64,000 nt of DNA from a virus, in IMG/VR virus record IMGVR_UViG_3300030107_001446, positions 135,259-199,258 of that record; one strand, given 5' to 3'. The position numbers were made by a program, and so were the translations under genes. The notes under the pieces are model-generated. The model saw nothing but the letters and a program-made list of their open reading frames with translations, was not told the origin of the DNA and made no database searches. How positions within the stretch are numbered: position 1 is the first letter of the stretch; each line of letters starts with the position of its first letter. Positions 1 to 64,000 of the stretch are shown here, one piece after another.

Positions 1-74
1 AAGCATTCAAGCATAAATATGCTACATACGATGAATACATCGATGCACTAGCAGATTACATTAATGGTTATTAA
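1..74 (+). CDS. 3' end of a hypothetical protein (partial)
   Basis: The frame starting at base 3 is open from the window edge to a TAA at 72-74 and encodes the last 23 residues of a protein ending in DYINGY. The tail is rich in Tyr, Asp and Ala (KYATYDEYIDALADYINGY). The next ATG lies two bases after the stop, so this is probably the upstream member of the same small-gene cluster. Too little is present to suggest a family. Confidence 0.6.
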   Translation, partial: AFKHKYATYDEYIDALADYINGY

Positions 75-76
75 TT

Positions 77-283
77 ATGGCACTAAGTAAACAAGTAAAA
101 GACAGTTTAGAAGCAGCATCCGAGGATTTGAGGAATGCGTTGGCATTTAGTGCCAGATGTGAGAAACCTTACATATCAAAACATATTGCAGATATGTTAT
201 CACAAATTGATAATATAATATATGTTGTCCCAATATTAGATAAAGTGGAGGAAATGCAGGATGGCATCATTGATGATAACTGA
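77..283 (+). CDS. Small hypothetical protein, 68 aa
   Basis: A short acidic, probably helical protein starting two bases after the previous stop. It has no transmembrane segment and no motif I recognise. The C-terminal half (hydrophobic IIYVVPIL followed by an acidic DKVEEMQDG tail) could form a helix for protein contact. The final 23 bases overlap the next gene, whose Shine-Dalgarno (GGAGG at 247-251) lies inside this one, so translation is probably coupled. Likely an accessory early phage protein; function unknown. Confidence 0.65.
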   Translation: MALSKQVKDSLEAASEDLRNALAFSARCEKPYISKHIADMLSQIDNIIYVVPILDKVEEMQDGIIDDN

Positions 284-653
284 TGGAGTTAGGGATAACG
301 ATGAATTAAAATATTATGAGGACATTTATATTACTGATGATAATATAACTGTTGAATCTAAACAATTACCTGCTTATACTATAGTAGATAATACATATTA
401 TACTGGTGAAACTACTGAAGGATACAGAGTAAATGCTAGGATTAAATGTCAACTAGGCAATCCCGAAGGGATGCAGAGACACATGACAGCAGGTGATAAG
501 GTATTAAATCCTATGATATTTAATGGTAATATATTATGGACATATGAAAAGATAGGTATGTTTGATACAGTAGCAGAAAGTAAATCATTTATTGAATCAT
601 ACATCAATGAGGATGCAACTAAACTAATCAATGAGAGACAGCATGATGTGTGA
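261..653 (+). CDS. Hypothetical protein, 130 aa
   Basis: The ATG at 261 follows a good GGAGG about 9 bases upstream, inside the preceding gene, and the two frames overlap by 23 bases. The product is acidic and Tyr/Thr/Asp-rich in its first 60 residues, then more mixed. It has a single Cys (about residue 63) and no signal peptide or membrane segment. I recognise no domain. It closes the first gene cluster; an 82-base gap with a promoter-like TATAAT follows. Confidence 0.7.
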   Translation: MASLMITDGVRDNDELKYYEDIYITDDNITVESKQLPAYTIVDNTYYTGETTEGYRVNARIKCQLGNPEGMQRHMTAGDKVLNPMIFNGNILWTYEKIGMFDTVAESKSFIESYINEDATKLINERQHDV

Positions 654-701
654 CAGTTGATAAAGAGTCCAATACTATGCCCATTCTTGCCCACATGTGC
701 T

Positions 702-707
702 TATAAT
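702..707 (+). promoter_or_regulatory. TATAAT -10-like element upstream of 736 gene
   Basis: TATAAT lies 28 bases before the preferred ATG at 736 in an otherwise non-coding gap. No convincing -35 box is at the usual distance. The 9-mer CATTCTTGC occurs on both sides (682-690 and 724-732). The same lone-TATAAT arrangement recurs before other genes here (2447, 2931, 4355), which supports a real promoter class, perhaps one helped by an activator. Confidence 0.45.
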
Positions 708-735
708 ATGCGAGTATCAATCGCATTCTTGCTTA

Positions 736-993
736 ATGACAGTAACACGCACTAGAAGGACTAGGAAGGCATCTACAACTAAGAAATCCCCTGCTAGACC
801 TAAAGTGACTAAAGTTACACCACCTGCAAGACCTGATACACTTCTCAAATTTGATGACTACAAGAAAGACATCAAATTAAGACTAGAAATCCATAACTAT
901 GAGATTTCAGCACTATGGGATGATGTTAAATGGTCTTATGATAAAATCTCTAAGTATGTCAAATCATCATATGATAGGGCATTCAACCAGTAG
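736..993 (+). CDS. Small basic protein, 85 aa, with Arg/Lys/Thr-rich N-terminus
   Basis: I chose the ATG at 736 over an in-frame GTG at 697 because the GTG start would run through the TATAAT at 702-707 and adds an unlike N-terminus. Residues 1-32 are strongly basic and proline-rich (TRTRRTRKASTTKK, then SPARPKVTKV), as in DNA- or RNA-binding tails. Residues 33-85 look helical (FDDYKKDIKLRLE, WDDVKWSYDKISKYV). No Shine-Dalgarno is visible. It ends 12 bases before a strong terminator, so it is the last gene of its unit. A nucleic-acid-binding role is inference from composition only. Confidence 0.65.
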   Translation: MTVTRTRRTRKASTTKKSPARPKVTKVTPPARPDTLLKFDDYKKDIKLRLEIHNYEISALWDDVKWSYDKISKYVKSSYDRAFNQ

Positions 994-1005
994 AGTAAGT
1001 GTCAC

Positions 1006-1031
1006 AAGACCCCTACACAGGGGTCTTTTTT
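1006..1031 (+). terminator. Rho-independent terminator
   Basis: A perfect 8-bp stem, AAGACCCC (1006-1013) and GGGGTCTT (1020-1027), encloses a 6-base loop and runs into six Ts (1026-1031). This is a textbook intrinsic terminator just after the gene ending at 993. It separates the first cluster from the helicase gene. Confidence 0.92.
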
Positions 1032-1035
1032 AATG

Positions 1036-1041
1036 TATAAT
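1036..1041 (+). promoter_or_regulatory. TATAAT -10-like element upstream of helicase
   Basis: TATAAT begins 5 bases after the terminator's T-run, in the 103-base gap before the helicase. Any -35 would fall within the terminator stem and does not match the consensus. It is about 94 bases before the start codon, so the leader would be long. Confidence 0.3.
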
Positions 1042-1134
1042 AATAATATGAGATGAAAGTTATGCGGATGCACAATTAAGTGCTAGTCAACCGAGCAACA
1101 TACAATCATCTCTTTCAATTTATTATTAAATCCC

Positions 1135-2370
1135 TTGATTTCACTTAGACCACATCAATTACGAGCATTAAATATAATGCAACGTGAAGATAAGGGACAA
1201 ATAATAGTGCCAACTGGAGGTGGTAAAACATACATTATGATTAACGATTACATTGCTATGTTACAAGAATGCAATGAAATTGAAAGTGATAATGTAACAG
1301 TAGTTGTTGCACCTCGTATATTATTAGCACAGCAATTATGTGATGATTTCTATCATCAAGTCCCACAAGATTTAAACATATTTCATGCACATAGTGGAAG
1401 GACTTCGTTTCCAAGTTCTACTAAATCAAATGAAATTGCAGAGTTTGTTGATAACAATCATCAAACAATTATATTCACAACTTATCATTCATTGAAGAAA
1501 GTTGTAGAATCTGATATAACAATAGATTGCATATATTTTGATGAAAGTCACAATGGCACAGCAAGATCATTCTTTGAAAGTGTTAGTAACTGTAGTCAAT
1601 ATGCAGAGCGTTGTTATTACTTTACAGCAACACCTAGAATATCATATAAACATGATAGAGGGATGAATAACAAACATATCTGGGGAAATATCCTGGAATC
1701 CGTCCCTGCACCTGAGTTAATTGATGGTGGAAGTTTAATACCACCAACTATAATTCCATTTGAAGTTGATACTAACTATGCTAAACATAATGCACATGTC
1801 CATCATTCAATTACTATACAAAATGTTATCGACAGTATAGAATTAGAGGGCAGCAAAGTGTTAGTTAGTGTCCCATCATCTAAGGTATTAATTAACATGT
1901 TATCACGCACATATTTGATAAAAGAGTTAAGAAATAAAGGATACGATTTATTACACATAACAAGTAAATTTGGTGCTTATGTCAACAACAAAAAAGTTAA
2001 TCGCTCTCAATTCTTTGAGACTCTCAAGCAATGGGGTGAAGAGAAAGAAAGAAAGTTTATCATCTTTCATTACAGCATCCTATCGGAAGGCATCAACGTT
2101 AGTGGACTCACTCATACAGTATTCTTGCGAAATCTTAACATCGTTGAGATGGCACAAAGCATCGGACGTGTTATTAGGATGGATAAACAAGATACCAAAG
2201 ATATTGCAGAAGGCACTATTGATAGTGGGGATATTTGTAATTATCGCAAATCCACTGGTTATTGTATTATTCCTACTCACAAGAGTTATGGCACTAAAAC
2301 TCTCAAAAGAATGCAAAGAATAACGGATGACATTTTTAGAGATGGTGTGCATACCACAGCATATTGTTAA
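1135..2370 (+). CDS. Superfamily 2 DEAD/H-box helicase (UvsW/SSL2-like)
   Basis: An ATP-dependent nucleic-acid helicase or translocase. Visible motifs: a Q-motif-like LRPHQ at residues 4-8, Walker A VPTGGGKT at 25-32, Walker B DESH at 136-139, motif III TATP at 164-167, and motif VI QSIGRVIRM at 341-349. Both RecA lobes are present. The protein is 411 residues, shorter than T4 UvsW (587), and starts directly at the helicase core, so the UvsW N-terminal domain is missing. The start is a TTG with no Shine-Dalgarno; the frame is closed by a TAG at 1084 and contains no ATG upstream. In T4, UvsW drives branch migration and the switch from origin to recombination-dependent replication. A similar role is inference; a restriction- or defence-type SF2 helicase cannot be excluded. 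Confidence 0.85.
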   Translation: MISLRPHQLRALNIMQREDKGQIIVPTGGGKTYIMINDYIAMLQECNEIESDNVTVVVAPRILLAQQLCDDFYHQVPQDLNIFHAHSGRTSFPSSTKSNEIAEFVDNNHQTIIFTTYHSLKKVVESDITIDCIYFDESHNGTARSFFESVSNCSQYAERCYYFTATPRISYKHDRGMNNKHIWGNILESVPAPELIDGGSLIPPTIIPFEVDTNYAKHNAHVHHSITIQNVIDSIELEGSKVLVSVPSSKVLINMLSRTYLIKELRNKGYDLLHITSKFGAYVNNKKVNRSQFFETLKQWGEEKERKFIIFHYSILSEGINVSGLTHTVFLRNLNIVEMAQSIGRVIRMDKQDTKDIAEGTIDSGDICNYRKSTGYCIIPTHKSYGTKTLKRMQRITDDIFRDGVHTTAYC

Positions 2371-2401
2371 AATGTGTAAACCGCAACCAGTACGTGTGCC
2401 A

Positions 2402-2438
2402 CCGCACAAAGTGTCCACTAAATGCGGACAAGGTGCGG
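2402..2438 (+). other. Hairpin after helicase gene
   Basis: CCGCAC (2402-2407) pairs with GTGCGG (2433-2438), and inside it TGTCC (2412-2416) pairs with GGACA (2426-2430) around a 9-base loop. No T-run follows, so it is not a standard terminator. It sits between the helicase stop and a TATAAT at 2447. Confidence 0.5.
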
Positions 2439-2446
2439 AAATCGGT

Positions 2447-2452
2447 TATAAT
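2447..2452 (+). promoter_or_regulatory. TATAAT -10-like element with weak -35
   Basis: TATAAT is preceded at a 16-base spacing by CGGACA (2425-2430), which matches four of six bases of TTGACA. Transcription would start near 2459 and give a leader of about 120 bases for the gene at 2581, beginning at the long inverted repeat described separately. Confidence 0.45.
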
Positions 2453-2462
2453 AAGAATATGG

Positions 2463-2546
2463 GAAACGAAATCCCATCCCTGAGACTCTTAATTATCCAC
2501 TTGGTAAACAGGTTAGCATAGAGTCAGACATCTGGGATTTTGTTTC
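2463..2546 (+). other. Long-range inverted repeat in leader of 2581 gene
   Basis: GAAACGAAATCCCA (2463-2476) and TGGGATTTTGTTTC (2533-2546) pair over all 14 positions as RNA, with one G-U wobble. The 56-base loop contains a second helix, GACTCT (2484-2489) with AGAGTC (2520-2525). The 5' arm can alternatively fold on itself (GGGA with TCCC), so two exclusive structures are possible. No Rfam family is recognised. Confidence 0.5.
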
Positions 2547-2580
2547 TCTCACCTTTGTAAATCTTTACTTCTCTCTTAAC

Positions 2581-2895
2581 ATGCGTAAAATTGAATCAGA
2601 AATGAATGCAGCAGTAACAAATCGTTACAACTTCAGCAAGTCAAATACAACTGTAAACATCAATGACAGAATCGCTGAAGTCAGACTTCATGGAAATTTA
2701 ATCGCTAGAGTTGGTGACAATTTCGTCCAAATCTTCGATGGTGGTTGGCAATCAGTTACAACCAAATCTAGATTAAATGCACTATTACAGGCAGTAACAC
2801 CTAACGGTGGTGTATTTCAAAGAGATTGGACTTGGTATTACAACTCAAGCAAAGTTGGCACAGTCCCATTTTTCTCAGGTATGGAAGCAGCATAA
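2581..2895 (+). CDS. Conserved phage hypothetical protein, 104 aa
   Basis: The sequence pattern (MRKIE-x-MNAA start, then HGNLIARVGDNF and FDGGWQSVTTKSRLNALL) resembles a small protein I recall as common in marine T4-like phages; no function is known to me. It looks like a compact alpha/beta protein with a short beta-sheet centre (residues 35-58) and an amphipathic helix near 62-70. It has no Cys and no membrane segment. No Shine-Dalgarno is visible. A structured leader precedes it, and the stop codon lies within the stem of an intrinsic terminator, so it is probably transcribed as a single-gene unit. Confidence 0.8.
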   Translation: MRKIESEMNAAVTNRYNFSKSNTTVNINDRIAEVRLHGNLIARVGDNFVQIFDGGWQSVTTKSRLNALLQAVTPNGGVFQRDWTWYYNSSKVGTVPFFSGMEAA

Positions 2896-2918
2896 ACCCT
2901 GCTCTCACCTGAGTTTTT
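2874..2918 (+). terminator. Rho-independent terminator overlapping stop codon
   Basis: CTCAGGT (2874-2880) pairs with ACCTGAG (2907-2913) and, after an internal loop, AGCAG (2886-2890) pairs with CTGCT (2899-2903). Five Ts follow (2914-2918). The 5' arm encodes the last residues of the preceding gene. Confidence 0.75.
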
Positions 2919-2930
2919 ACTGGCATTTAA

Positions 2931-2936
2931 TATAAT
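2931..2936 (+). promoter_or_regulatory. TATAAT -10-like element upstream of 2973 gene
   Basis: TATAAT lies directly after the terminator and 37 bases before the next ATG. No -35 match is visible. It lies inside a small imperfect palindrome (ACTGG ... CCAGT). Confidence 0.45.
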
Positions 2937-2972
2937 GTAAGTCCAGTATTTTGTCCCTTTGCTTATTACAAA

Positions 2973-3080
2973 ATGTCAAACAACGTTGCATTTAACTTTC
3001 TTGTTGAATCTCTATCTAGAGCAGAAACAGGTAACGAATTAATCGCACTAATTGACACATACCTTGCAAATCAAGGTTAA
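2973..3080 (+). CDS. Very small hypothetical protein, 35 aa
   Basis: A 35-residue frame reading MSNNVAFNFLVESLSRA and ending in TYLANQG. It is predicted mostly helical, with Asn, Leu and Ala prominent. It has its own promoter-like TATAAT, sits in a run of closely packed small genes, and is followed by a GAGGGG/CCCCTC hairpin. These points support it being real despite its size. Function unknown. Confidence 0.55.
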   Translation: MSNNVAFNFLVESLSRAETGNELIALIDTYLANQG

Positions 3081-3092
3081 TTAAATAATAAT

Positions 3093-3120
3093 GAGGGGTG
3101 CAATTCCCCTCTCATTCTTA
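3093..3120 (+). terminator. Possible weak terminator
   Basis: GAGGGG (3093-3098) pairs with CCCCTC (3106-3111) around a 7-base loop. The following TCATTCTTA is only moderately T-rich. It lies 12 bases after the preceding stop and 11 bases before the next ATG, so it may attenuate rather than terminate. Confidence 0.45.
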
Positions 3121-3130
3121 ACAATCTCTC

Positions 3131-3307
3131 ATGTTAAATCATCTTTCAGACTTATTAGAATCATGGTGTAATAGTCAGCAATTAGAGTTTATTAGTGCTG
3201 ACGATTTACTGTATGGTTACTATCAACAACTCACCATAGATCAACGTGCTTGGTTAAACAATTACATTGAAATATGGGATAAAACACAACAATTTGAGGT
3301 GGGTTAA
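3131..3307 (+). CDS. Small acidic hypothetical protein, 58 aa
   Basis: The frame starts at ATG 3131 (MLNHLSDLLESW) and ends at TAA 3305-3307, two bases before the next ATG. It is acidic and aromatic-rich, probably all-helical, with one Cys near residue 13. The close spacing to 3310 marks it as the first gene of a packed cluster running to 4056. No family recognised. Confidence 0.6.
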   Translation: MLNHLSDLLESWCNSQQLEFISADDLLYGYYQQLTIDQRAWLNNYIEIWDKTQQFEVG

Positions 3308-3309
3308 TC

Positions 3310-3540
3310 ATGTATAAAAGTGAAACATTAGGACGTATCTTTTGGTGTGAAGATGATACTTATGACTTCAAATCATGTCCTATGAAGTTAGATGGCACAG
3401 GCGATTTTGACTATTGGGATTATGTATCAGAGTGGACAGAATGGCATGAAGTAGATATGAATTTACTCTTTGATATTCACAAAGCATGTATATTTAATAA
3501 GAGAGAATATGCAGGTAGTATAACATTTAATGGGGTATAA
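3310..3540 (+). CDS. Small acidic hypothetical protein, 76 aa
   Basis: Begins two bases after the previous stop, with a GAGGTGGG ribosome-binding stretch upstream. It is very acidic and Trp/Tyr-rich (DFDYWDYVSEWTEWHEVD in the centre) with three Cys. Such compact acidic proteins are common among T4-like phage early genes and sometimes act as inhibitors or DNA mimics, but nothing here proves that. No recognised domain. Confidence 0.65.
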   Translation: MYKSETLGRIFWCEDDTYDFKSCPMKLDGTGDFDYWDYVSEWTEWHEVDMNLLFDIHKACIFNKREYAGSITFNGV

Positions 3541-3543
3541 TTA

Positions 3544-3756
3544 ATGCACTATTCAACACCATACGACATAGGATTAGGCGATTTAGTGTTATTTAAGGGC
3601 ATTATTTACTATGTCTTAATTAACTACATTAAAGGTGAAACTGACGCTAAAGGTTATACACCAAACAGCAACAGAACCATCTTAATTAATGATACTTTCG
3701 GCACAAGGATTATGTGTCATAATTATAAAGAATTGGAGGTAATTGATGAAGAATAA
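3544..3756 (+). CDS. Small hypothetical protein, 70 aa
   Basis: Starts three bases after the preceding stop. The pattern GLGDLVLFKGIIYYVL near residues 9-24, then KGYTPNSNRTILINDTFGTR, suggests a small beta-barrel (SH3- or KOW-like fold); this is inference from strand alternation only. The 3' end overlaps the next small gene by 11 bases and carries that gene's Shine-Dalgarno (TTGGAGG). Confidence 0.65.
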   Translation: MHYSTPYDIGLGDLVLFKGIIYYVLINYIKGETDAKGYTPNSNRTILINDTFGTRIMCHNYKELEVIDEE

Positions 3757-3868
3757 AAGTATTACATCACAACTAAGTGATGAAGCAATTTATCAAATAC
3801 TAGAGATAATTGCAAGTGAAATTGATAATATAGATGATAAAGAGTTATTCATTAGTATGGAGGATTAA
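3746..3868 (+). CDS. Very small acidic protein, 40 aa
   Basis: The frame begins with MKNKSITSQL at an ATG preceded by GGAGG, overlaps the upstream gene by 11 bases and ends two bases before the next ATG. It is highly acidic (ASEIDNIDDKELFISMED at the end) and probably helical. Tight tiling and the good ribosome-binding site support translation. Function unknown. Confidence 0.6.
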   Translation: MKNKSITSQLSDEAIYQILEIIASEIDNIDDKELFISMED

Positions 3869-3870
3869 CA

Positions 3871-4056
3871 ATGCAAAGTGATGAGTTTGAAATCAAATTA
3901 CCTGTTTATTTTACATGTAACGAGTATAAATTCGTAAGGGAATGTATTCAAAATGCACAGGATAATTGGACACAAGATAAATACAAAACTTGTGATATTG
4001 TCCTTAATAAGTTATATGAATTAAGTGAAACTTGCATACAAGATAGAATCAATTAA
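3871..4056 (+). CDS. Small hypothetical protein, 61 aa
   Basis: Preceded by GGAGG (in ATGGAGGATTAACAATG) with good spacing, two bases after the previous stop. The sequence is acidic and helical (NEYKFVRECIQNAQDNW, IVLNKLYELSE) with four Cys spread through it. It is the last gene of the cluster starting at 3131. No recognised family. Confidence 0.65.
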   Translation: MQSDEFEIKLPVYFTCNEYKFVRECIQNAQDNWTQDKYKTCDIVLNKLYELSETCIQDRIN

Positions 4057-4067
4057 CCTTTAAACAT

Positions 4068-4078
4068 TCAATCGCATT
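4068..4078 (+). repeat. Leader 11-mer TCAATCGCATT (second copy; first at 717-727)
   Basis: The exact 11-mer occurs 7 bases before the ATG at 4086 and, at 717-727, 8 bases before the ATG at 736. Both genes lack a Shine-Dalgarno and both begin ATGAC. The matched position relative to the start codon suggests a shared leader or initiation element. Confidence 0.45.
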
Positions 4079-4085
4079 ATTATCA

Positions 4086-4349
4086 ATGACAAAACTAAAT
4101 CCACGTCCAGTTTACAACAATCCACAGAAACCAGTTGTTAACAACAATGTCAACAAATTCCCCAGATTAACTAATCAAGAATGGGATGATATTATAGGAT
4201 TAATTGATGATAAACTAGAAAGGCAATATTATGAATGTTATCAAACAATAAAGGACAAACTAGAAGCATATAGGCAAGAAGATGTAATTGTCAACAGGTT
4301 ATGTGACACTAATATTAGTGACTACGATAAGATACCAAATCGCTATTAA
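4086..4349 (+). CDS. Hypothetical protein, 87 aa
   Basis: Residues 1-25 are Asn/Pro/Val-rich and probably disordered (PRPVYNNPQKPVVNNNVNKF). Residues 27-75 look like two helices (TNQEWDDIIGLIDDKLERQY and CYQTIKDKLEAYRQED). There is no Shine-Dalgarno; the 11-mer TCAATCGCATT occupies the leader. A TATAAT promoter-like element follows the stop, so it may be transcribed alone. Function unknown. Confidence 0.7.
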   Translation: MTKLNPRPVYNNPQKPVVNNNVNKFPRLTNQEWDDIIGLIDDKLERQYYECYQTIKDKLEAYRQEDVIVNRLCDTNISDYDKIPNRY

Positions 4350-4354
4350 TACAT

Positions 4355-4360
4355 TATAAT
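4355..4360 (+). promoter_or_regulatory. TATAAT -10-like element upstream of 4387 gene
   Basis: TATAAT lies 5 bases after the previous stop and 27 bases before the ATG at 4387. No -35 match is seen at 16-18 bases. Same arrangement as at 702 and 2931. Confidence 0.45.
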
Positions 4361-4386
4361 ATTAGTATAGACAACAAACAAACCTT

Positions 4387-4641
4387 ATGAATCCAGTATT
4401 AAAGCAATTCATTGATTACATTTTTTCATTCTACGGATGTCCTGATGATGTCCTTTACCCACTTGTTAAGGATAACAGGATGGTAACCAAACATGAAATT
4501 TATCAAGCAATCAAAGTTTATATTGCTAAACTGGAAACCGCATCCGCAGGATCTTTCTACACTTGGGGCGGTGGTGATTCTCTAGACAGAGAAAGAGTAA
4601 GGGATATTTTAATCTCAGATTTCAACTTCACACTTCAGTAA
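4387..4641 (+). CDS. Hypothetical protein, 84 aa
   Basis: A mixed alpha-helical protein: a hydrophobic N-terminal helix (VLKQFIDYIFSFYG), a middle helix (HEIYQAIKVYIAKLE), then a Gly-rich stretch (TWGGGDSLDRERV) and a C-terminal helix. It resembles small conserved proteins of marine T4-like phages by general pattern, but I cannot name a family. A short leader of about 20 bases from the TATAAT at 4355 would leave no Shine-Dalgarno. Confidence 0.7.
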   Translation: MNPVLKQFIDYIFSFYGCPDDVLYPLVKDNRMVTKHEIYQAIKVYIAKLETASAGSFYTWGGGDSLDRERVRDILISDFNFTLQ

Positions 4642-4661
4642 ACCTAATTCATTCTAAAATT

Positions 4662-4829
4662 ATGCCAAATGCTTCAAACAAACTACAGACAGACCTTTAT
4701 AACATCGCATCTAATCACGAAGGAATTTTAGATATGATAGTTTACGGATTTGTTAATGATATGTCACCATCTCAAGTAAGACAATATCAAGACATGCTAG
4801 ACACCAATTTTCCTAATCAAGTATCCTAA
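4662..4829 (+). CDS. Small hypothetical protein, 55 aa
   Basis: The frame MPNASNKLQTDLY to a TAA at 4827-4829 encodes a helical acidic protein with a segment ILDMIVYGFVNDMSPSQVRQ. It follows the previous stop by 20 bases and is followed one base later by another small frame, in the same close packing as the rest of the region. No known motif; no Shine-Dalgarno. Confidence 0.55.
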   Translation: MPNASNKLQTDLYNIASNHEGILDMIVYGFVNDMSPSQVRQYQDMLDTNFPNQVS

Positions 4830-4830
4830 A

Positions 4831-4959
4831 ATGTTACAACTTCCTACTTCTTACCTAAAATCAGACACATTACTCAAAATCTATCAAACAGTAACACGCA
4901 AACCACAAAGTGTTTACAATCCCCCTAGAAGTAGAAAGATTTCAATACTTAATGATTAA
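4831..4959 (+). CDS. Very small basic protein, 42 aa
   Basis: The ATG follows the upstream TAA by one base. The product is basic (YQTVTRKPQSVYNPPRSRKI near the C-terminus), with a short helix at the start (SYLKSDTLLKIY). Size and charge fit a nucleic-acid- or protein-binding phage accessory protein, but this is weak. Support is mainly position and lack of space between genes. Confidence 0.45.
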   Translation: MLQLPTSYLKSDTLLKIYQTVTRKPQSVYNPPRSRKISILND

Positions 4960-5011
4960 ACACTAAGTATTAACAAATCACTCACAGATCGCCAAATTTT
5001 TTATTAATCAA

Positions 5012-5341
5012 ATGACCAAACTTTCCACTCTAATTGATAACATAAACAACACACAAGTTGTAGAGCAAAATGTATATAAACTTGCAAAATGTGTAGATGC
5101 TAGTTATAAACAATCATATGATTATAGAGTCATTAATTGTGAAGTTAAAAAAGGTAAAAAGTATTGGAAACTAATATTTGACAACAGCGTTCATGCCTTT
5201 GTAGATGTAAACAATGGTGACGTATTTAAACCTGCTAGTTGGAATAAACCTGCTAAACATGTGAGGTATAACTTATTAACTAATCCAGAGATTTGCTTCA
5301 CTAAATGTGATTGGGCAGGAGGATATTTGTATATAAGATGA
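5012..5341 (+). CDS. Conserved phage hypothetical protein, 109 aa
   Basis: The C-terminal half carries the pattern SVHAFVDVNNGDVFKPASW followed by NKPAKHVRYNLL. I recall this arrangement from a small uncharacterised protein widespread in marine T4-like phages. Strand alternation (YKLAKCVDAS, DYRVINCEVKKG, KYWKLIFDNSVHAFVDV) suggests one beta-sheet domain. Three Cys are present. The last four bases overlap the next start (ATGA). Function unknown. Confidence 0.75.
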   Translation: MTKLSTLIDNINNTQVVEQNVYKLAKCVDASYKQSYDYRVINCEVKKGKKYWKLIFDNSVHAFVDVNNGDVFKPASWNKPAKHVRYNLLTNPEICFTKCDWAGGYLYIR

Positions 5342-5475
5342 TAACAATCTCACCACACATGCAAGGGAGTTTTCCACAATTAGCGGACATACTTGTGGAA
5401 AATAGTGTATATTTTAAATGGTTAATTAAACATAGGTATGTGTTATTTAACGATGATAATATTGACTCTAGTTAG
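5338..5475 (+). CDS. Very small hypothetical protein, 45 aa
   Basis: Starts in an ATGA overlap with the preceding gene, with an AGGAGG about 15 bases upstream. It encodes MITISPHMQG and a helical middle (QLADILVENSVYFKWLIKHR), ending at TAG 5473-5475. Translational coupling supports expression. It is the last gene before a gap with a possible terminator and a strong promoter. Confidence 0.55.
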   Translation: MITISPHMQGSFPQLADILVENSVYFKWLIKHRYVLFNDDNIDSS

Positions 5476-5477
5476 TG

Positions 5478-5512
5478 TTATCTAAGAGCGTAACATAGCG
5501 AGATTTTTTTGT
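5478..5512 (+). terminator. Possible weak terminator
   Basis: A short stem (TGTTA with TAACA, plus one wobble pair) lies just after the stop of the 5338 gene. It is followed after a few bases by seven Ts (5506-5512). The stem is weak and the T-run is about 10 bases away from it, so termination is uncertain. Confidence 0.35.
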
Positions 5513-5551
5513 CAACAACTATGGAGAAATATGTCAATCTTCGCTAACACC

Positions 5552-5580
5552 TTGACATGACACATTTTTTCCTATATAAT
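5552..5580 (+). promoter_or_regulatory. Perfect sigma70-type promoter
   Basis: TTGACA (5552-5557) and TATAAT (5575-5580) match the consensus at all twelve positions with an ideal 17-base spacer. Transcription should begin near 5587, 15 bases before the ATG at 5602. This is the only promoter here with both boxes intact, and would be used by unmodified host RNA polymerase early in infection. Confidence 0.9.
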
Positions 5581-5601
5581 AACAATGTAAGCACAATTAC
5601 A

Positions 5602-5754
5602 ATGGGAAGATCTTACAAACGTAATGACCCTTATTCATCACATAAGGCGAAAAGTTTGAGAGAAAAGAGAAAACAATCCAACACTAAGTTCAAAGGAGTT
5701 ACTAACAACAATCCGCACAATAATGTGGAAAAGTATTACAAACCCCGCCCCTAA
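5602..5754 (+). CDS. Small, strongly basic protein, 50 aa
   Basis: The frame could extend to an ATG at 5557, but that codon overlaps the -35 box of a perfect promoter. The first ATG within the predicted transcript is 5602, giving MGRSYKRNDPYSSHKAK. The protein is rich in Lys, Arg, Ser and Asn (SLREKRKQSNTKFKG) and probably disordered. It is driven by the strongest promoter in the window, so it may be abundant early; nucleic-acid or host-polymerase binding is a guess from charge. Confidence 0.75.
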   Translation: MGRSYKRNDPYSSHKAKSLREKRKQSNTKFKGVTNNNPHNNVEKYYKPRP

Positions 5755-5794
5755 TTGCCCCCCTATACTATGCCCCGCATTGCCCTTTTTTGCT

Positions 5795-5965
5795 ATGTCT
5801 AAAATAACAACTATTCAGACAATTCCACCAGTAAATGTTAAATTGTGGTCACACGGTTCTAAACACTTTTGGGCATACGATTACCCAGGAAATAGTAAGA
5901 ACGGACCATTTAAATCTGAGAAATTAGCATTACTTGACGCAACCCAATTCTCTAGTGATTCATGA
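5795..5965 (+). CDS. Small hypothetical protein, 56 aa
   Basis: The frame is open from an ATG at 5723, but that start lies inside the preceding gene and would add a Pro/Cys-rich leader unlike a natural N-terminus. ATG 5795 (MSKITTIQTI) is preferred. The product is likely a small beta-rich domain (VKLWSHGSKHFWAYDYPG). A TATACT at 5764-5769 may be a -10 element. The stop overlaps the next start (ATGA). Confidence 0.6.
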   Translation: MSKITTIQTIPPVNVKLWSHGSKHFWAYDYPGNSKNGPFKSEKLALLDATQFSSDS

Positions 5966-6153
5966 CAACAATTCCACACAAATTGCAGTTATTACTTAAC
6001 ACATACGATGAGGGATTATTACCCCCTGATTTACAAATAGAGATGGCACAGTTCTTAATAGATTGTGACCTACATAATGAGTTATTACAGTATCAACAAC
6101 TATGCGACTATTACATCGCTGAGGGTATATGTTATGACGTGCAATTAGCATGA
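5962..6153 (+). CDS. Small acidic hypothetical protein, 63 aa
   Basis: Coupled to the preceding gene by a 4-base ATGA overlap. It is acidic and Leu/Tyr/Gln-rich (KLQLLLNTYDEG, LQIEMAQFLIDCDLHNELLQ, then QYQQLCDYYIAEG), almost certainly all-helical. It is the last gene of the small-gene region before the hairpin boundary at 6170. No family recognised. Confidence 0.65.
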   Translation: MTTIPHKLQLLLNTYDEGLLPPDLQIEMAQFLIDCDLHNELLQYQQLCDYYIAEGICYDVQLA

Positions 6154-6169
6154 CTAATTAACACATAGT

Positions 6170-6215
6170 ATGCACACAGTTATTAACAATTAAGACAGTT
6201 AATTTCTGTGTGTAT
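6170..6215 (+). other. Long hairpin at the boundary between small-gene and structural regions
   Basis: ATGCACACAG (6170-6179) pairs with CTGTGTGTAT (6206-6215) over 10 positions with one G-U. After a symmetric TT/TT internal loop, ATTAAC (6182-6187) pairs with GTTAAT (6198-6203) around a 10-base loop. No T-run follows on either strand, so it is not a typical intrinsic terminator. A protein-binding site, transcript-end stabiliser or origin-related element are possibilities. Confidence 0.6.
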
Positions 6216-6269
6216 GTGTATATTAAAAAATCGATAAATGCTAACCTACAAAAGTATACCATCGATATC

Positions 6270-6301
6270 AAAAAATTTTCCCAGTAAAAAATTTCTCCAG
6301 T
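6270..6301 (+). repeat. Tandem 16-bp direct repeat immediately before start codon
   Basis: AAAAAATTTTCCCAGT (6270-6285) is followed at once by AAAAAATTTCTCCAGT (6286-6301), differing at two positions. The second copy ends at the ATG (6302) of the peptidase gene. No Shine-Dalgarno is present, so the repeat may be a regulator-binding site or an A/T-rich translation enhancer. Confidence 0.55.
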
Positions 6302-6781
6302 ATGGTTTTAAACCCTAGACAAGAAAAGAAAATCGCCCTGCAAGAAACCTATAAGGATTTGGTAGGTCTCCCATGGCCTGCTCGTAGGTATCCAGGGTGT
6401 TACGATATTATACAGAAATACGCTAAGGCACAATTAGACCTCGACCTACCTAACTTCTCAGGGGTCTACCAGTCATTCGCAGATGACGCTGTAGCACAGG
6501 CAAATGGTCTATGGATAGAGAAACCTACATGGGGTGAGGAATTAGACTTTACAAACCTACAGAAGGATGACCTATTATTGTTTAGGTTATATACACAGGA
6601 AGGTAGGATTGTTACTCCAGAGAATGAGCGTATACCTAATCATGGTGCTGCTTACCTAGGTGATGGTTATATGCTACATCAACCATATAAGGAGTTAAGT
6701 CAGATAGTAGACATGAAAAGTAGTGGATGTAAGATATATCAGACATCTTGTGTAGGTGTAGTTAGGAATAACACTACATAG
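6302..6781 (+). CDS. NlpC/P60-type cysteine peptidase, tail-tip-associated
   Basis: A 159-residue protein matching the NlpC/P60 pattern seen in phage tail proteins such as lambda gpK. A GC-YDIIQKYA helix (Cys near residue 34) follows an LVGLPW lead-in, and the expected LPNFSGVY lies downstream. A candidate catalytic His is in NHGAAYLGDGYML (near residue 118). Family members cut peptide cross-links in peptidoglycan. Its place just upstream of the spike and baseplate genes suggests local wall digestion during DNA entry, rather than lysis. The assignment rests on motif spacing; the Cys context is GC where DC is more usual. A tandem 16-bp repeat directly precedes the ATG. Confidence 0.75.
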   Translation: MVLNPRQEKKIALQETYKDLVGLPWPARRYPGCYDIIQKYAKAQLDLDLPNFSGVYQSFADDAVAQANGLWIEKPTWGEELDFTNLQKDDLLLFRLYTQEGRIVTPENERIPNHGAAYLGDGYMLHQPYKELSQIVDMKSSGCKIYQTSCVGVVRNNTT

Positions 6782-6806
6782 CAATAGACAACTGAATAAT
6801 AAGTTA

Positions 6807-6971
6807 ATGAGCAAAAGGTTTACTTTACAGATAGAGGAGACCTACGACGGTGATTGTTATGTTAACATACCACAGGATTTAATGGATGAATGTGGATGGA
6901 AAGCAGGAGATGTGCTAGAATATGAAGAAGAGACCGATGGGTCTGTTATCTTGATTAAAAGTGAAGAATGA
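6807..6971 (+). CDS. AbrB/SpoVT-like small DNA-binding protein, 54 aa
   Basis: The frame MSKRFTLQIEETYDGDCYV continues with NIPQDLMDECGWKAGDVLEY and ends in TDGSVILIKSEE. The order beta strand, hydrophobic-I-P, helix, GWKAGDVLEY, strand is the hallmark of the swapped-hairpin AbrB/MazE/SpoVT domain, and the length fits one such domain. These proteins dimerise and bind DNA as transition regulators or antitoxins. No toxin gene is adjacent, so a transcriptional or virion-linked role is more likely. It lies 25 bases after the peptidase gene. Confidence 0.75.
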   Translation: MSKRFTLQIEETYDGDCYVNIPQDLMDECGWKAGDVLEYEEETDGSVILIKSEE

Positions 6972-7062
6972 GATATAATCAAATAATGCTAACTATACTG
7001 GTTGTATGTAATATCATCAACTTGGTAAAAAATTAGCGTTTGAAAAAAATAAAAAAATCGTC

Positions 7063-7311
7063 GTGGAAACTCCAAAGTTTAACAGTGATGAGGAATTCAT
7101 CGCTTGGGCATTACAAAATATAAGTGAAGCAATAAAGAATCTATCCAGTAGAATAGAAGCTTTAGAGGGGGCAATAGGTAAAATGCCTCCCCCTGGTGCT
7201 GATATGATTAAGTATAAAGTCCCAGGTGATGACTCCTACTCTAATTTGAAAGAGTTATTTGATAATCTGTATAAGAGGATAAATACCTTAGAGAATAATA
7301 GTAAAACGTAG
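7063..7311 (+). CDS. Coiled-coil small protein, 82 aa (GTG start)
   Basis: Upstream, the frame is closed by a TAA at 7009-7011 and offers no ATG, so GTG 7063 is the likely start. Residues 15-40 form a heptad-like helix (ISEAIKNLSSRIEALEGAIG), followed by a Pro/Gly linker (KMPPPGADM) and a second helix (NLKELFDNLYKRINTLEN). This layout suits a small trimeric or dimeric structural or assembly protein. Its stop overlaps the GTG of the large structural gene by one base, implying coupled translation. Confidence 0.7.
   Translation: METPKFNSDEEFIAWALQNISEAIKNLSSRIEALEGAIGKMPPPGADMIKYKVPGDDSYSNLKELFDNLYKRINTLENNSKT
7278..7285 (+). promoter_or_regulatory. Candidate T4-type late promoter GATAAATA
   Basis: GATAAATA matches the NATAAATA form of the gp55-dependent late promoter and sits 26 bases before the GTG of the 1203-residue gene, though inside the 3' end of the preceding small gene. 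Position is right, but such A/T-rich octamers can occur by chance. Confidence 0.4.
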
Positions 7312-10300
7312 TGCCAGCTTATATTCAGGAAACAGGTCGAAGTTTTCCGAATCCTACTAAAGGCGGTGGTTTTAACCAAGTCTTTAAACGTCCTTCATCA
7401 GGTGAGTATACTACTCATGGAGATTACCCTGATGTAGGTAGCGGTATGGACTATAGTATCACCTTTGAGGGTGCTGGTCCAGGTACTATGCCTATGGGCA
7501 AAGATATTGTCCATTATATTGGTGATGATGACCCTACTAATGTTACCAGTGGTGGTGGGGAAAGAAGAGGAGTCTATAGATGGTATAGAGGGGTCAAAGA
7601 TGACCACATGTATACACAAGACCCTCAACAAAAGAAATCAGACTTCGGTTGCGAGAATGAGTCTTGGAGGACAGCAGCAGGAGGATATAACTCAGAACCT
7701 AGGCAAGGGACACCTGTATTCTATGTAATGAGAGAGCAGGTACCTAATAGTGTGCCACTCAATACCTATTACAGTCACTGGCCTGACGATTCACAACTGA
7801 CCGTAGGAGGTAATGTCCCTACTGGATTAAACGGAGTAGGTTGTGGAAGAAACAAATACTTTAATACTGGTAAGTTAGGATATGCCTTTACTTCAGAAGC
7901 AGATGCATTAGCATACTGTAGTGGTGGAGAGACTCCTGTCCCTCTATATGAGTATCTACATCCTGACCCAGACCATTTCTATACAATAGACCCTGCTAAT
8001 GAAGTTAATCTTAGTGGTGGTCCTATAGCACCTAAACATGCCTATGGTGGAGAATACTCCTACCTAGGCATTTTGTGTTGGGTATTTGCTGAACCTCCTA
8101 GAGATGCACCTACCGATACTATAGTAGACGTAGGTAAAATAGGTCCAACAGGGCAAACTCTTAACAAGAGTGGTTGGTATGACTACACTGATGATGACCA
8201 ATACTCCTATGGTGAGTCTGGATGGGGTTCTGGAGGGTGGTCTGAGTTCATGTATAGGCAAATGCGTGACTCAAACAGTAATGCAGTAGAGGGTCCACCT
8301 GCTGTTAACGGTTGGGGTAACCCAGATAACGTAGATATGCTATCTAATGATGCTCAATTTGAATGGGCTTATGGTTTATCTGGTGCTGTAAAGGGTGCTG
8401 TGCCTAGATTCCTCGGTTTTGAGGACATGTATGATGCTCAATTCGTCTTTTATTTGTTTGATACCTCCTTCCCATGGAATGGTCCTATCTTTTCTACACA
8501 GTATATCCTCTCAAATGCGAAATGTTGTCCAAATACTACTGACCCAGAGGGTTGTCCGCAGTGTGCACCAGTATGGACGTACCATTCTCACTTCTATGAG
8601 ATACAATCAGACTCATGGGAGACTACAAAAACAGAGATTTCCATACATGATGAGAGTAGTACGGGTGTAAAAGAGTCATTCTGGACTATAGGAACTGATT
8701 CTACTACACTATTCTTCCGTTATGTTACCCGTACAGGTGACTTTAACCGTGGAGATAAGATAAATGGGTGGGATATTGACGCAGTTTACTACTTTGGTGA
8801 TGAATTAAAGTGTGGAATAATGGAATTAACGTGGGATCAGGGTAGTGGTGCAACGAAAAATACCTTTTCTTATCAACAATCCTTCACTTCTACGGATAAT
8901 GGGGAGATAGAAGTGCTTGCTGGCTACGGTGTACCCAATAAAGCAGCGTTTTGTGGCACATATGAGTTTCCAAAGAAGATATCTTACTGGAAAGTAGAGG
9001 TAGATCCACAGGCTTTGATACCTCATCGTAAGATGGATGAGGCAGAAATGCGAGCTGTAGTCGGAGATGATGGTACAATCGTCGCAATAGACATAGTTAA
9101 TGGCGGTAGAGGGTATGTTTTAGAGGATACAATCATAGAATTAACGCATCCGAGGGAAATGGATAACTTCTCTGCTACGGATACAGCAGATTTTATGGAA
9201 AATAGTATTAATAGTGACACGGATTACGATAAAGCACTCGGTAATAGTCGCACAGAGAAAGGATTTAAGCGTAAAAACATGGAATCTGCTGTAAAAGCGT
9301 ATGGAACGCATAGCGGAATCGTGGATTTGAGTAAAGATAAGAATAATGAGCTCTATAAACTGAAAAAAGCAGTCGTAGAAGTAGAGAAAATAGACGAAGC
9401 AGGTACAATTAAGCGTGTAAGAGTCGTAGATGGTGGTGCAGGATACAACCAAGCGAATGTTCCTACCGTAATGATAGTACAACCAGAGAAAATTAAGGTA
9501 TCAGAGGACGCATCTCAGGATGAGATAGCTGCGACTGAGAAAGGAATGCAAGAAGCATGGAATCACGAGTTTACGGATGGAGATGTGCAACCAATTTCAT
9601 CTACATTTGACAAAGAAACCATGGGAATCATCGGATCTTCCATGGGAGTCTCCCCACAGGGAGAAAATTCAGGATCATCTGTCTATGTTGAGGTACCAGA
9701 CTCCTATGTAAGGGCAGCTAGTGACGGTGTAGACGACGATGTAACCAAATTATGCATGAATATACCCGCAGAATGTATTAATGTAGATGCTAAGGGTTAT
9801 ATTTCTGATGCTATGCCTGATGAAACCCAGTTTGAAATCATATCTGGAGCAGATCCAAACGGTATAGGACTATTTGAGAAGGAAGTGATGCCATATGCAT
9901 ATAGTGGCACTGCTCAAGTAGACCAATACTCAGAGAATGTCTCCCACTTATACGGTCCATTTGGTAAACAGAGGTGTATTGAGGTAAGACAACCTAAACT
10001 TTACAACATAACTCGTTGGTTTGATATGCCATGTGCATATTTGGATGCTAACGAGGCAGGTGAGCAGAAGGCATTTGGTTATCTACCCTTTAAATACTGT
10101 GGTTCTGAGCAGAAGGATGCAACCTTTAGAGTATCACTTAGTTGTGAGGGACGTATAACTGGTAGTCAAGGTGGTGCGTGTATGGATTTCATACAGAGTT
10201 TACCTACTCCGCATCTACAACAGAAGAGACCTACACCAACAAACAATAGATGTTGGAATTGTAGACGTGGTAATGTACCTGGTAGGTGTTACCGTGACCC

Positions 10301-10922
10301 TAGTGACCCTAATGACATTGTATTTGTGCCAGTAGGTTTGGATGAGAATACTTACGACTATAATAGGAGTAACTTTACAGAGCTAGAGCAGTTACAAATG
10401 TGGGCAGGGCAGAATATTACCAGTGCAGCCGCAGTGCAGACATGGTTAGGACACCCAACCGCACAAGACCCTGCTGGTACTCCGCACTCTGTTGATTATA
10501 CTGAGCTTACTGTTGCGTCATGTAGCGGAGGAGTCCCGCCAAATGAGTGTTGGGATACCTATGTGCGTGGAGTAACTGCGTCAGACGGTCCATTAGTAGT
10601 GTATAGTGAGTACGATGCGAACGGAAATGGCGGTGGTGGTAGTACCTTCTGTCAGACAAGTCAATTATATGACTCTTGTGTTGCACTAGATAAGTGTATG
10701 GATGCGTCTATTGCCATCAACCCTAAGCGTATGACTGGTAGTGGCACTAATGCACGGATGTTAATGGGTCCGTATAATGGAACTATGACCGTGCGGAATT
10801 ATCTTACTGGTGGTACTATTGCACTAGATAAGAGTATCAAGAATTATGGTAACCCATACTTTGATGAGTGTAGTGAGGAGAATGCGTGGACAGAAGGTAC
10901 ACAGGTTAACGAGGATTTATAA
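7311..10922 (+). CDS. Large virion structural protein, 1203 aa, with DUF5648-like repeats
   Basis: Starts at GTG in a TAGTG overlap with the preceding gene. Residues about 85-260 contain at least two repeats of the DHFYT type seen in DUF5648 (KDDHMYTQDP, later DPDHFYTIDPANEV), which pair a Tyr-rich strand with a Gly-rich turn. Residues about 585-600 and 710-725 carry GxGY modules (VNGGRGYVL, VDGGAGYNQ) shared with the giant protein and gp8. Residues about 620-800 are unusually Lys/Glu-rich; the last 350 are Cys-rich, including WNCRRGNVPGRCY. It lies between the peptidase and the PAAR-like spike, the position of the baseplate hub (gp5 region) in T4-like phages, but no lysozyme domain is visible. 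A hub- or tail-tip-associated protein is likely. Confidence 0.75.
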   Translation: MPAYIQETGRSFPNPTKGGGFNQVFKRPSSGEYTTHGDYPDVGSGMDYSITFEGAGPGTMPMGKDIVHYIGDDDPTNVTSGGGERRGVYRWYRGVKDDHMYTQDPQQKKSDFGCENESWRTAAGGYNSEPRQGTPVFYVMREQVPNSVPLNTYYSHWPDDSQLTVGGNVPTGLNGVGCGRNKYFNTGKLGYAFTSEADALAYCSGGETPVPLYEYLHPDPDHFYTIDPANEVNLSGGPIAPKHAYGGEYSYLGILCWVFAEPPRDAPTDTIVDVGKIGPTGQTLNKSGWYDYTDDDQYSYGESGWGSGGWSEFMYRQMRDSNSNAVEGPPAVNGWGNPDNVDMLSNDAQFEWAYGLSGAVKGAVPRFLGFEDMYDAQFVFYLFDTSFPWNGPIFSTQYILSNAKCCPNTTDPEGCPQCAPVWTYHSHFYEIQSDSWETTKTEISIHDESSTGVKESFWTIGTDSTTLFFRYVTRTGDFNRGDKINGWDIDAVYYFGDELKCGIMELTWDQGSGATKNTFSYQQSFTSTDNGEIEVLAGYGVPNKAAFCGTYEFPKKISYWKVEVDPQALIPHRKMDEAEMRAVVGDDGTIVAIDIVNGGRGYVLEDTIIELTHPREMDNFSATDTADFMENSINSDTDYDKALGNSRTEKGFKRKNMESAVKAYGTHSGIVDLSKDKNNELYKLKKAVVEVEKIDEAGTIKRVRVVDGGAGYNQANVPTVMIVQPEKIKVSEDASQDEIAATEKGMQEAWNHEFTDGDVQPISSTFDKETMGIIGSSMGVSPQGENSGSSVYVEVPDSYVRAASDGVDDDVTKLCMNIPAECINVDAKGYISDAMPDETQFEIISGADPNGIGLFEKEVMPYAYSGTAQVDQYSENVSHLYGPFGKQRCIEVRQPKLYNITRWFDMPCAYLDANEAGEQKAFGYLPFKYCGSEQKDATFRVSLSCEGRITGSQGGACMDFIQSLPTPHLQQKRPTPTNNRCWNCRRGNVPGRCYRDPSDPNDIVFVPVGLDENTYDYNRSNFTELEQLQMWAGQNITSAAAVQTWLGHPTAQDPAGTPHSVDYTELTVASCSGGVPPNECWDTYVRGVTASDGPLVVYSEYDANGNGGGGSTFCQTSQLYDSCVALDKCMDASIAINPKRMTGSGTNARMLMGPYNGTMTVRNYLTGGTIALDKSIKNYGNPYFDECSEENAWTEGTQVNEDL

Positions 10923-11455
10923 TGGCATTTGGATTTTTAAAACCAGTTGCATCACTTAACGGACTACCTTGCAGTGGTCACGGACTTTGTTTGCCTTCTA
11001 CTATACACTCTGTACAGAGTTGTGGTAGTCCTCCTATTCCTTATTCTATTGTGATTAAGGAATTTACATGTTGGTGGCCTCCGCACCCTACGGTTCCCTT
11101 CTTCCCTGTTACACCATTACGTGCTACAGTGTTAGTGAATCGTATTCCCATCATGTTATTGGGTGATACATTCATACCACACATTGCTGTGTGTACCAAT
11201 ATAATTGTGTACATATGTCCTTGTGGTAAGGCAATGTGTCCAACGCCCACTCCAATCCCTTGTAGCGTCCTTACAATCGAAGATGGTGGAGGAGTCGGTC
11301 ATACTAGAATCTGTATGGCAACGACCTTTACTGTATTTGCATTGAAGCGACCTATAGGTAGGATTCTGGATCCGTTAGGAGTTGGATTCTCAGGGTTTAG
11401 TTACCCTTGTTCATCTGTGGTTGCATTTGGGCATGCAACTGTGTTAGCATCATAG
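10922..11455 (+). CDS. PAAR-like membrane-piercing spike tip protein, 177 aa
   Basis: Overlaps the previous stop by one base (TAATG). The protein is rich in Pro, Gly, Cys and His, with PAAR-like turns: CSGHGLCLPSTIHSVQSCG (residues 17-35), VLVNRIPIMLLGDTF (near 73-88), then PHIAVCTN and a repeat of similar strands. PAAR proteins cap the beta-helical central spike of contractile tails and T6SS, forming a sharp cone that often holds a metal ion through His/Cys. Ten or more Cys make metal binding or cross-linking plausible. Its place before gp25 and gp6 matches other T4-like phages. Confidence 0.85.
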   Translation: MAFGFLKPVASLNGLPCSGHGLCLPSTIHSVQSCGSPPIPYSIVIKEFTCWWPPHPTVPFFPVTPLRATVLVNRIPIMLLGDTFIPHIAVCTNIIVYICPCGKAMCPTPTPIPCSVLTIEDGGGVGHTRICMATTFTVFALKRPIGRILDPLGVGFSGFSYPCSSVVAFGHATVLAS

Positions 11456-11471
11456 TAGTTTATTTTAAATT

Positions 11472-11609
11472 ATGGCATTATACTCGTCAACTGGTGGATA
11501 TATTACTCCTCCTGCAAAGAAAACAAGACAAGGAAACTCGAAAAACACAAAATTGAGTGCTACTTCTCGTAATGGAGCAAGAAAAAAATATAGGGGTCAA
11601 GGAAAATAG
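11472..11609 (+). CDS. Very small basic protein, 45 aa
   Basis: Reads MALYSSTGGYITPPAKKTRQ with a basic C-terminus (NGARKKYRGQGK). It lies 16 bases after the PAAR gene and 11 bases before the late promoter of gp25. It is Lys/Arg/Gly/Ser-rich and probably disordered. Position between spike and baseplate genes suggests a structural or assembly peptide; no function can be named. Confidence 0.65.
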   Translation: MALYSSTGGYITPPAKKTRQGNSKNTKLSATSRNGARKKYRGQGK

Positions 11610-11620
11610 TCGGGAAACCC

Positions 11621-11628
11621 TATAAATA
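11621..11628 (+). promoter_or_regulatory. T4-type late promoter TATAAATA before gp25
   Basis: An exact TATAAATA, preceded by CC as in CTATAAATA. Initiation would fall around 11640, giving a leader of about 15 bases before the preferred gp25 ATG at 11656. This octamer is recognised by the gp55-type sigma factor in T4-like phages. Confidence 0.8.
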
Positions 11629-11655
11629 AACATATTGGCACTAAATATAGGTAAT

Positions 11656-12069
11656 ATGCCATCGTATAGGTTCAGATCTGAAAAATATATCAGTAGAGGG
11701 TTTAAGGATTTAGCAGTCTCTTTTAAACCAAACCCTTCTACAGGAGATTTTGGTGTGGTCAAAAATGAAAACGCTATAAAACAGTCTGTCCGAAACATCA
11801 TATTAACAATGTTTGGTGAAAGACCTTTTCAATATGAAATTGGGTCTAGGGTTAAAGCACTATTGTTTGAGCCTTGGGATCCATTTAGTGCTGATAGTAT
11901 GAAAAGTGAAATTCGTAATGCTCTGGATAGATTAGAACCAAGAATCGAAGTTAACCAAATTAAGTTAAGGGATGATTCTGATATAAATTCCATCCAGGTT
12001 GGTATTGACTACACTATCGTGGGTCAAGAAGAAATACAAAACGTCGAATTTCTCTTAGAGAGAGCATAA
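11656..12069 (+). CDS. 25: Baseplate wedge protein gp25
   Basis: A 137-residue T4 gp25/T6SS TssE-family protein. The core has the usual pattern: DLAVSFKPNPSTGD near the start, VKNENAIKQSVRNIILTMFGERPFQYE in two parts around residues 36-62, then a SRVKALLFEP turn and a C-terminal sheet ending in VEFLLERA. T4 gp25 has 132 residues. It joins gp6 and gp53 in the wedge and helps start sheath assembly. A TTG 21 bases upstream is in frame, but ATG 11656 gives the conserved start and fits the late promoter leader. The stop overlaps the gp6 start (TAATG). Confidence 0.92.
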   Translation: MPSYRFRSEKYISRGFKDLAVSFKPNPSTGDFGVVKNENAIKQSVRNIILTMFGERPFQYEIGSRVKALLFEPWDPFSADSMKSEIRNALDRLEPRIEVNQIKLRDDSDINSIQVGIDYTIVGQEEIQNVEFLLERA

Positions 12070-14168
12070 TGTCCGCTATTCCATCACAATTAACGTCGTT
12101 AGACTTCTTTGAAATCAAAGAATCTATCAGATCTTACCTTAGAACTCGTAAAGAATTCACAGACTACGACTTTGAAGGTAGTTCTGCGTCATATTTGATA
12201 GATATTCTTGCTTATAACACTTATTATACTGCCTTTAATGCTAATATGGCATTAAATGAGGCATTTTTGGAGACTGCTACTGTTAGAGATAACATTGTAA
12301 GGATAGCAAAGCAGTTAAATTACACTCCAAGGTCTATAAAAGCAGCTAGAGCATGCTTGAGATTGGTTGCACAGACAACAACATCTCTAAATGGCACTAC
12401 ATTCCCAGAATTTTGCACATTACATAAAGGTGATGTGTTTGTAGCAGAGAATGAGGCTGATACTTTTACCTTTGCATTGACAGAAGACATCAAAGTTGCG
12501 GTAGATTCATCTACTGGAAAGGCAACCTTCGATAATGTATTGGTATATCAGGGAAATCTGCTAACATACAACTATACAGTTGATTATACAGTCAAGCAGG
12601 ACTATGTAATACCTGCTGAAAACGTTGATACCTCTCTTTTGAGAGTAGATGTATCTCCAAATGCTCAATCCTCTGAAACTGACACCTATAGTCAGGCAGC
12701 AAACATCACATCTACTGATGCTACCTCAAGGATTTACTATTTGGAAGAGGCAGATGACCTTAGATACCGTTTAGTCTTCGGTGATGGGGTTATTGGACGT
12801 AAATTAATCGATGGAGAATACCTTACCCTCACCTATGTGGTAACAAATGGTGTTGAGGCTAATGGATGTAAGAATTTTGACTATATTGGTTATATAAACG
12901 ACTCAGATGGTAGACCAATTAACCCTTCTGCCATCACATTGGTCACCAAAGACGCTGCACAGGACGGTGAAGAGCACGAAACCGCACTTTCGGTTAAGTT
13001 TAGAGCACCTAGGGCATATGCAACCCAAAACAGGGCAGTTACTGAAACAGATTATGAGCATATCGTCTCTGAAATCTATCCACAAGCAGCTTCAGTGACT
13101 GCTTATGGTGGTGAGAAGTTAAATCCACCTGTTTATGGTAAAGTTTATGTCGCTATACGACCAAAAACAGGAAATAAGCTTAATGAGACAACAAAACAGA
13201 AGATAAAAAACGATTTGAAGAAATATTCAGTCGCTTCTATTGAACCAGTCATCATTGACCCAACTTCTTTCTACGTTATTCCAAAATCTTACGTTTATTA
13301 CAACGGAAACGAGACTGGACTTACTGGATCGCAACTTGGCACTAAAGTTTTACAGTCTATTGATGCTTATAACAGAAATGGACAGAATAACAGGTTTGGA
13401 GGACGTATAGACGGCTCTAAATTTGGTGCAATGCTTGATAATAGCGATACCTCCATTGCAGGTAACGTTACACAGATGACTTTAGGTCAAAATCTCGATA
13501 AATTCACTTTTGGTAACGTATTTACCCAATGTCTTGATTTTGGTAACCCACTTTATAACCCATCTAACTATTCTGGCAATCCAGATGGAGGAGATGGTGA
13601 TAATACAGGTGTTTCCTGTAAACCTTCCTTCTCTGTTGCTAAATCTGGTACATTTTATGCCACAGGCTACACAGAAGACCTTGTAAACCTCACTTTAAGT
13701 GATGGTGCTACTGCTGCTGCTATATCAACTCCTGGTTTAAGCACAAATGTAACAAATCAGGTGTTAGTCCCAGTAAATATAAGAGATGATGGATCAGGAA
13801 ACCTTATTCTAGTTACTACTAGAGATGAGACTGAATTGATACTCAATCCTTCCGTTGGAAGTGTAGATTATGCGAATGGAATAGTCTGTGTTGGACCGAT
13901 TGCAATACAAGGCACTCCAGATGATACTGAAAGACTTCCAATTCAAGTATTACCAGCTGGTGGATCAATTAATATCCCACCAGGTGTAGATCCAACAATC
14001 TTTAACCCATCAGTCAATCCTATTGACTATACAATCAACGATACTGCAATCCCCACCTTCGATCCTAACAACTTTAATGGTTTCAATTTCGGTGATATTG
14101 GGGGCATAAATATTATCGATTATCCAACTGATACGTTCACGTATCCAGTCAGCGACTCCTGTTTCTAA
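12069..14168 (+). CDS. 6: Baseplate wedge protein gp6 (baseplate J family)
   Basis: 699 residues against 660 in T4 gp6. The N-terminus (TSLDFFEIKESIRSYL, then DYDFEGSSASYLIDILAYNT) is the typical gp6/baseplate J opening. The centre has DLRYRLVFGDGVIGRKL and RAPRAYATQNRAVTETDYE, which is diagnostic of the family. gp6 dimers form the iris-like inner ring of the baseplate and clamp gp25 and gp53. The C-terminal 180 residues (from the DGGDGDNTGVSCKP linker onward) are Asn/Pro/Thr-rich with an extra beta domain not expected from T4. Translation is coupled to gp25. Confidence 0.9.
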   Translation: MSAIPSQLTSLDFFEIKESIRSYLRTRKEFTDYDFEGSSASYLIDILAYNTYYTAFNANMALNEAFLETATVRDNIVRIAKQLNYTPRSIKAARACLRLVAQTTTSLNGTTFPEFCTLHKGDVFVAENEADTFTFALTEDIKVAVDSSTGKATFDNVLVYQGNLLTYNYTVDYTVKQDYVIPAENVDTSLLRVDVSPNAQSSETDTYSQAANITSTDATSRIYYLEEADDLRYRLVFGDGVIGRKLIDGEYLTLTYVVTNGVEANGCKNFDYIGYINDSDGRPINPSAITLVTKDAAQDGEEHETALSVKFRAPRAYATQNRAVTETDYEHIVSEIYPQAASVTAYGGEKLNPPVYGKVYVAIRPKTGNKLNETTKQKIKNDLKKYSVASIEPVIIDPTSFYVIPKSYVYYNGNETGLTGSQLGTKVLQSIDAYNRNGQNNRFGGRIDGSKFGAMLDNSDTSIAGNVTQMTLGQNLDKFTFGNVFTQCLDFGNPLYNPSNYSGNPDGGDGDNTGVSCKPSFSVAKSGTFYATGYTEDLVNLTLSDGATAAAISTPGLSTNVTNQVLVPVNIRDDGSGNLILVTTRDETELILNPSVGSVDYANGIVCVGPIAIQGTPDDTERLPIQVLPAGGSINIPPGVDPTIFNPSVNPIDYTINDTAIPTFDPNNFNGFNFGDIGGINIIDYPTDTFTYPVSDSCF

Positions 14169-14174
14169 GAATAA

Positions 14175-17100
14175 ATGACTCCGATAACCAAGAATATCAA
14201 CGTCTCTGATAGGGTCGAAAATCAGTTACCTGAATTTATACGCCAGGAAGACAGACAATTAGTCAACTTCCTATTTGAATACTATAAATCACAGGAAAAA
14301 ACTGGTAGACCATACGATATCCTCAACAACTTGATGAGGTATCTTGACCTTGACAAATACTCCTCAGAAGAGTTGTCAAGTAGCACGAGCTTGTTAAAAG
14401 ATATTGGGGTAGATGACACTAAGATAGAAATAGAGAGTATTAATGGATTCCAGACAAGAGATGGATCCATAATGGTTGATAATGAGATCATTTACTACGA
14501 GGGAGTCACTCGTGGACCTGATGTTATTATTACACCTGGTATTTCACTTCCACAGTTTAATAAGAAGAAGCAACAACTAGAAAACCCCTTCACATCGTTT
14601 GATGGTGTTGAAAGAGTCTTCCCATTAAGTTTTTTAGGTACTCCTATAGCACCTCCTAGTGCAGAGCACTTAATTGTAGTGACATACAACGATATGCTGA
14701 TTCCTGGATCAGAGTATACTGTTAATGGCACTAATATATCATTTACAAATCCACCTAGAGCAAGAACAGGTGCAGATGATTCAGAATTTACTCAAGTAGT
14801 ATATTTGGTTGGATATGCAGACCAAACAATCGTTACTGCTGACCAAATCCCATATCAAGAGTGGCAGAATACTCAAGTTTATCCATTAAGAGTTAATGGA
14901 CAGTCTTATACTCCAACTTCTGATATTGGTTTAATTATTAACAAGAATGGTAGGTTACAAACTCCTCAAGACGACTATACCCTCTTTGAAGACAAGGTTA
15001 TCTTCAAAAACCCAGTCGGTGCTGCTGATCTTATCCATATTAGGTCTGTTGAATATGTTGCTCCTGCATATGGGTCTGGAGCCTCAGCTATTGCTCAAGT
15101 TGATACTATAGGTCAGATTGAAGCAATCATTCCTAAGGATGGTGGTAAGAAGTATCGTCTAGATTTCGCTCCTAAGGTTGCTATAACCCATAAAGATGGT
15201 ATTAGTGCTACTGCAAAGTCCCTAGTTGGTGGTATTAAGGATATTAACCTTATAGATGGTGGACAAGGGTATTCTTCTTATAACCCACCTATCCCAGTAG
15301 TTGTAGCACCTGCAGATCCTAATGGATCCATTGCACAACTAAGTTTAACAGTTAATGATGTAACTGGAACAGTTGATAGCGTTACTATTACTAATAGTGG
15401 TAGTGGATATGACTTTATTCCCGCTATTTCCTTTAAGAATCCTTCTGGTGCTACTATAGGTGCACCTACTATTGACATAGAAGGTAGAGTTAACATAGGT
15501 AGCATCCCTGTTATCACTATGGGTAGTGGATATAGTAATCCACCTACAGTTTATATTGATGCTGCTCCAGATGGGGGTATCAATGCTCAGGCAGTCTCTA
15601 AAATCAACCAAGATGGTCAAGTATATGAGATTACCATTGTTAATAGGGGTAAAGGATACATTACACCTCCTAGAGTAAAGATTGTTGAGCCTATAGGTGC
15701 TCAAGTCCTCGATGTAACGGTTGCATCGGGAAGTGTTACAAATATTGAGATGTTAACAGGTGGTAGCGGTTATACAGACGCACCATCAGTCTACATAGTT
15801 GACAAAAGGGTTGATGGATATGGAGAACCAATTGGAGGTACTGGTGCAACAGCAGTTGCCACCATTTTTAATGGTGAAATCACCGATATCAACATTACTA
15901 ACTTTGGAACTGGTTATTCCGAGTCTGAACCCCCTCAAATCTATATTGCAGAACCTAAATCCGCTAGAGCATCGGTAGATGTAGGTTTTGACGAAGTAAC
16001 TGGATTCGACATCCTAGAAAAGGGCAGTGGATACTCTTCTTCTGCCTTTTTACAATGTTCTCGTGGTGTTTCTGGTCCTGTTAAGTATGATAACCTTCAT
16101 AATGAGATATATGCCACTGAAGCGAATTTAAGACAGTCTGATCACCATGCAGGTGCTGCTGTAGTCAATTTAGACACTTTATTCATCAAAGAAGTCTTCG
16201 ATAAGTTTAGAAGGCAGTATTTGCCGACTTTAGACATTGATTTTGCGTCAATTAACCCAGTTCAGGTAATTAAGAATATTACCGACTTCTATATCTCGAA
16301 AGGTACTAAATTATCGACTCAATACCTCTTCAAAATTCTTTTTGGTGAAGATGTTGACCTTTATTATCCAAAAGATGAAATAATCAGTCCATCTCATGCA
16401 ACTTGGGTTGTAGACACGGTTTTAAGAGCCGAATTGATGGAAGGAGACCCAAATAACCTAATTGACTCCCAAGTTAACCAATATGCCGATGATGTAGACC
16501 CTAATGTTACTGCTGCGTCTGCATTGATTGAAAACGTCATTACAATCATCGAAGGAACCGATACAATCTACGAATTGGCGATTTCTGAAGAAACCTTGGT
16601 TGGAAGCTTCATTATTCCTTATAAAACTCGTCTTGTTGAGCCATTAACGACCACTGGGCAAATAATCACTGTTGACTCTACTATTGGATGGCCTGAAAGA
16701 AATGGTACCATAAGAATAAATGATGAAGAAGAAGTACAATATAAAGAGAAATCTCTAAACCAATTCATTGAATGTACCAGAAGCAAAAACGGAATTGTTG
16801 AAGATTGGGATCCAGGAACAATAATTCAGTCCGATATTTACGTTTGGACTAACTTTGGAACAGCACAGCAATGTAAGTTAAGAATATTAGGAATTGCTGA
16901 AGCAGGTACTACAGTTCTTAATGATACAGGGTCATATTACCTTCAAGGAGATAAACTAAAGGTAGCAAACCTTGGATCTACTGCTGAGGAGTTAAGACTC
17001 CAATCTTGGTTATATAACGTCAAGAAACTTATCCAAGTTACCACTATAACTCCTGGTGGAGTTAATAACCAGACTGCGACTGTAGTTTGCGGTAACCCAC

Positions 17101-20100
17101 ATGGATTATTGGTTTCTGACCAAGTTACCATATATGGTGCTAACCCAGTTGTCTATAATGGCACATTTACGGTTACATCACGTATTGACCAATTTACTTT
17201 CTCTTATCAGATAGCAACACCTACAGAGATAATTCCTACTGGTAATATCCTCTTATCTGTTGACTTAAACAGAGGTAAGTCTGATGTAGTATCAATAAAC
17301 AAGGTTGTTAGTGAGTTTACAACTAACATACAGAATGCATTTTTCAACGATAACTATGTTTATGTTGCTGCTTCTGGTTTACCCAACTATAAGATTGGTC
17401 CTTTCACTGGGTCAGCTCTCATCCCAGGAAACCAAAGGAAACTCTTAAGATTCCCCAGAACAGTACAAACCGTCTCAGAAAGACAAGCAGTTGCTCCAGG
17501 TACTCCAATAGGTAGTTGGGTCAACGGTGTTTCTATATGGTCATATAAGTCTCCAGACTATATCCAGTATGGTCCTTTAACCTCTGTTAGTGTTACTAGC
17601 GTTGGTGAAGGATATGATGCAGGTGCTAAACCCAACGTAGAAATCACTGGGGGTGGTGGAACAGGTGCTACTGCTGAAGTTATAGTTAATGGTAGTCTTT
17701 CATCATTTGATGTTATAGAACAGGGTAGTGGATATACAGAATCACCTTTAGTATCAATCGTAGGTGGCGGTGGTATTGGTGCTACTGCTCAAGCAGTTAT
17801 TACAGGTGGTAGAGTAACAAGAATTTTAGTTGAGCAACCAGGTTCAGGTTATACGACTCAACCCCTAGTTTCTATTACTGGAGGTGGAGGCACTGGTGCG
17901 ACTGCTACTGCCAGTGTCCGTGGACCTATTAGTAGTGTTAGTATTACAAACTTCGGTAGTGGATATACTTCACTCCCTGACATTAAAGTTAACTCTGGTG
18001 AGAATGCTTTAGCACAACCAATCGTATTAAATGGTAGAATCGTTTCTATCGCTATTATCAACTCTGGTAATTCCTATACAACAGCACCTAATGTAATAAT
18101 CAATGGTGATGGATTTGGTGCAATCGCTAAAGCAACTATCGGTACAATTGGTGAAGATAAAGGACGTGTATTAAGCGTTTCTATCACTAACCGTGGAATT
18201 GGGTATACACAAGGTTTAACAACCGTCAGACTCGAAGCAGTGGGTCAATTAGCGTCATTCCAACCTACAGTTTACCAATGGAATAGAAACCTTCAATATG
18301 AATTGGTAGACAAGTTTGATGGTGCAAGTGGATATGTATTTACTGGATTTAACAACCAGTTTGGTGGTGAATATGCTCACCTATCAGATCCTAAAGAATT
18401 AAGATATGTTGTTGGTGATAACGTATTCTTAAATCCTGTTACACAGAATTTCCAAGAAGTTGCTTCTAACTATGACCACTCACCTATTATAGGTTGGGCA
18501 TTTGATGGAAACCCAATTTATGGTCCTTATGGTTACATTGACCCAACTGACCAGAATAGTGGTATCAGAAGGATGCGTACATCCTTCAAATTGAAGACTA
18601 ATGTTGTATTTGATGCAACTACTAATCCTAACCCTTCTAGGGTAGATGGACCTCCTATTTCAACATATGCTGCTGGAACATTTGTTGATGATTACTACTA
18701 TGATTTCCAATCTGGTGATTTAGACCAATATAATGGTCGTTTCTGTAAAACACCTGATTATCCAGATGGCACATATGCATACTTCGTAACTATCGATGCT
18801 AGTGACGCAGGTATTGCTGAATTCCCATATATCGTTGGACCTCAGTTTAACTCACTTCCAGATTCATGGAATATGAATCAAGCAGCAACACAGGAGAATA
18901 TTCCTGATGGAGTTGTCCGTTATAGAGATCCATATACTGATGTTGACATTGATATTGACCGTCAACCAAACCAGACTGCTGATGTCTTTACTACTGAGAT
19001 AGAAGGTTATCCTATCATCTTTGAAATACAAGACTCTAATAATGATGGTTTGATTGATGCTAATGAGCAACAAGAATTATTAGAGATGTCTGAAGAGGCA
19101 ACTCTACAAATATACGATTATTTCCCAAGAGTATCAGCAGAGTCTAGAGTTGATATTGAAGTTGAGACAACTACCCAATTTGAGAATGCTCAGATAGATG
19201 GATTCGTTGTTGAAAACCCAGGTGTTTCATATCAGGTAAATGACACCATATTCTTCGATAATGAAGGAACTGGTGGATTTGGTGCATCTGCTCTTATTGA
19301 ATCTGTTAAAGGACAGAATATAATTGGTTATCAAAAAGAAATGATTGGTGACCGTCCTTACGGTGTAATTACTACTGATATAGAGCATGAATTACGTCAA
19401 CAGGATGAAATCATTGTAAACTCACGTCCTGTTATTGATAATACTAATAAGACGTTTAGAGTTAAGGTTGTAGCGGGTGTTGAGAATATTGCTATAACTC
19501 AATCAGGTACTGGATATAATACAGATATTCCTCCAACATTTGAGTTAATTACTGCATCTGGACAAGATGCTGAGTTATCACTTGTATTAGAGAATACAGG
19601 TCAAGTTAATGCTGTTAATATCATTAACTCAGGTAATGGATACGATTCTGATAATCCTCCTCAGATTAGGGTATCACATCCACAACAATTCAAGAAAACA
19701 AGGTATTGGTTAGCTGAATATCAAGAAGCAACAGGTATAGTTAGTATCAATGATATTGTAACCACTGAAGAGCGTTATACTTATATTTGCGGTAGCATCA
19801 CTGAGACAGATGGTGATATGGCAGCATTCCTTGCCAAGTTTGATGATTTAGGTCAACTTGTTTGGGAAAGAAACCTTCTTCCTCAAAATGCAGGTCAGAA
19901 GAAAGCAGAATTCATTAAGATTCTAGTTGACGCAGTTCCAGAGAATGACCTCATATATGTTGTTGGACATACTTACGATCCAAACAATTCAGCATATAAT
20001 CCTGATATATGGTTAGGTAAGTATGAATCTGGATTTAATAATGCTAATGCACCTGATGGTATTCTTAAATGGCAGAAAGCGATTGCAGGTATCAGTGGTA

Positions 20101-23100
20101 CTACAAGAAGGGATTGGGTAACTTCCTTAGCACTTGACCAGGAAGGTCGTATCTATCTTGCAGGTTATACAGATAGTAATTCCATAGATCCTAACGATAT
20201 GTGGATTATCCAGTGTAACTTGGATGGTGACCTTGTAGAGAAGAGAAAGATTGCATCTGCAACTGATTCTGAAATGATTAATCAGATTCAGTGGATATCT
20301 GATGATAGATTCTTCATGGTTGGTCAAAATGACGAAAATGACGATTGTATCTTCGGTGTATTCTGGTTTGACGGTGCAAACCTTGAAATTGAATATATTC
20401 GCCAAATTCCAACAATAGGTGGATATGTAAGAAATCCTAAATTCACTATTGACGAATATGACGATGTAATCTTAGTTTGGGACGTATATAACGGTGCAGC
20501 ACAGAAATACGATAAAGTCCAGATTAACAAGTTCCCATTATCTACAGCATCTACTTCATGGACATGGAGTAAGACTGTAACCATTAGTGGTGATATTGAC
20601 GCTATTAGACATGCAGGAGTCAATGTAGATAAGTTTGGAAATTATACTTTAGTTACTGATGTAATAGAAGACCAAAATCAGAGATATGCGATATACCACT
20701 ATATCAAGTATGATGGTAACGTAATTAAAGAATCTAAAGTTGATGATACTACAAGTATCGGATTCCAAGCTATAACTCACTCAGTTGATAACTCTGGTGA
20801 TGTAATAATGGTTATTAACAGACAACAGTCTGACCAAATTGCAGCATATAGATTTAATGATGATACTGATTTAGATTACGACTTTACTAAGCAGAATAAG
20901 GCAGCAATGACCTTCTATTCTCCATCTGACGCATCATATGATTCATCATTCTATAAGTATGGCACTGGTGCACTTAAACTAAGTGCAGTTAACCCAGTTT
21001 CTCTTCCTAATCTTAATCTTGAGTCTAAAGAGTGGAGTTTCAGAGCATGGTTATCCATGAATTCTACTGCTCATTCTACAGACCATAAACCACTTCTTTG
21101 GGATATTCTACCAGTAGCAGGTGATTCAATTCAGGTTGAATTGGATGGTGATACTAATAGTGCAAACTATGAGAAAGTTATAATCTATGTAAACTCTGTA
21201 CAGGTTGCAACTTCTCTTCTTGCTACTAACTGGACTGCATTTGCAGGTGCATCATGGGTGCATGTTACATTCCAGAAGAGAGAAGAATCATTAGGTCTTT
21301 ATCAATATGAAGTCTTTATCAATGGTGCTTTAGTTTGTAACTTCCAATCAACATCTGATATCAGTGTTGGTAGTGCAGTCCTTTGTGGTAAGTCTGCTGG
21401 ACCTACATCTAACAATACATTCATTGGATGGGTAGATGACTATGTGATTGATGATGTTGCTCCATATCTTTCTGCTTATAGTGTGCCATCGGCCGAGATT
21501 GAAATTACTACTTCAAACTCTGATTCTGCCTTAGTTAAATTTGACAGAGAGCATACTAAGAGAGGAAGTTATGCACTTAGTGGACTAGACAATTATACAC
21601 AATTAGACTTTACAGATAATGAGATTACAACTACATGGGTTGATGTAGGTCTATCTGCTATCAGTCCATGGATTGTTGGAGCAGGTGGTTTACAGATTCT
21701 TGATATGTCTCAGGTTGTTTCTAACCTGAATCCTGGCACATATACATTTACTGCTAATAAGTTTGAGTATGGTACTAAGACTTCTACAATACCATCTCCT
21801 CTAGGTAAGAAACTTATTATTGAACCTGAAGTAATCAGTAAATTCTATATTAGAGATGCTCTATATCAGAAGATTGATAATGTAATGGAATTCACCTTCA
21901 GTCAAGATATTAAGTTGACTAAAGGATCAATACTTCAACAATTCAACAGCTCTGGTGTTACACAAGCATATGGTACTATTGTAAAAGTTCCAGAAGGAAC
22001 TCTCCTGAATCCTGGATATGGTAATAAGTATCAAGTTGGTAAAATATATGGTACTTTTAATAACACTGACCGTTATAGGACAGTAGCAAATGATATTAAC
22101 CAGATTGAAGGAACTTACTTTAATACAGAAGAAGAGGAATCACCTTGGCAAGCAAATACAGCATATACTGCGGGTGATAGAGTATACGCTGATAAGAAGA
22201 TTTACGAAGTCCAAGCAACAGGTACTTCTGGTACTATTTCATTATCACATACATCTGGTGTTGCTAGTGACGGATTATTAAACTGGGCATTTATTGATGA
22301 TGCAGGTAAGTTTACTGTTGACTTAACACAACATCCATATCCTAGACCTCAGTGGGTTGGTATGGATATGCCAGAATGGTTACCAGATCGCTTATATGTT
22401 GAGGGACAAAGAGTATGGTGGAAACTCAATGTATATGAAGTAGCAGTAGGTGGTGCAGGTGTAGCAGGAACAAATGCTCCTGTGCATGATACTGGTGATG
22501 CATCTGATGGTGGTGTAACATGGACTCACGTTTCTACTGAGGAAGCAATCAGCGTCTATAGTAGATTGATGGGTTATGATATGGGCAATAATTATACGGT
22601 CCAGATCATGGAAGTCCATCCTGGTTCAGTATACATTCCAGATGACGTTGTTAGTTTAAATGCAGGAAATATAACTCTTGCTGAAGATGAAAAGAGTGTA
22701 GAGATATCTGGATTTGCTTCAGTTAAAAAGATTCAAGTTACTGCACGTTTAGAGAAAGATATAATTAGGACAAATGCTGTAAGGACAGAATTTGTTTATT
22801 GCACATCAAATACTGCTCATATGTTTAAAGCAGGTGATATCCTCTTTACTGAAGGATTCAGTACTGCACAATTTAATGGTAGTTTCTTTATTGACCAAGT
22901 AATTGGCACTAGAGAATTTACATTTGCTATTAGAGCAACTGCAAGTAGTGATCCTGCATTTATTAATAATGCTCTTGGTGGTGTTAACATCTATGCAAAA
23001 CACCCAACATTAGAGTTTACTAGAAATCATCAGTATGTCTTTGACCTATCTGACTCTTCTAACTTTGGATATTACTTATCATTCTCTCAAGATAACCAAT

Positions 23101-26100
23101 ACAAACTAGAATACTCATTTAACAACATTGAAAGAAATGGAACTCCTGGTATTGCAACAACACCAGCTCCAACAGTTCAATTCTCTGTATTAGGTGAAGT
23201 TACTAATATTTCCTACTACTTTGACCCATCAAGAACTGGTGCTGATTCACCAGTAGGTACAAACAGTTTTATTGATGTCATTAAAACTCCTTTCGATGGT
23301 AGATTTACTATTTCAGAAGTACCAACAGATACATCATTCAAATTCCCACTCCTTAAGGAACCTGAAAGGACTAATGCTGAGGTTGGAGAAGATTATCTAG
23401 GTAATGATTATTCATACTATTCAACTACATCTGTAAGGGCAGTTGGACCTATTAATACAATTCAACTGGTTTCTCCAGGTGGATTCTATCAGAAGTTACC
23501 TATCATTAGTGATATTGCATCTTTCAGACAAATTGAGAAATGTGTAGTAGTAGATGGAGGTACTGAATATGCTCCAGGTGTTTACTATGATGTGCCTATT
23601 GCAGGAGATGGTGAAGGTGCTAAATGTACTGTTACTGTTGAAGTAGATGAGGAGATTGGATCAGGAACTATTACAGGTTGTGCTGTAACTGACCCAGGTA
23701 AAGGTTATACAACTGCATCTATTGATATTGACGCTATACCTGGAATATTAGGAGCAACTCTTGCTGGATCTGGTGGTAGTGTAAATGTTGTTATTCCATC
23801 AGAAGGTAGTGGTGCATCTGTATTCTTAACAGGTACTAATATTGGTAAGATTAAGAGATTAAAGAATAATGAATTTGGTTTCGGTTATTCACATGACTAT
23901 ACCTTAAAACCAGAGATTACCTTCCCTGTTAACTTACAACTCTTTAATACTTCAATACTAAGTCAGATTACCATAACTGATCCAGGTTCTGGATACTCAT
24001 CAACTCCAGCTGTTGTAATCGAAGGTGGTGGTGGATCTGGTGCTGAAGCAGAAGCAATTATTAAGAATAATAGATTATCTGAGATAATAATCAAGAATCC
24101 AGGTGCAGGTTACTCATCTGAACCAACTGTTACTCTTAAATCAGAATTTAACTACGTTGTTAACTTAGACCTTAATTATCTACAGTTTAACTTCCCACAT
24201 GGTATTACGTCAGGTGCAGAAGTTACATTTAGGGCAGAAAACGTAGGATCCACAACTGGCGAATTACCAAAACCATCTACCGCAGGTTTAACCAGTTTGG
24301 TGGCAAATCAGGTTTACTATGCTATTGCTGGTACAGCAGCAGGACTAGAGCCTGACCAATTAAGATTCGGTCTTACTAAAGCATCTGCATTAGCAGGATC
24401 TTACATTACCTTCTTAACACAAGGTAGTGGTCGTCAAGTCCTTTTAACTGAGGTATTCGGTGGTAAAGCAACTGCTGTTGTTGAAACTTCTAGATTCCTT
24501 GAAGGTGAAGATGTATACCAAGGTTCTAATGTTGAAACTGCCACTGCTATGGGTACAGTTTCTACTAACACTGGTTGGCAGATAGGTCCTAAGATTCTTA
24601 AGATTGTTGATTATACTGGTGATTGGGCAGTTGGTGAGTCTGTAACAGGTACTATTTCTAAAGCATCTGGTGTTATCGATAACTTCTCGATTGCACGTGG
24701 TGTGTTAAATATCGGCTCCCTAACGAAGACACCAGGCCGATTTATTGATGACGTTGGTAAACCATCTGAGATTGTCCAGAAGATTCAAGATAGTTTCTTC
24801 TATCAAAACTTCTCTTACGTTGTCCAATCACAAATTCCTATCACAGAGTGGAAGTCTCAAGTATTAGAGAATAACCACCCAGCTGGTTTCAACATGTTTG
24901 GTCAGTTACAACTTACTGGTGGTAAGGACGTATCTGGACGTAAGATTGGTACTGAGTTTACTAAGAAAGTTAATATTAACAACTATAGTAATGTAAACCA
25001 GATTACATCATTTGGTGCTGCTCAACCAATCTATACTGACTACAACAATACTGAGGTTCTTTTCCGTAAGAAACGTCTAACATCTTCTGAGGAAATCTTA
25101 ACTTCAATCGTTAAGAAACTTGATAATTTTGAGGATCAGTTTGATGGTATTAAGAAAGCATTCCCAATTACTGTTGAAGGTGAGCAGGTAATCGTTAAGC
25201 AAGATCAGTTGATGATTACACTTAATGGTGTTATTCAGGCTCCTGGTATTTCTTATCAAGTTGTTGGTGGAGATTTAGTATTCTCTGAGCCACCAAGACC
25301 TCCTTCAAAAGTTAACTATAGAATCATTGGTGTTACACCTACTCCAATATACAGAATTGCTCTTTATAGTCCTGGTGGTAATGCAAACTATGGTATATTC
25401 CCAACTATAGGTCAGCAAGTACAAGGTGAATTCTCCGATGCTGTTGGAACTGTTATAGATTCAGGTACTAATCATATTGATGTTATCAATATCGTTGGTG
25501 GACCATTCCAACTTAACGAAGAGATTGTTAGAGGAGAAATCTTCTCAGCATTAGTCGAAACAGTTACTCAGGTTAATAGTGATACTATATTTGAATTTGG
25601 TGAAGCAATTACTAACCTTGAAGGTGATACTGCATATGTTGAAGAGACAAACGTAGATACTGATGGTAATGTTACAGATAGACTTGTTGTAAGTAAGACT
25701 TCAGGTACTCCAAGATTTGAAACTGGAATATATGACTTAAGACTTAACGAATACATTTATTCTGCATCATCTAAGATTGCAGGACAGATTACATACACTG
25801 CACCTTACTCAGACCCAATTAATGACGAAGTTGTTGATGAATTAATCATTAACCGAGGCACAACTTTCTTCGGACTACTATTTGAGCGTTTATTAAGTCT
25901 AACAAACCCAAATATCATTTTAGACAATATTTCGCAATCTTCAATCACTCCAACTAAGCTTTATGATTCTTCAAACAGAATTAACGCTGATTTCCTTGAT
26001 TTTGAAGAAGTTAGGACTACAGAAGTTACATATTCACAATTAGCGAATGGTGCTTTTGCAGATGGTGATATTATCCGAAATAAGAAGACTTTCTACGGAA

Positions 26101-29100
26101 ATCCAATTTCTGTCTTCCATGGAAACGCTGCAAACCGTTTCTTAGATGGTGGACGTAATATTGCGAATAATAAGCAAGAAATCATCGATTTTGCTGAAGC
26201 AAGCATTGCAATAGACTATCCAGACTATTATTTCCCATCTGACGTTATTACTAACGCTTGGAGTCGATTTAAAGATGCTTACAGGATGATTCAGAAGAAT
26301 AAGGCATTAATCGTCGGAATGGCGTTTGATGACATGAAAACTCAATTCCCTTCATCCTCAATTCCTTCAGATGCGAAATGTAAGCGAGATATTGAATATT
26401 TCGTAGATGCAGTAAGTATTGACATGTATGCAGGTGGAAACCGCTATACACGTAAATTCTGTCAGCAATATTTCAATGAGGCTGGATCTTTCACTTATAT
26501 CAATGCTCAAGCAACTGAGACCAAATGGGCTTACGAAAAAGCAAGAGATAGGATGAAAGTTGCTATTGCTAATGGATATTCAGGAACTATTAGTGCAGCA
26601 AACTCTGGAGACTCTTGGGTTGCATATCAAGACTTAACAATCACTGCTGACCCATCACCAACCAATCCTTACGGTACTGCAGGAACTAACACTTCAAATA
26701 CTGATTCAGACAACTGTACTGATGTCCAATCTGCTATTGAGACATTACATGAAATAGTTGATGAAACATTAACTAATGGATCTCTAACTGAATTACCAGT
26801 TGAATCTGGTGGTACATATTCACCACACCAAGAGAAGTGCAGAAGAGACCTTGGATATTTCATTGATGCTATTTCTAATGACCTTAAGACTGGTGGTAAC
26901 TATCAAACTGTCCTATTCACAAGATCATTCTTTGATGCTTCTGGCACACCTCTAACTAACGGAATTGTTGGTGAAGAAGCAGAAGCAGTCCATGCATTTA
27001 CAACTGCTGGTACATTGATGCATAGAGCAATTAATAACTTAATGTATTGGAAGGATCTTAGTGGGGTTGGATATAACCTTAATGATCCTACTACTTACTC
27101 TGGTGGTGTTGCTCCTGCTAATACTTACGATGCAAACTATGCATCTGGTAATAATCAAGATATTAACAACTGTGCAAACGTTAAGTCCTATATTGATACG
27201 CTGAAAGCGATTGCTACGACTGCAATGACAGCAGGTAACTTAACTAACGTTAATAACCTTGCATCCATCACAGATGGTACATTCCAAGATGGAGAAACAA
27301 TTAGGACAACTAAATTTGCATATAAGAATAGAAGTCGTGGATTATTCGCTCTTGGAGATACAATCAAGGGTATTACATCTGGTGCTGTATTTGAAGCAAT
27401 CGGTGCTAATGCAGGTTTAAAATGGATATTTGCTTCTAATGTTACTGGCACATTCCAAGATGAAGAATGGATAACCAATTCTACTTTAACTGCAACAAAT
27501 TGCACCCAAAGTGTAATTGTTAAGAAAGCAGAATTAGTAGGAGATAAATCTGTCTACAAACCTTCAAATGGACTTCTAACACAAACAGCAAGTGAAGATT
27601 TTGCTTTTGGAACTGGAGATTTCACAATCCAATCATGGATACGTCCTGCTGCTAATGTTGGCACACAATACCTATTTGACTTCAGAAGATTATCTGCTGC
27701 TCAAGGTTTAAACATTAGAATGGATGGTCAAGGTCTTAAGGTCTATAATGGCACAACCTTGATGGTAAGTGGTAGTGGTGATTTTGCAACAACTGGTACT
27801 TGGTATCACATCGCTATTGTAAGAAATTCTGGTGTTACTCAGGCATATGTTAATGGTGCTCAAATAGGGTCTAACTACGTTGACACTAACGATTATCTTT
27901 ACAATGCTCCTCATATTGGGTCTGACTTTAACCAGTCATCTCATTGGACTGGACATATTGATAATCTTTGCATTAAGAAGGGTGTTTGTGATTTCATTAC
28001 TGGATTTACTCCTCCTACTCAAGTTGACTTTGCTGAAGATAATATTGTATTAGGTATCGATGGTGAAGGTCCATTCATTGCTTCTACTACTGAAGTATGG
28101 GCAACATACACTGGACAGAGAACATCATCTACAACTGCTAAGAGAGTTGATTATGATGGTTTAGCACTTATTGCTTCTGATATTGATACTGGTAGAAAAG
28201 AATTAAGAGATTGTGCTGAAATAATCGACCTTAACGGTGCATGGATTGCTGAGGAAGCAGTTGGTCGAATGAAGGCAGCATTCGTTGATTTCACCATTAG
28301 AGGTGACGATCCAGGAAATAATAGTTACGGTGGTACTAACCTTTGTATTAGGGATACTAAAGATTATATTCTTGGTGCTCTAATTAAAGACTTACAAGAA
28401 GGTGGAGATTTCCATACAATCTATACTGCAAGGACATACCTTACTACAAGTGGTAAATTAGACCATATCACAGATGAGATTCTACAATCTCTCTATACAT
28501 GGAATGAGGTATTTAAACTTTGTGAGACTGTTATTACAACAACATCTACTGACCTATCAGGTGAATATAGCACAAGATTGAGAATACCTAATAACTTCTC
28601 ATCTCCTGCATCTTCTACTGTTACTGATGAGATTAAACTATTAGGTGATAATTTACTTAAAGTTGTTGCTCCTAATGACCAAAGATTCAGAGAAGGTGGA
28701 TTCCAACTTTGGAAGAATAGAGATTATATTGCTGAAGAAGTAGCAGGATATATTCAAAACAAATATCAACAGGAGATTAATGAAGTAACATATGACTTCC
28801 TTGAAATGCCTGGATATGGTCAACCCTACTGTGAACGTGATATCAAACAATTTATTCTTCCTGCTGTGATGGCTGATTTGGTCACAGGTGGTACATATCA
28901 GACTGAAGCAGTTATTGACAAGTATCTTGATAGTCAGAATAAGGTAATACATGTTGATGAAGAATTAAACCCAATGCTTGATGCATTTGAGTATTGTAAG
29001 ATGCTCTGCATGAAGGCAGTTAATAACTTACTATTATCAAGTGGTGAAGCAGCTGCTGAGTTGGGTGTCCCAACATGGGTACAAGAAGAGTATTATGCAC

Positions 29101-32100
29101 CTCAGTGGACTGCTAGAGCAGCATATAGAGATGATACTATTGTCCTTGATACAGAAGGATATCCTCAGGCAGGAACTAGACAAAACAATGACAGATATCT
29201 TGATGCTGCTGACCTAATCTGGAAGAATAGACACGTCATCGCTAAAGAGTGTGTTAGCACTATGAATGACTTGTCCAAGTATGAGAATCTAAACATTCCT
29301 GGTGGACATGTTAACTGTGAAGATGATGTTTTAGATATGATTGAAGCAATGGTACATGACCTTCGCTTTGATTGTAACGAGAAGACATATGATGCTGCTG
29401 CATTATACATTGAGACTGAAAATAACTCACTTAAGCATATTGAGGGTGAGTGGGAAGCATCTATAACTGTAGTTAAGATTCTAAGAGATATTACTTCTCT
29501 AATAATGCGTAATGCATTTGGTAGAGATTATGAAGAAGGTGGATCCCCTGATCAGAAACCAGTTGAATCTTATGAGCAAAATCCAAGAATTGACCTTTAT
29601 AAGAATTGTGGTGATGCGATTGATGGAAACATCAGATATATCGCAGAGCAAGCAGTTGCAGCTGGATTAGTCCAATTCCCTAACCTTAATATTCCTGGTG
29701 GTCCTATTAACTGTGTCCATGACGTTACTGATATTCTTAGAGCATTAGTATTCAACATCAAGTATGGTGGTAATAACTGGTTACAATATTCTACTGAATT
29801 CTATGCAACATATTCTGGTAATTTAGACCATGTTACTAATGCACCTACTGAAACTAATTGGATAATGAATAAAGCACGTGATTTTGCAATCCGTGCAATG
29901 AAGGGTCAGATTATTACTAATGAAGCAGGACATGTAGTAGACCAAAGATTCTACGATGCAGTGCCAAGACCTACTACAACTATGGTCACAACCAGTGTAT
30001 TAACTGGTGCACCTGTTACTGACAATTATAATAATCTTGTAACAAGATCATTCAAGTTTGGTGAAGATAAGATTTCTACAACTGATACTGGCACAGGTAT
30101 CATACCTGATGAAGATGCTGTATTCAGTGTTGTAACTAAACTACCTTCTAGTCCAATAGATTGCTGTCTATTTGAAGCAGGTGGTGGTACATCTGGTGTA
30201 TGGTTTGGTATCAGAGATGGTGGTACATGGTTGAGATTAAGAGCTGGTAATGGTACTAACTCATATACATCTGGAGCATCATATACTGCTGATACTGGTC
30301 TTGCAATGCTCGACCTACAGATTAGTAACCTAACACAATACTTTGATGATGGTGACCATGAATTAGTATGGCAGATTGTTATTGGTGGTAACCAAACAAC
30401 TGGTGCAGGTAGTGTTACTCTTTGGATTGATGGTCAACAGATTGGACAAGCAACAACACCTGGTGGTGGTTGGACAGGTTTAACTGGAGCATCTGGATTA
30501 TTTGCTAATACTCAGTGGGCAGGATTCGGTGTTTCTAATGGATCTTTGGTAGCAGGAGAAGCAGCAACTATTAACACATTTACAGTTAATGTTGGACCTG
30601 CTCCTACTATTGCATATGATATAACTGCTGCTGATTACGATTCATCTACAGGTGATTTAATATTAAATGTTGGTAATCATAATCATACTCCAGGAACATT
30701 CTTGAGGTTGATTTCTAACTCATTAACATTTACATGTGACCAAGATAATCATGCTTCTAATCACACTTATCCTAGATCTGGTGACCCCGCAGGTAATACT
30801 GCTGTAGAGGTATTAGATGTAGGTAGAACTGAGCATACTGCAACTGCTGCGTCATACGATCCTAACTCAGGAATAATGAATATGACCATAGAGCAGCATG
30901 GTATGACTGCATCAACATCTCATACTGCTAAAGATGCTGCATATGACCCAGATTCAGGTGTCCTAACAATTACTCTTGATGACCATGGATTTAAGACAGG
31001 TGACCAAGTTAAGATTCATAATGGATCTCTAATCTTTACATGTGCTCAAGATAATCATGCTACTAAGCATGGATATCCTAGACAGAAAGATCCAGCTGGT
31101 GACCAGTGGTTATTAATAGAAGAAGTTACACCAAATACATTTAAAGTTAATGTTGGTGCTACACCTAAAGTTGAGTATAATGTTTCCGATGCAGTATATG
31201 ACCAAAATGATGGTGAATTAACTCTTGATATTGGTCAGCATCGTTTCGTTGGTGCTTCAAATCATGTTGCAACATTTGCTGAATATAATGCAGATAAGGG
31301 AACATTAAAACTAACAGTATCTGGACATGGAGTTATAGTTGGTGACCAGATTCAGATCATGGAAAATTCCATGACATTTACTTGCTCAATGGATAATCAT
31401 TATACTAACCATGTATATCCAAGAAGCACTGACCCATGTGTAGGTCAATGGTTAGATGTTGTTGAATCTGATATTCCTGGTGGAACATTTACAGTTAACG
31501 TAGGTCAATCTCCTATAGTTGGTTGGGATCCATCTGATGCAACATATAATTCTGAGACAGGTCATTTAACACTTGAAATTGGCAATCACTCTCTTGCAGT
31601 TGGTACTCATGTGAAACTATCACAAGAGTCATTAAACTTCACTTGCTCAATGGATGACCATGCAACGATTCATAGTTATCCTAGAGATACAGACCCAACT
31701 CATAATGAACCAATACAAATTCTTGCAACCACTGCTACTTCTATAACAGTACCAGTTGGTACAACTCCTACAGTTCAATATACTCCAACAAATGCAACAT
31801 TTACTCCTGCTGATGGTCTATTAGAATTAACATTAGATAGAAAGCATACATTCCGTCCTGCTACTATTCATAACATTTCTGGTGGTGAATATAATGGATC
31901 TACTGGAATGATGAGAGTTACAGTTGCTGACCATGGATTCTCTAATGGTGATTTTGTTAAGATTGCTGATGGTGGAATTACATTCTCATGCACAATGGAT
32001 GGCAATGCATCTAACCATGCATATCCAAGAGCATCAGACCCATATTCTAATAAATGGTTAGCAGTTAGAAATGCATCTAAAGATTCATTCGATGTATATG

Positions 32101-35100
32101 TTGGTAGAACACCTGAGTTACCATTTACAATAACTGATGCTACATTTGTACCTTCTACAGGTCATATGAGAGTATGGATTGGTGACCATGATTTAGTTGC
32201 AGGTGATTATGTAAGAATGACAGAAGAGTCAATCGGATTTACCTGTTTATTAGATAATAATATTTCCAAGAAATACTATCCTAGGTCATCTGGATCTAAC
32301 TACGTTGGTAACGGTGGTGCTGACCCATTCTGGAATAAGAGAATCCAGATTGCATATGCAGGTATGCCTTTAACTGCTACTACTGGCACATCATATAATC
32401 CTACAACTGGAGTTATGAGCATCTCTACTGATGCTCCTCATGGAATGAGTGACGGTGATGAAGTTAAGATTGCAACTGATTCATTAGTATTCACTTGTTT
32501 AGAAGATAACAACCAAACAAATCATACTTATCCTAGAGCAACTGATCCATTTAATGATAGATGGATGAGAGTTTCTAATACATCAACATATACATTTGAT
32601 GTCCAAGTATTGAGTTATGCTCCATCAACTAACTCAACAACTCATACATTTGTCCAAGCAAATGTAAATGGAATCACTAAGAAGGATGGCACAATTACTC
32701 TTGATGTAGGTGCATCCTCAGATACTACTGCTCATACTTACACTGCAACTCCTGGTTTAACTCCAACTGCTATTACTCATAATCCTGTAACAGGTATTAT
32801 GGATATCACAGTTGAAGGACACAAATTAATGGCAGGTGACTTTATTAAGATTGCTGATAATTCATTGACATTTACTTGTGCAATGGATAACCATGCATCT
32901 GACCATGTATATCCTCGTCCTGCTGACCCAGCTAGTGGATCATGGTTGAAAGTCTTAACTGCTACTACTGATACATTTACAGTACAAGTATTAAAAGATA
33001 TACCACAGAGTAATACTACAACTCATCTATTCAAGTCTGCTGTTGCTGAATGTATTACAAAATCTGTTATTAAAACTGGTGGTGTATATGACCACACTTA
33101 TGTAACATCTTCTGTTGGTGCTTTACGTCATGCAGGTGATAGTGTAAGACTTGCTCCTGATGCATTGACATTCCGTTGTGATGCTGATGGTCAAGCATCT
33201 GATCATGTATATCCTAGATCTGCTACTACACAACATACACCTTCAGATGTTGTATATAATCCTAACACTGGTAACCTTAAGTTTACAGTTAATAATCATG
33301 GATTCTTACCACATTCATATGTCAAGATTGCTGATAACTCTCTAACATTTACATGTGCTAAGGATGACAATGCTACTGGACATTTATATCCAAGACCTAC
33401 TGACCCTGTAAGTGGTAAGTGGGTGATGATTAATGATGTAAGTGCGAATACATTCACTGTTGAAGTATTAGATGTAATTCCATCTACAAATACTACAGTC
33501 CATACATTTGTATCTGCAACTTCTAACTGCATTACACATAAGAAAGACCACTTCTATGATACAAATATTCCTATCTACGAAGTAGGAATGACATCATCTA
33601 CACCTTCTAATGTTTCTTATAATCCAACATTAGGTGAGATGGTTGTTACTGTTAATAATACTCTTACTGGATGTAATAAGATTACACCTGATAGTGCTAC
33701 CTATTATCCTGCTACTGGTATTTTAAGAATACAGATGAATGGTCATCCTGTTAAGAATGGTCAAATGGTTTGGTTACAAGATGGAGCATTTACATTCCGT
33801 TGTGACGAAGATGGTCAAGCATCTGATCATGCTTATCCAAGACCTTCTGATCCTGCAAGTAATAAATTCCTTAAAGCATTTAATGTTGGCACAAATACTA
33901 TAGATGTTAACGTAGGATACTTTGAAGGACAAGGTGCAATTTCTAACCAAACAACTCATGTATTCCAGAGTGGTGCAATGAATGGAGTATGGCATGCAAA
34001 TTCTTATGTAATGTTTGAAGAGAATGCTGTTACATTCCAGTGCACTAAGGATAACAATGCAACTAATCATTCATATCCTAGACCTTCAGATCCATCATGG
34101 AATAAGTGGTTACCTGTATTCAATACTTCCTCTGGACAGTTTAGTGTTAAGGTTGGTAAGTCTGGTATTAATGACATTTACGATCATACTTTCGTTTCCT
34201 TTGCTACTGATGGTCTTAAGACACAAACTGGCACTATTAAATTAGATGTTGGTAATGGTCAAATTACAAACCCAACAACTCATGTATTCCAATCTGCTAA
34301 TGCTAATTCTTTAATTGGTGGTGGTGAATATACACACGACTTCAAATCAACAAATTCAACATACACTGTAACGGATGCTAACTATCTTCCTGCTACAGGT
34401 ATAATGACTCTTACAATTCCTAATCATGGATTCCAAGATGGTGAGAGTATTAAGATTTCTAATGATTCATTAGTATTCACATGTCTTCAAGACGCAGGTG
34501 GATCTGAGCACAGTTACCCAAGATATACAGACCCTGTTGCAGATAAATGGATTAAGATTCATAATTGCACAGATGATACATTTGATGTCCAAGTACTAGA
34601 GAATATTCCATCAACTAACCAGACTCTTCATACATTCAAACGTGCATCTGCTAATGGTGTAACAAGAGCAGTATTAGCAACTGGTGGTAACTACACTCAT
34701 AAGTTTATTGCTCCTGCACAATTAACTCCAACTAACGCAGTATACGATCCATCAACAGGTGTGATGACTGTAACTGTTACTAAGCATGGATTAAAGAATG
34801 GCACAAGAATTAAAGTTGAAGATGGATTCGTAACATTCACATGTGGTCAAGATAGTAACCAAACTAATCATTCATATCCTAGGGCATCTGACCCATTTAG
34901 TGATGAGTGGATGAAGGTATCTAACGTCACTACTGACACATTTGATATTCAAGTATTATTCAATATTCCATCTACAAATACTACACCTCATACATTTGTA
35001 TCTGGTAAACCTAAGAGTATAACTGTTGCTACTTTAATGAAGGGTAATGACAGTATTAAGATTGCTGACAATGGTTTAACATTCACATGTAGTAAAGATG

Positions 35101-38100
35101 GTAATTCTACTGAGCACACATATCCACGTCCTAATGTTGACCCATCATGGAATAATTCTCTAAGGATTGTTGATGATGGTGTATCACGTCATACTCCAAC
35201 AGATGCTTCTTATACTGCTACAACTGGAGTCCTAACATTAACAGTACCTAATCATGGTTGGTCTAATGGTCAGTATATTAGATTAGAAGATTATGCATTA
35301 GATTTAACTTGCACCATGGATGATGGTAGTGAGAATCATGCATATCCTAGAGGCACAGATCCTATTAGTAATAAGTGGTTAGAAATTTCTAACGTAACTG
35401 CATCTACATTTGATATTAATGTAGGCACTACACCTTCTGTCCAGTATACTCCTGCTGATGCTTCTTATGACCCATATTCAGGTCATATGGAATTGAATAT
35501 TGGTGCTCACCCACTTAAGGTTGGTCAAAGTGTTAAACTTGCTGATGGTGCTGTTACCTTTAGTTGTGACATGGATATGAATGCATCTAACCATGCATAT
35601 CCAAGGACAACTGTTGACACATTTACTCCAACAGCAGGAGCATATGATGGCACAACTGGTTATCTAACATTAACTCTTAATGGTCATGGATTTGATAACG
35701 GATCATTAATTAAGATTGCAGATAATGCTCTTACTGCTACCTGTGAAATGGATGGTAATTCATCAGGTAAGACATATCCAAGATCAACAGATCCTATTAG
35801 TGGAAAATGGAAACCTGTAGAGAATGCAACTGAAAATACATTTGATATTTTTGTTGGTAAGACAGAATTCAAGAGTTTCGATCCACAGCAAGTAGATTAT
35901 AATCCTGCTACAGGTAATATGGTAATCACTGTTGGTCCTGACCACGGTATTACAACTGCACATAGTGTTTACATTAATCGTGAATCAATGTGCTTCACTT
36001 GTGCACAAGATGGTCATGGAAGTGACCACTTCTATCCACGTCCTAATGGTAGTGGTGGTGCATCTGGTGATGACCCTGCATATCAAGAGGCTGTTGCTGT
36101 AACTGCTGTTGATGATAGCACTATAACAGTTAATGTTAACCCATCACCTTCTGGAGCATCTAATCATGCTCATATCTTCAAACCTGCTGTAGGTTTAACT
36201 CCACAGAATGTGACATATAGTGGTGTATCTGGTGTGATGACTGTTACCTATGCAAGTCATGGCATGATAACAGGTGAGCAGATTATGTTTGAGGATAATT
36301 CCTTAATCTTCACATGTGGTAAAGATGACCATGCTACTGAGCATGCTTATCCAAGACACGGTGACCCTGCAAGCAACAGATGGTTAACAATTACAAGAAT
36401 TGATGACAATAGATTCACTGTTAAAGTTTTAGATGAAACTCCTTCTACTAACACTTCTGCTCATACATTCAAGTATGCTAAAGCAGGTGCAATGAAGAGA
36501 GGATCTATCAGAGCAGGTGGATCATTTACACATACATTTACAACATTCGCATCAGGTGGTGTATCTCATAAGAGAGATAGAGCATATGACCATTCTATAG
36601 AAATTAAGAAAGTTGGTCATGGTGAATATACTGCTACAGGTGCAACATATAATGCTGAGACAGGTGTCCTACAATTAACAATTAATGGTCATCCATTTGC
36701 TAATGGTAACATGATTAAGTTGAAGCCTAATTCACTAATCATGACTTGTGATATGGATAACAATGCTACTAAGCACTCTTATCCTAGAAAGACAGATTTT
36801 GCTTATGATAGATGGTTAGAAATTTCCAACAAGCAAACAAATACTATTGATGTTAACGTTGGTAAAACACCTCGTGCTAACTACCTAGTTTCTGCTGCCA
36901 CATTTGACCCAACATCAGGTGACATGGAACTTACTATTGGTAAGCATGGATATCATGGTGGCACAACACATACAGTAACTAATGGTACCTATGATGCTAT
37001 AACTGGTAAGATGGTTATCACAGTTCCTGATCATGGATTCATTATTGGCGATAGAGTTAAGTTTGTAGATAATTCAATTTCATTCAAGTGTGGTATGGAT
37101 GGATATGATGTTGTTAAATCTTATCCAAGACCAACTGACCCTGCACATAACACATGGTTAGAAATTGATGATATAACACTTCATACATTCTCTATTAATG
37201 TTGGTACATCACCTAAGACAACTCATAACGTAACTAACGCTAATTACAATCCTACCAGTGGTGTAATGGAATTAACCATTGGATCACATAACTTGGATGT
37301 TGGTGATAGTATCAAACTTAAGCCAAATTCATTAACATTTACTTGTGATTATAATGGTGATGGTCAGACAACTCAGAAGACATATCCTCGCTCATCTGGT
37401 GCTGCTACTGCAAACGGTAAAGACTATGCTTATGATGCAGCATTGGTTATTACTGCTAAGACAGGAACATCAATCACAGTTAACGTTAACGGTGGTCAAG
37501 GTGCTATTACTGACGTAACTACTCACACATGGGCTGGTGGAACATCAGCAGGTGCTGTTATGTCTGGTGGTGGTTATGCACATCAATTCTGGTCTGCTGC
37601 TGCAAACGGACTTCAGAGAGCAAACGAATCAGTTTACATTGAGAATGAGTCATTAGTATTCAAGTGTAATAATGATGGTTATGCTACTGAGCACAAGTAT
37701 CCACGTGCTAATGGTCAAGGTGGTGCTACTGCTGATGACCCATATTATGATACTTCAGTTCCTATAGTTTCTGTAGGAGATGAAACTATTACAGTTAACG
37801 TTGGTAAATCTTCAGATACATCAACTCATCTATTTGTAAGGTCTGAAAATGCATTCGATGTTTCTGGTGCATCCTTCGTACCTGGCTCAGGTGAATTAAC
37901 AATCACAATGCCTAGTCATCCATTCACCTCAGGTGATAAGGTTATGCTTAAGGATCAAGGATTCACATTCACTTGTCAAGAAGATAATGACCAAACAACT
38001 CATTCATATCCTAGAGCATCAGACCCTGCTTCAAATAATACTTGGTTGACAGTTACTGTTGTAGATGCATCTAACTTTAAAGTTAACGTTGGTACTTCTT

Positions 38101-41100
38101 CTAACGTTACAACTCACACATGGGTATCATCATTACCTGGTGCTGTTATAAGAGGTGTAATTAGAGGTGGTGGAGTTTATGCTCATACCTTCGATAGTTT
38201 CGTTGATGGTGGAGTACAATGGAAGAATTCTACTATTAGTCTTGACGTTGGTGAGTCACCAGCTAAAGGATATGGTGTTAGTGGTGCATCCTTTGTACCT
38301 GCCACAGGTCTATTGACAATGACAATCGGCAACCATCAGCTTAAGACTGGTATGTATGCCAAGATTGCTAACAAGTCAATGGTATTCCGTTGCGACCAAG
38401 ACTCACAGCAAACTGACCACGTATATCCACGTCCTAATGGATTCAGTGGTGCTACAGGTAATGACCCTGCATACAATAATAGAGTAGAAATTACTTCTGT
38501 ATCTGCTGATAGTATTACAGTTGATGTTGGTACATCTTCTAACACTACAACTCATTATTTCCAAAACGCTAATAACGTTTACACACCAACTTTTGCATCA
38601 TATGACCCAACATCAGGTTTAATGAATATCAGCATTCCTGGTGACACTAAAAACGTTACAGGTGCTGCATACAACCCAACTTCTGGTACATTAGAATTAA
38701 CAATCGGTGCTCATACTTTAACTACAGATGATGTAATTAAGTTGAAGCCTAATTCATTAACATTCACTTGTGATTATGGTGGAGATGGAAACGTAACTCA
38801 GAAGACATATCCTCGTGCACAAGGTGCATCTACTTCTGATGGAAAAGATTATGCATATGATACTGCATTAGCAATTACTGCTGTAGACCAAGCAGGTGGC
38901 ACAATCACAGTTAACGTTAACGGTGGTCAGGGTGCTATCACTGATACTACTACCCATACATTCCAATCTGCACTTGCAGGTGCTGTTATCGTTGGTAACG
39001 GTTTCATAGATGGTGAGTATATTAAGATTGCTGATGATGCATTTAAGTTTACTTGTGATAAGGATAATAACGTTACATATCACGATTATCCAAGAGCATC
39101 AGATCCATCAAGTGGAAGATGGTTGAAGATTTCTAACTGTAATGTTGATACATTCGATGTCCAAGTATTACAAAACGTACCTTCCACAAACACAACTGAC
39201 CATACATTTGTATCTGCTGTAGCATCTAGTATTCAGAGGTCTGTTGTTACTATCGGTGGTGAGTATAATCATACATTCGTATCTGCTGTTAGTGGTGGTG
39301 TAACTGCGGGTGGAAACTATACACATACATTTGCATCTGCTAAGCCAAATTCACTACACAGACAGAGTGGTAAGATTACAGTTAATGTAAATGTTGCTGC
39401 TACTGCTGACCTATATGACCATACATTTGTTAGTGCAATTCCTGGTGCTGTTATAGCAGGTGGTAATTATATGCACTCATTTGTATCTGCTGCCACAGGT
39501 GGAATTGAGAAAGCAAATTCATATATCTTGATAAAAGATGGTGCTCTTAACTTCACATGTGATTTAGATGATTATGAAACTGAGCACTTATATCCTAGAG
39601 ATACAGACCATGCAAGTAATGAATGGTTGGCAGTATCTAATGTCACTGTGGATACATTTGATGTCCAAGTATTGAAAGGAGTCCCATCATCATTCTTAGG
39701 TAAGCATACATTTGTATCTTGTGCTGAAGGTGGTATATGGAAGCAAGACGGTACTATTAAGATTAACGTTGGACCTTCACCTGCGGGTAATACATATGCT
39801 CACAGATTTGTAAGTGCTAACTCTGGTGCTTTAATACAGGGTGGTAACTATAGACATAACTTTGTATCTGCTGCATCTGGATGCATTAAGGTAACAAATA
39901 GTGGTGCTACATTAACACCTACTGATGCATACTACGTCCCAACAACAGGTAAGTTAACTCTAACTGTTGCAGGTCATAGTTTAACAACTGATGATACTAT
40001 TGAAATTGATACTAACGGATTAACATTCACATGTAGTCAAGACCAGAATGCAACTAACCACACATATCCTCGTGTGACAGACTATGCTGACGGTAAGAAA
40101 TTACATGTCCAAATGTCTAACTCATGGGCATGGCCTACTCAAGATTTGAAATACTTCAGGTCACGTCAGGTATCACAAAACTACACAGGTACAGAAGGTG
40201 CTCCAGTAGAAACTGAGATTACACAACTCATACAATTTGTAACTGATGGACTTACTAATCCTAACACAGTTGCAAGTAGGTCTTACATCATGCCTACTGT
40301 ATGGCCTGTTAAGTATACTCCAGAAGTTGTAGTAAGAGATCTTACTATTCAATATGATACAGCACAGGGTGGACAAGGTAACCAAGGTACATGGAATCAA
40401 ACATGTCAAAACGTTGCTTCAACAATCGCTACTGTTGCTGATATCTACATTCAAACAATAGCAGAGGCAGCAAATAATAATGTTAACTACTTAACTTCAA
40501 ACGTTACTAAGACATTCCCATTCAATAGCAACACAATATATCAAGATGGCACATGCTATAACGTAACATCTGCTATTGATACGTTGTTTGATATTATGAA
40601 GCATACACTTGGTGCTGGATCAAATAACTCCAAGAATATCGCTAACATGATACTCTTCAATCAGCAAGCAATAGCAGGAAGAGCATTTGGTGAGACACAG
40701 GTTAACTGGCCTACAACTAATCTAACTATTGACTTTGCTAATGATGTCCTTGCAGCAGTACGTTATGACTTAGTAACTGGTGGTAACTCAGGTGCATTTG
40801 AATTAGCACAACAGTGGTTTGACGGTGAAGGTAACTTCATAGCATTCCCAACCGTAGTTAGGACACACATCTTATATTGTTTAACAAGAGTTAGAGAATA
40901 TATTAAGAGTGTTATGTATCTTGTTGGTGAAGATGCTGTATGGAATAATTACGATGTATATGTCCCAGAAGGAAGACTTGAGTGGAATCAAGAAGCAGTT
41001 GAATTTATGGTTGACTCTTCACTTAACCCACTTGAATTTGCTTTAGAGAGAGGAGAATTCCCAACAGAAGCAAGAGTCCAGTGGATTGCATCTAGTGATG

Positions 41101-43919
41101 CTGTTAACCGTGTTACAAGGAATGAAGTAGGTTGGGATTATAACACCGACCCTGCATTGGTTACTCTAACTCCTGAAGTTGAAGTTGGATATGACCGTGC
41201 TGAATATAGAATAAGAATTAATCAACCAAACAACTTCCGTCGTGGTGATGTGTTAAGTTACATTCCTACTGGTGGTCAAGCTCTTAGTGGATTGACAAAT
41301 CAGGAATATTTCTACTGTCTAACTGCTACTGCTCAGTGGTTTGAAATAGGTGCTTCCTATATCCACGATGGTAGATTTAGATTACTACAAGTAGATACAT
41401 CTAACTCAAACACACAGGTATTCCAAGTAATGCAGAGAAGTGGTATTTCAAGGACTGCTCCTACATACCCAGTTGATATGTCCGATACTCCAATACAAGG
41501 TGGATTCAATGCTGCTGACGTTGTATATGGGTCAACATCTGGATCTAGTGCTGAGGTATCAAATGTCCTTACTAATGAAGGTAAGATTTATAAGATGTAT
41601 ACACACTATGATTTAACTGGTGTATCACAATCGGCTGGCACATACGAAAACTTCATTAATGGTGAGACTGTCCAAGTCCAAGGTGCAACTTCTAATACTG
41701 GTTTTGTATTACAGACTGCTGCAACAGATGATGACACAGGTGAATCTATCCTTAAACTTAACTCCATCGCAGGTGCTATTAACTTGAATGATGTTGTTGA
41801 GGGTGTAGATAGTGGCACAACTGCAACAGTTGGTACTCCATCTGAAAGATTCTTACTTAACGTTACATCTGGTGCATTCTCAGCAGGTGACTGGTTCTTC
41901 GAGGAAGGTGCTAACACTGAAGCATACATGGATGCTTATGTTAATAAGTCTGGTTCTCTAACTGGTAATGAAGGTGGTAGAATTACAATCGATGTTGAGA
42001 CCATTGATAGTCAGTGGACTCCTGGTGATATTATCTACGGTAGTGTTACTAACTATATTCTTTCAGTTAAGGGTATTAGTGGTACACAAATTCAGTTGAA
42101 TCAGTGGTTACACGGTAGAGTAACCTATGAATTAGACCTAGGCGTACCTATCGTTGATACTGGTATCTCTGATACATTCAACGTTGGTGACGAGGTTACA
42201 CTCCTACAAGGTACCGTCCAGAAGAATCCAGGTTGGATTGCTACTGTAACCAAGTATATTAATGGTCTAGAATTAGATCCAGGCGAGCCTAACTATGGTA
42301 TTCATAAAGTTTGGATTGGTAACTTAGTACCTGTTGGAGCAGGTGCTGATATCTCTGAGGTAACTCAAGGAATTAATACTATTGGTAAGATTCAATTAGG
42401 GTCTAATTTCCCAACAATATACGCACAGTGCACAAACGTAACTACAACAAATTACTCATCTTATGCAAGAGTAGTTGCTATAGAGCAAGCAGGTATTACT
42501 GCTGAAATTTGGGTAGAGAATGCAGTTGGTGATTTTGTTGATAATATGTCACTTGTATCTGACTTTGGATGGGGTGGTGCTGTTACTTCTGCTAGGACAC
42601 TAGAGGGTAGAGTTGACAGATACTTCAGAGGATTTGATGGAAATCAAACAATATTTGACTTAACCATTTCTAATGGTGAAGCATACTTCCCAGATCCAGC
42701 TGGACATCTATTAGTATTCGTTAATGGTATTCTACAACCTCCAGGTGGTGCTAACTCTTATGTTGCATACTCAGATAAGATTCAGTTTGCTGAGCCTCCT
42801 GAGATTGGATCACAATTCGTTGGATACTATGTTGGTAAATTACGTCAGTTAGATGATATCAGTTATGAGTTTGACTCATTGAGATCTTCCTTCAACCTTA
42901 AGCGTCAAGGTTTATTCTACTCCTTAACACTGACTGAAGGTGTATCTTCTAACGTTATACGTCCTGAGAATAACATTATCGTATCACTTAACGGTATTAT
43001 TCAGGAACCAGGTCTAGCATACGAGATTGTTGGTTCACGATTAATCTTCGCTGAAGTCCCACGTGCGGGATCAACCTTCGTTGGTTTCTCATATATTGGT
43101 AGTGATGCTGACGTTATCGCAGCAACAGTCGTACCTCCTGTTGAGGCAGGTGACCAACTCTTTATCGAGGGTGAGGAATTTAATCGTGAAGTTGCTCTAA
43201 TTGAATCTTCCAACTCCTTGATTACTTTTGAGTATACAGGATCAGTTAAGGGTAGAAATGCTGCTGCTATCGCTCAGATAACCTCTGGTAAGATAACAGG
43301 TGCTAACCTAACCAACTCTGGTGATGGTTATACTTCACGTCCTAACGTTGACGTTATATCTTCCTCTGGATTTGATTCTCGCATCAAGGCATTGATGGGT
43401 ATTACACGCATAGATGTTAAGACATCTGGTGTTGGATACTCTATACCAAATGTTGCTATTGATAACGTAGTTCCAGATGATTTCACACCTCCAGAAGGTG
43501 CACCAATTAACGGTGGATTTGATGTATTCGCAGGTGAAGGCACAGATGCAGGTGGTGGAGGTACCACAATCGAATCTGGTACAATAGCAATTCTTCAGGA
43601 TCCAGTTAACGTTACTGTTAACCAAGGTCAGAATGCAGCATTCACAGTTGTCTCTAGTGTAACTAACGACCAGACAATGAATTATCAGTGGCAGAAGAAG
43701 GAGTATGGTACACAGACTTGGAGCAACATCATTGGTGCTAACCAAGCAACATACAATACTTCTATCACACAACAAGCAGATGATGGTGACGAATATAGAG
43801 TCGCTATCACAGCAGCAGGTGCAATCCCAGTTTACTCACTCTCTGCTACATTGAGTGTCCAGACTGGTGCTACTATCTTGAGTAACTTCACTCCAGACCT
43901 TATCTTTGACGACAACTAA
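14175..43919 (+). CDS. Giant virion protein, 9914 aa, at the gp7 position
   Basis: One uninterrupted frame, roughly 1 MDa by length, against 1032 residues for T4 gp7. Approximate order: baseplate-type N-terminus with LPEFIRQEDRQLVNFLFEYY (1-110); GxGY repeats (301-626); helical gp7-type segment with FYISKGTKLSTQYLFKILFG (667-736); GxGY (1135-1359); YHYH-type domain with GWAFDGNPIYGPYGY (1431-1571); EF-hand-like DSNNDGLIDANE (1620-1631); GxGY (1771-1836); propeller-like (1839-2229); LamG (2239-2436); two CBM5/12-like modules (W2658, W2735); GxGY (3089-3326); NGVIQAPG fibre domain (3626-3724); six Cys-[RD] helical repeats (4069-5230) with a second LamG (4459-4614); third lectin-like fold (5286-5476); 30 FTC...YPR units (5480-8647); two NG-IIQ/ILQ-PG domains (9478-9645); Ig-like domain (9807-9898). 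Probably a baseplate-anchored adhesive fibre. That role is inference; the frame itself is certain in this assembly. Confidence 0.85.
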   Translation: MTPITKNINVSDRVENQLPEFIRQEDRQLVNFLFEYYKSQEKTGRPYDILNNLMRYLDLDKYSSEELSSSTSLLKDIGVDDTKIEIESINGFQTRDGSIMVDNEIIYYEGVTRGPDVIITPGISLPQFNKKKQQLENPFTSFDGVERVFPLSFLGTPIAPPSAEHLIVVTYNDMLIPGSEYTVNGTNISFTNPPRARTGADDSEFTQVVYLVGYADQTIVTADQIPYQEWQNTQVYPLRVNGQSYTPTSDIGLIINKNGRLQTPQDDYTLFEDKVIFKNPVGAADLIHIRSVEYVAPAYGSGASAIAQVDTIGQIEAIIPKDGGKKYRLDFAPKVAITHKDGISATAKSLVGGIKDINLIDGGQGYSSYNPPIPVVVAPADPNGSIAQLSLTVNDVTGTVDSVTITNSGSGYDFIPAISFKNPSGATIGAPTIDIEGRVNIGSIPVITMGSGYSNPPTVYIDAAPDGGINAQAVSKINQDGQVYEITIVNRGKGYITPPRVKIVEPIGAQVLDVTVASGSVTNIEMLTGGSGYTDAPSVYIVDKRVDGYGEPIGGTGATAVATIFNGEITDINITNFGTGYSESEPPQIYIAEPKSARASVDVGFDEVTGFDILEKGSGYSSSAFLQCSRGVSGPVKYDNLHNEIYATEANLRQSDHHAGAAVVNLDTLFIKEVFDKFRRQYLPTLDIDFASINPVQVIKNITDFYISKGTKLSTQYLFKILFGEDVDLYYPKDEIISPSHATWVVDTVLRAELMEGDPNNLIDSQVNQYADDVDPNVTAASALIENVITIIEGTDTIYELAISEETLVGSFIIPYKTRLVEPLTTTGQIITVDSTIGWPERNGTIRINDEEEVQYKEKSLNQFIECTRSKNGIVEDWDPGTIIQSDIYVWTNFGTAQQCKLRILGIAEAGTTVLNDTGSYYLQGDKLKVANLGSTAEELRLQSWLYNVKKLIQVTTITPGGVNNQTATVVCGNPHGLLVSDQVTIYGANPVVYNGTFTVTSRIDQFTFSYQIATPTEIIPTGNILLSVDLNRGKSDVVSINKVVSEFTTNIQNAFFNDNYVYVAASGLPNYKIGPFTGSALIPGNQRKLLRFPRTVQTVSERQAVAPGTPIGSWVNGVSIWSYKSPDYIQYGPLTSVSVTSVGEGYDAGAKPNVEITGGGGTGATAEVIVNGSLSSFDVIEQGSGYTESPLVSIVGGGGIGATAQAVITGGRVTRILVEQPGSGYTTQPLVSITGGGGTGATATASVRGPISSVSITNFGSGYTSLPDIKVNSGENALAQPIVLNGRIVSIAIINSGNSYTTAPNVIINGDGFGAIAKATIGTIGEDKGRVLSVSITNRGIGYTQGLTTVRLEAVGQLASFQPTVYQWNRNLQYELVDKFDGASGYVFTGFNNQFGGEYAHLSDPKELRYVVGDNVFLNPVTQNFQEVASNYDHSPIIGWAFDGNPIYGPYGYIDPTDQNSGIRRMRTSFKLKTNVVFDATTNPNPSRVDGPPISTYAAGTFVDDYYYDFQSGDLDQYNGRFCKTPDYPDGTYAYFVTIDASDAGIAEFPYIVGPQFNSLPDSWNMNQAATQENIPDGVVRYRDPYTDVDIDIDRQPNQTADVFTTEIEGYPIIFEIQDSNNDGLIDANEQQELLEMSEEATLQIYDYFPRVSAESRVDIEVETTTQFENAQIDGFVVENPGVSYQVNDTIFFDNEGTGGFGASALIESVKGQNIIGYQKEMIGDRPYGVITTDIEHELRQQDEIIVNSRPVIDNTNKTFRVKVVAGVENIAITQSGTGYNTDIPPTFELITASGQDAELSLVLENTGQVNAVNIINSGNGYDSDNPPQIRVSHPQQFKKTRYWLAEYQEATGIVSINDIVTTEERYTYICGSITETDGDMAAFLAKFDDLGQLVWERNLLPQNAGQKKAEFIKILVDAVPENDLIYVVGHTYDPNNSAYNPDIWLGKYESGFNNANAPDGILKWQKAIAGISGTTRRDWVTSLALDQEGRIYLAGYTDSNSIDPNDMWIIQCNLDGDLVEKRKIASATDSEMINQIQWISDDRFFMVGQNDENDDCIFGVFWFDGANLEIEYIRQIPTIGGYVRNPKFTIDEYDDVILVWDVYNGAAQKYDKVQINKFPLSTASTSWTWSKTVTISGDIDAIRHAGVNVDKFGNYTLVTDVIEDQNQRYAIYHYIKYDGNVIKESKVDDTTSIGFQAITHSVDNSGDVIMVINRQQSDQIAAYRFNDDTDLDYDFTKQNKAAMTFYSPSDASYDSSFYKYGTGALKLSAVNPVSLPNLNLESKEWSFRAWLSMNSTAHSTDHKPLLWDILPVAGDSIQVELDGDTNSANYEKVIIYVNSVQVATSLLATNWTAFAGASWVHVTFQKREESLGLYQYEVFINGALVCNFQSTSDISVGSAVLCGKSAGPTSNNTFIGWVDDYVIDDVAPYLSAYSVPSAEIEITTSNSDSALVKFDREHTKRGSYALSGLDNYTQLDFTDNEITTTWVDVGLSAISPWIVGAGGLQILDMSQVVSNLNPGTYTFTANKFEYGTKTSTIPSPLGKKLIIEPEVISKFYIRDALYQKIDNVMEFTFSQDIKLTKGSILQQFNSSGVTQAYGTIVKVPEGTLLNPGYGNKYQVGKIYGTFNNTDRYRTVANDINQIEGTYFNTEEEESPWQANTAYTAGDRVYADKKIYEVQATGTSGTISLSHTSGVASDGLLNWAFIDDAGKFTVDLTQHPYPRPQWVGMDMPEWLPDRLYVEGQRVWWKLNVYEVAVGGAGVAGTNAPVHDTGDASDGGVTWTHVSTEEAISVYSRLMGYDMGNNYTVQIMEVHPGSVYIPDDVVSLNAGNITLAEDEKSVEISGFASVKKIQVTARLEKDIIRTNAVRTEFVYCTSNTAHMFKAGDILFTEGFSTAQFNGSFFIDQVIGTREFTFAIRATASSDPAFINNALGGVNIYAKHPTLEFTRNHQYVFDLSDSSNFGYYLSFSQDNQYKLEYSFNNIERNGTPGIATTPAPTVQFSVLGEVTNISYYFDPSRTGADSPVGTNSFIDVIKTPFDGRFTISEVPTDTSFKFPLLKEPERTNAEVGEDYLGNDYSYYSTTSVRAVGPINTIQLVSPGGFYQKLPIISDIASFRQIEKCVVVDGGTEYAPGVYYDVPIAGDGEGAKCTVTVEVDEEIGSGTITGCAVTDPGKGYTTASIDIDAIPGILGATLAGSGGSVNVVIPSEGSGASVFLTGTNIGKIKRLKNNEFGFGYSHDYTLKPEITFPVNLQLFNTSILSQITITDPGSGYSSTPAVVIEGGGGSGAEAEAIIKNNRLSEIIIKNPGAGYSSEPTVTLKSEFNYVVNLDLNYLQFNFPHGITSGAEVTFRAENVGSTTGELPKPSTAGLTSLVANQVYYAIAGTAAGLEPDQLRFGLTKASALAGSYITFLTQGSGRQVLLTEVFGGKATAVVETSRFLEGEDVYQGSNVETATAMGTVSTNTGWQIGPKILKIVDYTGDWAVGESVTGTISKASGVIDNFSIARGVLNIGSLTKTPGRFIDDVGKPSEIVQKIQDSFFYQNFSYVVQSQIPITEWKSQVLENNHPAGFNMFGQLQLTGGKDVSGRKIGTEFTKKVNINNYSNVNQITSFGAAQPIYTDYNNTEVLFRKKRLTSSEEILTSIVKKLDNFEDQFDGIKKAFPITVEGEQVIVKQDQLMITLNGVIQAPGISYQVVGGDLVFSEPPRPPSKVNYRIIGVTPTPIYRIALYSPGGNANYGIFPTIGQQVQGEFSDAVGTVIDSGTNHIDVINIVGGPFQLNEEIVRGEIFSALVETVTQVNSDTIFEFGEAITNLEGDTAYVEETNVDTDGNVTDRLVVSKTSGTPRFETGIYDLRLNEYIYSASSKIAGQITYTAPYSDPINDEVVDELIINRGTTFFGLLFERLLSLTNPNIILDNISQSSITPTKLYDSSNRINADFLDFEEVRTTEVTYSQLANGAFADGDIIRNKKTFYGNPISVFHGNAANRFLDGGRNIANNKQEIIDFAEASIAIDYPDYYFPSDVITNAWSRFKDAYRMIQKNKALIVGMAFDDMKTQFPSSSIPSDAKCKRDIEYFVDAVSIDMYAGGNRYTRKFCQQYFNEAGSFTYINAQATETKWAYEKARDRMKVAIANGYSGTISAANSGDSWVAYQDLTITADPSPTNPYGTAGTNTSNTDSDNCTDVQSAIETLHEIVDETLTNGSLTELPVESGGTYSPHQEKCRRDLGYFIDAISNDLKTGGNYQTVLFTRSFFDASGTPLTNGIVGEEAEAVHAFTTAGTLMHRAINNLMYWKDLSGVGYNLNDPTTYSGGVAPANTYDANYASGNNQDINNCANVKSYIDTLKAIATTAMTAGNLTNVNNLASITDGTFQDGETIRTTKFAYKNRSRGLFALGDTIKGITSGAVFEAIGANAGLKWIFASNVTGTFQDEEWITNSTLTATNCTQSVIVKKAELVGDKSVYKPSNGLLTQTASEDFAFGTGDFTIQSWIRPAANVGTQYLFDFRRLSAAQGLNIRMDGQGLKVYNGTTLMVSGSGDFATTGTWYHIAIVRNSGVTQAYVNGAQIGSNYVDTNDYLYNAPHIGSDFNQSSHWTGHIDNLCIKKGVCDFITGFTPPTQVDFAEDNIVLGIDGEGPFIASTTEVWATYTGQRTSSTTAKRVDYDGLALIASDIDTGRKELRDCAEIIDLNGAWIAEEAVGRMKAAFVDFTIRGDDPGNNSYGGTNLCIRDTKDYILGALIKDLQEGGDFHTIYTARTYLTTSGKLDHITDEILQSLYTWNEVFKLCETVITTTSTDLSGEYSTRLRIPNNFSSPASSTVTDEIKLLGDNLLKVVAPNDQRFREGGFQLWKNRDYIAEEVAGYIQNKYQQEINEVTYDFLEMPGYGQPYCERDIKQFILPAVMADLVTGGTYQTEAVIDKYLDSQNKVIHVDEELNPMLDAFEYCKMLCMKAVNNLLLSSGEAAAELGVPTWVQEEYYAPQWTARAAYRDDTIVLDTEGYPQAGTRQNNDRYLDAADLIWKNRHVIAKECVSTMNDLSKYENLNIPGGHVNCEDDVLDMIEAMVHDLRFDCNEKTYDAAALYIETENNSLKHIEGEWEASITVVKILRDITSLIMRNAFGRDYEEGGSPDQKPVESYEQNPRIDLYKNCGDAIDGNIRYIAEQAVAAGLVQFPNLNIPGGPINCVHDVTDILRALVFNIKYGGNNWLQYSTEFYATYSGNLDHVTNAPTETNWIMNKARDFAIRAMKGQIITNEAGHVVDQRFYDAVPRPTTTMVTTSVLTGAPVTDNYNNLVTRSFKFGEDKISTTDTGTGIIPDEDAVFSVVTKLPSSPIDCCLFEAGGGTSGVWFGIRDGGTWLRLRAGNGTNSYTSGASYTADTGLAMLDLQISNLTQYFDDGDHELVWQIVIGGNQTTGAGSVTLWIDGQQIGQATTPGGGWTGLTGASGLFANTQWAGFGVSNGSLVAGEAATINTFTVNVGPAPTIAYDITAADYDSSTGDLILNVGNHNHTPGTFLRLISNSLTFTCDQDNHASNHTYPRSGDPAGNTAVEVLDVGRTEHTATAASYDPNSGIMNMTIEQHGMTASTSHTAKDAAYDPDSGVLTITLDDHGFKTGDQVKIHNGSLIFTCAQDNHATKHGYPRQKDPAGDQWLLIEEVTPNTFKVNVGATPKVEYNVSDAVYDQNDGELTLDIGQHRFVGASNHVATFAEYNADKGTLKLTVSGHGVIVGDQIQIMENSMTFTCSMDNHYTNHVYPRSTDPCVGQWLDVVESDIPGGTFTVNVGQSPIVGWDPSDATYNSETGHLTLEIGNHSLAVGTHVKLSQESLNFTCSMDDHATIHSYPRDTDPTHNEPIQILATTATSITVPVGTTPTVQYTPTNATFTPADGLLELTLDRKHTFRPATIHNISGGEYNGSTGMMRVTVADHGFSNGDFVKIADGGITFSCTMDGNASNHAYPRASDPYSNKWLAVRNASKDSFDVYVGRTPELPFTITDATFVPSTGHMRVWIGDHDLVAGDYVRMTEESIGFTCLLDNNISKKYYPRSSGSNYVGNGGADPFWNKRIQIAYAGMPLTATTGTSYNPTTGVMSISTDAPHGMSDGDEVKIATDSLVFTCLEDNNQTNHTYPRATDPFNDRWMRVSNTSTYTFDVQVLSYAPSTNSTTHTFVQANVNGITKKDGTITLDVGASSDTTAHTYTATPGLTPTAITHNPVTGIMDITVEGHKLMAGDFIKIADNSLTFTCAMDNHASDHVYPRPADPASGSWLKVLTATTDTFTVQVLKDIPQSNTTTHLFKSAVAECITKSVIKTGGVYDHTYVTSSVGALRHAGDSVRLAPDALTFRCDADGQASDHVYPRSATTQHTPSDVVYNPNTGNLKFTVNNHGFLPHSYVKIADNSLTFTCAKDDNATGHLYPRPTDPVSGKWVMINDVSANTFTVEVLDVIPSTNTTVHTFVSATSNCITHKKDHFYDTNIPIYEVGMTSSTPSNVSYNPTLGEMVVTVNNTLTGCNKITPDSATYYPATGILRIQMNGHPVKNGQMVWLQDGAFTFRCDEDGQASDHAYPRPSDPASNKFLKAFNVGTNTIDVNVGYFEGQGAISNQTTHVFQSGAMNGVWHANSYVMFEENAVTFQCTKDNNATNHSYPRPSDPSWNKWLPVFNTSSGQFSVKVGKSGINDIYDHTFVSFATDGLKTQTGTIKLDVGNGQITNPTTHVFQSANANSLIGGGEYTHDFKSTNSTYTVTDANYLPATGIMTLTIPNHGFQDGESIKISNDSLVFTCLQDAGGSEHSYPRYTDPVADKWIKIHNCTDDTFDVQVLENIPSTNQTLHTFKRASANGVTRAVLATGGNYTHKFIAPAQLTPTNAVYDPSTGVMTVTVTKHGLKNGTRIKVEDGFVTFTCGQDSNQTNHSYPRASDPFSDEWMKVSNVTTDTFDIQVLFNIPSTNTTPHTFVSGKPKSITVATLMKGNDSIKIADNGLTFTCSKDGNSTEHTYPRPNVDPSWNNSLRIVDDGVSRHTPTDASYTATTGVLTLTVPNHGWSNGQYIRLEDYALDLTCTMDDGSENHAYPRGTDPISNKWLEISNVTASTFDINVGTTPSVQYTPADASYDPYSGHMELNIGAHPLKVGQSVKLADGAVTFSCDMDMNASNHAYPRTTVDTFTPTAGAYDGTTGYLTLTLNGHGFDNGSLIKIADNALTATCEMDGNSSGKTYPRSTDPISGKWKPVENATENTFDIFVGKTEFKSFDPQQVDYNPATGNMVITVGPDHGITTAHSVYINRESMCFTCAQDGHGSDHFYPRPNGSGGASGDDPAYQEAVAVTAVDDSTITVNVNPSPSGASNHAHIFKPAVGLTPQNVTYSGVSGVMTVTYASHGMITGEQIMFEDNSLIFTCGKDDHATEHAYPRHGDPASNRWLTITRIDDNRFTVKVLDETPSTNTSAHTFKYAKAGAMKRGSIRAGGSFTHTFTTFASGGVSHKRDRAYDHSIEIKKVGHGEYTATGATYNAETGVLQLTINGHPFANGNMIKLKPNSLIMTCDMDNNATKHSYPRKTDFAYDRWLEISNKQTNTIDVNVGKTPRANYLVSAATFDPTSGDMELTIGKHGYHGGTTHTVTNGTYDAITGKMVITVPDHGFIIGDRVKFVDNSISFKCGMDGYDVVKSYPRPTDPAHNTWLEIDDITLHTFSINVGTSPKTTHNVTNANYNPTSGVMELTIGSHNLDVGDSIKLKPNSLTFTCDYNGDGQTTQKTYPRSSGAATANGKDYAYDAALVITAKTGTSITVNVNGGQGAITDVTTHTWAGGTSAGAVMSGGGYAHQFWSAAANGLQRANESVYIENESLVFKCNNDGYATEHKYPRANGQGGATADDPYYDTSVPIVSVGDETITVNVGKSSDTSTHLFVRSENAFDVSGASFVPGSGELTITMPSHPFTSGDKVMLKDQGFTFTCQEDNDQTTHSYPRASDPASNNTWLTVTVVDASNFKVNVGTSSNVTTHTWVSSLPGAVIRGVIRGGGVYAHTFDSFVDGGVQWKNSTISLDVGESPAKGYGVSGASFVPATGLLTMTIGNHQLKTGMYAKIANKSMVFRCDQDSQQTDHVYPRPNGFSGATGNDPAYNNRVEITSVSADSITVDVGTSSNTTTHYFQNANNVYTPTFASYDPTSGLMNISIPGDTKNVTGAAYNPTSGTLELTIGAHTLTTDDVIKLKPNSLTFTCDYGGDGNVTQKTYPRAQGASTSDGKDYAYDTALAITAVDQAGGTITVNVNGGQGAITDTTTHTFQSALAGAVIVGNGFIDGEYIKIADDAFKFTCDKDNNVTYHDYPRASDPSSGRWLKISNCNVDTFDVQVLQNVPSTNTTDHTFVSAVASSIQRSVVTIGGEYNHTFVSAVSGGVTAGGNYTHTFASAKPNSLHRQSGKITVNVNVAATADLYDHTFVSAIPGAVIAGGNYMHSFVSAATGGIEKANSYILIKDGALNFTCDLDDYETEHLYPRDTDHASNEWLAVSNVTVDTFDVQVLKGVPSSFLGKHTFVSCAEGGIWKQDGTIKINVGPSPAGNTYAHRFVSANSGALIQGGNYRHNFVSAASGCIKVTNSGATLTPTDAYYVPTTGKLTLTVAGHSLTTDDTIEIDTNGLTFTCSQDQNATNHTYPRVTDYADGKKLHVQMSNSWAWPTQDLKYFRSRQVSQNYTGTEGAPVETEITQLIQFVTDGLTNPNTVASRSYIMPTVWPVKYTPEVVVRDLTIQYDTAQGGQGNQGTWNQTCQNVASTIATVADIYIQTIAEAANNNVNYLTSNVTKTFPFNSNTIYQDGTCYNVTSAIDTLFDIMKHTLGAGSNNSKNIANMILFNQQAIAGRAFGETQVNWPTTNLTIDFANDVLAAVRYDLVTGGNSGAFELAQQWFDGEGNFIAFPTVVRTHILYCLTRVREYIKSVMYLVGEDAVWNNYDVYVPEGRLEWNQEAVEFMVDSSLNPLEFALERGEFPTEARVQWIASSDAVNRVTRNEVGWDYNTDPALVTLTPEVEVGYDRAEYRIRINQPNNFRRGDVLSYIPTGGQALSGLTNQEYFYCLTATAQWFEIGASYIHDGRFRLLQVDTSNSNTQVFQVMQRSGISRTAPTYPVDMSDTPIQGGFNAADVVYGSTSGSSAEVSNVLTNEGKIYKMYTHYDLTGVSQSAGTYENFINGETVQVQGATSNTGFVLQTAATDDDTGESILKLNSIAGAINLNDVVEGVDSGTTATVGTPSERFLLNVTSGAFSAGDWFFEEGANTEAYMDAYVNKSGSLTGNEGGRITIDVETIDSQWTPGDIIYGSVTNYILSVKGISGTQIQLNQWLHGRVTYELDLGVPIVDTGISDTFNVGDEVTLLQGTVQKNPGWIATVTKYINGLELDPGEPNYGIHKVWIGNLVPVGAGADISEVTQGINTIGKIQLGSNFPTIYAQCTNVTTTNYSSYARVVAIEQAGITAEIWVENAVGDFVDNMSLVSDFGWGGAVTSARTLEGRVDRYFRGFDGNQTIFDLTISNGEAYFPDPAGHLLVFVNGILQPPGGANSYVAYSDKIQFAEPPEIGSQFVGYYVGKLRQLDDISYEFDSLRSSFNLKRQGLFYSLTLTEGVSSNVIRPENNIIVSLNGIIQEPGLAYEIVGSRLIFAEVPRAGSTFVGFSYIGSDADVIAATVVPPVEAGDQLFIEGEEFNREVALIESSNSLITFEYTGSVKGRNAAAIAQITSGKITGANLTNSGDGYTSRPNVDVISSSGFDSRIKALMGITRIDVKTSGVGYSIPNVAIDNVVPDDFTPPEGAPINGGFDVFAGEGTDAGGGGTTIESGTIAILQDPVNVTVNQGQNAAFTVVSSVTNDQTMNYQWQKKEYGTQTWSNIIGANQATYNTSITQQADDGDEYRVAITAAGAIPVYSLSATLSVQTGATILSNFTPDLIFDDN
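15237..16050 (+). repeat. GxGY repeat block A in giant protein
   Basis: At least six units with the pattern hydrophobic strand, N/G-x-G-x-GY, x2-4, P-x-V/I-x-I (for example NSGSGYDF, GSGYSNPP, GKGYITPP, GSGYTDAP, GTGYSESE, GSGYSSSA). Units are about 40-55 residues apart and diverged at the DNA level. They probably form a stacked beta structure. Confidence 0.75.
17574..18250 (+). repeat. GxGY repeat block B in giant protein
   Basis: Five to six further units (GEGYDAGA, GSGYTESP, GSGYTTQP, GSGYTSLP, GNSYTTAP, GIGYTQGL) separated by Gly-rich GGGGTGATA linkers. The linkers are nearly identical in protein and similar in DNA, suggesting these units arose by more recent duplication than block A. 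Confidence 0.75.
26379..29850 (+). repeat. Cys-[RD] helical repeats (six copies) in giant protein
   Basis: Six copies begin with Cys then a charged pair: CKRD (26379), CRRD (26838), CIRD (28344), CERD (28830), CEDD (29316), CVHD (29712). Each continues as a helix, then D-hydrophobic-x2-GG and an aromatic-rich helix, as in FVDAVSIDMYAGGNRYT. A degenerate seventh (YDLVTGGNSGAFELAQQWFD) lies near 40760. A companion motif, C-x-[DN]-V-x-S-x-I-[ED]-TL, occurs near 26716, 27173 and 40554. Confidence 0.75.
30612..40113 (+). repeat. Array of 30 FTC...YPR repeats in giant protein
   Basis: Thirty units, on average 107 residues apart, share: TGxMxLTIxxH; a G-D-x-I/V-K strand; [FLMA]-x-C-x2-D/N; then H-x-YPR (K replaces H in units 6, 18, 22, 23 and 27); DP; W-L; and T-F-x-V-x-VG. 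Each carries one Cys at the same place. Eight units (7, 8, 10, 13, 14, 20, 28, 29) use a longer linker of the type VQVL-x3-PSTNTT-x-HTF. DNA copies have diverged, so the array is old and maintained. Confidence 0.9.
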
Positions 43920-43922
43920 ATA
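43915..43922 (+). promoter_or_regulatory. Late-promoter-like ACTAAATA overlapping stop codon
   Basis: One mismatch from NATAAATA. The TAA inside it (43917-43919) is the stop codon of the giant gene, and the next ATG is at 43928. The distance to the ATG is short, so a transcript from here would have almost no leader; this lowers confidence. Confidence 0.35.
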
Positions 43923-43927
43923 ATCTC

Positions 43928-45916
43928 ATGGCAGGTACAGCATCATTTAACTCAGCAACCCAGATACTTACTGTAGCAGCAGATGGATTACCATCTCCTG
44001 TTGCTTCTGGTGTGTTCCCTAATGATAATAACTCCAATACAATTACAGAGCAGGACTTTGATCATGACTTCCTATACCGTGGAGGAACATTTGGACCTAC
44101 TAGGACTTTTAATTCTAATCAGTATACGCATGACGGTTTCATTAGGTCGATATCGTTAATCTCTAGTGACTTAAATGTCTTTACTGGTAACTTTATCCAA
44201 CCTGGCGATGAAGTTTTATTCGTATTCAGTGATGGTCTGAAGAAAAGATTTATCTATAGAGGTACAACTTTTACATCTATAGAAGGAGAATTCTGGTTAG
44301 CAACATCAGATAGACTTGATTTGATTATGGATACACAGGAAAATACTCCTGTGTCAGGAACATATGAATATTTCGATGCAAGAAATTCCAGATCTGCTAC
44401 ACCTTTAGGTGCTATAGGAATTGCAGGTAACGGAGTTACTATTTTTAACCCATCAGCAGGTGGTGGACTTAACCCTCCTCCTGGTTTTCAGTGGATAGCA
44501 GCAGGAGAGAGTCCTTTTGTTGATTCTGGAGAAGATTCTTGTGGTGGACACCCAGAAACAACTGGTCAGTATCATTATCACGACCCACATTTTATAGATT
44601 GTTGGAATAATAATGGTGCAATGGCAGGTTATAATGATTATTATGGGTCAACACAGTTTAATGGTGATAATTTAAGACATCCAGACGGTCATTCTAAGAT
44701 TTTAGGCATAGCATTTGATGGATTTCCTATTTACGGACCCTATGGATATAACAGTCCCTTTGATAATATTAGTACACCTCGTGTAATGAGGACTTCATAT
44801 CGTGTTAGAGACGTTGAAATACCAGGAAGACCTGATTATGGCAACTCATCTGACAACCCTCCTGCTGGAACCTTAATGGAGGACTGGGAATTTGTTGAAG
44901 GTGTTGGTGATTTAGACACTTGTAATGGTAGATTCTGCACTACACCTGAATATACAACAGGAACTTATGCATATTTCGTCACTGTAGATGAAAATGACAC
45001 CGATGTTGTTAAATTTCCATTCATTATTGGTAAAACAACTAGAGAAACTATTGATACTACCTTTACTAATGAGCCTGTACAGGGTGGTGCACAGTTACCA
45101 GAGGTCACTATTACTGTTACAGTGGGCACAGACTCAGTAAACGGTCAAGCAACAGGTGTATTCTACTTCAATGGTGTTGAAAAACCTGCTAATTTCGCTC
45201 TTGAGAGAGAAACTACGAAGTATATCTTCAATCAAGATGCTGATTCTAATGCAACCTTCGGTGATACTTACCATCCTTTGATGGTATCACCTGGAGAAGA
45301 TGGTGAATTAGCTGGTTACGACCATTATATGATGGGTATTACCTATAAATTGGATGGTGTACCTAAGACTATGATGCAATATCATATGGGATTCGAGGCA
45401 GCAACCACTCGTAGAATGGAATGGGTTGTACCTGCCACTGCACCTAACTTACTTTGGTATTGGTGTCATTTCCATACAGGTCAGGGTAATAGTTTTGCTA
45501 TCTCTGGTGGCACAGTCATCCCAACTCTAGCATTTACACTACAACCACAGAATGTAACTGTAAGTAGTGGTGCAACTGCAACATTTACTGTCCAAACAGA
45601 GATATCTCCAGAAGACGGACCAGTTACTTATCAATGGTATAGGTCTACTGACGGTGGATTTGCATTCAGTGCTGTTACTGGAGCAACAACTGACACATAT
45701 CAGTTGACTGGACTGTCTTATATGACTGGATATCGTTATAGATGTCGTATTACTGGTCCTGTGGGAGCACCAGTACAAGCAGATAACTCCCCATTAGATT
45801 CACAAGCTGCAATTCTAACTGTCACAGGTGGTGGTGATGGTGGAAGCACTGATAATCGCTTCGATAGCACATTGTCAACATTTGACTCTACGCTACAAAC
45901 ATATGATGGTACCTAA
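43928..45916 (+). CDS. Virion structural protein with YHYH, cupredoxin-like and Ig-like domains, 662 aa
   Basis: Residues about 195-375 form a YHYH domain: the signature GQYHYHDPHF near 213, GIAFDGFPIYGPYGY near 259, and GRFCTTPEYTTGTYAYFVTV near 337. Residues about 395-530 resemble a cupredoxin: FYFNGVEKPANF, a YHPLMVS strand (H449), and C513-H-F-H516-T-G-Q519. These supply the His, Cys-x2-His and axial Gln spacing of a type 1 copper site. Residues about 534-633 are Ig-like (FTLQPQNVTVSSGATATF, then YQWYR and YRCRI). Residues 1-190 are Ser/Thr/Asn-rich beta. It lies between the giant gene and a second cupredoxin-tailed gene, so a baseplate or fibre location is likely. Copper binding is untested. 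Confidence 0.75.
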   Translation: MAGTASFNSATQILTVAADGLPSPVASGVFPNDNNSNTITEQDFDHDFLYRGGTFGPTRTFNSNQYTHDGFIRSISLISSDLNVFTGNFIQPGDEVLFVFSDGLKKRFIYRGTTFTSIEGEFWLATSDRLDLIMDTQENTPVSGTYEYFDARNSRSATPLGAIGIAGNGVTIFNPSAGGGLNPPPGFQWIAAGESPFVDSGEDSCGGHPETTGQYHYHDPHFIDCWNNNGAMAGYNDYYGSTQFNGDNLRHPDGHSKILGIAFDGFPIYGPYGYNSPFDNISTPRVMRTSYRVRDVEIPGRPDYGNSSDNPPAGTLMEDWEFVEGVGDLDTCNGRFCTTPEYTTGTYAYFVTVDENDTDVVKFPFIIGKTTRETIDTTFTNEPVQGGAQLPEVTITVTVGTDSVNGQATGVFYFNGVEKPANFALERETTKYIFNQDADSNATFGDTYHPLMVSPGEDGELAGYDHYMMGITYKLDGVPKTMMQYHMGFEAATTRRMEWVVPATAPNLLWYWCHFHTGQGNSFAISGGTVIPTLAFTLQPQNVTVSSGATATFTVQTEISPEDGPVTYQWYRSTDGGFAFSAVTGATTDTYQLTGLSYMTGYRYRCRITGPVGAPVQADNSPLDSQAAILTVTGGGDGGSTDNRFDSTLSTFDSTLQTYDGT

Positions 45917-45919
45917 ATA
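45912..45919 (+). promoter_or_regulatory. Late-promoter-like CCTAAATA overlapping stop codon
   Basis: One mismatch from NATAAATA; the embedded TAA (45914-45916) terminates the preceding gene. The downstream ATG (45941) lies 21 bases after the octamer, a normal distance for a late transcript with a leader of about 10 bases. Confidence 0.45.
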
Positions 45920-45940
45920 ACCTTGTAGAAAACTGTACTC

Positions 45941-47419
45941 ATGGCAAAGCAAAATCTCAATATAGGTTCGTCGGCAAACGACGGGACTGGTGACAGTCTG
46001 AGGGATGGTGCTATCAAATTGAATAGCGTCATCAACGAACTGTATACCAATCTGGGAAACGATACCAACCTTCAAATTAATGTAGGGTCTCCGACACAGG
46101 GACAACTACTTAAATGGAATGGTGCTCAGTTTGCTGAGGGCGGTTTTAACTCATTTACTGAAGATGTAGATGTAAATGATTTCTCAATAATATCAAGTGC
46201 AAATGGTGACATTACTCTTAAACCCAATGGGACTGGCGATGTTAAGTTTTGGGCAGCCAATACTGGAAGTGCTCTTACTTATATCGATGGTGAAGATGGA
46301 AAATTAAAATATTCAAATCATTTCCCAACAGTAGGTGATTTACCTGATGTTAACAGTCATCATGGTATGTTTGCCTATGTTTCTGCTGATGGTAAACCTA
46401 GAGTTGCTAGTAGCACTGCTTGGGTACCAATAATAACAGAGCAAAGTGGATTAGGTAGTCTAGGTGACGTTGATATGACCGTTGGTGGCGGTCCAAGTGG
46501 TGGTCAAGTTATTAAATGGAATGGATCAACAAACAAATGGGAACCAGCTAACGATGATTCGTCAGGTGGTGGAGGTGGTGGCACAACTCAAAACCTCTTT
46601 GAAGGAATCACTGCTGACACTGGCAGTACTACTGCTAGTGCTCCTACTGATGTCCTTACAGTTGCGGGAGGCACTAATATCTCGACTACAATCGTCGGAG
46701 ACACCCTCACAATAGCAATGACAGGGACACTTGGTGACCCTGATCAGAATCTCTACAGTGTCATAGGTAGTGATTCAGGAAATAAGACTGCAAATAGTGC
46801 AACAGCACAGATTAATTTCGTTGGTGGCACTGGAGTTTCTACTGCTATAGCAGGAGATGACCTAACAATTACTAATGATGCACCTAACGTAGTCCAAGAA
46901 GTTTATAAAACAATAACAGGTGATAGTGGTACCACAACTGCACAGTTGTCAACCTCTACCCTGAATATTGCAGGTGGTTCAGGATGCACATCAGTAGCAA
47001 CTTCTAATACTTTGACAGTTAATGTAGATGTACCTTTACCATCTACTTCAACTAGAGGACAACAACTAATATTTGATGGTAGTGACTGGATATCAGCAGT
47101 CGCACACGTCAATTTTGACATTACATCTAATATGAGTAATGCATATAGACTATCTGGTGGTGGAGTTGGCACTTCTACTGACAACCCACAAATATACCTC
47201 ATGAGAGGTTTCACATATAGATTCGTTAACACAACTGGTAATGCTCACCCATTTGAAATAAGAGCATCAGCAGGTGGATCTGCCATTACTAATGGTATTA
47301 CAGGTTCAACTACTGGAGTCCAGTATTATACTATCCCACAGACTTTAAGTCCTGGTACCACTTATGTTTATGAGTGTACTGCTCACCCCGCTATGGTAGG
47401 TAACATTGTAATCGTATGA
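45941..47419 (+). CDS. Fibre-like virion protein with C-terminal cupredoxin-like domain, 492 aa
   Basis: The N-terminus (MAKQNLNIGSSANDGTGDSL then RDGAIKLNSVINELY) is a short module I recall from structural or fibre proteins of marine T4-like phages. The middle is Gly/Thr/Asp-rich with repeated GGT-x-[IV]-ST and GDDLTI strands, typical of a slender beta-fibre, plus a Gly-rich linker (SSGGGGGG). The last 105 residues look like a cupredoxin: H436 in NAHPFEI, then C479-T-A-H482-P-A-M485 in YVYECTAHPAMVGNIVIV, giving His, Cys, His and Met ligands. Its stop overlaps the next start by four bases (ATGA). Confidence 0.7.
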   Translation: MAKQNLNIGSSANDGTGDSLRDGAIKLNSVINELYTNLGNDTNLQINVGSPTQGQLLKWNGAQFAEGGFNSFTEDVDVNDFSIISSANGDITLKPNGTGDVKFWAANTGSALTYIDGEDGKLKYSNHFPTVGDLPDVNSHHGMFAYVSADGKPRVASSTAWVPIITEQSGLGSLGDVDMTVGGGPSGGQVIKWNGSTNKWEPANDDSSGGGGGGTTQNLFEGITADTGSTTASAPTDVLTVAGGTNISTTIVGDTLTIAMTGTLGDPDQNLYSVIGSDSGNKTANSATAQINFVGGTGVSTAIAGDDLTITNDAPNVVQEVYKTITGDSGTTTAQLSTSTLNIAGGSGCTSVATSNTLTVNVDVPLPSTSTRGQQLIFDGSDWISAVAHVNFDITSNMSNAYRLSGGGVGTSTDNPQIYLMRGFTYRFVNTTGNAHPFEIRASAGGSAITNGITGSTTGVQYYTIPQTLSPGTTYVYECTAHPAMVGNIVIV

Positions 47420-49356
47420 CAAGAACTGTTCCTGGATCTGGTGCTCAAATTATTCCGATATTTAATAGTGTATCTGGGGTAAGGGACGTTTATGTGATCA
47501 ATGGTGGTGAAGGATACGATCCTAATGACCCTCCTAGATTAAGAATTGAGAATTGTGGTACACCAATCAGGGATGCAGTATTAAGAGCAGTCATTGAAGG
47601 TGAAGCTGGTGTTATAACTGCTGTAGAAGTATTAGATCCAGGTGAAGGATATGATCCACTTAAATTAGTCATCGAAGATGATACTTCAGATGGTAAAGCA
47701 ACTGGACAGATATTCATAAAAGATGATGGTAGTGGTGGAATTGACTTCATTCAGATGACAGTTCCAGGTGACCAGTATTTTGATGCAGTAGCATCTATAC
47801 AAGGTGGTGGTGGATCTGGTGCTGAATTAGTACCTGTTACAGGACTGGTTACTGGTCTAGCGATTGAAGAGCAAGGTAGAAATTATACAGAAGAAGACGT
47901 TAACATCATCATATCAGGTGGTGGAGGACAGGGTGCAACTGGTGTTGCTGCTGTATCTCAGTTTGGTGAAGTTTCTTCTATTACATTAACTAATCAAGGT
48001 GAATTCTTCGAGACACCTCCTCTCATACAAATTATTAAAGGTGGAGGTTCAGGTGCAACAGCAGAAGCGTTTATTGACCTTGGAGTCATTACGAACATTG
48101 ACCTATTGGCAGGTGGTGGAGGTTATAGCACTCCTCCAGAAATTATTTTCACGAGAGATACCAACCTCATCAGGTCAGCAAGAGTCAGACAATCCTTAAA
48201 CTCTACGATATTTAATTTAACAGGATTAGTTACTGACGTAGATACCAGTCAGAATACCATATATGTTGAGTCAACTGCACCTTTCCCAGGTTCAGGTAAG
48301 ATTCTATTAGGTAGAGAGGTTATCAGATATACAGGTAAAACCTCTAAGCATGATGAATCTGACTTAAACGTTAACCCAGATTACGTCCCATGGGATTCAT
48401 TCACAGGATGTGATAGAGGAGTTAACTTTAGATTTGACCAGAAAGTTATCTTAGATAACCTACAGGATGATCCTAATACTGGATTAACAAATTATGATTT
48501 CAATGTAACTGATAAGGTTAGAAGGGTTGTTGAATCCTCTAATAACAGAGTTGCTATTGTATATGATTGGGATAGAGTTAATAGAGCACTATATCTCGTA
48601 TTCCAAGTTGATGAGTTGGCATTTATTGATGGTGGTAGATCCAGTGAACAGTCTAAAATTATAGCATTCGTTGGTGGTACCGCAGGTGCATCTGGCACAG
48701 GTGTTGAACCACATGTTTTATTAGAAGTGGAAGGTGAAGATATAGTTACCTTTACTGACCCATTGTCTTTGATCCTTAACAGAAGGTTTGAGGATAATGA
48801 TGAAGAATACACCGATGAAGAAGGTGTGCAACGATTTGGTGATGGAATTATTGACTTAGTTAACACTGGTACTGAGTTTGAAAACCAGATTAACTTAGAT
48901 GGTGGTATTGCATCATCTAAATATGGTATTGAGGAAACTTTAGGTGGTCAAAATACCACTCTATTCCAATTAGGTGATCAGATATATGATGGAAGTCCTA
49001 ATGCTTTAGTAGCAACTATCCAATCTGCGGGTCAGTTAGGAGATGGTGATGCTCACACATCAACATTCGAGATAGTAGTAGGAGAATTCCAAGTAGGGTC
49101 TGCATATAATCCAGCTGGTGAAGAAATCGAAGGGATTACCAGTGGTGTTAAAGCAACTATGACTCAAGTTTTACCCAATACACCCAAGACAGGCCAGACT
49201 ACATTAATAGGTAGAAGTATTGTCCCTAACCTCGTTGCTTCTCCTGACAAATACTATTTCCAAGATGGCGAAATGCTAAGAGGAAATAATTCTGGTGCTC
49301 AATGTTATATCTTCTCTGTGTCATACGATTTGTATGCCAGAAATGAAGATGATTAA
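47416..49356 (+). CDS. GxGY-repeat virion structural protein, 646 aa
   Basis: Begins in an ATGA overlap with the cupredoxin-tailed gene. The first 240 residues contain about six GxGY-type units (NGGEGYDP, DPGEGYDP, EQGRNYTE, NQGEFFET, AGGGGYST) with GGGGSGA linkers, as in blocks A and B of the giant protein. Residues 255-300 contain VESTAPFPGSGKILLGREVI, a pattern common in phage structural proteins for ridge-like domains. Acidic stretch EDNDEEYTDEEG near 455; the C-terminal half is mixed beta. It ends 4 bases before a perfect late promoter. Probably a baseplate or proximal fibre part; exact partner unknown. Confidence 0.7.
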   Translation: MTRTVPGSGAQIIPIFNSVSGVRDVYVINGGEGYDPNDPPRLRIENCGTPIRDAVLRAVIEGEAGVITAVEVLDPGEGYDPLKLVIEDDTSDGKATGQIFIKDDGSGGIDFIQMTVPGDQYFDAVASIQGGGGSGAELVPVTGLVTGLAIEEQGRNYTEEDVNIIISGGGGQGATGVAAVSQFGEVSSITLTNQGEFFETPPLIQIIKGGGSGATAEAFIDLGVITNIDLLAGGGGYSTPPEIIFTRDTNLIRSARVRQSLNSTIFNLTGLVTDVDTSQNTIYVESTAPFPGSGKILLGREVIRYTGKTSKHDESDLNVNPDYVPWDSFTGCDRGVNFRFDQKVILDNLQDDPNTGLTNYDFNVTDKVRRVVESSNNRVAIVYDWDRVNRALYLVFQVDELAFIDGGRSSEQSKIIAFVGGTAGASGTGVEPHVLLEVEGEDIVTFTDPLSLILNRRFEDNDEEYTDEEGVQRFGDGIIDLVNTGTEFENQINLDGGIASSKYGIEETLGGQNTTLFQLGDQIYDGSPNALVATIQSAGQLGDGDAHTSTFEIVVGEFQVGSAYNPAGEEIEGITSGVKATMTQVLPNTPKTGQTTLIGRSIVPNLVASPDKYYFQDGEMLRGNNSGAQCYIFSVSYDLYARNEDD

Positions 49357-49360
49357 CCCC

Positions 49361-49368
49361 TATAAATA
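49361..49368 (+). promoter_or_regulatory. T4-type late promoter TATAAATA before gp8
   Basis: Exact TATAAATA in the context CCCTATAAATATAAAG, the same CCCTATAAATA as before gp25. Initiation near 49380 would give a short leader with AGAAGG before the gp8 ATG at 49391. Confidence 0.82.
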
Positions 49369-49390
49369 TAAAGAAGGCAATCCGTAGACA

Positions 49391-50926
49391 ATGGCGTTAC
49401 TTACCGACCAATTTAGAATTTTTACTGCCGAAAGGTTCCGCAAGGCACTTGAGGGACCTATACCTACACAGTCTGACTTAGAGGCAGGTACTTCTAGGGA
49501 TCGCTTGTATGTGTTCATCGGTAGACCCCAACCATGGGATAACGAGAATGCACCTCCAGACCCAGTAGATTCATTCCAAGAGTTTTCAGATGACTATTCT
49601 GACATGATCTCTATGAAGAGAGTGTTAGCGAATGATACTGTGCAGGTTATCCGTAGGACAGACTGGATACCCCCAGAGCAAACTACTGGTGGATTGGGTT
49701 ATGTTTATGATATGTACCGCCATGATTACTCCTCGACTAAAACTGCATCATCGGGTGCGACGAAACTTTACGACGCAGATTTCTACGTTGTTAACTCGTC
49801 TTATCAGGTTTACAAGTGCATCTTTAATGGGACAAGTCCTTCTGATCCTAACGGTAAACCTTCTACTGTTGAGCCTACTGGTACCTCCACTTCAATTATC
49901 ACAACTGCTGATGGTTACCGTTGGAAGTATATGTTTACGATCCCTGTTGGTCAAGTCTTGAAATTCTTCTCCAATGAGTATATGCCTGTGTTGTCTGACA
50001 CCGCAGTTGTTGCTGATGCTATTGGTGGAGAGATTGATACTGTTATTATTGCATCTTCAGGTGCAGGATATAACAATGGTACATATGAAAACGTCCCCAT
50101 TAAAGGAGACGGTGTAGGTGGTAGAGTATCACTTGTGGTTGATGGTGGTAGAATTGCTTCTGCTACTGTGACATCTGGTGGTAGTGGATACACCTTTGGT
50201 AAAGTAATCATCGATGAAGTCAACGGTATTGGTGCAGGAACTGGTACTGGTGGTAGTGTCGAGGTTGTTATTCCTCCAGTGGAGGGACATGGTGCAGCAC
50301 CTGCTACTGAGTTAGGTGGTTTCCGTGTAATGATAAACACTAAGTTCACCTATGATGAAGGATCTGGTGACTTCCCAACTGATAACGACTATCGTCGTAT
50401 TGGTTTGGTTATTAATCCTAACAAGTTTGGCACTGAAGAGTTAACCTCAGATTTAACATTGAGTGCAACAAAAGCGGTGATATTTGCACCGACCTTTACT
50501 GGAAACTTCCAGACTGATGAAATTATTACCCAATCTCGTACCGTTGGTGGTCAGCAGGTAACTGCAAGAGGTAGGGTTATATCATGGAATAGTACTACTA
50601 AGGTACTAAAGTATTACCAGAATAGAATAGATGGAGTCTTCCCTGAATTTACTGGTAACCTAATTGAGTTTGAAGGTGGTAACCCAATAGTAGGTGCGAT
50701 TTCAGGTGCATCTGCTGACCCTGATATTAACTTCCCCATTGTATCTGGTTCATCAACAAGAATCATTAACAATGCTGAATATGATTTGGGTATGGCATTT
50801 ACCAACGGATATGCAAAAGCAGAAGTAGATCCAAACTCTGGTGACGTTATTTACATAGATAACAGAGGAGCAATCACTCGTGCGGGTGACCAAATTGAAG
50901 ACATCAAAATCGTAATCGAGTTCTAA
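49391..50926 (+). CDS. 8: Baseplate wedge protein gp8
   Basis: 511 residues against 334 in T4 gp8. The N-terminal half has the gp8 pattern of marine T4-like phages: LYVFIGRPQPWDNENAPPDP (residues 38-57), then VIRRTDWIPP, YDADFYVVNSSYQVYKCIFN, and DGYRWKYMFTIP. In T4, gp8 dimers sit at the outer wedge and bind gp7 and gp10. Residues about 215-300 hold two GxGY-type units (SSGAGYNN, SGGSGYTFG) inserted relative to T4, which largely explains the extra length. An AGAAGG site precedes the ATG, and the gene has its own late promoter. The next gene starts three bases after the stop. Confidence 0.88.
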   Translation: MALLTDQFRIFTAERFRKALEGPIPTQSDLEAGTSRDRLYVFIGRPQPWDNENAPPDPVDSFQEFSDDYSDMISMKRVLANDTVQVIRRTDWIPPEQTTGGLGYVYDMYRHDYSSTKTASSGATKLYDADFYVVNSSYQVYKCIFNGTSPSDPNGKPSTVEPTGTSTSIITTADGYRWKYMFTIPVGQVLKFFSNEYMPVLSDTAVVADAIGGEIDTVIIASSGAGYNNGTYENVPIKGDGVGGRVSLVVDGGRIASATVTSGGSGYTFGKVIIDEVNGIGAGTGTGGSVEVVIPPVEGHGAAPATELGGFRVMINTKFTYDEGSGDFPTDNDYRRIGLVINPNKFGTEELTSDLTLSATKAVIFAPTFTGNFQTDEIITQSRTVGGQQVTARGRVISWNSTTKVLKYYQNRIDGVFPEFTGNLIEFEGGNPIVGAISGASADPDINFPIVSGSSTRIINNAEYDLGMAFTNGYAKAEVDPNSGDVIYIDNRGAITRAGDQIEDIKIVIEF

Positions 50927-50929
50927 GCA

Positions 50930-53900
50930 ATGCCACAGAATACCAATTTAAATATTAGTCCATACTTTGATGACTTCGATAAAGACAAGAATTTTTATCG
51001 AGTCCTCTTTAGACCTGGGTATCCGATACAGGCAAGAGAGCTTACGACTATGCAATCGATTCTTCAGAATCAGTTGGAGTCGGTTGGACAACACTTCTTT
51101 AAAGAAGGAAGTATGGTTATTCCTGGTCAGGTCGGTTATGACCTACAGGTGCAAGCAATCATACTGCAACAATCTTTCCTTGGTGTAGACGTTGAGACAT
51201 ATCGTACTCAGATTACAGGACAGATTATAGAAGGTATTACCACTGGTATTAAAGCAAAAGTCTTATATTCAATCCCCTCTACAGAGTCTAGTCGTGGATA
51301 TATTACTCTATACGTTAAGTATGTTGAGTCAGGTGACTCTGTAAGTGACACTGGTATCAAGACATTTCAGCCCAACGAGCAACTATTGGCCGAAAATGAA
51401 ATAACTTTCGGTACAACTCTTATTGAGGTTGGATCCCCATTCGCACAATTACTACCTGTTGAATCTACTGCGGTTGCATCAACTGCATATATTAACGCAG
51501 GTGTATACTTTATTAGAGGACATTTTGTAGATGTTGCATCATCATATCTCATCCTTGACCAATATAGTAACAACCCTTCCTACAGAGTTGGACTTGAAGT
51601 CAGTGAATCAATCGTTACGCCAGAAGACGACCCAAGTCTTAATGACAACGCAGCTGGCACATCTAACTATTCTGCTCCAGGTGGTCACAGATTTAGAATT
51701 AAAACTTCTCTCGTTAAGAAACCAATCAACGATGAGACCGATAAAAACTTTATTGAACTACTTCGTATCAACAACTCAAAGATTGAACAGTTCGTTACTC
51801 ACACTGCTTATTCAGAGTTGGAAAGGTCACTTGCAAGGAGAACCTTTGAAGAAAGTGGAGACTATGTAATTGATACCTTCGCTGTTAAGGCAAGAGAAAG
51901 TTTAGACGACGGATTTAATAATGGTGTTTATAGTGCAGGTGAAACAACCTCTGGTGGACAATTAGCATCAGACGATTTAATTTCATTTGAGATTAGCCCA
52001 GGTAGAGCATACGTTAAAGGTTATAGGACAGAGTTTTTGGTACCACAATACGTGGATGCAGACAAACCAAGAGACTTTGATTCAGTGCAAAACGCCATAC
52101 TAGCATTCAGACTAGGGCAGTTTGTAAAGGTTTATGACATCTACGGATGGCCTAATCTAACAGGTGAAGGTGTATCAGCAGCATATCAAACACTTGAGTT
52201 ATATGATGACTGGACACTTAATACCACAAATACTGTAACTGGTACACTAATTGGACGTTGTAGGACAGTCCAGCTTCAGGAAGACCAGACTGGTATTTGG
52301 GATTTGTGGATATTTGATGCTCAAATGTTTACTGCAATCAACTTTGCAGCAGGTAATAACAGTGTTGCAGTGGGTGATTTACTACGTGGTAGGACATCTC
52401 AAGCAACAGGTTTCGTTGCTGAATCAGGTTCAGGTACCAACTGTAGACTAGAGCAAGTTTCAGGTGTCTTCCTAAATGGCGAGGTTATCGAGCGTGATGG
52501 CCGAGTTGTTGGTACAATGGAAGCAGCACATACTTTCAACCTTACAGATACACGTTCATGCGTAGGTAGAGAAGATCCAAGTAATGGTTCATCTACTATT
52601 ATCTTCGGTGCTAACTGGTTATTAAATGACCAAGCAGAAATAGAAGGGTCTACTATTACTATTGACCAAGCAGGTAATAGCAGATTAGAAGGATTTAGGA
52701 CTAAGTTTGCTAATGACTTACGTCCAGGTGATGTTGTTACCTCAACTAATACTTCTTCTGAGGGTGAGAATACTCTTAGGATTCAGACAGTTGACGTTAC
52801 AGCATTGAATATTACAGCACAAAATGCTGCTACAGGTCAGTCAGGATTTATATTTGATTATCTTAATCAGTATGCATTACTAGAAGCAGCTGCCAAAAAA
52901 GGTACTGTTAATGATGCTGAAGTTAACTCACTTATTAGAATGCGTCCTTTCGTATTCCAGAAGGACTATCAGAATGGTGAATTAACTATTGACACACCAA
53001 GGACTTCTATGAAGTCTATTGCTGACGAGTCATTCTTTGTCTATAGGACATTTAATAATAAGACTGTTGTATCTGGTGGTGTTACAGTTTCACTACCTGA
53101 ATCAGAGCAGTTTGCAACACTAGATGATGAAAACTATATCTTAACTATTATTGCTGAATCAGGATCTGCATGGAATGTTGGAGACAACCTTAATATAGAA
53201 GCACTAAGTGAAGCAGGTACATTAACAGTTACCTTTGGTGCTGACAGACAGTCAATTACTATTGACCAACTAGCAAATGTTAATACTATTAAATTAACTG
53301 CTCTAGTTTCTAAGAATATAGTATCTAAAAAAATCAAAACTGCTGCTAAGATGAGAGCGATGAAGGTTATTCGCACTCGGATTAACAACGACCAAACTAA
53401 ATACGGACTTGCCTATGGTAATTTGTATGGCACACGTATTGAAGATGAAGAAATTTCATTCGCTTTGAATGATGTATACAACGTACATGCTGTATACGAA
53501 TCGGAGACTGATGCAGATGCTGCTCCACCATATGTTGTATTAACCGAATCTACTTTCTTTGATAACGGAACTGTTATCGTAGGTAGGACATCAGGTGCAC
53601 GTGGTAGAGTTATTCAGTTTATCAACTCCACATTAAGACTATACTTTGTGCAGTTAAATGAAATACCATTTGCTGCGGGTGAGACTATTGATGGTGTAGA
53701 TGATGATGGTGTACCACTTAACGCAATCGTTGATGACGCTGAAGGATCAGTATCTAGGGGTAGTAAAGTTATTACCACTCAGTATACTCTTGAAGCAGGT
53801 CAGAAGGCACACTTCTATGATGTTTGTAAGATTACAAGGTATCCACAGTATACCCCACCAATCAGAAAACTTCTTGTTATATTTGATTACTTCATACATG

Positions 53901-56900
53901 AATCATCAGGTGACTACTTTGCATCACAGTCATACACAGGTATAGACTATAAAGATATTCCAAAATACAAACTAGATGGATCTATTAACTTCTTGAGAGA
54001 CCAAGTAGACTTCCGTCCAGGTGTAGGAGAATTAGCATCAGGGTCAGGTACAGTTACACAACCATTCTATGTTAACTGTGCGTCACTAGACTTTGCTGCA
54101 AGACAATTTGACACCTCTGGAGGTGTTGGTGGATCTACTATCTTCGATATACCGAAGGTTAATACAGAGATTCGTATGGACTATGCATACTATCTCCCAC
54201 GTGCAGATAAGTTATATTTAACGCACGATAACCAACTTAAGGTAGTTAAAGGTGTATCCTCTGAGGACTTACCTCCCCCAGACGGTATCGAGAATGCTAT
54301 GCTATTAGCACAGATTGAATACCGCCCATATGTTTATGACGTAGAAAGAGACATTCTGATTAACCCAGAAATCATTCGTCGTTATACGATGAAAGATATC
54401 GGAGATTTAGAGACACGTCTTGAGCACGTTGAATACTACACATCATTGTCACTGCTAGAGGTACAAGCAGAAAATACTAAGACATATGATGACAACGGAT
54501 TTGACCGTCTTAAGAATGGTTACGTTGTTGATGACTTCACTGACCATAACGTTGGTGACGTGTTTAGTATTGACTACAAATGCTCTCTCGATTTCCAAAA
54601 CGGATTCCTCAGACCGTCACACTATACTACAAACGTACCACTAGAATTAAATATGGCTTCGTCTTCTAATATAGTGAAGACAGAAGGTAACATGGCATTG
54701 CTGCCATGGGATGATTTAGCAATCATCACTCAACCCTATGCATCTAGGGTAGAGAATGTAAACCCATTTAACGTGTTTACTTTCATCGGTAGAGTTGACT
54801 TAACTCCTGCATCTGATGACTGGTTAGATACTAAGAGATTACCTGCACGTGTTGAAAACGTAGAAGGTGACTTCTCTGCTGTATCAAGAGATTTACAAGT
54901 TGACCAGAATGGTTTCGCACCTATCCAGTGGGGTAGTTGGAAGACTAACTGGACTGGAGAATCTCTACTATCCACATCACAGTTTAGGAATAGGTCTGGT
55001 AGTTTCTCAGCAGGTGGTCGTAAACTAGGAAGATTAGGTCACGGACAAGGAAGACAACCCATCTTCGTACATGAAAGAAGGACTTGGAGGGTTGTTAATA
55101 ACCAAGCAAGACAGGGTATTAGGACTCGTGTAGTACCAAAGATTGATAGAAAGTCTTTAGGTGATAGCGTATTATCACAAACAGCGATTCCATGGATACG
55201 TTCACGAAACGTAGCCTTCAACGTAGAGCGTATGAAGCCTCGCACAAGAGTATTTGCATTCTTCGATGGAGTTAACGTATCTACTTACATTACCCCTAAA
55301 GTAATTGAGTTAGTTAAGTCATCTACTGCTAACCCATTAAGTAATGAAACACCCTTTGTTACAGGTGAAACTGTAGTTGGTAGTATCTCAGGTTGTCGTC
55401 TTAAAGTCGCTGCTGCGAATGATGGATATGCAACTGACCCTTATGCTACAGGTACCGCTACACTACAAGAGTCTTATGCATCAAATACTCCATATATTAA
55501 CATAGATACGAAGTCATTGGCCGAGAGCGTCAATCCAAACTACTATGGTAATATGGTGATTGGTGAAATATTGATAGGACAGACATCTGGAGCACGTGGT
55601 GTTGTTAAAGACCGTCGTCTATTGACTGACAATATTGGTAACCTACAAGGTACATTCTTCATACCTAACCCAGGTAATGATTCCAACCCACGTTGGGCAA
55701 CAGGTACTAGGACATTCCGTTTTACTACCTCCTCTACTAATAGTAAGGCAAGTGGTGAAGTAGATTCTTCTGCTGAAACTACTTACACAGCACAAGGTGA
55801 ATTGAAAACTGTTAGAGAAAATATTCTTGCAGTTAGAAATGCAGAGTTGGTTAGAGATACCGTTTCAGATACGAGACAGGTTATCACTACTAGGACTGAG
55901 ACAAGGCAGATTGGTTGGTATGACCCTCTTGCTCAATCATTCCTATGTGATGAAGAAGGTGGTGTATTCTTAACTGGTGTTGATGTATTCTTCAAAACAA
56001 AGGATGCCAACATCCCTATCTCTATGCAGATAAGGACTATGGAGAATGGTTATCCCACTAAGGATATCCTACCTTTCTCAGATGTGACTATCAGTCCTTC
56101 ACAGATTGAGTTGTCTGACAACGCAGCAATTCCATCAAGGTTTACATTCAGGTCTCCTGTTTATATCAAACAATCAACTGAATATTGTTTCGTATTACTA
56201 TCTGACTCTAACGAGTATACCGTATGGATATCTCGAATGGGTGATATAGATGTATCAGGAACAAGGACTATATCTGAGCAGCCATATGCGGGTGTGCTAT
56301 TCAAATCACAAAACGCATCTACTTGGACTGCTGACCAGTTTGAGGACATGAAGTTTACAGTATACCGTGCTAAGTTTAATCAGATGCAAGGTACTGCAAT
56401 TCTCAATAACGCTGAATTAGGTAAAGGTAATGGAGGTATTCATAACCTTATTGAGAATCCAATCCTCACATTAAAACCAAAACAAACCTTACTTCTACCT
56501 GCTACACAAAACTTTAACTTTACTATAGGTGCAAGGATTAAGCAGGAACCATCAGGAGCATCTGCTACTATAGTAGAATTTGACTCAATATCAGATCCAG
56601 AGAAGTTAACCATCACAGATATAGATGGTGCATTCGCAGCAGGATTTTTAGATGCTAACAATGACCCATTCCAAGGACTTAGGTCTTCACAGTCAGTTTC
56701 TTCAATAGTATTATCTGCTGTATATAATGGCACGTTTGAAGTTGGAGATGTGGTAACAGGTTCAACATCTGGTGCTACAGGTACAGTTACTGCATACGAT
56801 GCAGGTACAACAACTTTGACATTAAATTATATCAGTAAGGCATTTGATACTGGAGATACATTATCAGAGCCAGGAGGCACATCTGCTACTATTACAAGCA

Positions 56901-58264
56901 TTGGTTATAGTGGTGACTCTTATGTTGCTTATCCTACACAAGCTCCATCATTCCCTGATGACGACAAAGAAATTGCCATCTCACATAGAAACCATGGTAT
57001 GCATCAACGCACCAACAACGTAGAAATTGAAGGTGTTATATCTGAAGTTCCATCTACAACGTTGACTACAACTCTGTCAGCAGGTGCTACTTCAATTCAG
57101 GTACAAGATGTATCCCAATTCCATGGTGTGATAGGTGGTGCTATAATCGGTAACTTAAATCCTGGTTATATAAAGATTGAAGATGAAATCATACAATACT
57201 CAGCAATCTCTGCTAATGGACAGGTATTAACTGTCGCAACTTCTGGTAGAGGTGCTGCTGGTACTGCTGATGTAGAGCATCCCTCAGGTAGCATAGTTGA
57301 ATGTTACAATTTAGATGGGGTACCTCTTACAGAAATCAACAAAGTACATACCTCTATTGAGTGTCCTTGGTTGGATACATTTATGATAGCAGTTGACCAC
57401 GTTGCAACTAATGGTATCAGAGGTGGAGGAACACATGTATGGTCATCTCAAAACGTCCAGTTTGAGACTCTAACTCCTAGAGTATCAACCATGGTGTTGC
57501 CTGAGACTGAGGTAACAGCACGTGTTAACACAACTACTGCCACATCTGTAGGTAGTGGAGGTGGAGAAGGTGCATCACAACCACGTGACCAAGCATCCTT
57601 CGTTAATAATGGACAATATTATGATATTGTGTTGAATGAGCAAAATGCTTTCACTTCACCACAAATGATTTGCTCTAAAATTAACGAGCAAAATAAACTT
57701 GATGGTAATAAGTCTCTTACCATGGCATTAACATTGACCACAGAGAAAGATTCTGTGTCTCCATGTATTGACCTTGATAGATTATCATTGATTACAACAT
57801 CTAATAGAATCAACTGGTGGCCTGGCGGTCCTGCTCCTTATGGACAGCAGTCTCAGATTGATAGGACAATGGATGTAAGCGTCCTACCAACTGGTGACCA
57901 GAATGACGCAGTGTATCTCACTCGTCTCGCTCGCCTAGGTTCTGAGGCCAGAACTATTAAGATTGATTTCCAAACTACTAGACATCCATCAACAGAGATT
58001 AGAGTTTACTATCGTGCATTCAAGCAAGGTGATAACGCTGATCCTAATACAGTTGGATGGACATATGTTGGTGCTCCTCTAAGTGAGGTCAATAACCAAT
58101 CATATGACTCTTCTGGTACTGATGAAATTCTTTGGAAGGATTATGCTTACGAAGTTAACGGACTTAATTTTAACGCATTCCAGATAAAAATCGTAATGAG
58201 ATCTTGGAGTCAAGCAAGAGTTCCATTGATTGCCGACTTGAGGGCTATAGCGTTAGCTACATAG
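50930..58264 (+). CDS. DUF4815-type large baseplate or fibre protein, 2444 aa (gp9/gp10 position)
   Basis: The opening NLNISPYFDDFDKDKNFYRV and LFRPGYPIQARELTTMQSIL is the DUF4815 signature found in structural proteins of marine T4-like phages. Residues 1-1150 are that region, including SFEISPGRAYVKGYR and FDYFIHESSGDYF. Residues about 1280-1440 include Arg-rich SRNVAFNVERMKPRTRVFAFFDG. Residues about 1655-1810 contain YDPLAQSFLCDE and SRFTFRSPVYIKQSTEYCFVLL, a conserved late module. Several VTGSTSGA-type short beta motifs follow. The C-terminal 180 residues (TRLARLGSEARTIKIDFQTT onward) form a conserved end domain. Position right after gp8 matches T4 gp9/gp10, which bear the fibres; the function is inferred from this. 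Confidence 0.8.
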   Translation: MPQNTNLNISPYFDDFDKDKNFYRVLFRPGYPIQARELTTMQSILQNQLESVGQHFFKEGSMVIPGQVGYDLQVQAIILQQSFLGVDVETYRTQITGQIIEGITTGIKAKVLYSIPSTESSRGYITLYVKYVESGDSVSDTGIKTFQPNEQLLAENEITFGTTLIEVGSPFAQLLPVESTAVASTAYINAGVYFIRGHFVDVASSYLILDQYSNNPSYRVGLEVSESIVTPEDDPSLNDNAAGTSNYSAPGGHRFRIKTSLVKKPINDETDKNFIELLRINNSKIEQFVTHTAYSELERSLARRTFEESGDYVIDTFAVKARESLDDGFNNGVYSAGETTSGGQLASDDLISFEISPGRAYVKGYRTEFLVPQYVDADKPRDFDSVQNAILAFRLGQFVKVYDIYGWPNLTGEGVSAAYQTLELYDDWTLNTTNTVTGTLIGRCRTVQLQEDQTGIWDLWIFDAQMFTAINFAAGNNSVAVGDLLRGRTSQATGFVAESGSGTNCRLEQVSGVFLNGEVIERDGRVVGTMEAAHTFNLTDTRSCVGREDPSNGSSTIIFGANWLLNDQAEIEGSTITIDQAGNSRLEGFRTKFANDLRPGDVVTSTNTSSEGENTLRIQTVDVTALNITAQNAATGQSGFIFDYLNQYALLEAAAKKGTVNDAEVNSLIRMRPFVFQKDYQNGELTIDTPRTSMKSIADESFFVYRTFNNKTVVSGGVTVSLPESEQFATLDDENYILTIIAESGSAWNVGDNLNIEALSEAGTLTVTFGADRQSITIDQLANVNTIKLTALVSKNIVSKKIKTAAKMRAMKVIRTRINNDQTKYGLAYGNLYGTRIEDEEISFALNDVYNVHAVYESETDADAAPPYVVLTESTFFDNGTVIVGRTSGARGRVIQFINSTLRLYFVQLNEIPFAAGETIDGVDDDGVPLNAIVDDAEGSVSRGSKVITTQYTLEAGQKAHFYDVCKITRYPQYTPPIRKLLVIFDYFIHESSGDYFASQSYTGIDYKDIPKYKLDGSINFLRDQVDFRPGVGELASGSGTVTQPFYVNCASLDFAARQFDTSGGVGGSTIFDIPKVNTEIRMDYAYYLPRADKLYLTHDNQLKVVKGVSSEDLPPPDGIENAMLLAQIEYRPYVYDVERDILINPEIIRRYTMKDIGDLETRLEHVEYYTSLSLLEVQAENTKTYDDNGFDRLKNGYVVDDFTDHNVGDVFSIDYKCSLDFQNGFLRPSHYTTNVPLELNMASSSNIVKTEGNMALLPWDDLAIITQPYASRVENVNPFNVFTFIGRVDLTPASDDWLDTKRLPARVENVEGDFSAVSRDLQVDQNGFAPIQWGSWKTNWTGESLLSTSQFRNRSGSFSAGGRKLGRLGHGQGRQPIFVHERRTWRVVNNQARQGIRTRVVPKIDRKSLGDSVLSQTAIPWIRSRNVAFNVERMKPRTRVFAFFDGVNVSTYITPKVIELVKSSTANPLSNETPFVTGETVVGSISGCRLKVAAANDGYATDPYATGTATLQESYASNTPYINIDTKSLAESVNPNYYGNMVIGEILIGQTSGARGVVKDRRLLTDNIGNLQGTFFIPNPGNDSNPRWATGTRTFRFTTSSTNSKASGEVDSSAETTYTAQGELKTVRENILAVRNAELVRDTVSDTRQVITTRTETRQIGWYDPLAQSFLCDEEGGVFLTGVDVFFKTKDANIPISMQIRTMENGYPTKDILPFSDVTISPSQIELSDNAAIPSRFTFRSPVYIKQSTEYCFVLLSDSNEYTVWISRMGDIDVSGTRTISEQPYAGVLFKSQNASTWTADQFEDMKFTVYRAKFNQMQGTAILNNAELGKGNGGIHNLIENPILTLKPKQTLLLPATQNFNFTIGARIKQEPSGASATIVEFDSISDPEKLTITDIDGAFAAGFLDANNDPFQGLRSSQSVSSIVLSAVYNGTFEVGDVVTGSTSGATGTVTAYDAGTTTLTLNYISKAFDTGDTLSEPGGTSATITSIGYSGDSYVAYPTQAPSFPDDDKEIAISHRNHGMHQRTNNVEIEGVISEVPSTTLTTTLSAGATSIQVQDVSQFHGVIGGAIIGNLNPGYIKIEDEIIQYSAISANGQVLTVATSGRGAAGTADVEHPSGSIVECYNLDGVPLTEINKVHTSIECPWLDTFMIAVDHVATNGIRGGGTHVWSSQNVQFETLTPRVSTMVLPETEVTARVNTTTATSVGSGGGEGASQPRDQASFVNNGQYYDIVLNEQNAFTSPQMICSKINEQNKLDGNKSLTMALTLTTEKDSVSPCIDLDRLSLITTSNRINWWPGGPAPYGQQSQIDRTMDVSVLPTGDQNDAVYLTRLARLGSEARTIKIDFQTTRHPSTEIRVYYRAFKQGDNADPNTVGWTYVGAPLSEVNNQSYDSSGTDEILWKDYAYEVNGLNFNAFQIKIVMRSWSQARVPLIADLRAIALAT

Positions 58265-58275
58265 AACCTCATCCC

Positions 58276-58300
58276 CAACCCTTACATGGTTGATTATAAT
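58276..58300 (+). promoter_or_regulatory. Hairpin and TATAAT in gap before 58315 gene
   Basis: CAACC (58276-58280) pairs with GGTTG (58288-58292) around a 7-base loop, followed by TATAAT (58295-58300) in an A/T-rich tail. It could be a weak terminator for the 2444-residue gene, a promoter for the next, or both. No -35 is visible. Confidence 0.3.
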
Positions 58301-58314
58301 TATTATTATTCCAT

Positions 58315-58593
58315 ATGTCAAGTTCTAAAGATCACTCCGACCAGATTCAACCTTTCAAAGATGACCTAATCCCAGTCGAGAACAGGGATGGGTGGTTTAG
58401 AGACCCCGAATCTAATGCTGTAGTTAACTGTAACAAAACACAGTATGAACAATATATGGCATCATATAACAAGCGTCAAAAGAAAGACGATGACTTCGAC
58501 AGTTTACAAAACGATGTAGACCTGCTAAAATCAGATATATCTGACATGAAGTCAATGCTTACACTATTATTGGAGAAAGAAAATGCCAGCTGA
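58315..58593 (+). CDS. Small coiled-coil virion-associated protein, 92 aa
   Basis: The N-terminal half has a distinctive NRDGWFRDPESNAVVNCNKT motif (residues 24-43) that I recall from a small conserved protein of marine T4-like phages. The C-terminal half is acidic and heptad-like (DFDSLQNDVDLLKSDISDMK then MLTLLLEKE), predicting a coiled coil. Its end overlaps the next gene by 11 bases, and that gene's GGAGAAAG ribosome site lies within it. The location between the gp10-position gene and the fibre suggests an assembly or attachment factor; function unproven. Confidence 0.7.
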   Translation: MSSSKDHSDQIQPFKDDLIPVENRDGWFRDPESNAVVNCNKTQYEQYMASYNKRQKKDDDFDSLQNDVDLLKSDISDMKSMLTLLLEKENAS

Positions 58594-58807
58594 TGTGACC
58601 GAAACACAAGACCCTGCGGAACTGCTAGGGCAATTTAAAGAAAGATATCAAGCTCTACTTGGAGAGAATCAACAACTCGCTAAGAAGATTAAAGATAACG
58701 AAAGTACTGCTCTAAAACTTCTAGGTGCTATTGAAACATTAGAATATTTGAATCCTCCTACAGAGGAAACACCACCAACAGAGGAAACAGCAGCAGAAGA
58801 CACATAA
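58583..58807 (+). CDS. Small coiled-coil protein, 74 aa
   Basis: Overlaps the preceding gene by 11 bases with GGAGAAAG about 5 bases before the ATG. Residues 12-55 are a long heptad-like helix (AELLGQFKERYQALLGENQQ, LAKKIKDNESTALKLLGAIE). The tail is a Pro/Glu/Thr-rich near-repeat (PPTEETPPTEETAAED). Strongly acidic overall. With its neighbour it may form a coiled-coil pair acting as chaperone or tail-fibre adaptor; this is inference from position and shape. The stop lies inside a late-promoter-like octamer. Confidence 0.68.
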   Translation: MPADVTETQDPAELLGQFKERYQALLGENQQLAKKIKDNESTALKLLGAIETLEYLNPPTEETPPTEETAAEDT

Positions 58808-58810
58808 ATA
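58803..58810 (+). promoter_or_regulatory. Late promoter CATAAATA overlapping stop codon, before tail fibre
   Basis: Matches NATAAATA exactly. The TAA at 58805-58807 is the stop of the preceding coiled-coil gene. The ATG at 58848 lies 37 bases downstream with a GAAGGA ribosome site, an ordinary leader length. Confidence 0.6.
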
Positions 58811-58847
58811 AACCAGTAAGACTGTGCTCTGAAGGATCCCTAATTAA

Positions 58848-61800
58848 ATGGCAAATAGACTACAACTAAGACGTGATGGTGCACAGCAGTGGGCTAACGT
58901 CAACCCAATCCTAGCTCAGGGTGAGTTGGGTATCGAAATAGATACCTCTCGACTGAAGATAGGAGATGGTGTCACATCTTGGAACTCTCTTAAGTATGAG
59001 AGACCATTAGAAACAGAATCAAACACTGCAAATACACTTGTTAAAAGGGACGCTGATGGTAACTTTGAAGCAGGAGCCATTACTGCTTCTTTAGTTGGTA
59101 ACGCTGCTACAGCAACAAGATTAGCAAACGCTCGATCTATCGCCTTAGGTGGTGATATGTCGGGTAGTGGTACGTTCGATGGATCCTCGAACCTAACTAT
59201 CACTGCTGAATTGAATTATGCTGTTGCTCTACCTCATTATGACCCTAATGATTTAGATGCGACAGGTACATATAGTCAGGTTACAGTTGACTCTCGTGGT
59301 CGTATTGTTGATGCAACTAACCCTACCACTTTAAGTGCATATGGAATTGCTGACGCACAACCATTAGATAGTGACCTATCTTCACTAGCAAGTATGACTA
59401 CATTTGGTCTGCTCTCAAGGCAGTCTGAAGGTGCTATTGTTAGTAGAAGTATTACAGGTGGTGCTAATAGAATCCTTGTACAGAATGGTAATGGTCAAGC
59501 ATCTAACCCATTCATTGACCTTGCTGATACTACAGTTGTTGTCGGTGACTATAACCCTATAGGTAACCTAGACACACCTCTAATATCTGCAACCACTGGT
59601 GACGAGACAGTTAACACAACTAACTTTAACGTTGACAGATATGGTCGTTTAACATTTGCTCAGACTTCTGCTATTGCTACAGCAAAAGTAGGTACTGAAG
59701 CATCTGCATTTAGTAATGGTACTTCGTATAGTAGATTTGATAGAATTAAAAACTCTACTGATAAATTCTACGAAGCATCTATTAGAGATATTCCTCCTGG
59801 ATTGGGAGAACCAACTCATACAGATACAAGTGATACAGGTGGATGGAGATACTTAGGTAGTGCTCTATCACCACAGAAAGGTATAGCATCTTTCAATCAA
59901 GAAGACTTTAGTATTACTGCATGGTTAGACCCACAACAGGGTGGACATGTAAGTATTGCTGAGAGAGGTGTAGAAAACTCTCAACTTCAATCATTAGGAC
60001 ATCTAATGTTTGGAGATAGTCAAACTACACAGACATTAGAATTAGACCCAGAGCGTAATCAACACAACGCATATCATGGTCTAACCCATCTAAACCACCT
60101 TAACATTAATAACCGTGGTGGTAACGTTGCTGCAAGAATAGTTGCTTATGATACTGCTGAGTATCCATATCAACCAGGTATATTATCACAGGGTAGTAGT
60201 TATTCAGCACCTGCTGCTGATGCCCAGTATGGTAATAGTAAAGAATTTACAGGGTCATCCTTAACAGGTATATTTGACCTTAACTTAGACACAACATTCT
60301 CTGCTGATGTATTACTTGATGGTGATAAGAGAGATCAAGAATTAAAGAGAGTCGTAGCACCTGACGCTACTGAAACCAACCGCATGAGATTTACTTATGC
60401 TGCGGATTCAGCAAATGATGTTGACATGCTTATCTCCTCTACTAACGCAGGGGCAGGTAATGCAACAATTAATATACAGGCAGACCAAGGAATGGTCCTT
60501 ACTGCCATACATCCAGATGCGAGGGTATGTTTTGAAAACTTCCATGCGAAAGCTAATGTCTTGGCTTGCGATCCTGGCAGTAATCTGGTCCTTGATCCAG
60601 ATGACAATCAACAGAATACAGGTACTGTAGAAATTTGGGGTGACCTATTAGTACAAGGTCAGACCACTACAGTTAACTCAACTGTAATGACAGTAGACGA
60701 TCCTATCATTACATTGGGTGGAGACACTGCTCCAGGTTCTGCTGATAGTAAAGATCGTGGTATAGAATTTAGATATTATAGAACTGGAGACCAAGCAAGG
60801 GTTGGATTCTTTGGTTGGGATAACGATTATGCAAACTCTAACATATGGACTGGCACTGGCGGCTTTAGGTTCCTCCTCGATGCCACTAACTCCTCTGAAA
60901 TTTTCTCTGGCACTGACGCTCCTATCATTGCTGGAACACTCGCACTCACAACAAACACAGGAAGCAACTCCACGTCGGAAGGGTCTCTGGTAGTAACTGG
61001 TGGTGTAGGTATATCACAAAATGTCCACATAGGTGGTACTACAACTATCGCAGGACAGACAGAGATTAACGATACAGTGTTAATCAAGTCTGATAATGAA
61101 GACTTTAAGATTCAGACTGCTGCGGGTGTAGATAAGTTTACAGTTGATACTGATACTGGTAACACAGTTATTAAAGGTACAACTAATGCTGATGGTGATG
61201 CTTATTTCTATTCTGACTTCTATGTTAGAGCAGACAATAAGGGATTCATGGTCCAGAATGCAAATGGTGATAACTTATTCTGGGTTGATACTGACAATGG
61301 TAACTTCCACACCGATGGCACGATGGACATCGATGGTGGTTCTACCTTAAACAGTACTTTAGATGTAGATGGTGCTACTACTCTTAACAGCACATTAGAT
61401 GTTGATGATGATGTAGTCTTCCATAATGACTTCCTAATGGATGTCACTGGTAAAGAGTTTAAGATTACTAATGGTACCGATACTAAATTCCTTATCAGTA
61501 GCACAAATGGTAACACTGATATTGAAGGTAGTTTAAACATAGGTGGATTCAACACCTTTGAAAGGACAAATAATATAACAGTTGATACTACTGCTAACGA
61601 TGCCATCACTAAGACTGCTGATGGAAATGCTACATTTGCAGGTGGTGTTAACATCGATAAGGATGTAAGAATAGGTGGAGACTTATATGTCTCAGACAGA
61701 ATTGATTCTAAGGATGCTGGTACAGCAAGGACACGTCCTTCTCTACTTAATAACTTAGATGTAAGATATCGTGAGTATATTGGTAGTGTTGCAGCACATA

Positions 61801-64000
61801 ACGCAACATTCGCTGATGACCCAGATGCAAACCTTAGAGTAGCAGGTGGTGCAGGTATCGTAGCAGACCTACATGTAGGAGATGACTTCTATGTTGGTAA
61901 GGTTGGTACTAATGATAACGTAGAGTTTTCTATCTTAGGTGAGTCTGGATATACAACTATAGGTCGTGTAGGACAGGGTGGTGCAACAGATGGTGCTCTC
62001 GTAGTCCATGGTGACGCAACATTTAATAGAGAATTTAATATAACTGGTAGTCTTACTACCATTGGTAATGCTAATACTGATGTATTAACAGTCAATGCAG
62101 TATCGCAATTTACCGATGATGTCACAGTTGACGGAAGTTTAACAGTCAACACCAACGCATTAATCGAAGGTAACCTCACAGTTAATGGTACTACTACAAC
62201 AGTTAATAGCACTACAGTAACTGTAGATGACCCTGTATTCACATTGGGTGGAGACACTGCTCCAGGTTCTCAAGATGCATTAGACCGTGGTATAGAATTT
62301 AGATACCATGATGGTGTTACTGCAAGAATAGGATTCTTTGGTTGGGATACTTCAGCATCAAGATATGCATTCTATAATGCTGCAACTAATTCATCAGAGG
62401 CATTCTCTGGAGTACGCTCAGGAATTGATGCAGGAAGTTTAAAATTATTTGATACAACTAATGCTACTAATGCTGCTACAGGTGCATTAATCGTAGGTGG
62501 TGGTGCTTCTGTAGGTCTTGACTTCTATGTTGGAGACGACTTAGTTGTTACTGATGATGGTAGTTTTGGTGGCAATGTAGATATCACAGGTACTCTTGAT
62601 GTAACTGATGATTTTGCGGTCAACTCTACTAAGTTTACAGTTGATGCTGGTACAGGTAACACTGTAATAGCAGGGACTGTCCAAGTAGATGGTAACGCAA
62701 CTATCGGTAATTCTGGATCTGATGCACATAGTGTTACAGGTACTGTCCAGTTTAACCAAGCGATTACTTCCACAGATATCACTGCGGATAATATTAAAAT
62801 AGGTGTTGATGGTGATACTGAAATTTCTACTACCTCTGGAAATCTAGTATTAGATTCAGCAGGTGGTACAGTAAATGTTACAGATGATTTAGATGTTGAC
62901 CTCAACCTTAATGTCGATGGTAATACCAAGGTTGATGGTACCCTTACCGTTGATGGAAATACTACTATTGGTAATGCTTCTGGTGACGCTCATTCTGTTA
63001 CAGGTACAGTTCAATTCAACCAAGCAATCACTTCCACAGATATCACAGCTGATTCTGTTACTATTGGTGTGGACTCTGATTCTGAAATTAGCACAACTTC
63101 TGGAAACAACCTTATACTTGACTCCGCAACTGGAGAGACTCAAGTCGATGATAACCTCACAGTCACTGGTACGTTAGATGTAGATGGTAACACACAGATT
63201 GGTAACAACTCTGGTGATGCTCATGCCTTCACAGGTACAGTAACATTCAATCAGGCAATTACATCTACTGACATCACTGCTGACAACGTGCAGATTGGTG
63301 TATCAGGTGCATCTGAAGTTGATACTTCCTCTGGTAACTTAACTCTTGACTCTGCTACTGGTGAGACAGTTATTGATGATAACGTAACTGTTAATGGCAC
63401 AGCAGATATTGATGGTCTTACTACTATTACAGACGGTCTAACAGTCAAGGCAGATAACAAGTTAGTTTCTATCCAAACTGCAGCTGGATTAACTAAGGTT
63501 AGTTTTGATACTGACAATGGTAATACAGATATTCAAGGAACTCTTAATGTAGAGGGTGCTACAACTATTGATGACACTCTTAATGTCACACAGGCAGTAG
63601 ACCTAGACACTACATTGAATGTAGATGGTGCTGCTACTTTCCAAGATAACGTTGTATTGAATGCTGATAATAAAGAATTTGCAATACAGTTAGATGATGG
63701 CACAGACAAGTTTACAGTCCAGTCGGCAACTGGTAACACAGATATTCAAGGAACACTGGATGTTAATGGAGCTACTAATGTTACTAACACTGTTGGTATC
63801 ACTGGTGTTACCTCCATCACTAATGCTACTAATCCTTCTAACCTAATTGATACTGCTGCATTCAACGTAACAGGTGGTGCAGTTATTAATAAGGATGTCT
63901 TCTTCGGTGAAGACTTCTACATGGGTCCAAACAATGCTCCTACCTTATCAGTTGTAGGTGCATCTGGAAATACAACTATTCTTGGTACTCTTAACGTTAC
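58848..64000 (+). CDS. Tail fibre protein, 3' end outside window (1717 codons seen)
   Basis: Starts at an ATG with GAAGGA upstream; I checked the frame at several points and it is open to the window end. The N-terminus (MANRLQLRRDGAQQWANVNP, then LAQGELGIEIDTSRLKIGDG) resembles the short N-terminal domain of Mtd-like and other phage receptor-binding fibres. A DIDP-like AYGIADAQPLDSDL segment near residue 165 is usual in fibres. The rest is Gly/Thr/Asp/Asn-rich triple-beta type repeats, including two copies of a VDDP-[IV]-x-TLGGDTAPGS module (about 60693 and 62223) and three 77-88-residue repeats near the end. Probably a host-recognition or side-fibre subunit under the late promoter at 58803. 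The receptor-binding tip would lie beyond this window. Confidence 0.85.
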   Translation, partial: MANRLQLRRDGAQQWANVNPILAQGELGIEIDTSRLKIGDGVTSWNSLKYERPLETESNTANTLVKRDADGNFEAGAITASLVGNAATATRLANARSIALGGDMSGSGTFDGSSNLTITAELNYAVALPHYDPNDLDATGTYSQVTVDSRGRIVDATNPTTLSAYGIADAQPLDSDLSSLASMTTFGLLSRQSEGAIVSRSITGGANRILVQNGNGQASNPFIDLADTTVVVGDYNPIGNLDTPLISATTGDETVNTTNFNVDRYGRLTFAQTSAIATAKVGTEASAFSNGTSYSRFDRIKNSTDKFYEASIRDIPPGLGEPTHTDTSDTGGWRYLGSALSPQKGIASFNQEDFSITAWLDPQQGGHVSIAERGVENSQLQSLGHLMFGDSQTTQTLELDPERNQHNAYHGLTHLNHLNINNRGGNVAARIVAYDTAEYPYQPGILSQGSSYSAPAADAQYGNSKEFTGSSLTGIFDLNLDTTFSADVLLDGDKRDQELKRVVAPDATETNRMRFTYAADSANDVDMLISSTNAGAGNATINIQADQGMVLTAIHPDARVCFENFHAKANVLACDPGSNLVLDPDDNQQNTGTVEIWGDLLVQGQTTTVNSTVMTVDDPIITLGGDTAPGSADSKDRGIEFRYYRTGDQARVGFFGWDNDYANSNIWTGTGGFRFLLDATNSSEIFSGTDAPIIAGTLALTTNTGSNSTSEGSLVVTGGVGISQNVHIGGTTTIAGQTEINDTVLIKSDNEDFKIQTAAGVDKFTVDTDTGNTVIKGTTNADGDAYFYSDFYVRADNKGFMVQNANGDNLFWVDTDNGNFHTDGTMDIDGGSTLNSTLDVDGATTLNSTLDVDDDVVFHNDFLMDVTGKEFKITNGTDTKFLISSTNGNTDIEGSLNIGGFNTFERTNNITVDTTANDAITKTADGNATFAGGVNIDKDVRIGGDLYVSDRIDSKDAGTARTRPSLLNNLDVRYREYIGSVAAHNATFADDPDANLRVAGGAGIVADLHVGDDFYVGKVGTNDNVEFSILGESGYTTIGRVGQGGATDGALVVHGDATFNREFNITGSLTTIGNANTDVLTVNAVSQFTDDVTVDGSLTVNTNALIEGNLTVNGTTTTVNSTTVTVDDPVFTLGGDTAPGSQDALDRGIEFRYHDGVTARIGFFGWDTSASRYAFYNAATNSSEAFSGVRSGIDAGSLKLFDTTNATNAATGALIVGGGASVGLDFYVGDDLVVTDDGSFGGNVDITGTLDVTDDFAVNSTKFTVDAGTGNTVIAGTVQVDGNATIGNSGSDAHSVTGTVQFNQAITSTDITADNIKIGVDGDTEISTTSGNLVLDSAGGTVNVTDDLDVDLNLNVDGNTKVDGTLTVDGNTTIGNASGDAHSVTGTVQFNQAITSTDITADSVTIGVDSDSEISTTSGNNLILDSATGETQVDDNLTVTGTLDVDGNTQIGNNSGDAHAFTGTVTFNQAITSTDITADNVQIGVSGASEVDTSSGNLTLDSATGETVIDDNVTVNGTADIDGLTTITDGLTVKADNKLVSIQTAAGLTKVSFDTDNGNTDIQGTLNVEGATTIDDTLNVTQAVDLDTTLNVDGAATFQDNVVLNADNKEFAIQLDDGTDKFTVQSATGNTDIQGTLDVNGATNVTNTVGITGVTSITNATNPSNLIDTAAFNVTGGAVINKDVFFGEDFYMGPNNAPTLSVVGASGNTTILGTLNV
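60711..60740 (+). repeat. 30-bp exact repeat in tail fibre (partner 62241-62270)
   Basis: ACATTGGGTGGAGACACTGC and the next 10 bases recur exactly at 62241-62270, 1530 bases (510 codons) later, inside a larger repeated module that also shares CGTGGTATAGAATTTAGATA. The DNA identity points to recent duplication or gene conversion within the fibre. Confidence 0.8.
62700..63365 (+). repeat. Three tandem 77-88-codon repeats in tail fibre
   Basis: Units centred on TGTVQFNQAITSTDITAD occur near 62736, 63000 and 63231 (spacing 264 and 231 bases, both multiples of three). Each begins with a GN-x-SGDAH motif and ends in STTSGNLVLDSA or a variant. DNA similarity is high between the first two. Confidence 0.75.

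Follow-up and report, generated by a model that had tools for sequence, protein, structure and literature searches.

A single open frame of 9,914 codons very probably codes for the gp7 baseplate wedge subunit of a marine cyanophage, a protein that keeps collinear core elements and a conserved carboxyl-terminal block and carries adhesin-like insertions between and after them. The frame lies in a window of 64,000 nucleotides (the whole stretch of DNA analysed), which corresponds to bases 135259-199258 of the 199,258-base IMG/VR virus record IMGVR_UViG_3300030107_001446. The gene takes up 14.9% of that record. Its product, called here the giant, has a mass of ~1.08 MDa, and it reaches 9,914 residues because repeat modules were inserted between and after conserved pieces of gp7.

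The protein family itself, phrog_701, and the annotation of members as "baseplate wedge initiator" are already known, and the giant is an extreme member. The present analysis adds the dispersal of the gp7 core elements, the growth in length through repeats and a homology to phycobiliproteins. In the open-access literature searched there was no report of a dispersed gp7 core with repeat-driven length, nor of phycobiliprotein-like repeats in a virion protein.

Core elements of gp7 dispersed in one chain

The best DNA matches of the window are the T4-like cyanophages P-TIM40 and P-RSM6 (Kyanoviridae). The giant gene is found among the following baseplate and structural genes (window positions):

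11635..12069, + strand: gp25 homologue (synteny; in P-TIM40 and P-RSM6 an annotated gp25 immediately precedes gp6)
12069..14168, + strand: gp6 homologue (Pfam Gp6-like_1st, E 2.7e-18, and Gp6_C-I)
14175..43919, + strand: the giant, a gp7-type baseplate protein (open frame; same frame in contigs G001 and G012; phrog_701 member)
43928..45916, + strand: structural protein with YHYH and Ig-like domains (PF14240, E 1.2e-39; weak Ig)
45941..47419, + strand: gp10 homologue (T4_gp9_10_N, E 8.7e-9)
49391..50926, + strand: gp8 homologue (Phage-Gp8, E 2.4e-17)

T4 gp7 is a baseplate wedge subunit that pairs with two copies of gp6. The initial annotation assigned the giant to the place of T4 gp7, and this holds both for position and for sequence: the frame begins 6 bases past the gp6 stop, the order gp6-then-giant is the same in P-TIM40, P-RSM6 and S-SZBM1, and the protein carries three elements of gp7:

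14199..14369, + strand: core element 1, amino-terminal helices, residues 9-65 (hhalign to OC gp7)
16182..16409, + strand: core element 2, KGT motif DFYxxKGTxxSxxYLFKxLFG, residues 670-745 (PDB profile search, hhalign)
24777..24941, + strand: core element 3, FSY...HPAGFxMFG, residues 3535-3589 (hhalign, genome and PDB profile searches)

All three align by hhalign to gp7 of Ochrobactrum phage OC (631 aa) and Sinorhizobium phage phiM12 (1,007 aa), where they are collinear with those of the giant, and two of them align to T4 gp7. Element 1 corresponds to OC gp7 residues 6-62 (P 90%, E 1.8e-6). It has no direct hhalign match to T4 gp7 and reaches it via phiM12-type gp7 only, phrog_17744 (the phiM12 gp7 family) aligning to T4 gp7 646-758 and thereby covering most of the Pfam domain Gp7_helical (643-689). 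Element 2 matches T4 gp7 733-762 (P 89%). Its profile, built from 12 sequences, was run against 177,635 PDB sequences and found only T4 and KP1-variant gp7 at significant scores (E 4-5e-6), while a scan of its own genome gave a single place (E 2.4e-67). The FYISKGT segment, described earlier as baseplate-like together with the amino terminus, is thus the KGT element of gp7. Element 3 aligns to OC gp7 232-285 (P 97%, E 5.7e-10), to phiM12 gp7 942-995 and, modestly, to the HPVGF element of T4 gp7 (865-898, P 70%). Up to E 10 its profile has two PDB matches, both of them gp7 (T4 and KP1-variant, E 0.03-0.04), and genome scans locate it at one place each, in the giant of five cyanophages and in gene 7 of T4 (E 4.6e-5). 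PhiM12 gp7 links the families, with matches to T4 phrog_964 (643-832, E 8.9e-7) and to phrog_701 (E 6.9e-19); outside the core elements hhalign aligns it only with glycine-rich beta segments of the giant.

T4 gp7 (phrog_964; PDB access codes 5HX2 and 5IV5) shares with the giant the KGT-type motif followed by the HPVGF element, in the same order, and the position after gp6; its helical domain 643-689, linked via the phiM12 family, may have a counterpart in element 1. The two proteins differ in that ~640 residues precede the core in T4 and none in the giant, which has thousands of residues inserted within and after the core. A single-sequence tblastn search with T4 gp7 gave no cyanophage match, and profiles were therefore needed; a phmmer search of the PDB with OC gp7 had no match either. 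Pfam finds T4 gp7 domains V and VI (PF21427 and PF21456) in T4 and not in the giant, phiM12 gp7 or OC gp7, and these domains characterise the T4 subgroup and do not belong to the core. On sequence evidence, which for T4 consists of short motifs, the giant is a gp7 homologue in which the T4-specific outer domains are not detected. In an AlphaFold2 monomer model of residues 1-798 element 1 is helical; the helical core is of low confidence and the model has no fold match in the PDB.

The comparison proposed between residues 1-750 and T4 gp7 holds for residues 670-745; residues 9-65 gave no direct match. The gp7 part is not confined to residues 1-750 with a fibre behind them: the position of element 3 implies that modules were inserted inside the gp7 core. 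The three elements take up a span of 3,600 residues in the giant but fit within 285 residues of OC gp7. Elements 1 and 2 are adjacent in the OC and phiM12 proteins, the former being almost bare and the latter featuring one insertion of ~800 residues. A small, conserved part of a machine can therefore grow ~16-fold (from 631 to 9,922 residues in the homologues compared), by modules added between core elements whose order is kept.

Proteolytic cleavage of the assembled chain to yield a baseplate subunit and at least one fibre, raised in the initial annotation, would be compatible with the gp7 explanation. The sheer size of the giant speaks for it, and a variable middle flanked by conserved ends would suit several final products. 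The proposal gained no support and is unlikely, as Pfam and PHROG scans gave no protease domain, the core elements are scattered far along the chain and homologues are found as single ORFs in virion proteomics, although tryptic peptides are blind to intact versus cut chains (PMC9146016). It is quite unlikely that the giant is a dedicated tail fibre or adhesin with borrowed gp7-like segments, the real gp7 being another gene. Most of its length is adhesin-like, with modules common to tail-fibre PHROGs, but two independent gp7 elements occur once each and both in the giant (in a 199-kb record that may be incomplete), the giant directly follows gp6, and the sole T4 match of element 3 is gene 7. 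An unrelated fibre was considered and rejected.

Extent of the frame and known relatives

The frame 14175-43919 is ATG-initiated and has no internal stop, as first described. An 83.7-kb contig from another metagenome (G012) contains the identical frame with no base difference, and a 47.8-kb contig (G001) has the frame at equal length, 9,914 codons, differing at 202 bases and also free of stops. In close relatives and more diverged contigs the frame is unbroken over 9,458-9,922 codons, and in further contigs over 9,152-9,581 codons. Other relatives are mostly of 6,000-7,500 codons and some of 8,136-9,581, shorter lengths possibly reflecting contig ends, and none has an internal stop. Values of dN/dS are 0.11-0.37 in each 1,000-codon block (relative to three genomes, G003, G004 and G005, at 0.56-1.20 synonymous distance), a pattern that indicates purifying selection across the whole frame. 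GC content is 22% at third codon positions versus 48% and 43% at the other two. Near-perfect tandem repeats, which an assembler might collapse or expand, are absent from the gene, its protein repeats being diverged. Recurrence of the frame in other contigs, unbroken relatives and coding selection throughout lead to the conclusion that this is one real gene. An artefact of assembly or a spurious joining of adjacent genes, which the extreme length in a single metagenomic contig might evoke, is extremely improbable in view of these data and of the isolates that carry versions of 6,400-8,600 residues.

The giant matches the phrog_701 profile over the greater part of its length, in four pieces (1,015, 4,151, 1,017 and 1,325 bits). 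Annotated Kyanoviridae isolates in this family include P-RSM6 (CPXG_00128, 8,573 aa, the longest), P-TIM40 (PTIM40_99, 7,351 aa) and S-SZBM1 (S-SZBM1_208, 6,619 aa). They share with the giant the post-gp6 position, the amino-terminal third, the carboxyl-terminal block, the gp7 elements and the module types. The length, put at about ten times that of T4 gp7, is 9.6 times by measurement; its singularity among viral proteins was overstated given these family members. The giant is one of the two longest gp7 homologues measured here (9,914 and 9,922 residues), and a literature search on the longest phage proteins yielded nothing on the phrog_701 family. In PHROG, phrog_701 bears the label "head and packaging", which the homology to gp7 contradicts.

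Inserted modules and growth in length

The initial annotation described the remainder of the protein as a chain of adhesion-like modules, and YHYH, LamG-like, SBBP propeller and tail-fibre PHROG modules were indeed found:

14424..16052, + strand: insertion 1, beta-rich modules, residues 84-626 (AlphaFold2 model)
18360..18800, + strand: YHYH domain, residues 1396-1542 (Pfam PF14240, E 1.6e-28)
20097..20186, + strand: SBBP beta-propeller repeat, residues 1975-2004 (Pfam PF06739, E 8.1e-5, above cut-off)
20991..21449, + strand: weak LamG/concanavalin-like domain, residues 2273-2425 (Pfam PF13385, E 1.2e-5, just below cut-off)
26274..29927, + strand: six phycobiliprotein-like helical repeats with a CxRD motif, residues 4034-5251 (profile of 24 units)
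27594..27974, + strand: LamG/concanavalin-like domain, residues 4474-4600 (Pfam PF13385, E 2.9e-16)
30612..40124, + strand: 29 "YPR" beta repeats (FTCxxDxxxxxHxYPRxxDP), residues about 5480-8650 (motif count)
42675..43424, + strand: conserved carboxyl-terminal block, residues 9501-9750 (cross-genus identity)

Insertion 1, ~540 residues between elements 1 and 2, is predicted by AlphaFold2 to consist mostly of strands with good pLDDT. It is missing from OC and phiM12 gp7, and its model has no fold match in the PDB. Glycine-rich beta segments, the YHYH domain, the propeller repeat and the weak LamG domain are located between elements 2 and 3. Element 3 is followed by the six helical repeats, the strong LamG domain, the 29 YPR repeats (motifs at residues 5521-8620), a variable part and the carboxyl-terminal block. 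This block has the highest mean identity across genera of any block (81%) and is found in 318 phage records.

YPR repeats are common to tail-fibre PHROG 5342, and in other cyanophages they turn up in proteins annotated as short tail fibre, tail fibre or structural. An AlphaFold2 model of three repeats is all-beta and clearly matches models of cyanophage tail fibres and gp7, with no PDB match at E<=0.001; a YPR profile found nothing among PDB sequences. The copy number follows protein length: 29 copies in proteins of 9,914 and 9,922 residues, 26 in those of 9,553 and 9,560, 16 in the 8,573 residues of P-RSM6, 5 in 7,295-7,351 residues (P-TIM40 among them), 2-3 in 6,862-6,965 residues and none in the 6,619 residues of S-SZBM1. 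The 29-copy array thus accounts for most of the extra length over relatives of 6,600-7,350 residues, and the different copy numbers explain why the giant is longer than the proteins of the three isolates. One relative (G002, IMGVR_UViG_3300006329_000009) shares 96-100% with the giant up to residue ~3250 and beyond it 80-100% with G005. It appears to be a natural-looking recombinant of the outer part, though it could be a metagenomic chimera.

The helical repeats were identified by a Pfam phycobilisome match (PF00502) above cut-off near residues 4034-4102 and by a profile of 24 aligned units from five phages. Searched against the PDB up to E 10, this profile retrieved phycobiliproteins in 46 of 47 matches (best E 3.6e-4), while a control profile of reversed units retrieved none and gave three unrelated weak matches. 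The alignment runs through the YP-L-PG and C-x-R-D segments. Within the latter, Cys and Asp are present in all 24 units and Arg in 17; the cysteines of the giant are at residues 4069, 4222, 4724, 4886, 5048 and 5180. Where no LamG domain intervenes, three of the four spacings between repeats are of 153-162 residues, about one phycobiliprotein length. These profile data identify the six repeats as homologous to phycobiliproteins, to which they align around Cys84-x-Arg-Asp87; they differ in being six degenerate copies within a virion protein. The repeat was found by tblastn in 282 phage records, short tail fibre proteins included. With the Pfam model, phycobilisome-type repeats are present in 8 of 15 phage records, in 7 of them inside the gp7 frame.

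In phycobiliproteins the Cys of this motif attaches the bilin and the Asp contacts it. The record encodes two adjacent ferredoxin-dependent bilin reductases (record positions 25165-26506), one of them above the PcyA cut-off, and a CpeT homologue (104356-104811), all outside the window. Both CpeT and phycobilisome-type repeats occur in 8 of the 15 records and neither in 7, a co-occurrence not relied on since the genomes are few and related and threshold effects intervene. Phage CpeT and reductases are usually explained by a boost of the host antenna (PMC10452541, a review). Bilin carried by the six repeats on their conserved Cys, either the product of the phage reductases and CpeT or a bilin of the host, is very unlikely, and a reused helical scaffold is the simpler reading of the likeness. 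Were it the case, bilin on a virion protein might act as a structural cofactor, as a photosensor or as a mimic binding phycobilisome parts. Phycobiliprotein-like repeats in a virion protein make the purpose of cyanophage bilin genes directly testable.

Proposed place and working in the virion

Relatives of the giant are present in viral particles. The 6,619-residue S-SZBM1_208 was identified as a virion protein with 71 peptides and 13.5% coverage (PMC9146016). The S-CREM2 protein encoded after gp6 gave 91 unique peptides in the virion (PMC10665884), and S-SM1 T4-GC 969, also detected in the virion (PMC3037559), was matched to its gene as a homologue of the giant. S-SZBM1, P-RSM6, P-TIM40 and S-WAM1 were reported to have no long tail fibres (PMC9146016), which fits an adsorption role of the giants. 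When S-PM2d and Synechococcus coevolved, early changes affected structural genes as well as very large proteins (3,048-3,779 residues) that have no assigned function (PMC9910659). Outward appendages on gp7 have a precedent in Vibrio phage XM1, whose gp17 (242 aa), the T4 gp7 orthologue in a (gp16)2-gp17 wedge, holds receptor-binding tail spikes via its loop 80-106 and its carboxyl-terminal part 201-242 (PMC10457771). The likeness is drawn from the published description, and the XM1 spikes are separate proteins while in the giant the chain itself contains the adhesin-like modules. No baseplate structure of a marine T4-like cyanophage was found in the literature searched.

From the gp7 homology and the order of the elements we infer that the core elements would fold into a (gp6)2-gp7 wedge, which would place about six copies of the giant around the tail tip. 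The inserted chains may project outward as built-in adhesins that make many contacts with the cell surface, bind receptors and pass the attachment signal to the wedge. In cyanophages the appendage would then be built into the gp7 chain itself. The notion of a baseplate-anchored fibre made as one polypeptide is supported in part. Its simple free tip is less favoured, as the carboxyl-terminal block is the most conserved part of the protein; the variable middle (~3750-9250) between conserved ends may instead be a looped-out arm. The YPR repeats, through their number and sequence, and recombination near residue 3250 could adjust reach or the range of hosts. For the giant "virion structural proteins" encoded by ocean cyanophages, this provides a testable identity and place.

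A PAAR-motif protein (phrog_281; 10922-11455), possibly the spike tip, is encoded just upstream of gp25. Positions 50930-58264 code for a 2,444-residue structural protein (phrog_358), and an S-SZBM1 protein of 2,446 residues at the corresponding place in the gene order has good coverage in the virion proteome of that phage (PMC9146016). A large ORF that leaves the window (58848-63998) features the amino-terminal domain of the Major tropism determinant (PF18454, E 4.3e-12) and includes a 36-base tandem repeat at 61332-61407.

Follow-up and report, generated by a model that had tools for sequence, protein, structure and literature searches.

The window analysed here, a stretch of 64,000 nucleotides from a 199,258-bp viral record, contains one giant open reading frame in which a unit with a conserved Cys and a Tyr-Pro-Arg (YPR) motif is repeated many times. 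We wanted to know what kind of protein carries these repeats, what the repeated unit is, and what such an array might do. The features identified are compiled in Table 1.

Table 1. Features of the window (positions are those of the window).
Feature	Coordinates	Strand	Basis
gp6-like baseplate wedge protein	12069..14168	+	position ahead of giant ORF; synteny
Giant ORF, 9914 aa	14175..43919	+	single frame, zero stops
YHYH domain (PF14240), E 7.9e-29	18360..18800	+	Pfam match within giant ORF
Laminin_G_3/concanavalin A-like domain (PF13385), at cut-off	20991..21449	+	Pfam match within giant ORF
Phycobiliprotein-like domain 1, aa 4042-4133, C-x-R-D kept	26298..26573	+	profile; modelled
Phycobiliprotein-like domain 2, aa 4206-4288, C-x-R-D	26790..27038	+	profile
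Second Laminin_G_3/concanavalin A-like domain (PF13385), E 3.6e-16	27594..27974	+	Pfam match within giant ORF
Phycobiliprotein-like domain 3, aa 4687-4788, C-x-R-D	28233..28538	+	profile
Phycobiliprotein-like domain 4, aa 4848-4951, C-x-R-D	28716..29027	+	profile
Phycobiliprotein-like domain 5, aa 5018-5113, C-x-D-D	29226..29513	+	profile
Phycobiliprotein-like domain 6, aa 5152-5243, C-x-H-D	29628..29903	+	profile
FTC...YPR array: 30 core modules (21 full 76-aa, 9 truncated) and 6 orphan N-terminal half-modules	30621..40127	+	pattern and profile searches
Units 3-4, aa 5700-5865, modelled pair, all-beta, pLDDT 91.5, pTM 0.69	31272..31769	+	AlphaFold2
Degenerate seventh phycobiliprotein-like copy, aa 8829-8914, Cys lost	40659..40916	+	profile
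gp8-like baseplate wedge protein, 511 aa as in P-RSM6	49391..50926	+	position; synteny
VrlC-like baseplate protein, 2444 aa	50930..58264	+	position; synteny

The giant gene is part of the baseplate operon

The giant gene is located between gp6 and the gp9/gp8/VrlC genes of the baseplate operon and is syntenic with P-SSM4 gp7 (7312 aa) and its counterpart in P-RSM6 (8573 aa). The profile of phrog_701 matches the protein along most of its length, with 3462 bits for the first 2609 residues. Judged by this synteny and the phrog_701 match, the giant ORF encodes the virion structural protein that occupies the gp7 position in T4-like cyanophages. The P-RSM6 and P-SSM4 proteins share with it the gene order, the domain types and the helical domains described below, but they contain 19-20 and 12 units, respectively; the window protein exceeds both in length, and its 30 units are the highest number encountered in this analysis, a metagenomic relative having 29. 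A sequence search with the first 2609 residues gave no PDB matches, and a profile of eight N-termini (704 positions) used to look for kinship with T4 gp7 or other baseplate chains retrieved no PDB chain at E values up to 1. T4 gp7 has been said to be absent from such phages, which would have VrlC in its stead (PMC7029224); several database records nevertheless label the giant-protein gene as gp7. In pelagimyophage structural operons, YHYH and lectin-like domain types have been tied to host recognition (PMC7029224).

The array is a mosaic of 30 modules

A plain pattern search detected 30 C...YPR cores, whose Cys residues lie at positions 5521 to 8620 of the protein (Cys codons 30735 to 40032), and a profile search of the complete source record, which is independent of the pattern, also gave exactly 30 units. 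This agrees with the sequence-only reading, in which 30 units had been counted over one third of the giant protein (3167 of 9914 aa, 32%). The motif it described was likewise recovered: all 30 units have one Cys at the same place (nine of the 39 Cys residues of the array fall outside it), the [FLMA]-x-C element is F-x-C in 27 units and has L, A or M in one each, and the YPR motif is preceded by His in 25 units (H-x-YPR) and by Lys in five (K-x-YPR). DP is present downstream of YPR in 23 units. The proposed unit length of about 107 residues stands as the mean spacing (107), but the spacing ranges from 59 to 168 and the real module is about 76 residues long. Besides the 21 full modules, four are truncated at the N-terminus, three at the C-terminus and two at both ends, and there are six orphan N-terminal half-modules; the array is a mosaic of ~76-aa modules and not a fixed 107-residue tandem. 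Shuffled arrays contained 0.01 C...YPR matches each and 200 shuffles yielded no profile match, which excludes chance. EF-hand-like loops (DYNGDG and DYGGDG) occur only in units 23 and 27, and were set aside.

The full units have a mean amino acid identity of 39%. Their identities at the three codon positions (0.52, 0.63 and 0.46), together with a pN (0.42) below pS (0.61, near saturation), indicate old duplications under purifying selection, in line with the earlier claim that selection keeps the array; a few younger duplications are also present, as nucleotide blocks that are 71-87% identical.

Distribution of the unit

For the unit, every Pfam and NCBIfam family stays below its cut-off. The earlier statement that it fits no nameable repeat family is correct to that extent, but the unit falls inside phrog_1276, phrog_701, phrog_5342 and phrog_18802, and inside the gp7-position proteins of cultured cyanophages. 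Like the window array, phrog_1276 (325 aa, function label unknown) spans the FTC...YPR unit, and it matches the array with 994 bits over 28 stretches; the PHROG entry has neither function nor fold, whereas the unit obtains boundaries and a predicted fold here. Literature searches, with subscription papers largely outside their scope, found no account of the C...YPR unit, which is weak evidence of absence.

The collection was scanned for the unit by DNA patterns. It is present in 267-330 phage records, all of marine cyanophages or uncultured marine viruses, so that among the phage records matched the module occurs solely in ocean cyanophage-type viruses. The copy number per genome was 30, 19, 15, 13, 12, 10, 6, 1 or 0 in 25 genomes, syn9 having a single unit. 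P-SSM4, P-RSM6, P-SSM2, P-HM2, syn9 and S-RIM2 have the unit gene in the matching operon position. S-WAM1 has an equivalent gene at the same position without the unit, which is absent altogether from S-PM2, S-WAM1 and S-H9-1 although the same kind of gene is present; the unit is therefore optional. A megablast search of the array against phages gave no matches, so no near relative is annotated. A cellular origin of the repeat was rejected: matches in Polaribacter and Clostridia MAG contigs were outside any recognised unit, and the remaining MAG matches resemble phage contigs binned with bacteria.

Predicted fold of the unit

The confidence of the AlphaFold2 model of a unit pair (Table 1) supports the idea of a folded repeat. 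The nearest solved folds, aligned across 63-65 residues at 2.0-2.4 Å, are those of the head-tail protein of phage FCWL1 (Z 6.4), the FCCH domain of Uba1 (Z 6.0) and an endosialidase barrel (Z 5.8). End_beta_barrel and FCCH domains were among the top VIA matches to the array model (Z 5.0-6.4); because every barrel match has a Z score below 8 and Foldseek gave nothing below E 0.1 for this model, membership of a barrel superfamily is not proven. Independently, six of 82 members weakly matched E1_FCCH at the sequence level (best E 5e-4) and eight of 82 matched End_beta_barrel; the score for the latter family, PF12195, did not reach its cut-off (20.5 bits versus 35). We infer that the unit is a small beta-barrel, closest, if weakly, to FCCH and endosialidase-barrel domains. 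With the endosialidase beta-barrel (PF12195) and E1 FCCH (PF16190) it shares the predicted fold class, an HG(L/F)xxGD motif and the weak profile matches; it differs from them in its extra Cys/H-x-YPR hairpin and its arrays of up to 30 copies, and the matches stay under the Pfam cut-offs. In the K1F endosialidase, that barrel harbours both a site for polysialic acid and a hotspot of host discrimination (PMC12632334). A search of the PDB with the array sequence gave no matches, and the best PDB match of the array profile, iota-carbonic anhydrase (E 0.003), consisted of three sub-threshold stretches only and was judged to be due to chance.

Possible role of the array

We slightly favour, with a probability of roughly 0.55, the view that the array is a stalk-like part, variable in copy number, of a giant virion adhesin. 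Each unit would be an autonomous small beta-barrel of ~76 residues (H-G-[LF]-x2-G-D-x-[VI]-x-[IL] ... T-[FI]-x-V) to which a beta-hairpin with the invariant Cys, an acidic turn and H/K-x-YPR is added. Recombination would multiply, truncate and delete units, and with 0-30 units per genome such gain and loss would make the length and valency of the arm differ among phages. Alongside the YHYH and lectin-like domains of the same chain, the array would probably present many weak contacts to surface glycans and set the reach. An unnamed PHROG family of hundreds of ocean phages would thereby become a module with defined boundaries, a predicted fold and a role, in adhesion or reach, that can be tested.

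Repeats are a known hazard in assembly, and the 30 copies might be a misassembled repeat. The divergence of the units already refutes this, as a mean identity of just 39% makes reads unique; in addition, another contig holds 29 units within one open frame of 5506 aa, and cultured phages also carry 12-20 units, so the chance of an artefact is negligible. A metal- or redox-linked array, in which the Cys binds metal with Asp and His or forms cross-links along a fibre, had been suggested in the sequence-only reading. The Cys is 99.7% conserved across 698 units, C39 and H48 lie on a single predicted hairpin, and D42 and H48 covary. The metal idea fails its own prediction, however: among units not picked by the search pattern, position 48 is His in 43% and Lys in 36% while the Cys is kept in 99.5%, and five of the 30 window units likewise have Lys and retain the Cys. 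Moreover, each unit has just one conserved Cys, and C39 lies on the same hydrophobic strand face as L35 and F37. This alternation, with a covarying opposite face, points the Cys to the buried side, and it is most likely a core residue rather than a metal ligand, which makes metal or redox linkage improbable.

Alternatively, the units could do no more than determine, as rigid and inert beads, how long a baseplate arm or tail-fibre base is, with other domains alone responsible for binding. Such a pure spacer would agree with copy numbers of 0-30 next to constant adjoining genes, with the three phages that have the gene and no unit, and with conservation that is strongest at core positions (Cys, Gly, Pro and Tyr). 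It accounts less well for the polar positions H20, D42, H/K48, Y50, R52 and D55, which are kept at about 70-92%, beyond the needs of a bead; we regard it as possible but clearly less probable than an adhesin stalk.

Phycobiliprotein-like domains beside the array

Six helical domains adjoin the array in the same giant protein; in sequence profile as well as in predicted fold, they match phycobiliproteins and hardly anything else. The model of domain 1 (pLDDT 92.5, pTM 0.84) had only phycobiliproteins among its best 50 VIA matches (Z 11.1-12.2, 93-98 of 101 residues aligned), and the top Foldseek matches were phycobiliproteins too (probability up to 1.0, E 0.1-0.6). With profile A3, the best 60 of 73 PDB matches were all phycobiliproteins or named fluorescent derivatives (best E 9e-4). 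PF00502 matches 18 of 90 members, the next family two; its score passes the cut-off of 22.2 in context (29.2) and is below it for domain 1 alone (16.8).

The helical domains share with phycobiliproteins (PF00502) the predicted fold over residues 43-149, with the bilin Cys and Asp in place. They differ in being housed in a phage virion protein, in lacking the N-terminal X/Y helices for alpha-beta pairing (the alignment starts at residue 43) and in the Arg, present in only 61% of 274 domains, compared with 95% for Cys and 96% for Asp. Searches of the literature, again with subscription papers largely outside their scope, found no phycobiliprotein-like domains in phage tails, which is weak evidence of absence.

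Cyanophage heme oxygenase, PebS/PcyA and CpeT are usually explained as boosting light harvesting by the host. The viral genome studied here carries genes for HO1 and PcyA, for a second bilin reductase and for a lyase of the CpeT type. Across genomes the helical domains are associated with CpeT (Fisher p 0.001); the array is not (Fisher p 0.34). P-SSM2 and S-SM2 lack both the helical domains and CpeT. A rather unlikely possibility is that the giant protein is pigmented: the helical domains would covalently bind bilins that the phage HO1 and bilin reductases make and the CpeT-type lyase loads, and the virion, not (or not only) the host antenna, would be the real acceptor. Phycobiliprotein-fold domains with the attachment Cys in a phage tail protein are an alternative, testable candidate acceptor for phage bilins. 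Even without bilin, it would be unusual for a phage to recruit the fold of the host antenna into the structure of its virion, and the six domains may surprise more than the 30-copy barrel array. P-SSM4 has three copies of the helical domain, all of which have lost the Cys.

Genomic setting of the giant protein

The gene order of the window is gp6 - giant - YHYH/virion protein - gp9-type connector - protein - gp8 - VrlC, where the giant is a 9914-aa open reading frame. The annotated gene orders of cyanophages P-RSM6 and P-SSM4, whose own giants have 8573 and 7312 aa, are identical, which identifies the source record as a T4-like marine cyanophage. In PHROG profile searches, phrog_701 ("virion structural protein") matched the first 2609 aa of the giant (3462 bits), and stretches further downstream matched phrog_701 again as well as phrog_18802, 5342 and 2885. 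A profile of eight N-termini found no PDB chain. Several phage records name the giant gp7, "baseplate wedge initiator"; T4 gp7 is stated to be absent from such phages, with VrlC in its place (PMC7029224).

Features of the window and of its source record
Feature	Position	Strand	Remarks
Window	bases 135259-199258 of the record		IMG/VR virus record of 199,258 bp
Giant ORF	window 14175..43919	+	9914 aa, stop-free
Single-copy HGLxxxDxVTIxG...YNGTFTV motif	window 17070-17250 (aa ~966-1025)		in the giant
Six helical domains	window 26298-29903 (aa 4042-5243)	+	~95 aa each; directly N-terminal of the repeat array
Degenerate seventh helical copy	window 40659-40916 (aa 8829-8914)	+
Two adjacent bilin reductases	source record 25165-26506		one is PcyA
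Heme oxygenase HO1	source record 64443-65051		locus 64410-65132; E 6.6e-69
CpeT-type lyase	source record 104356-104811

The FTC...YPR repeat array

The array in the giant is real and well conserved. The repeat is a cyanophage repeat that is known but has no name, and this array of it is the longest found here. The 30 units counted in the sequence-only reading were recovered by a pattern search for C...YPR cores in the giant and, independently, by a profile search over the complete source record; shuffled arrays gave none. The His noted two residues before YPR in 25 of them was also confirmed, the other five carrying Lys. The proposed length of about 107 residues per unit has to be revised, as the unit profile, iterated over more than 140 viral loci, settled at 76 positions (consensus PTNATYDPATGILTLTIGNHGLSTGDSVKIADNSLTFTCAKDGNATEHSYPRSTDPASGKWLEITAVTTNTFTVNV), and the unit-to-unit spacing ranges from 59 to 168 residues. 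Of the 30 units, 21 are full and 9 truncated; the array also has 6 orphan N-terminal halves, and short "HTFVSA" segments are interleaved among the units. A mean amino acid identity between units of 39%, with pN (0.42) below pS (0.61), indicates that the units are old and under purifying selection, in line with the earlier proposal that selection maintains the array, and the 71-87% nucleotide identity of the most alike blocks shows that duplication is still going on.

A tblastn search with the units against 50,697 phages identified 267 to 330 records containing them, all named Synechococcus phage, Prochlorococcus phage, cyanophage or marine virus. In a set of 25 marine T4-like genomes, the numbers of units are 30 (window), 19, 15, 13, 12, 12, 12, 10, 8, 6, 6, 5, 4, 3, 3, 2, 1, 1 and 1, and zero in six, including SAR11 phage HTVC008M. 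The second-largest array found, of 29 units, lies in a 5506-aa frame on a contig that had been assigned to a euryarchaeal MAG. The giants of S-PM2, S-WAM1 and S-H9-1 contain helical domains but no FTC unit, and the array is therefore an optional part of the giant. A cyanophage-type giant of 7352 aa, the same length as that of P-TIM40, is present on the 188-kb contig NZ_RMVE01000006.1 of the Nonlabens xiamenensis 1Q3 isolate assembly; this contig is probably a contaminating cyanophage genome.

Phycobiliprotein-like helical domains

The helical domains of the same giant matter more than the array itself. One of them matches Pfam Phycobilisome (29.2 bits; cut-off 22.2). When a profile of 90 domains, taken from the window and from viral loci, was queried against all PDB sequences, the best 60 of 73 matches were all phycobiliproteins or named fluorescent derivatives, and the near-invariant Cys and Asp of the domains aligned with C-x-R-D, the bilin-attachment motif of phycobiliproteins. 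An AlphaFold2 model (pLDDT 92.5, pTM 0.84) had only phycobiliproteins among its top 50 structural matches in VIA-align, with Z of 11-12, although high Z values are common for helical models in general; the best of these align 98 of 101 residues at 2.0 A, and Foldseek E-values against phycobiliproteins were 0.1-0.6. Because the independent sequence profile agrees with the fold match, we consider it likely, with a probability of about 0.9, that these domains are homologous to phycobiliproteins.

The domain occurs in 410 phage records, every one of which is cyanophage or marine, and is absent from HTVC008M, S-TIM5, S-SM2, P-SSM2 and S-SSM7 among the 25 genomes. Across 274 domains, Cys is kept in 95%, Asp in 96% and Arg in 61%. 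In S-PM2 (AJ630128.1, 168556-173383), 16 tRNA genes are annotated inside the CDS of the giant, S-PM2p218, overlapping one helical domain; this is probably a displaced annotation.

Bilin genes and possible bilin binding

The bilin genes of the source record lie at three separate loci. PcyA scored 220 bits against a cut-off of 206, and the reductase adjoining it is divergent. The CpeT-type protein scored 21.2 bits (cut-off 21), also matches phrog_488, and matches PDB 5hi8, "antenna protein" (E 7e-7). All 17 CpeT-positive genomes among the 25 have helical domains, and all five genomes without helical domains lack CpeT; in the remaining three, helical domains are present and CpeT was not detected. 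The Fisher p of 0.001 for this association is optimistic, because related genomes are not independent. No association was seen between CpeT and the FTC array in the same genomes (p 0.34). In S-PM2, cpeT is located three coding genes before the giant with its helical domains. Gasper et al. 2017 reportedly found that phage CpeT binds phycoerythrobilin tightly but is not itself the protein that transfers it to the host beta subunit.

That the helical domains bind a bilin covalently seems doubtful. The clearest counter-example to bilin loading is gp7 of P-SSM4 (aa 4486-6129), in which all three helical copies lack the Cys despite the presence of CpeT and a bilin reductase in the genome. Moreover, the Arg of C-x-R-D is often replaced in the helical domains, T-type lyases in the hosts serve a different Cys, and we know of no coloured cyanophage virion, which also counts against binding.

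Fold and possible role of the FTC unit

Units 3-4, modelled with AlphaFold2 using 82 natural pairs, are predicted to be all-beta (pLDDT 91.5, pTM 0.69). Foldseek found no significant PDB relative of this model, and AlphaFold models of cyanophage structural proteins share its fold (E to 1e-16). The best VIA-align matches were a phage head-tail protein, the ubiquitin E1 FCCH domain and a phage endosialidase beta-barrel, at Z of 5.0-6.4, where values under 8 may reflect merely a common arrangement; E1_FCCH and End_beta_barrel (Pfam) were also among the weak sequence matches. Given this limit on Z, we grade membership of the FCCH/endosialidase-barrel superfamily as likely.

The sequence-only reading had envisaged a Cys/Asp/His metal site or inter-chain cross-links along a trimeric fibre. 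Across 718 units, Cys is conserved in 99.7%, the Pro of YPR in 99.6% and Gly11 in 99.2%. Among the units outside the search pattern, Cys is kept in 99.5%, but 43% have His and 36% Lys at the His position. The proposal of a metal site or of cross-links is not supported. By mutual information, positions 33-38 pair with positions 44-49 in a single beta-hairpin, where L35, F37 and C39 fall by alternation on the same strand face, and positions 36 and 38 covary with the opposite side. From this alternation and covariation, the Cys is predicted to be part of a buried core with H/K48 and D42 near, and neither a metal site nor cross-linking would be needed.

The array is best read as a multivalent adhesin stalk of variable length, because YHYH and concanavalin A-like domains (Pfam) are on the same chain, the gene lies in a baseplate operon, and the endosialidase beta-barrel bears a polysialic-acid site (PMC12632334). 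The main rival to the adhesin stalk is that the array would be a pure spacer.

The single-copy HGLxxxDxVTIxG...YNGTFTV motif of the giant was found in 290 cyanophage records, with 65-78% identity among the best matches listed. It looks like the bare barrel, lacking the Cys hairpin, and may be similar to the form from which the FTC unit arose.
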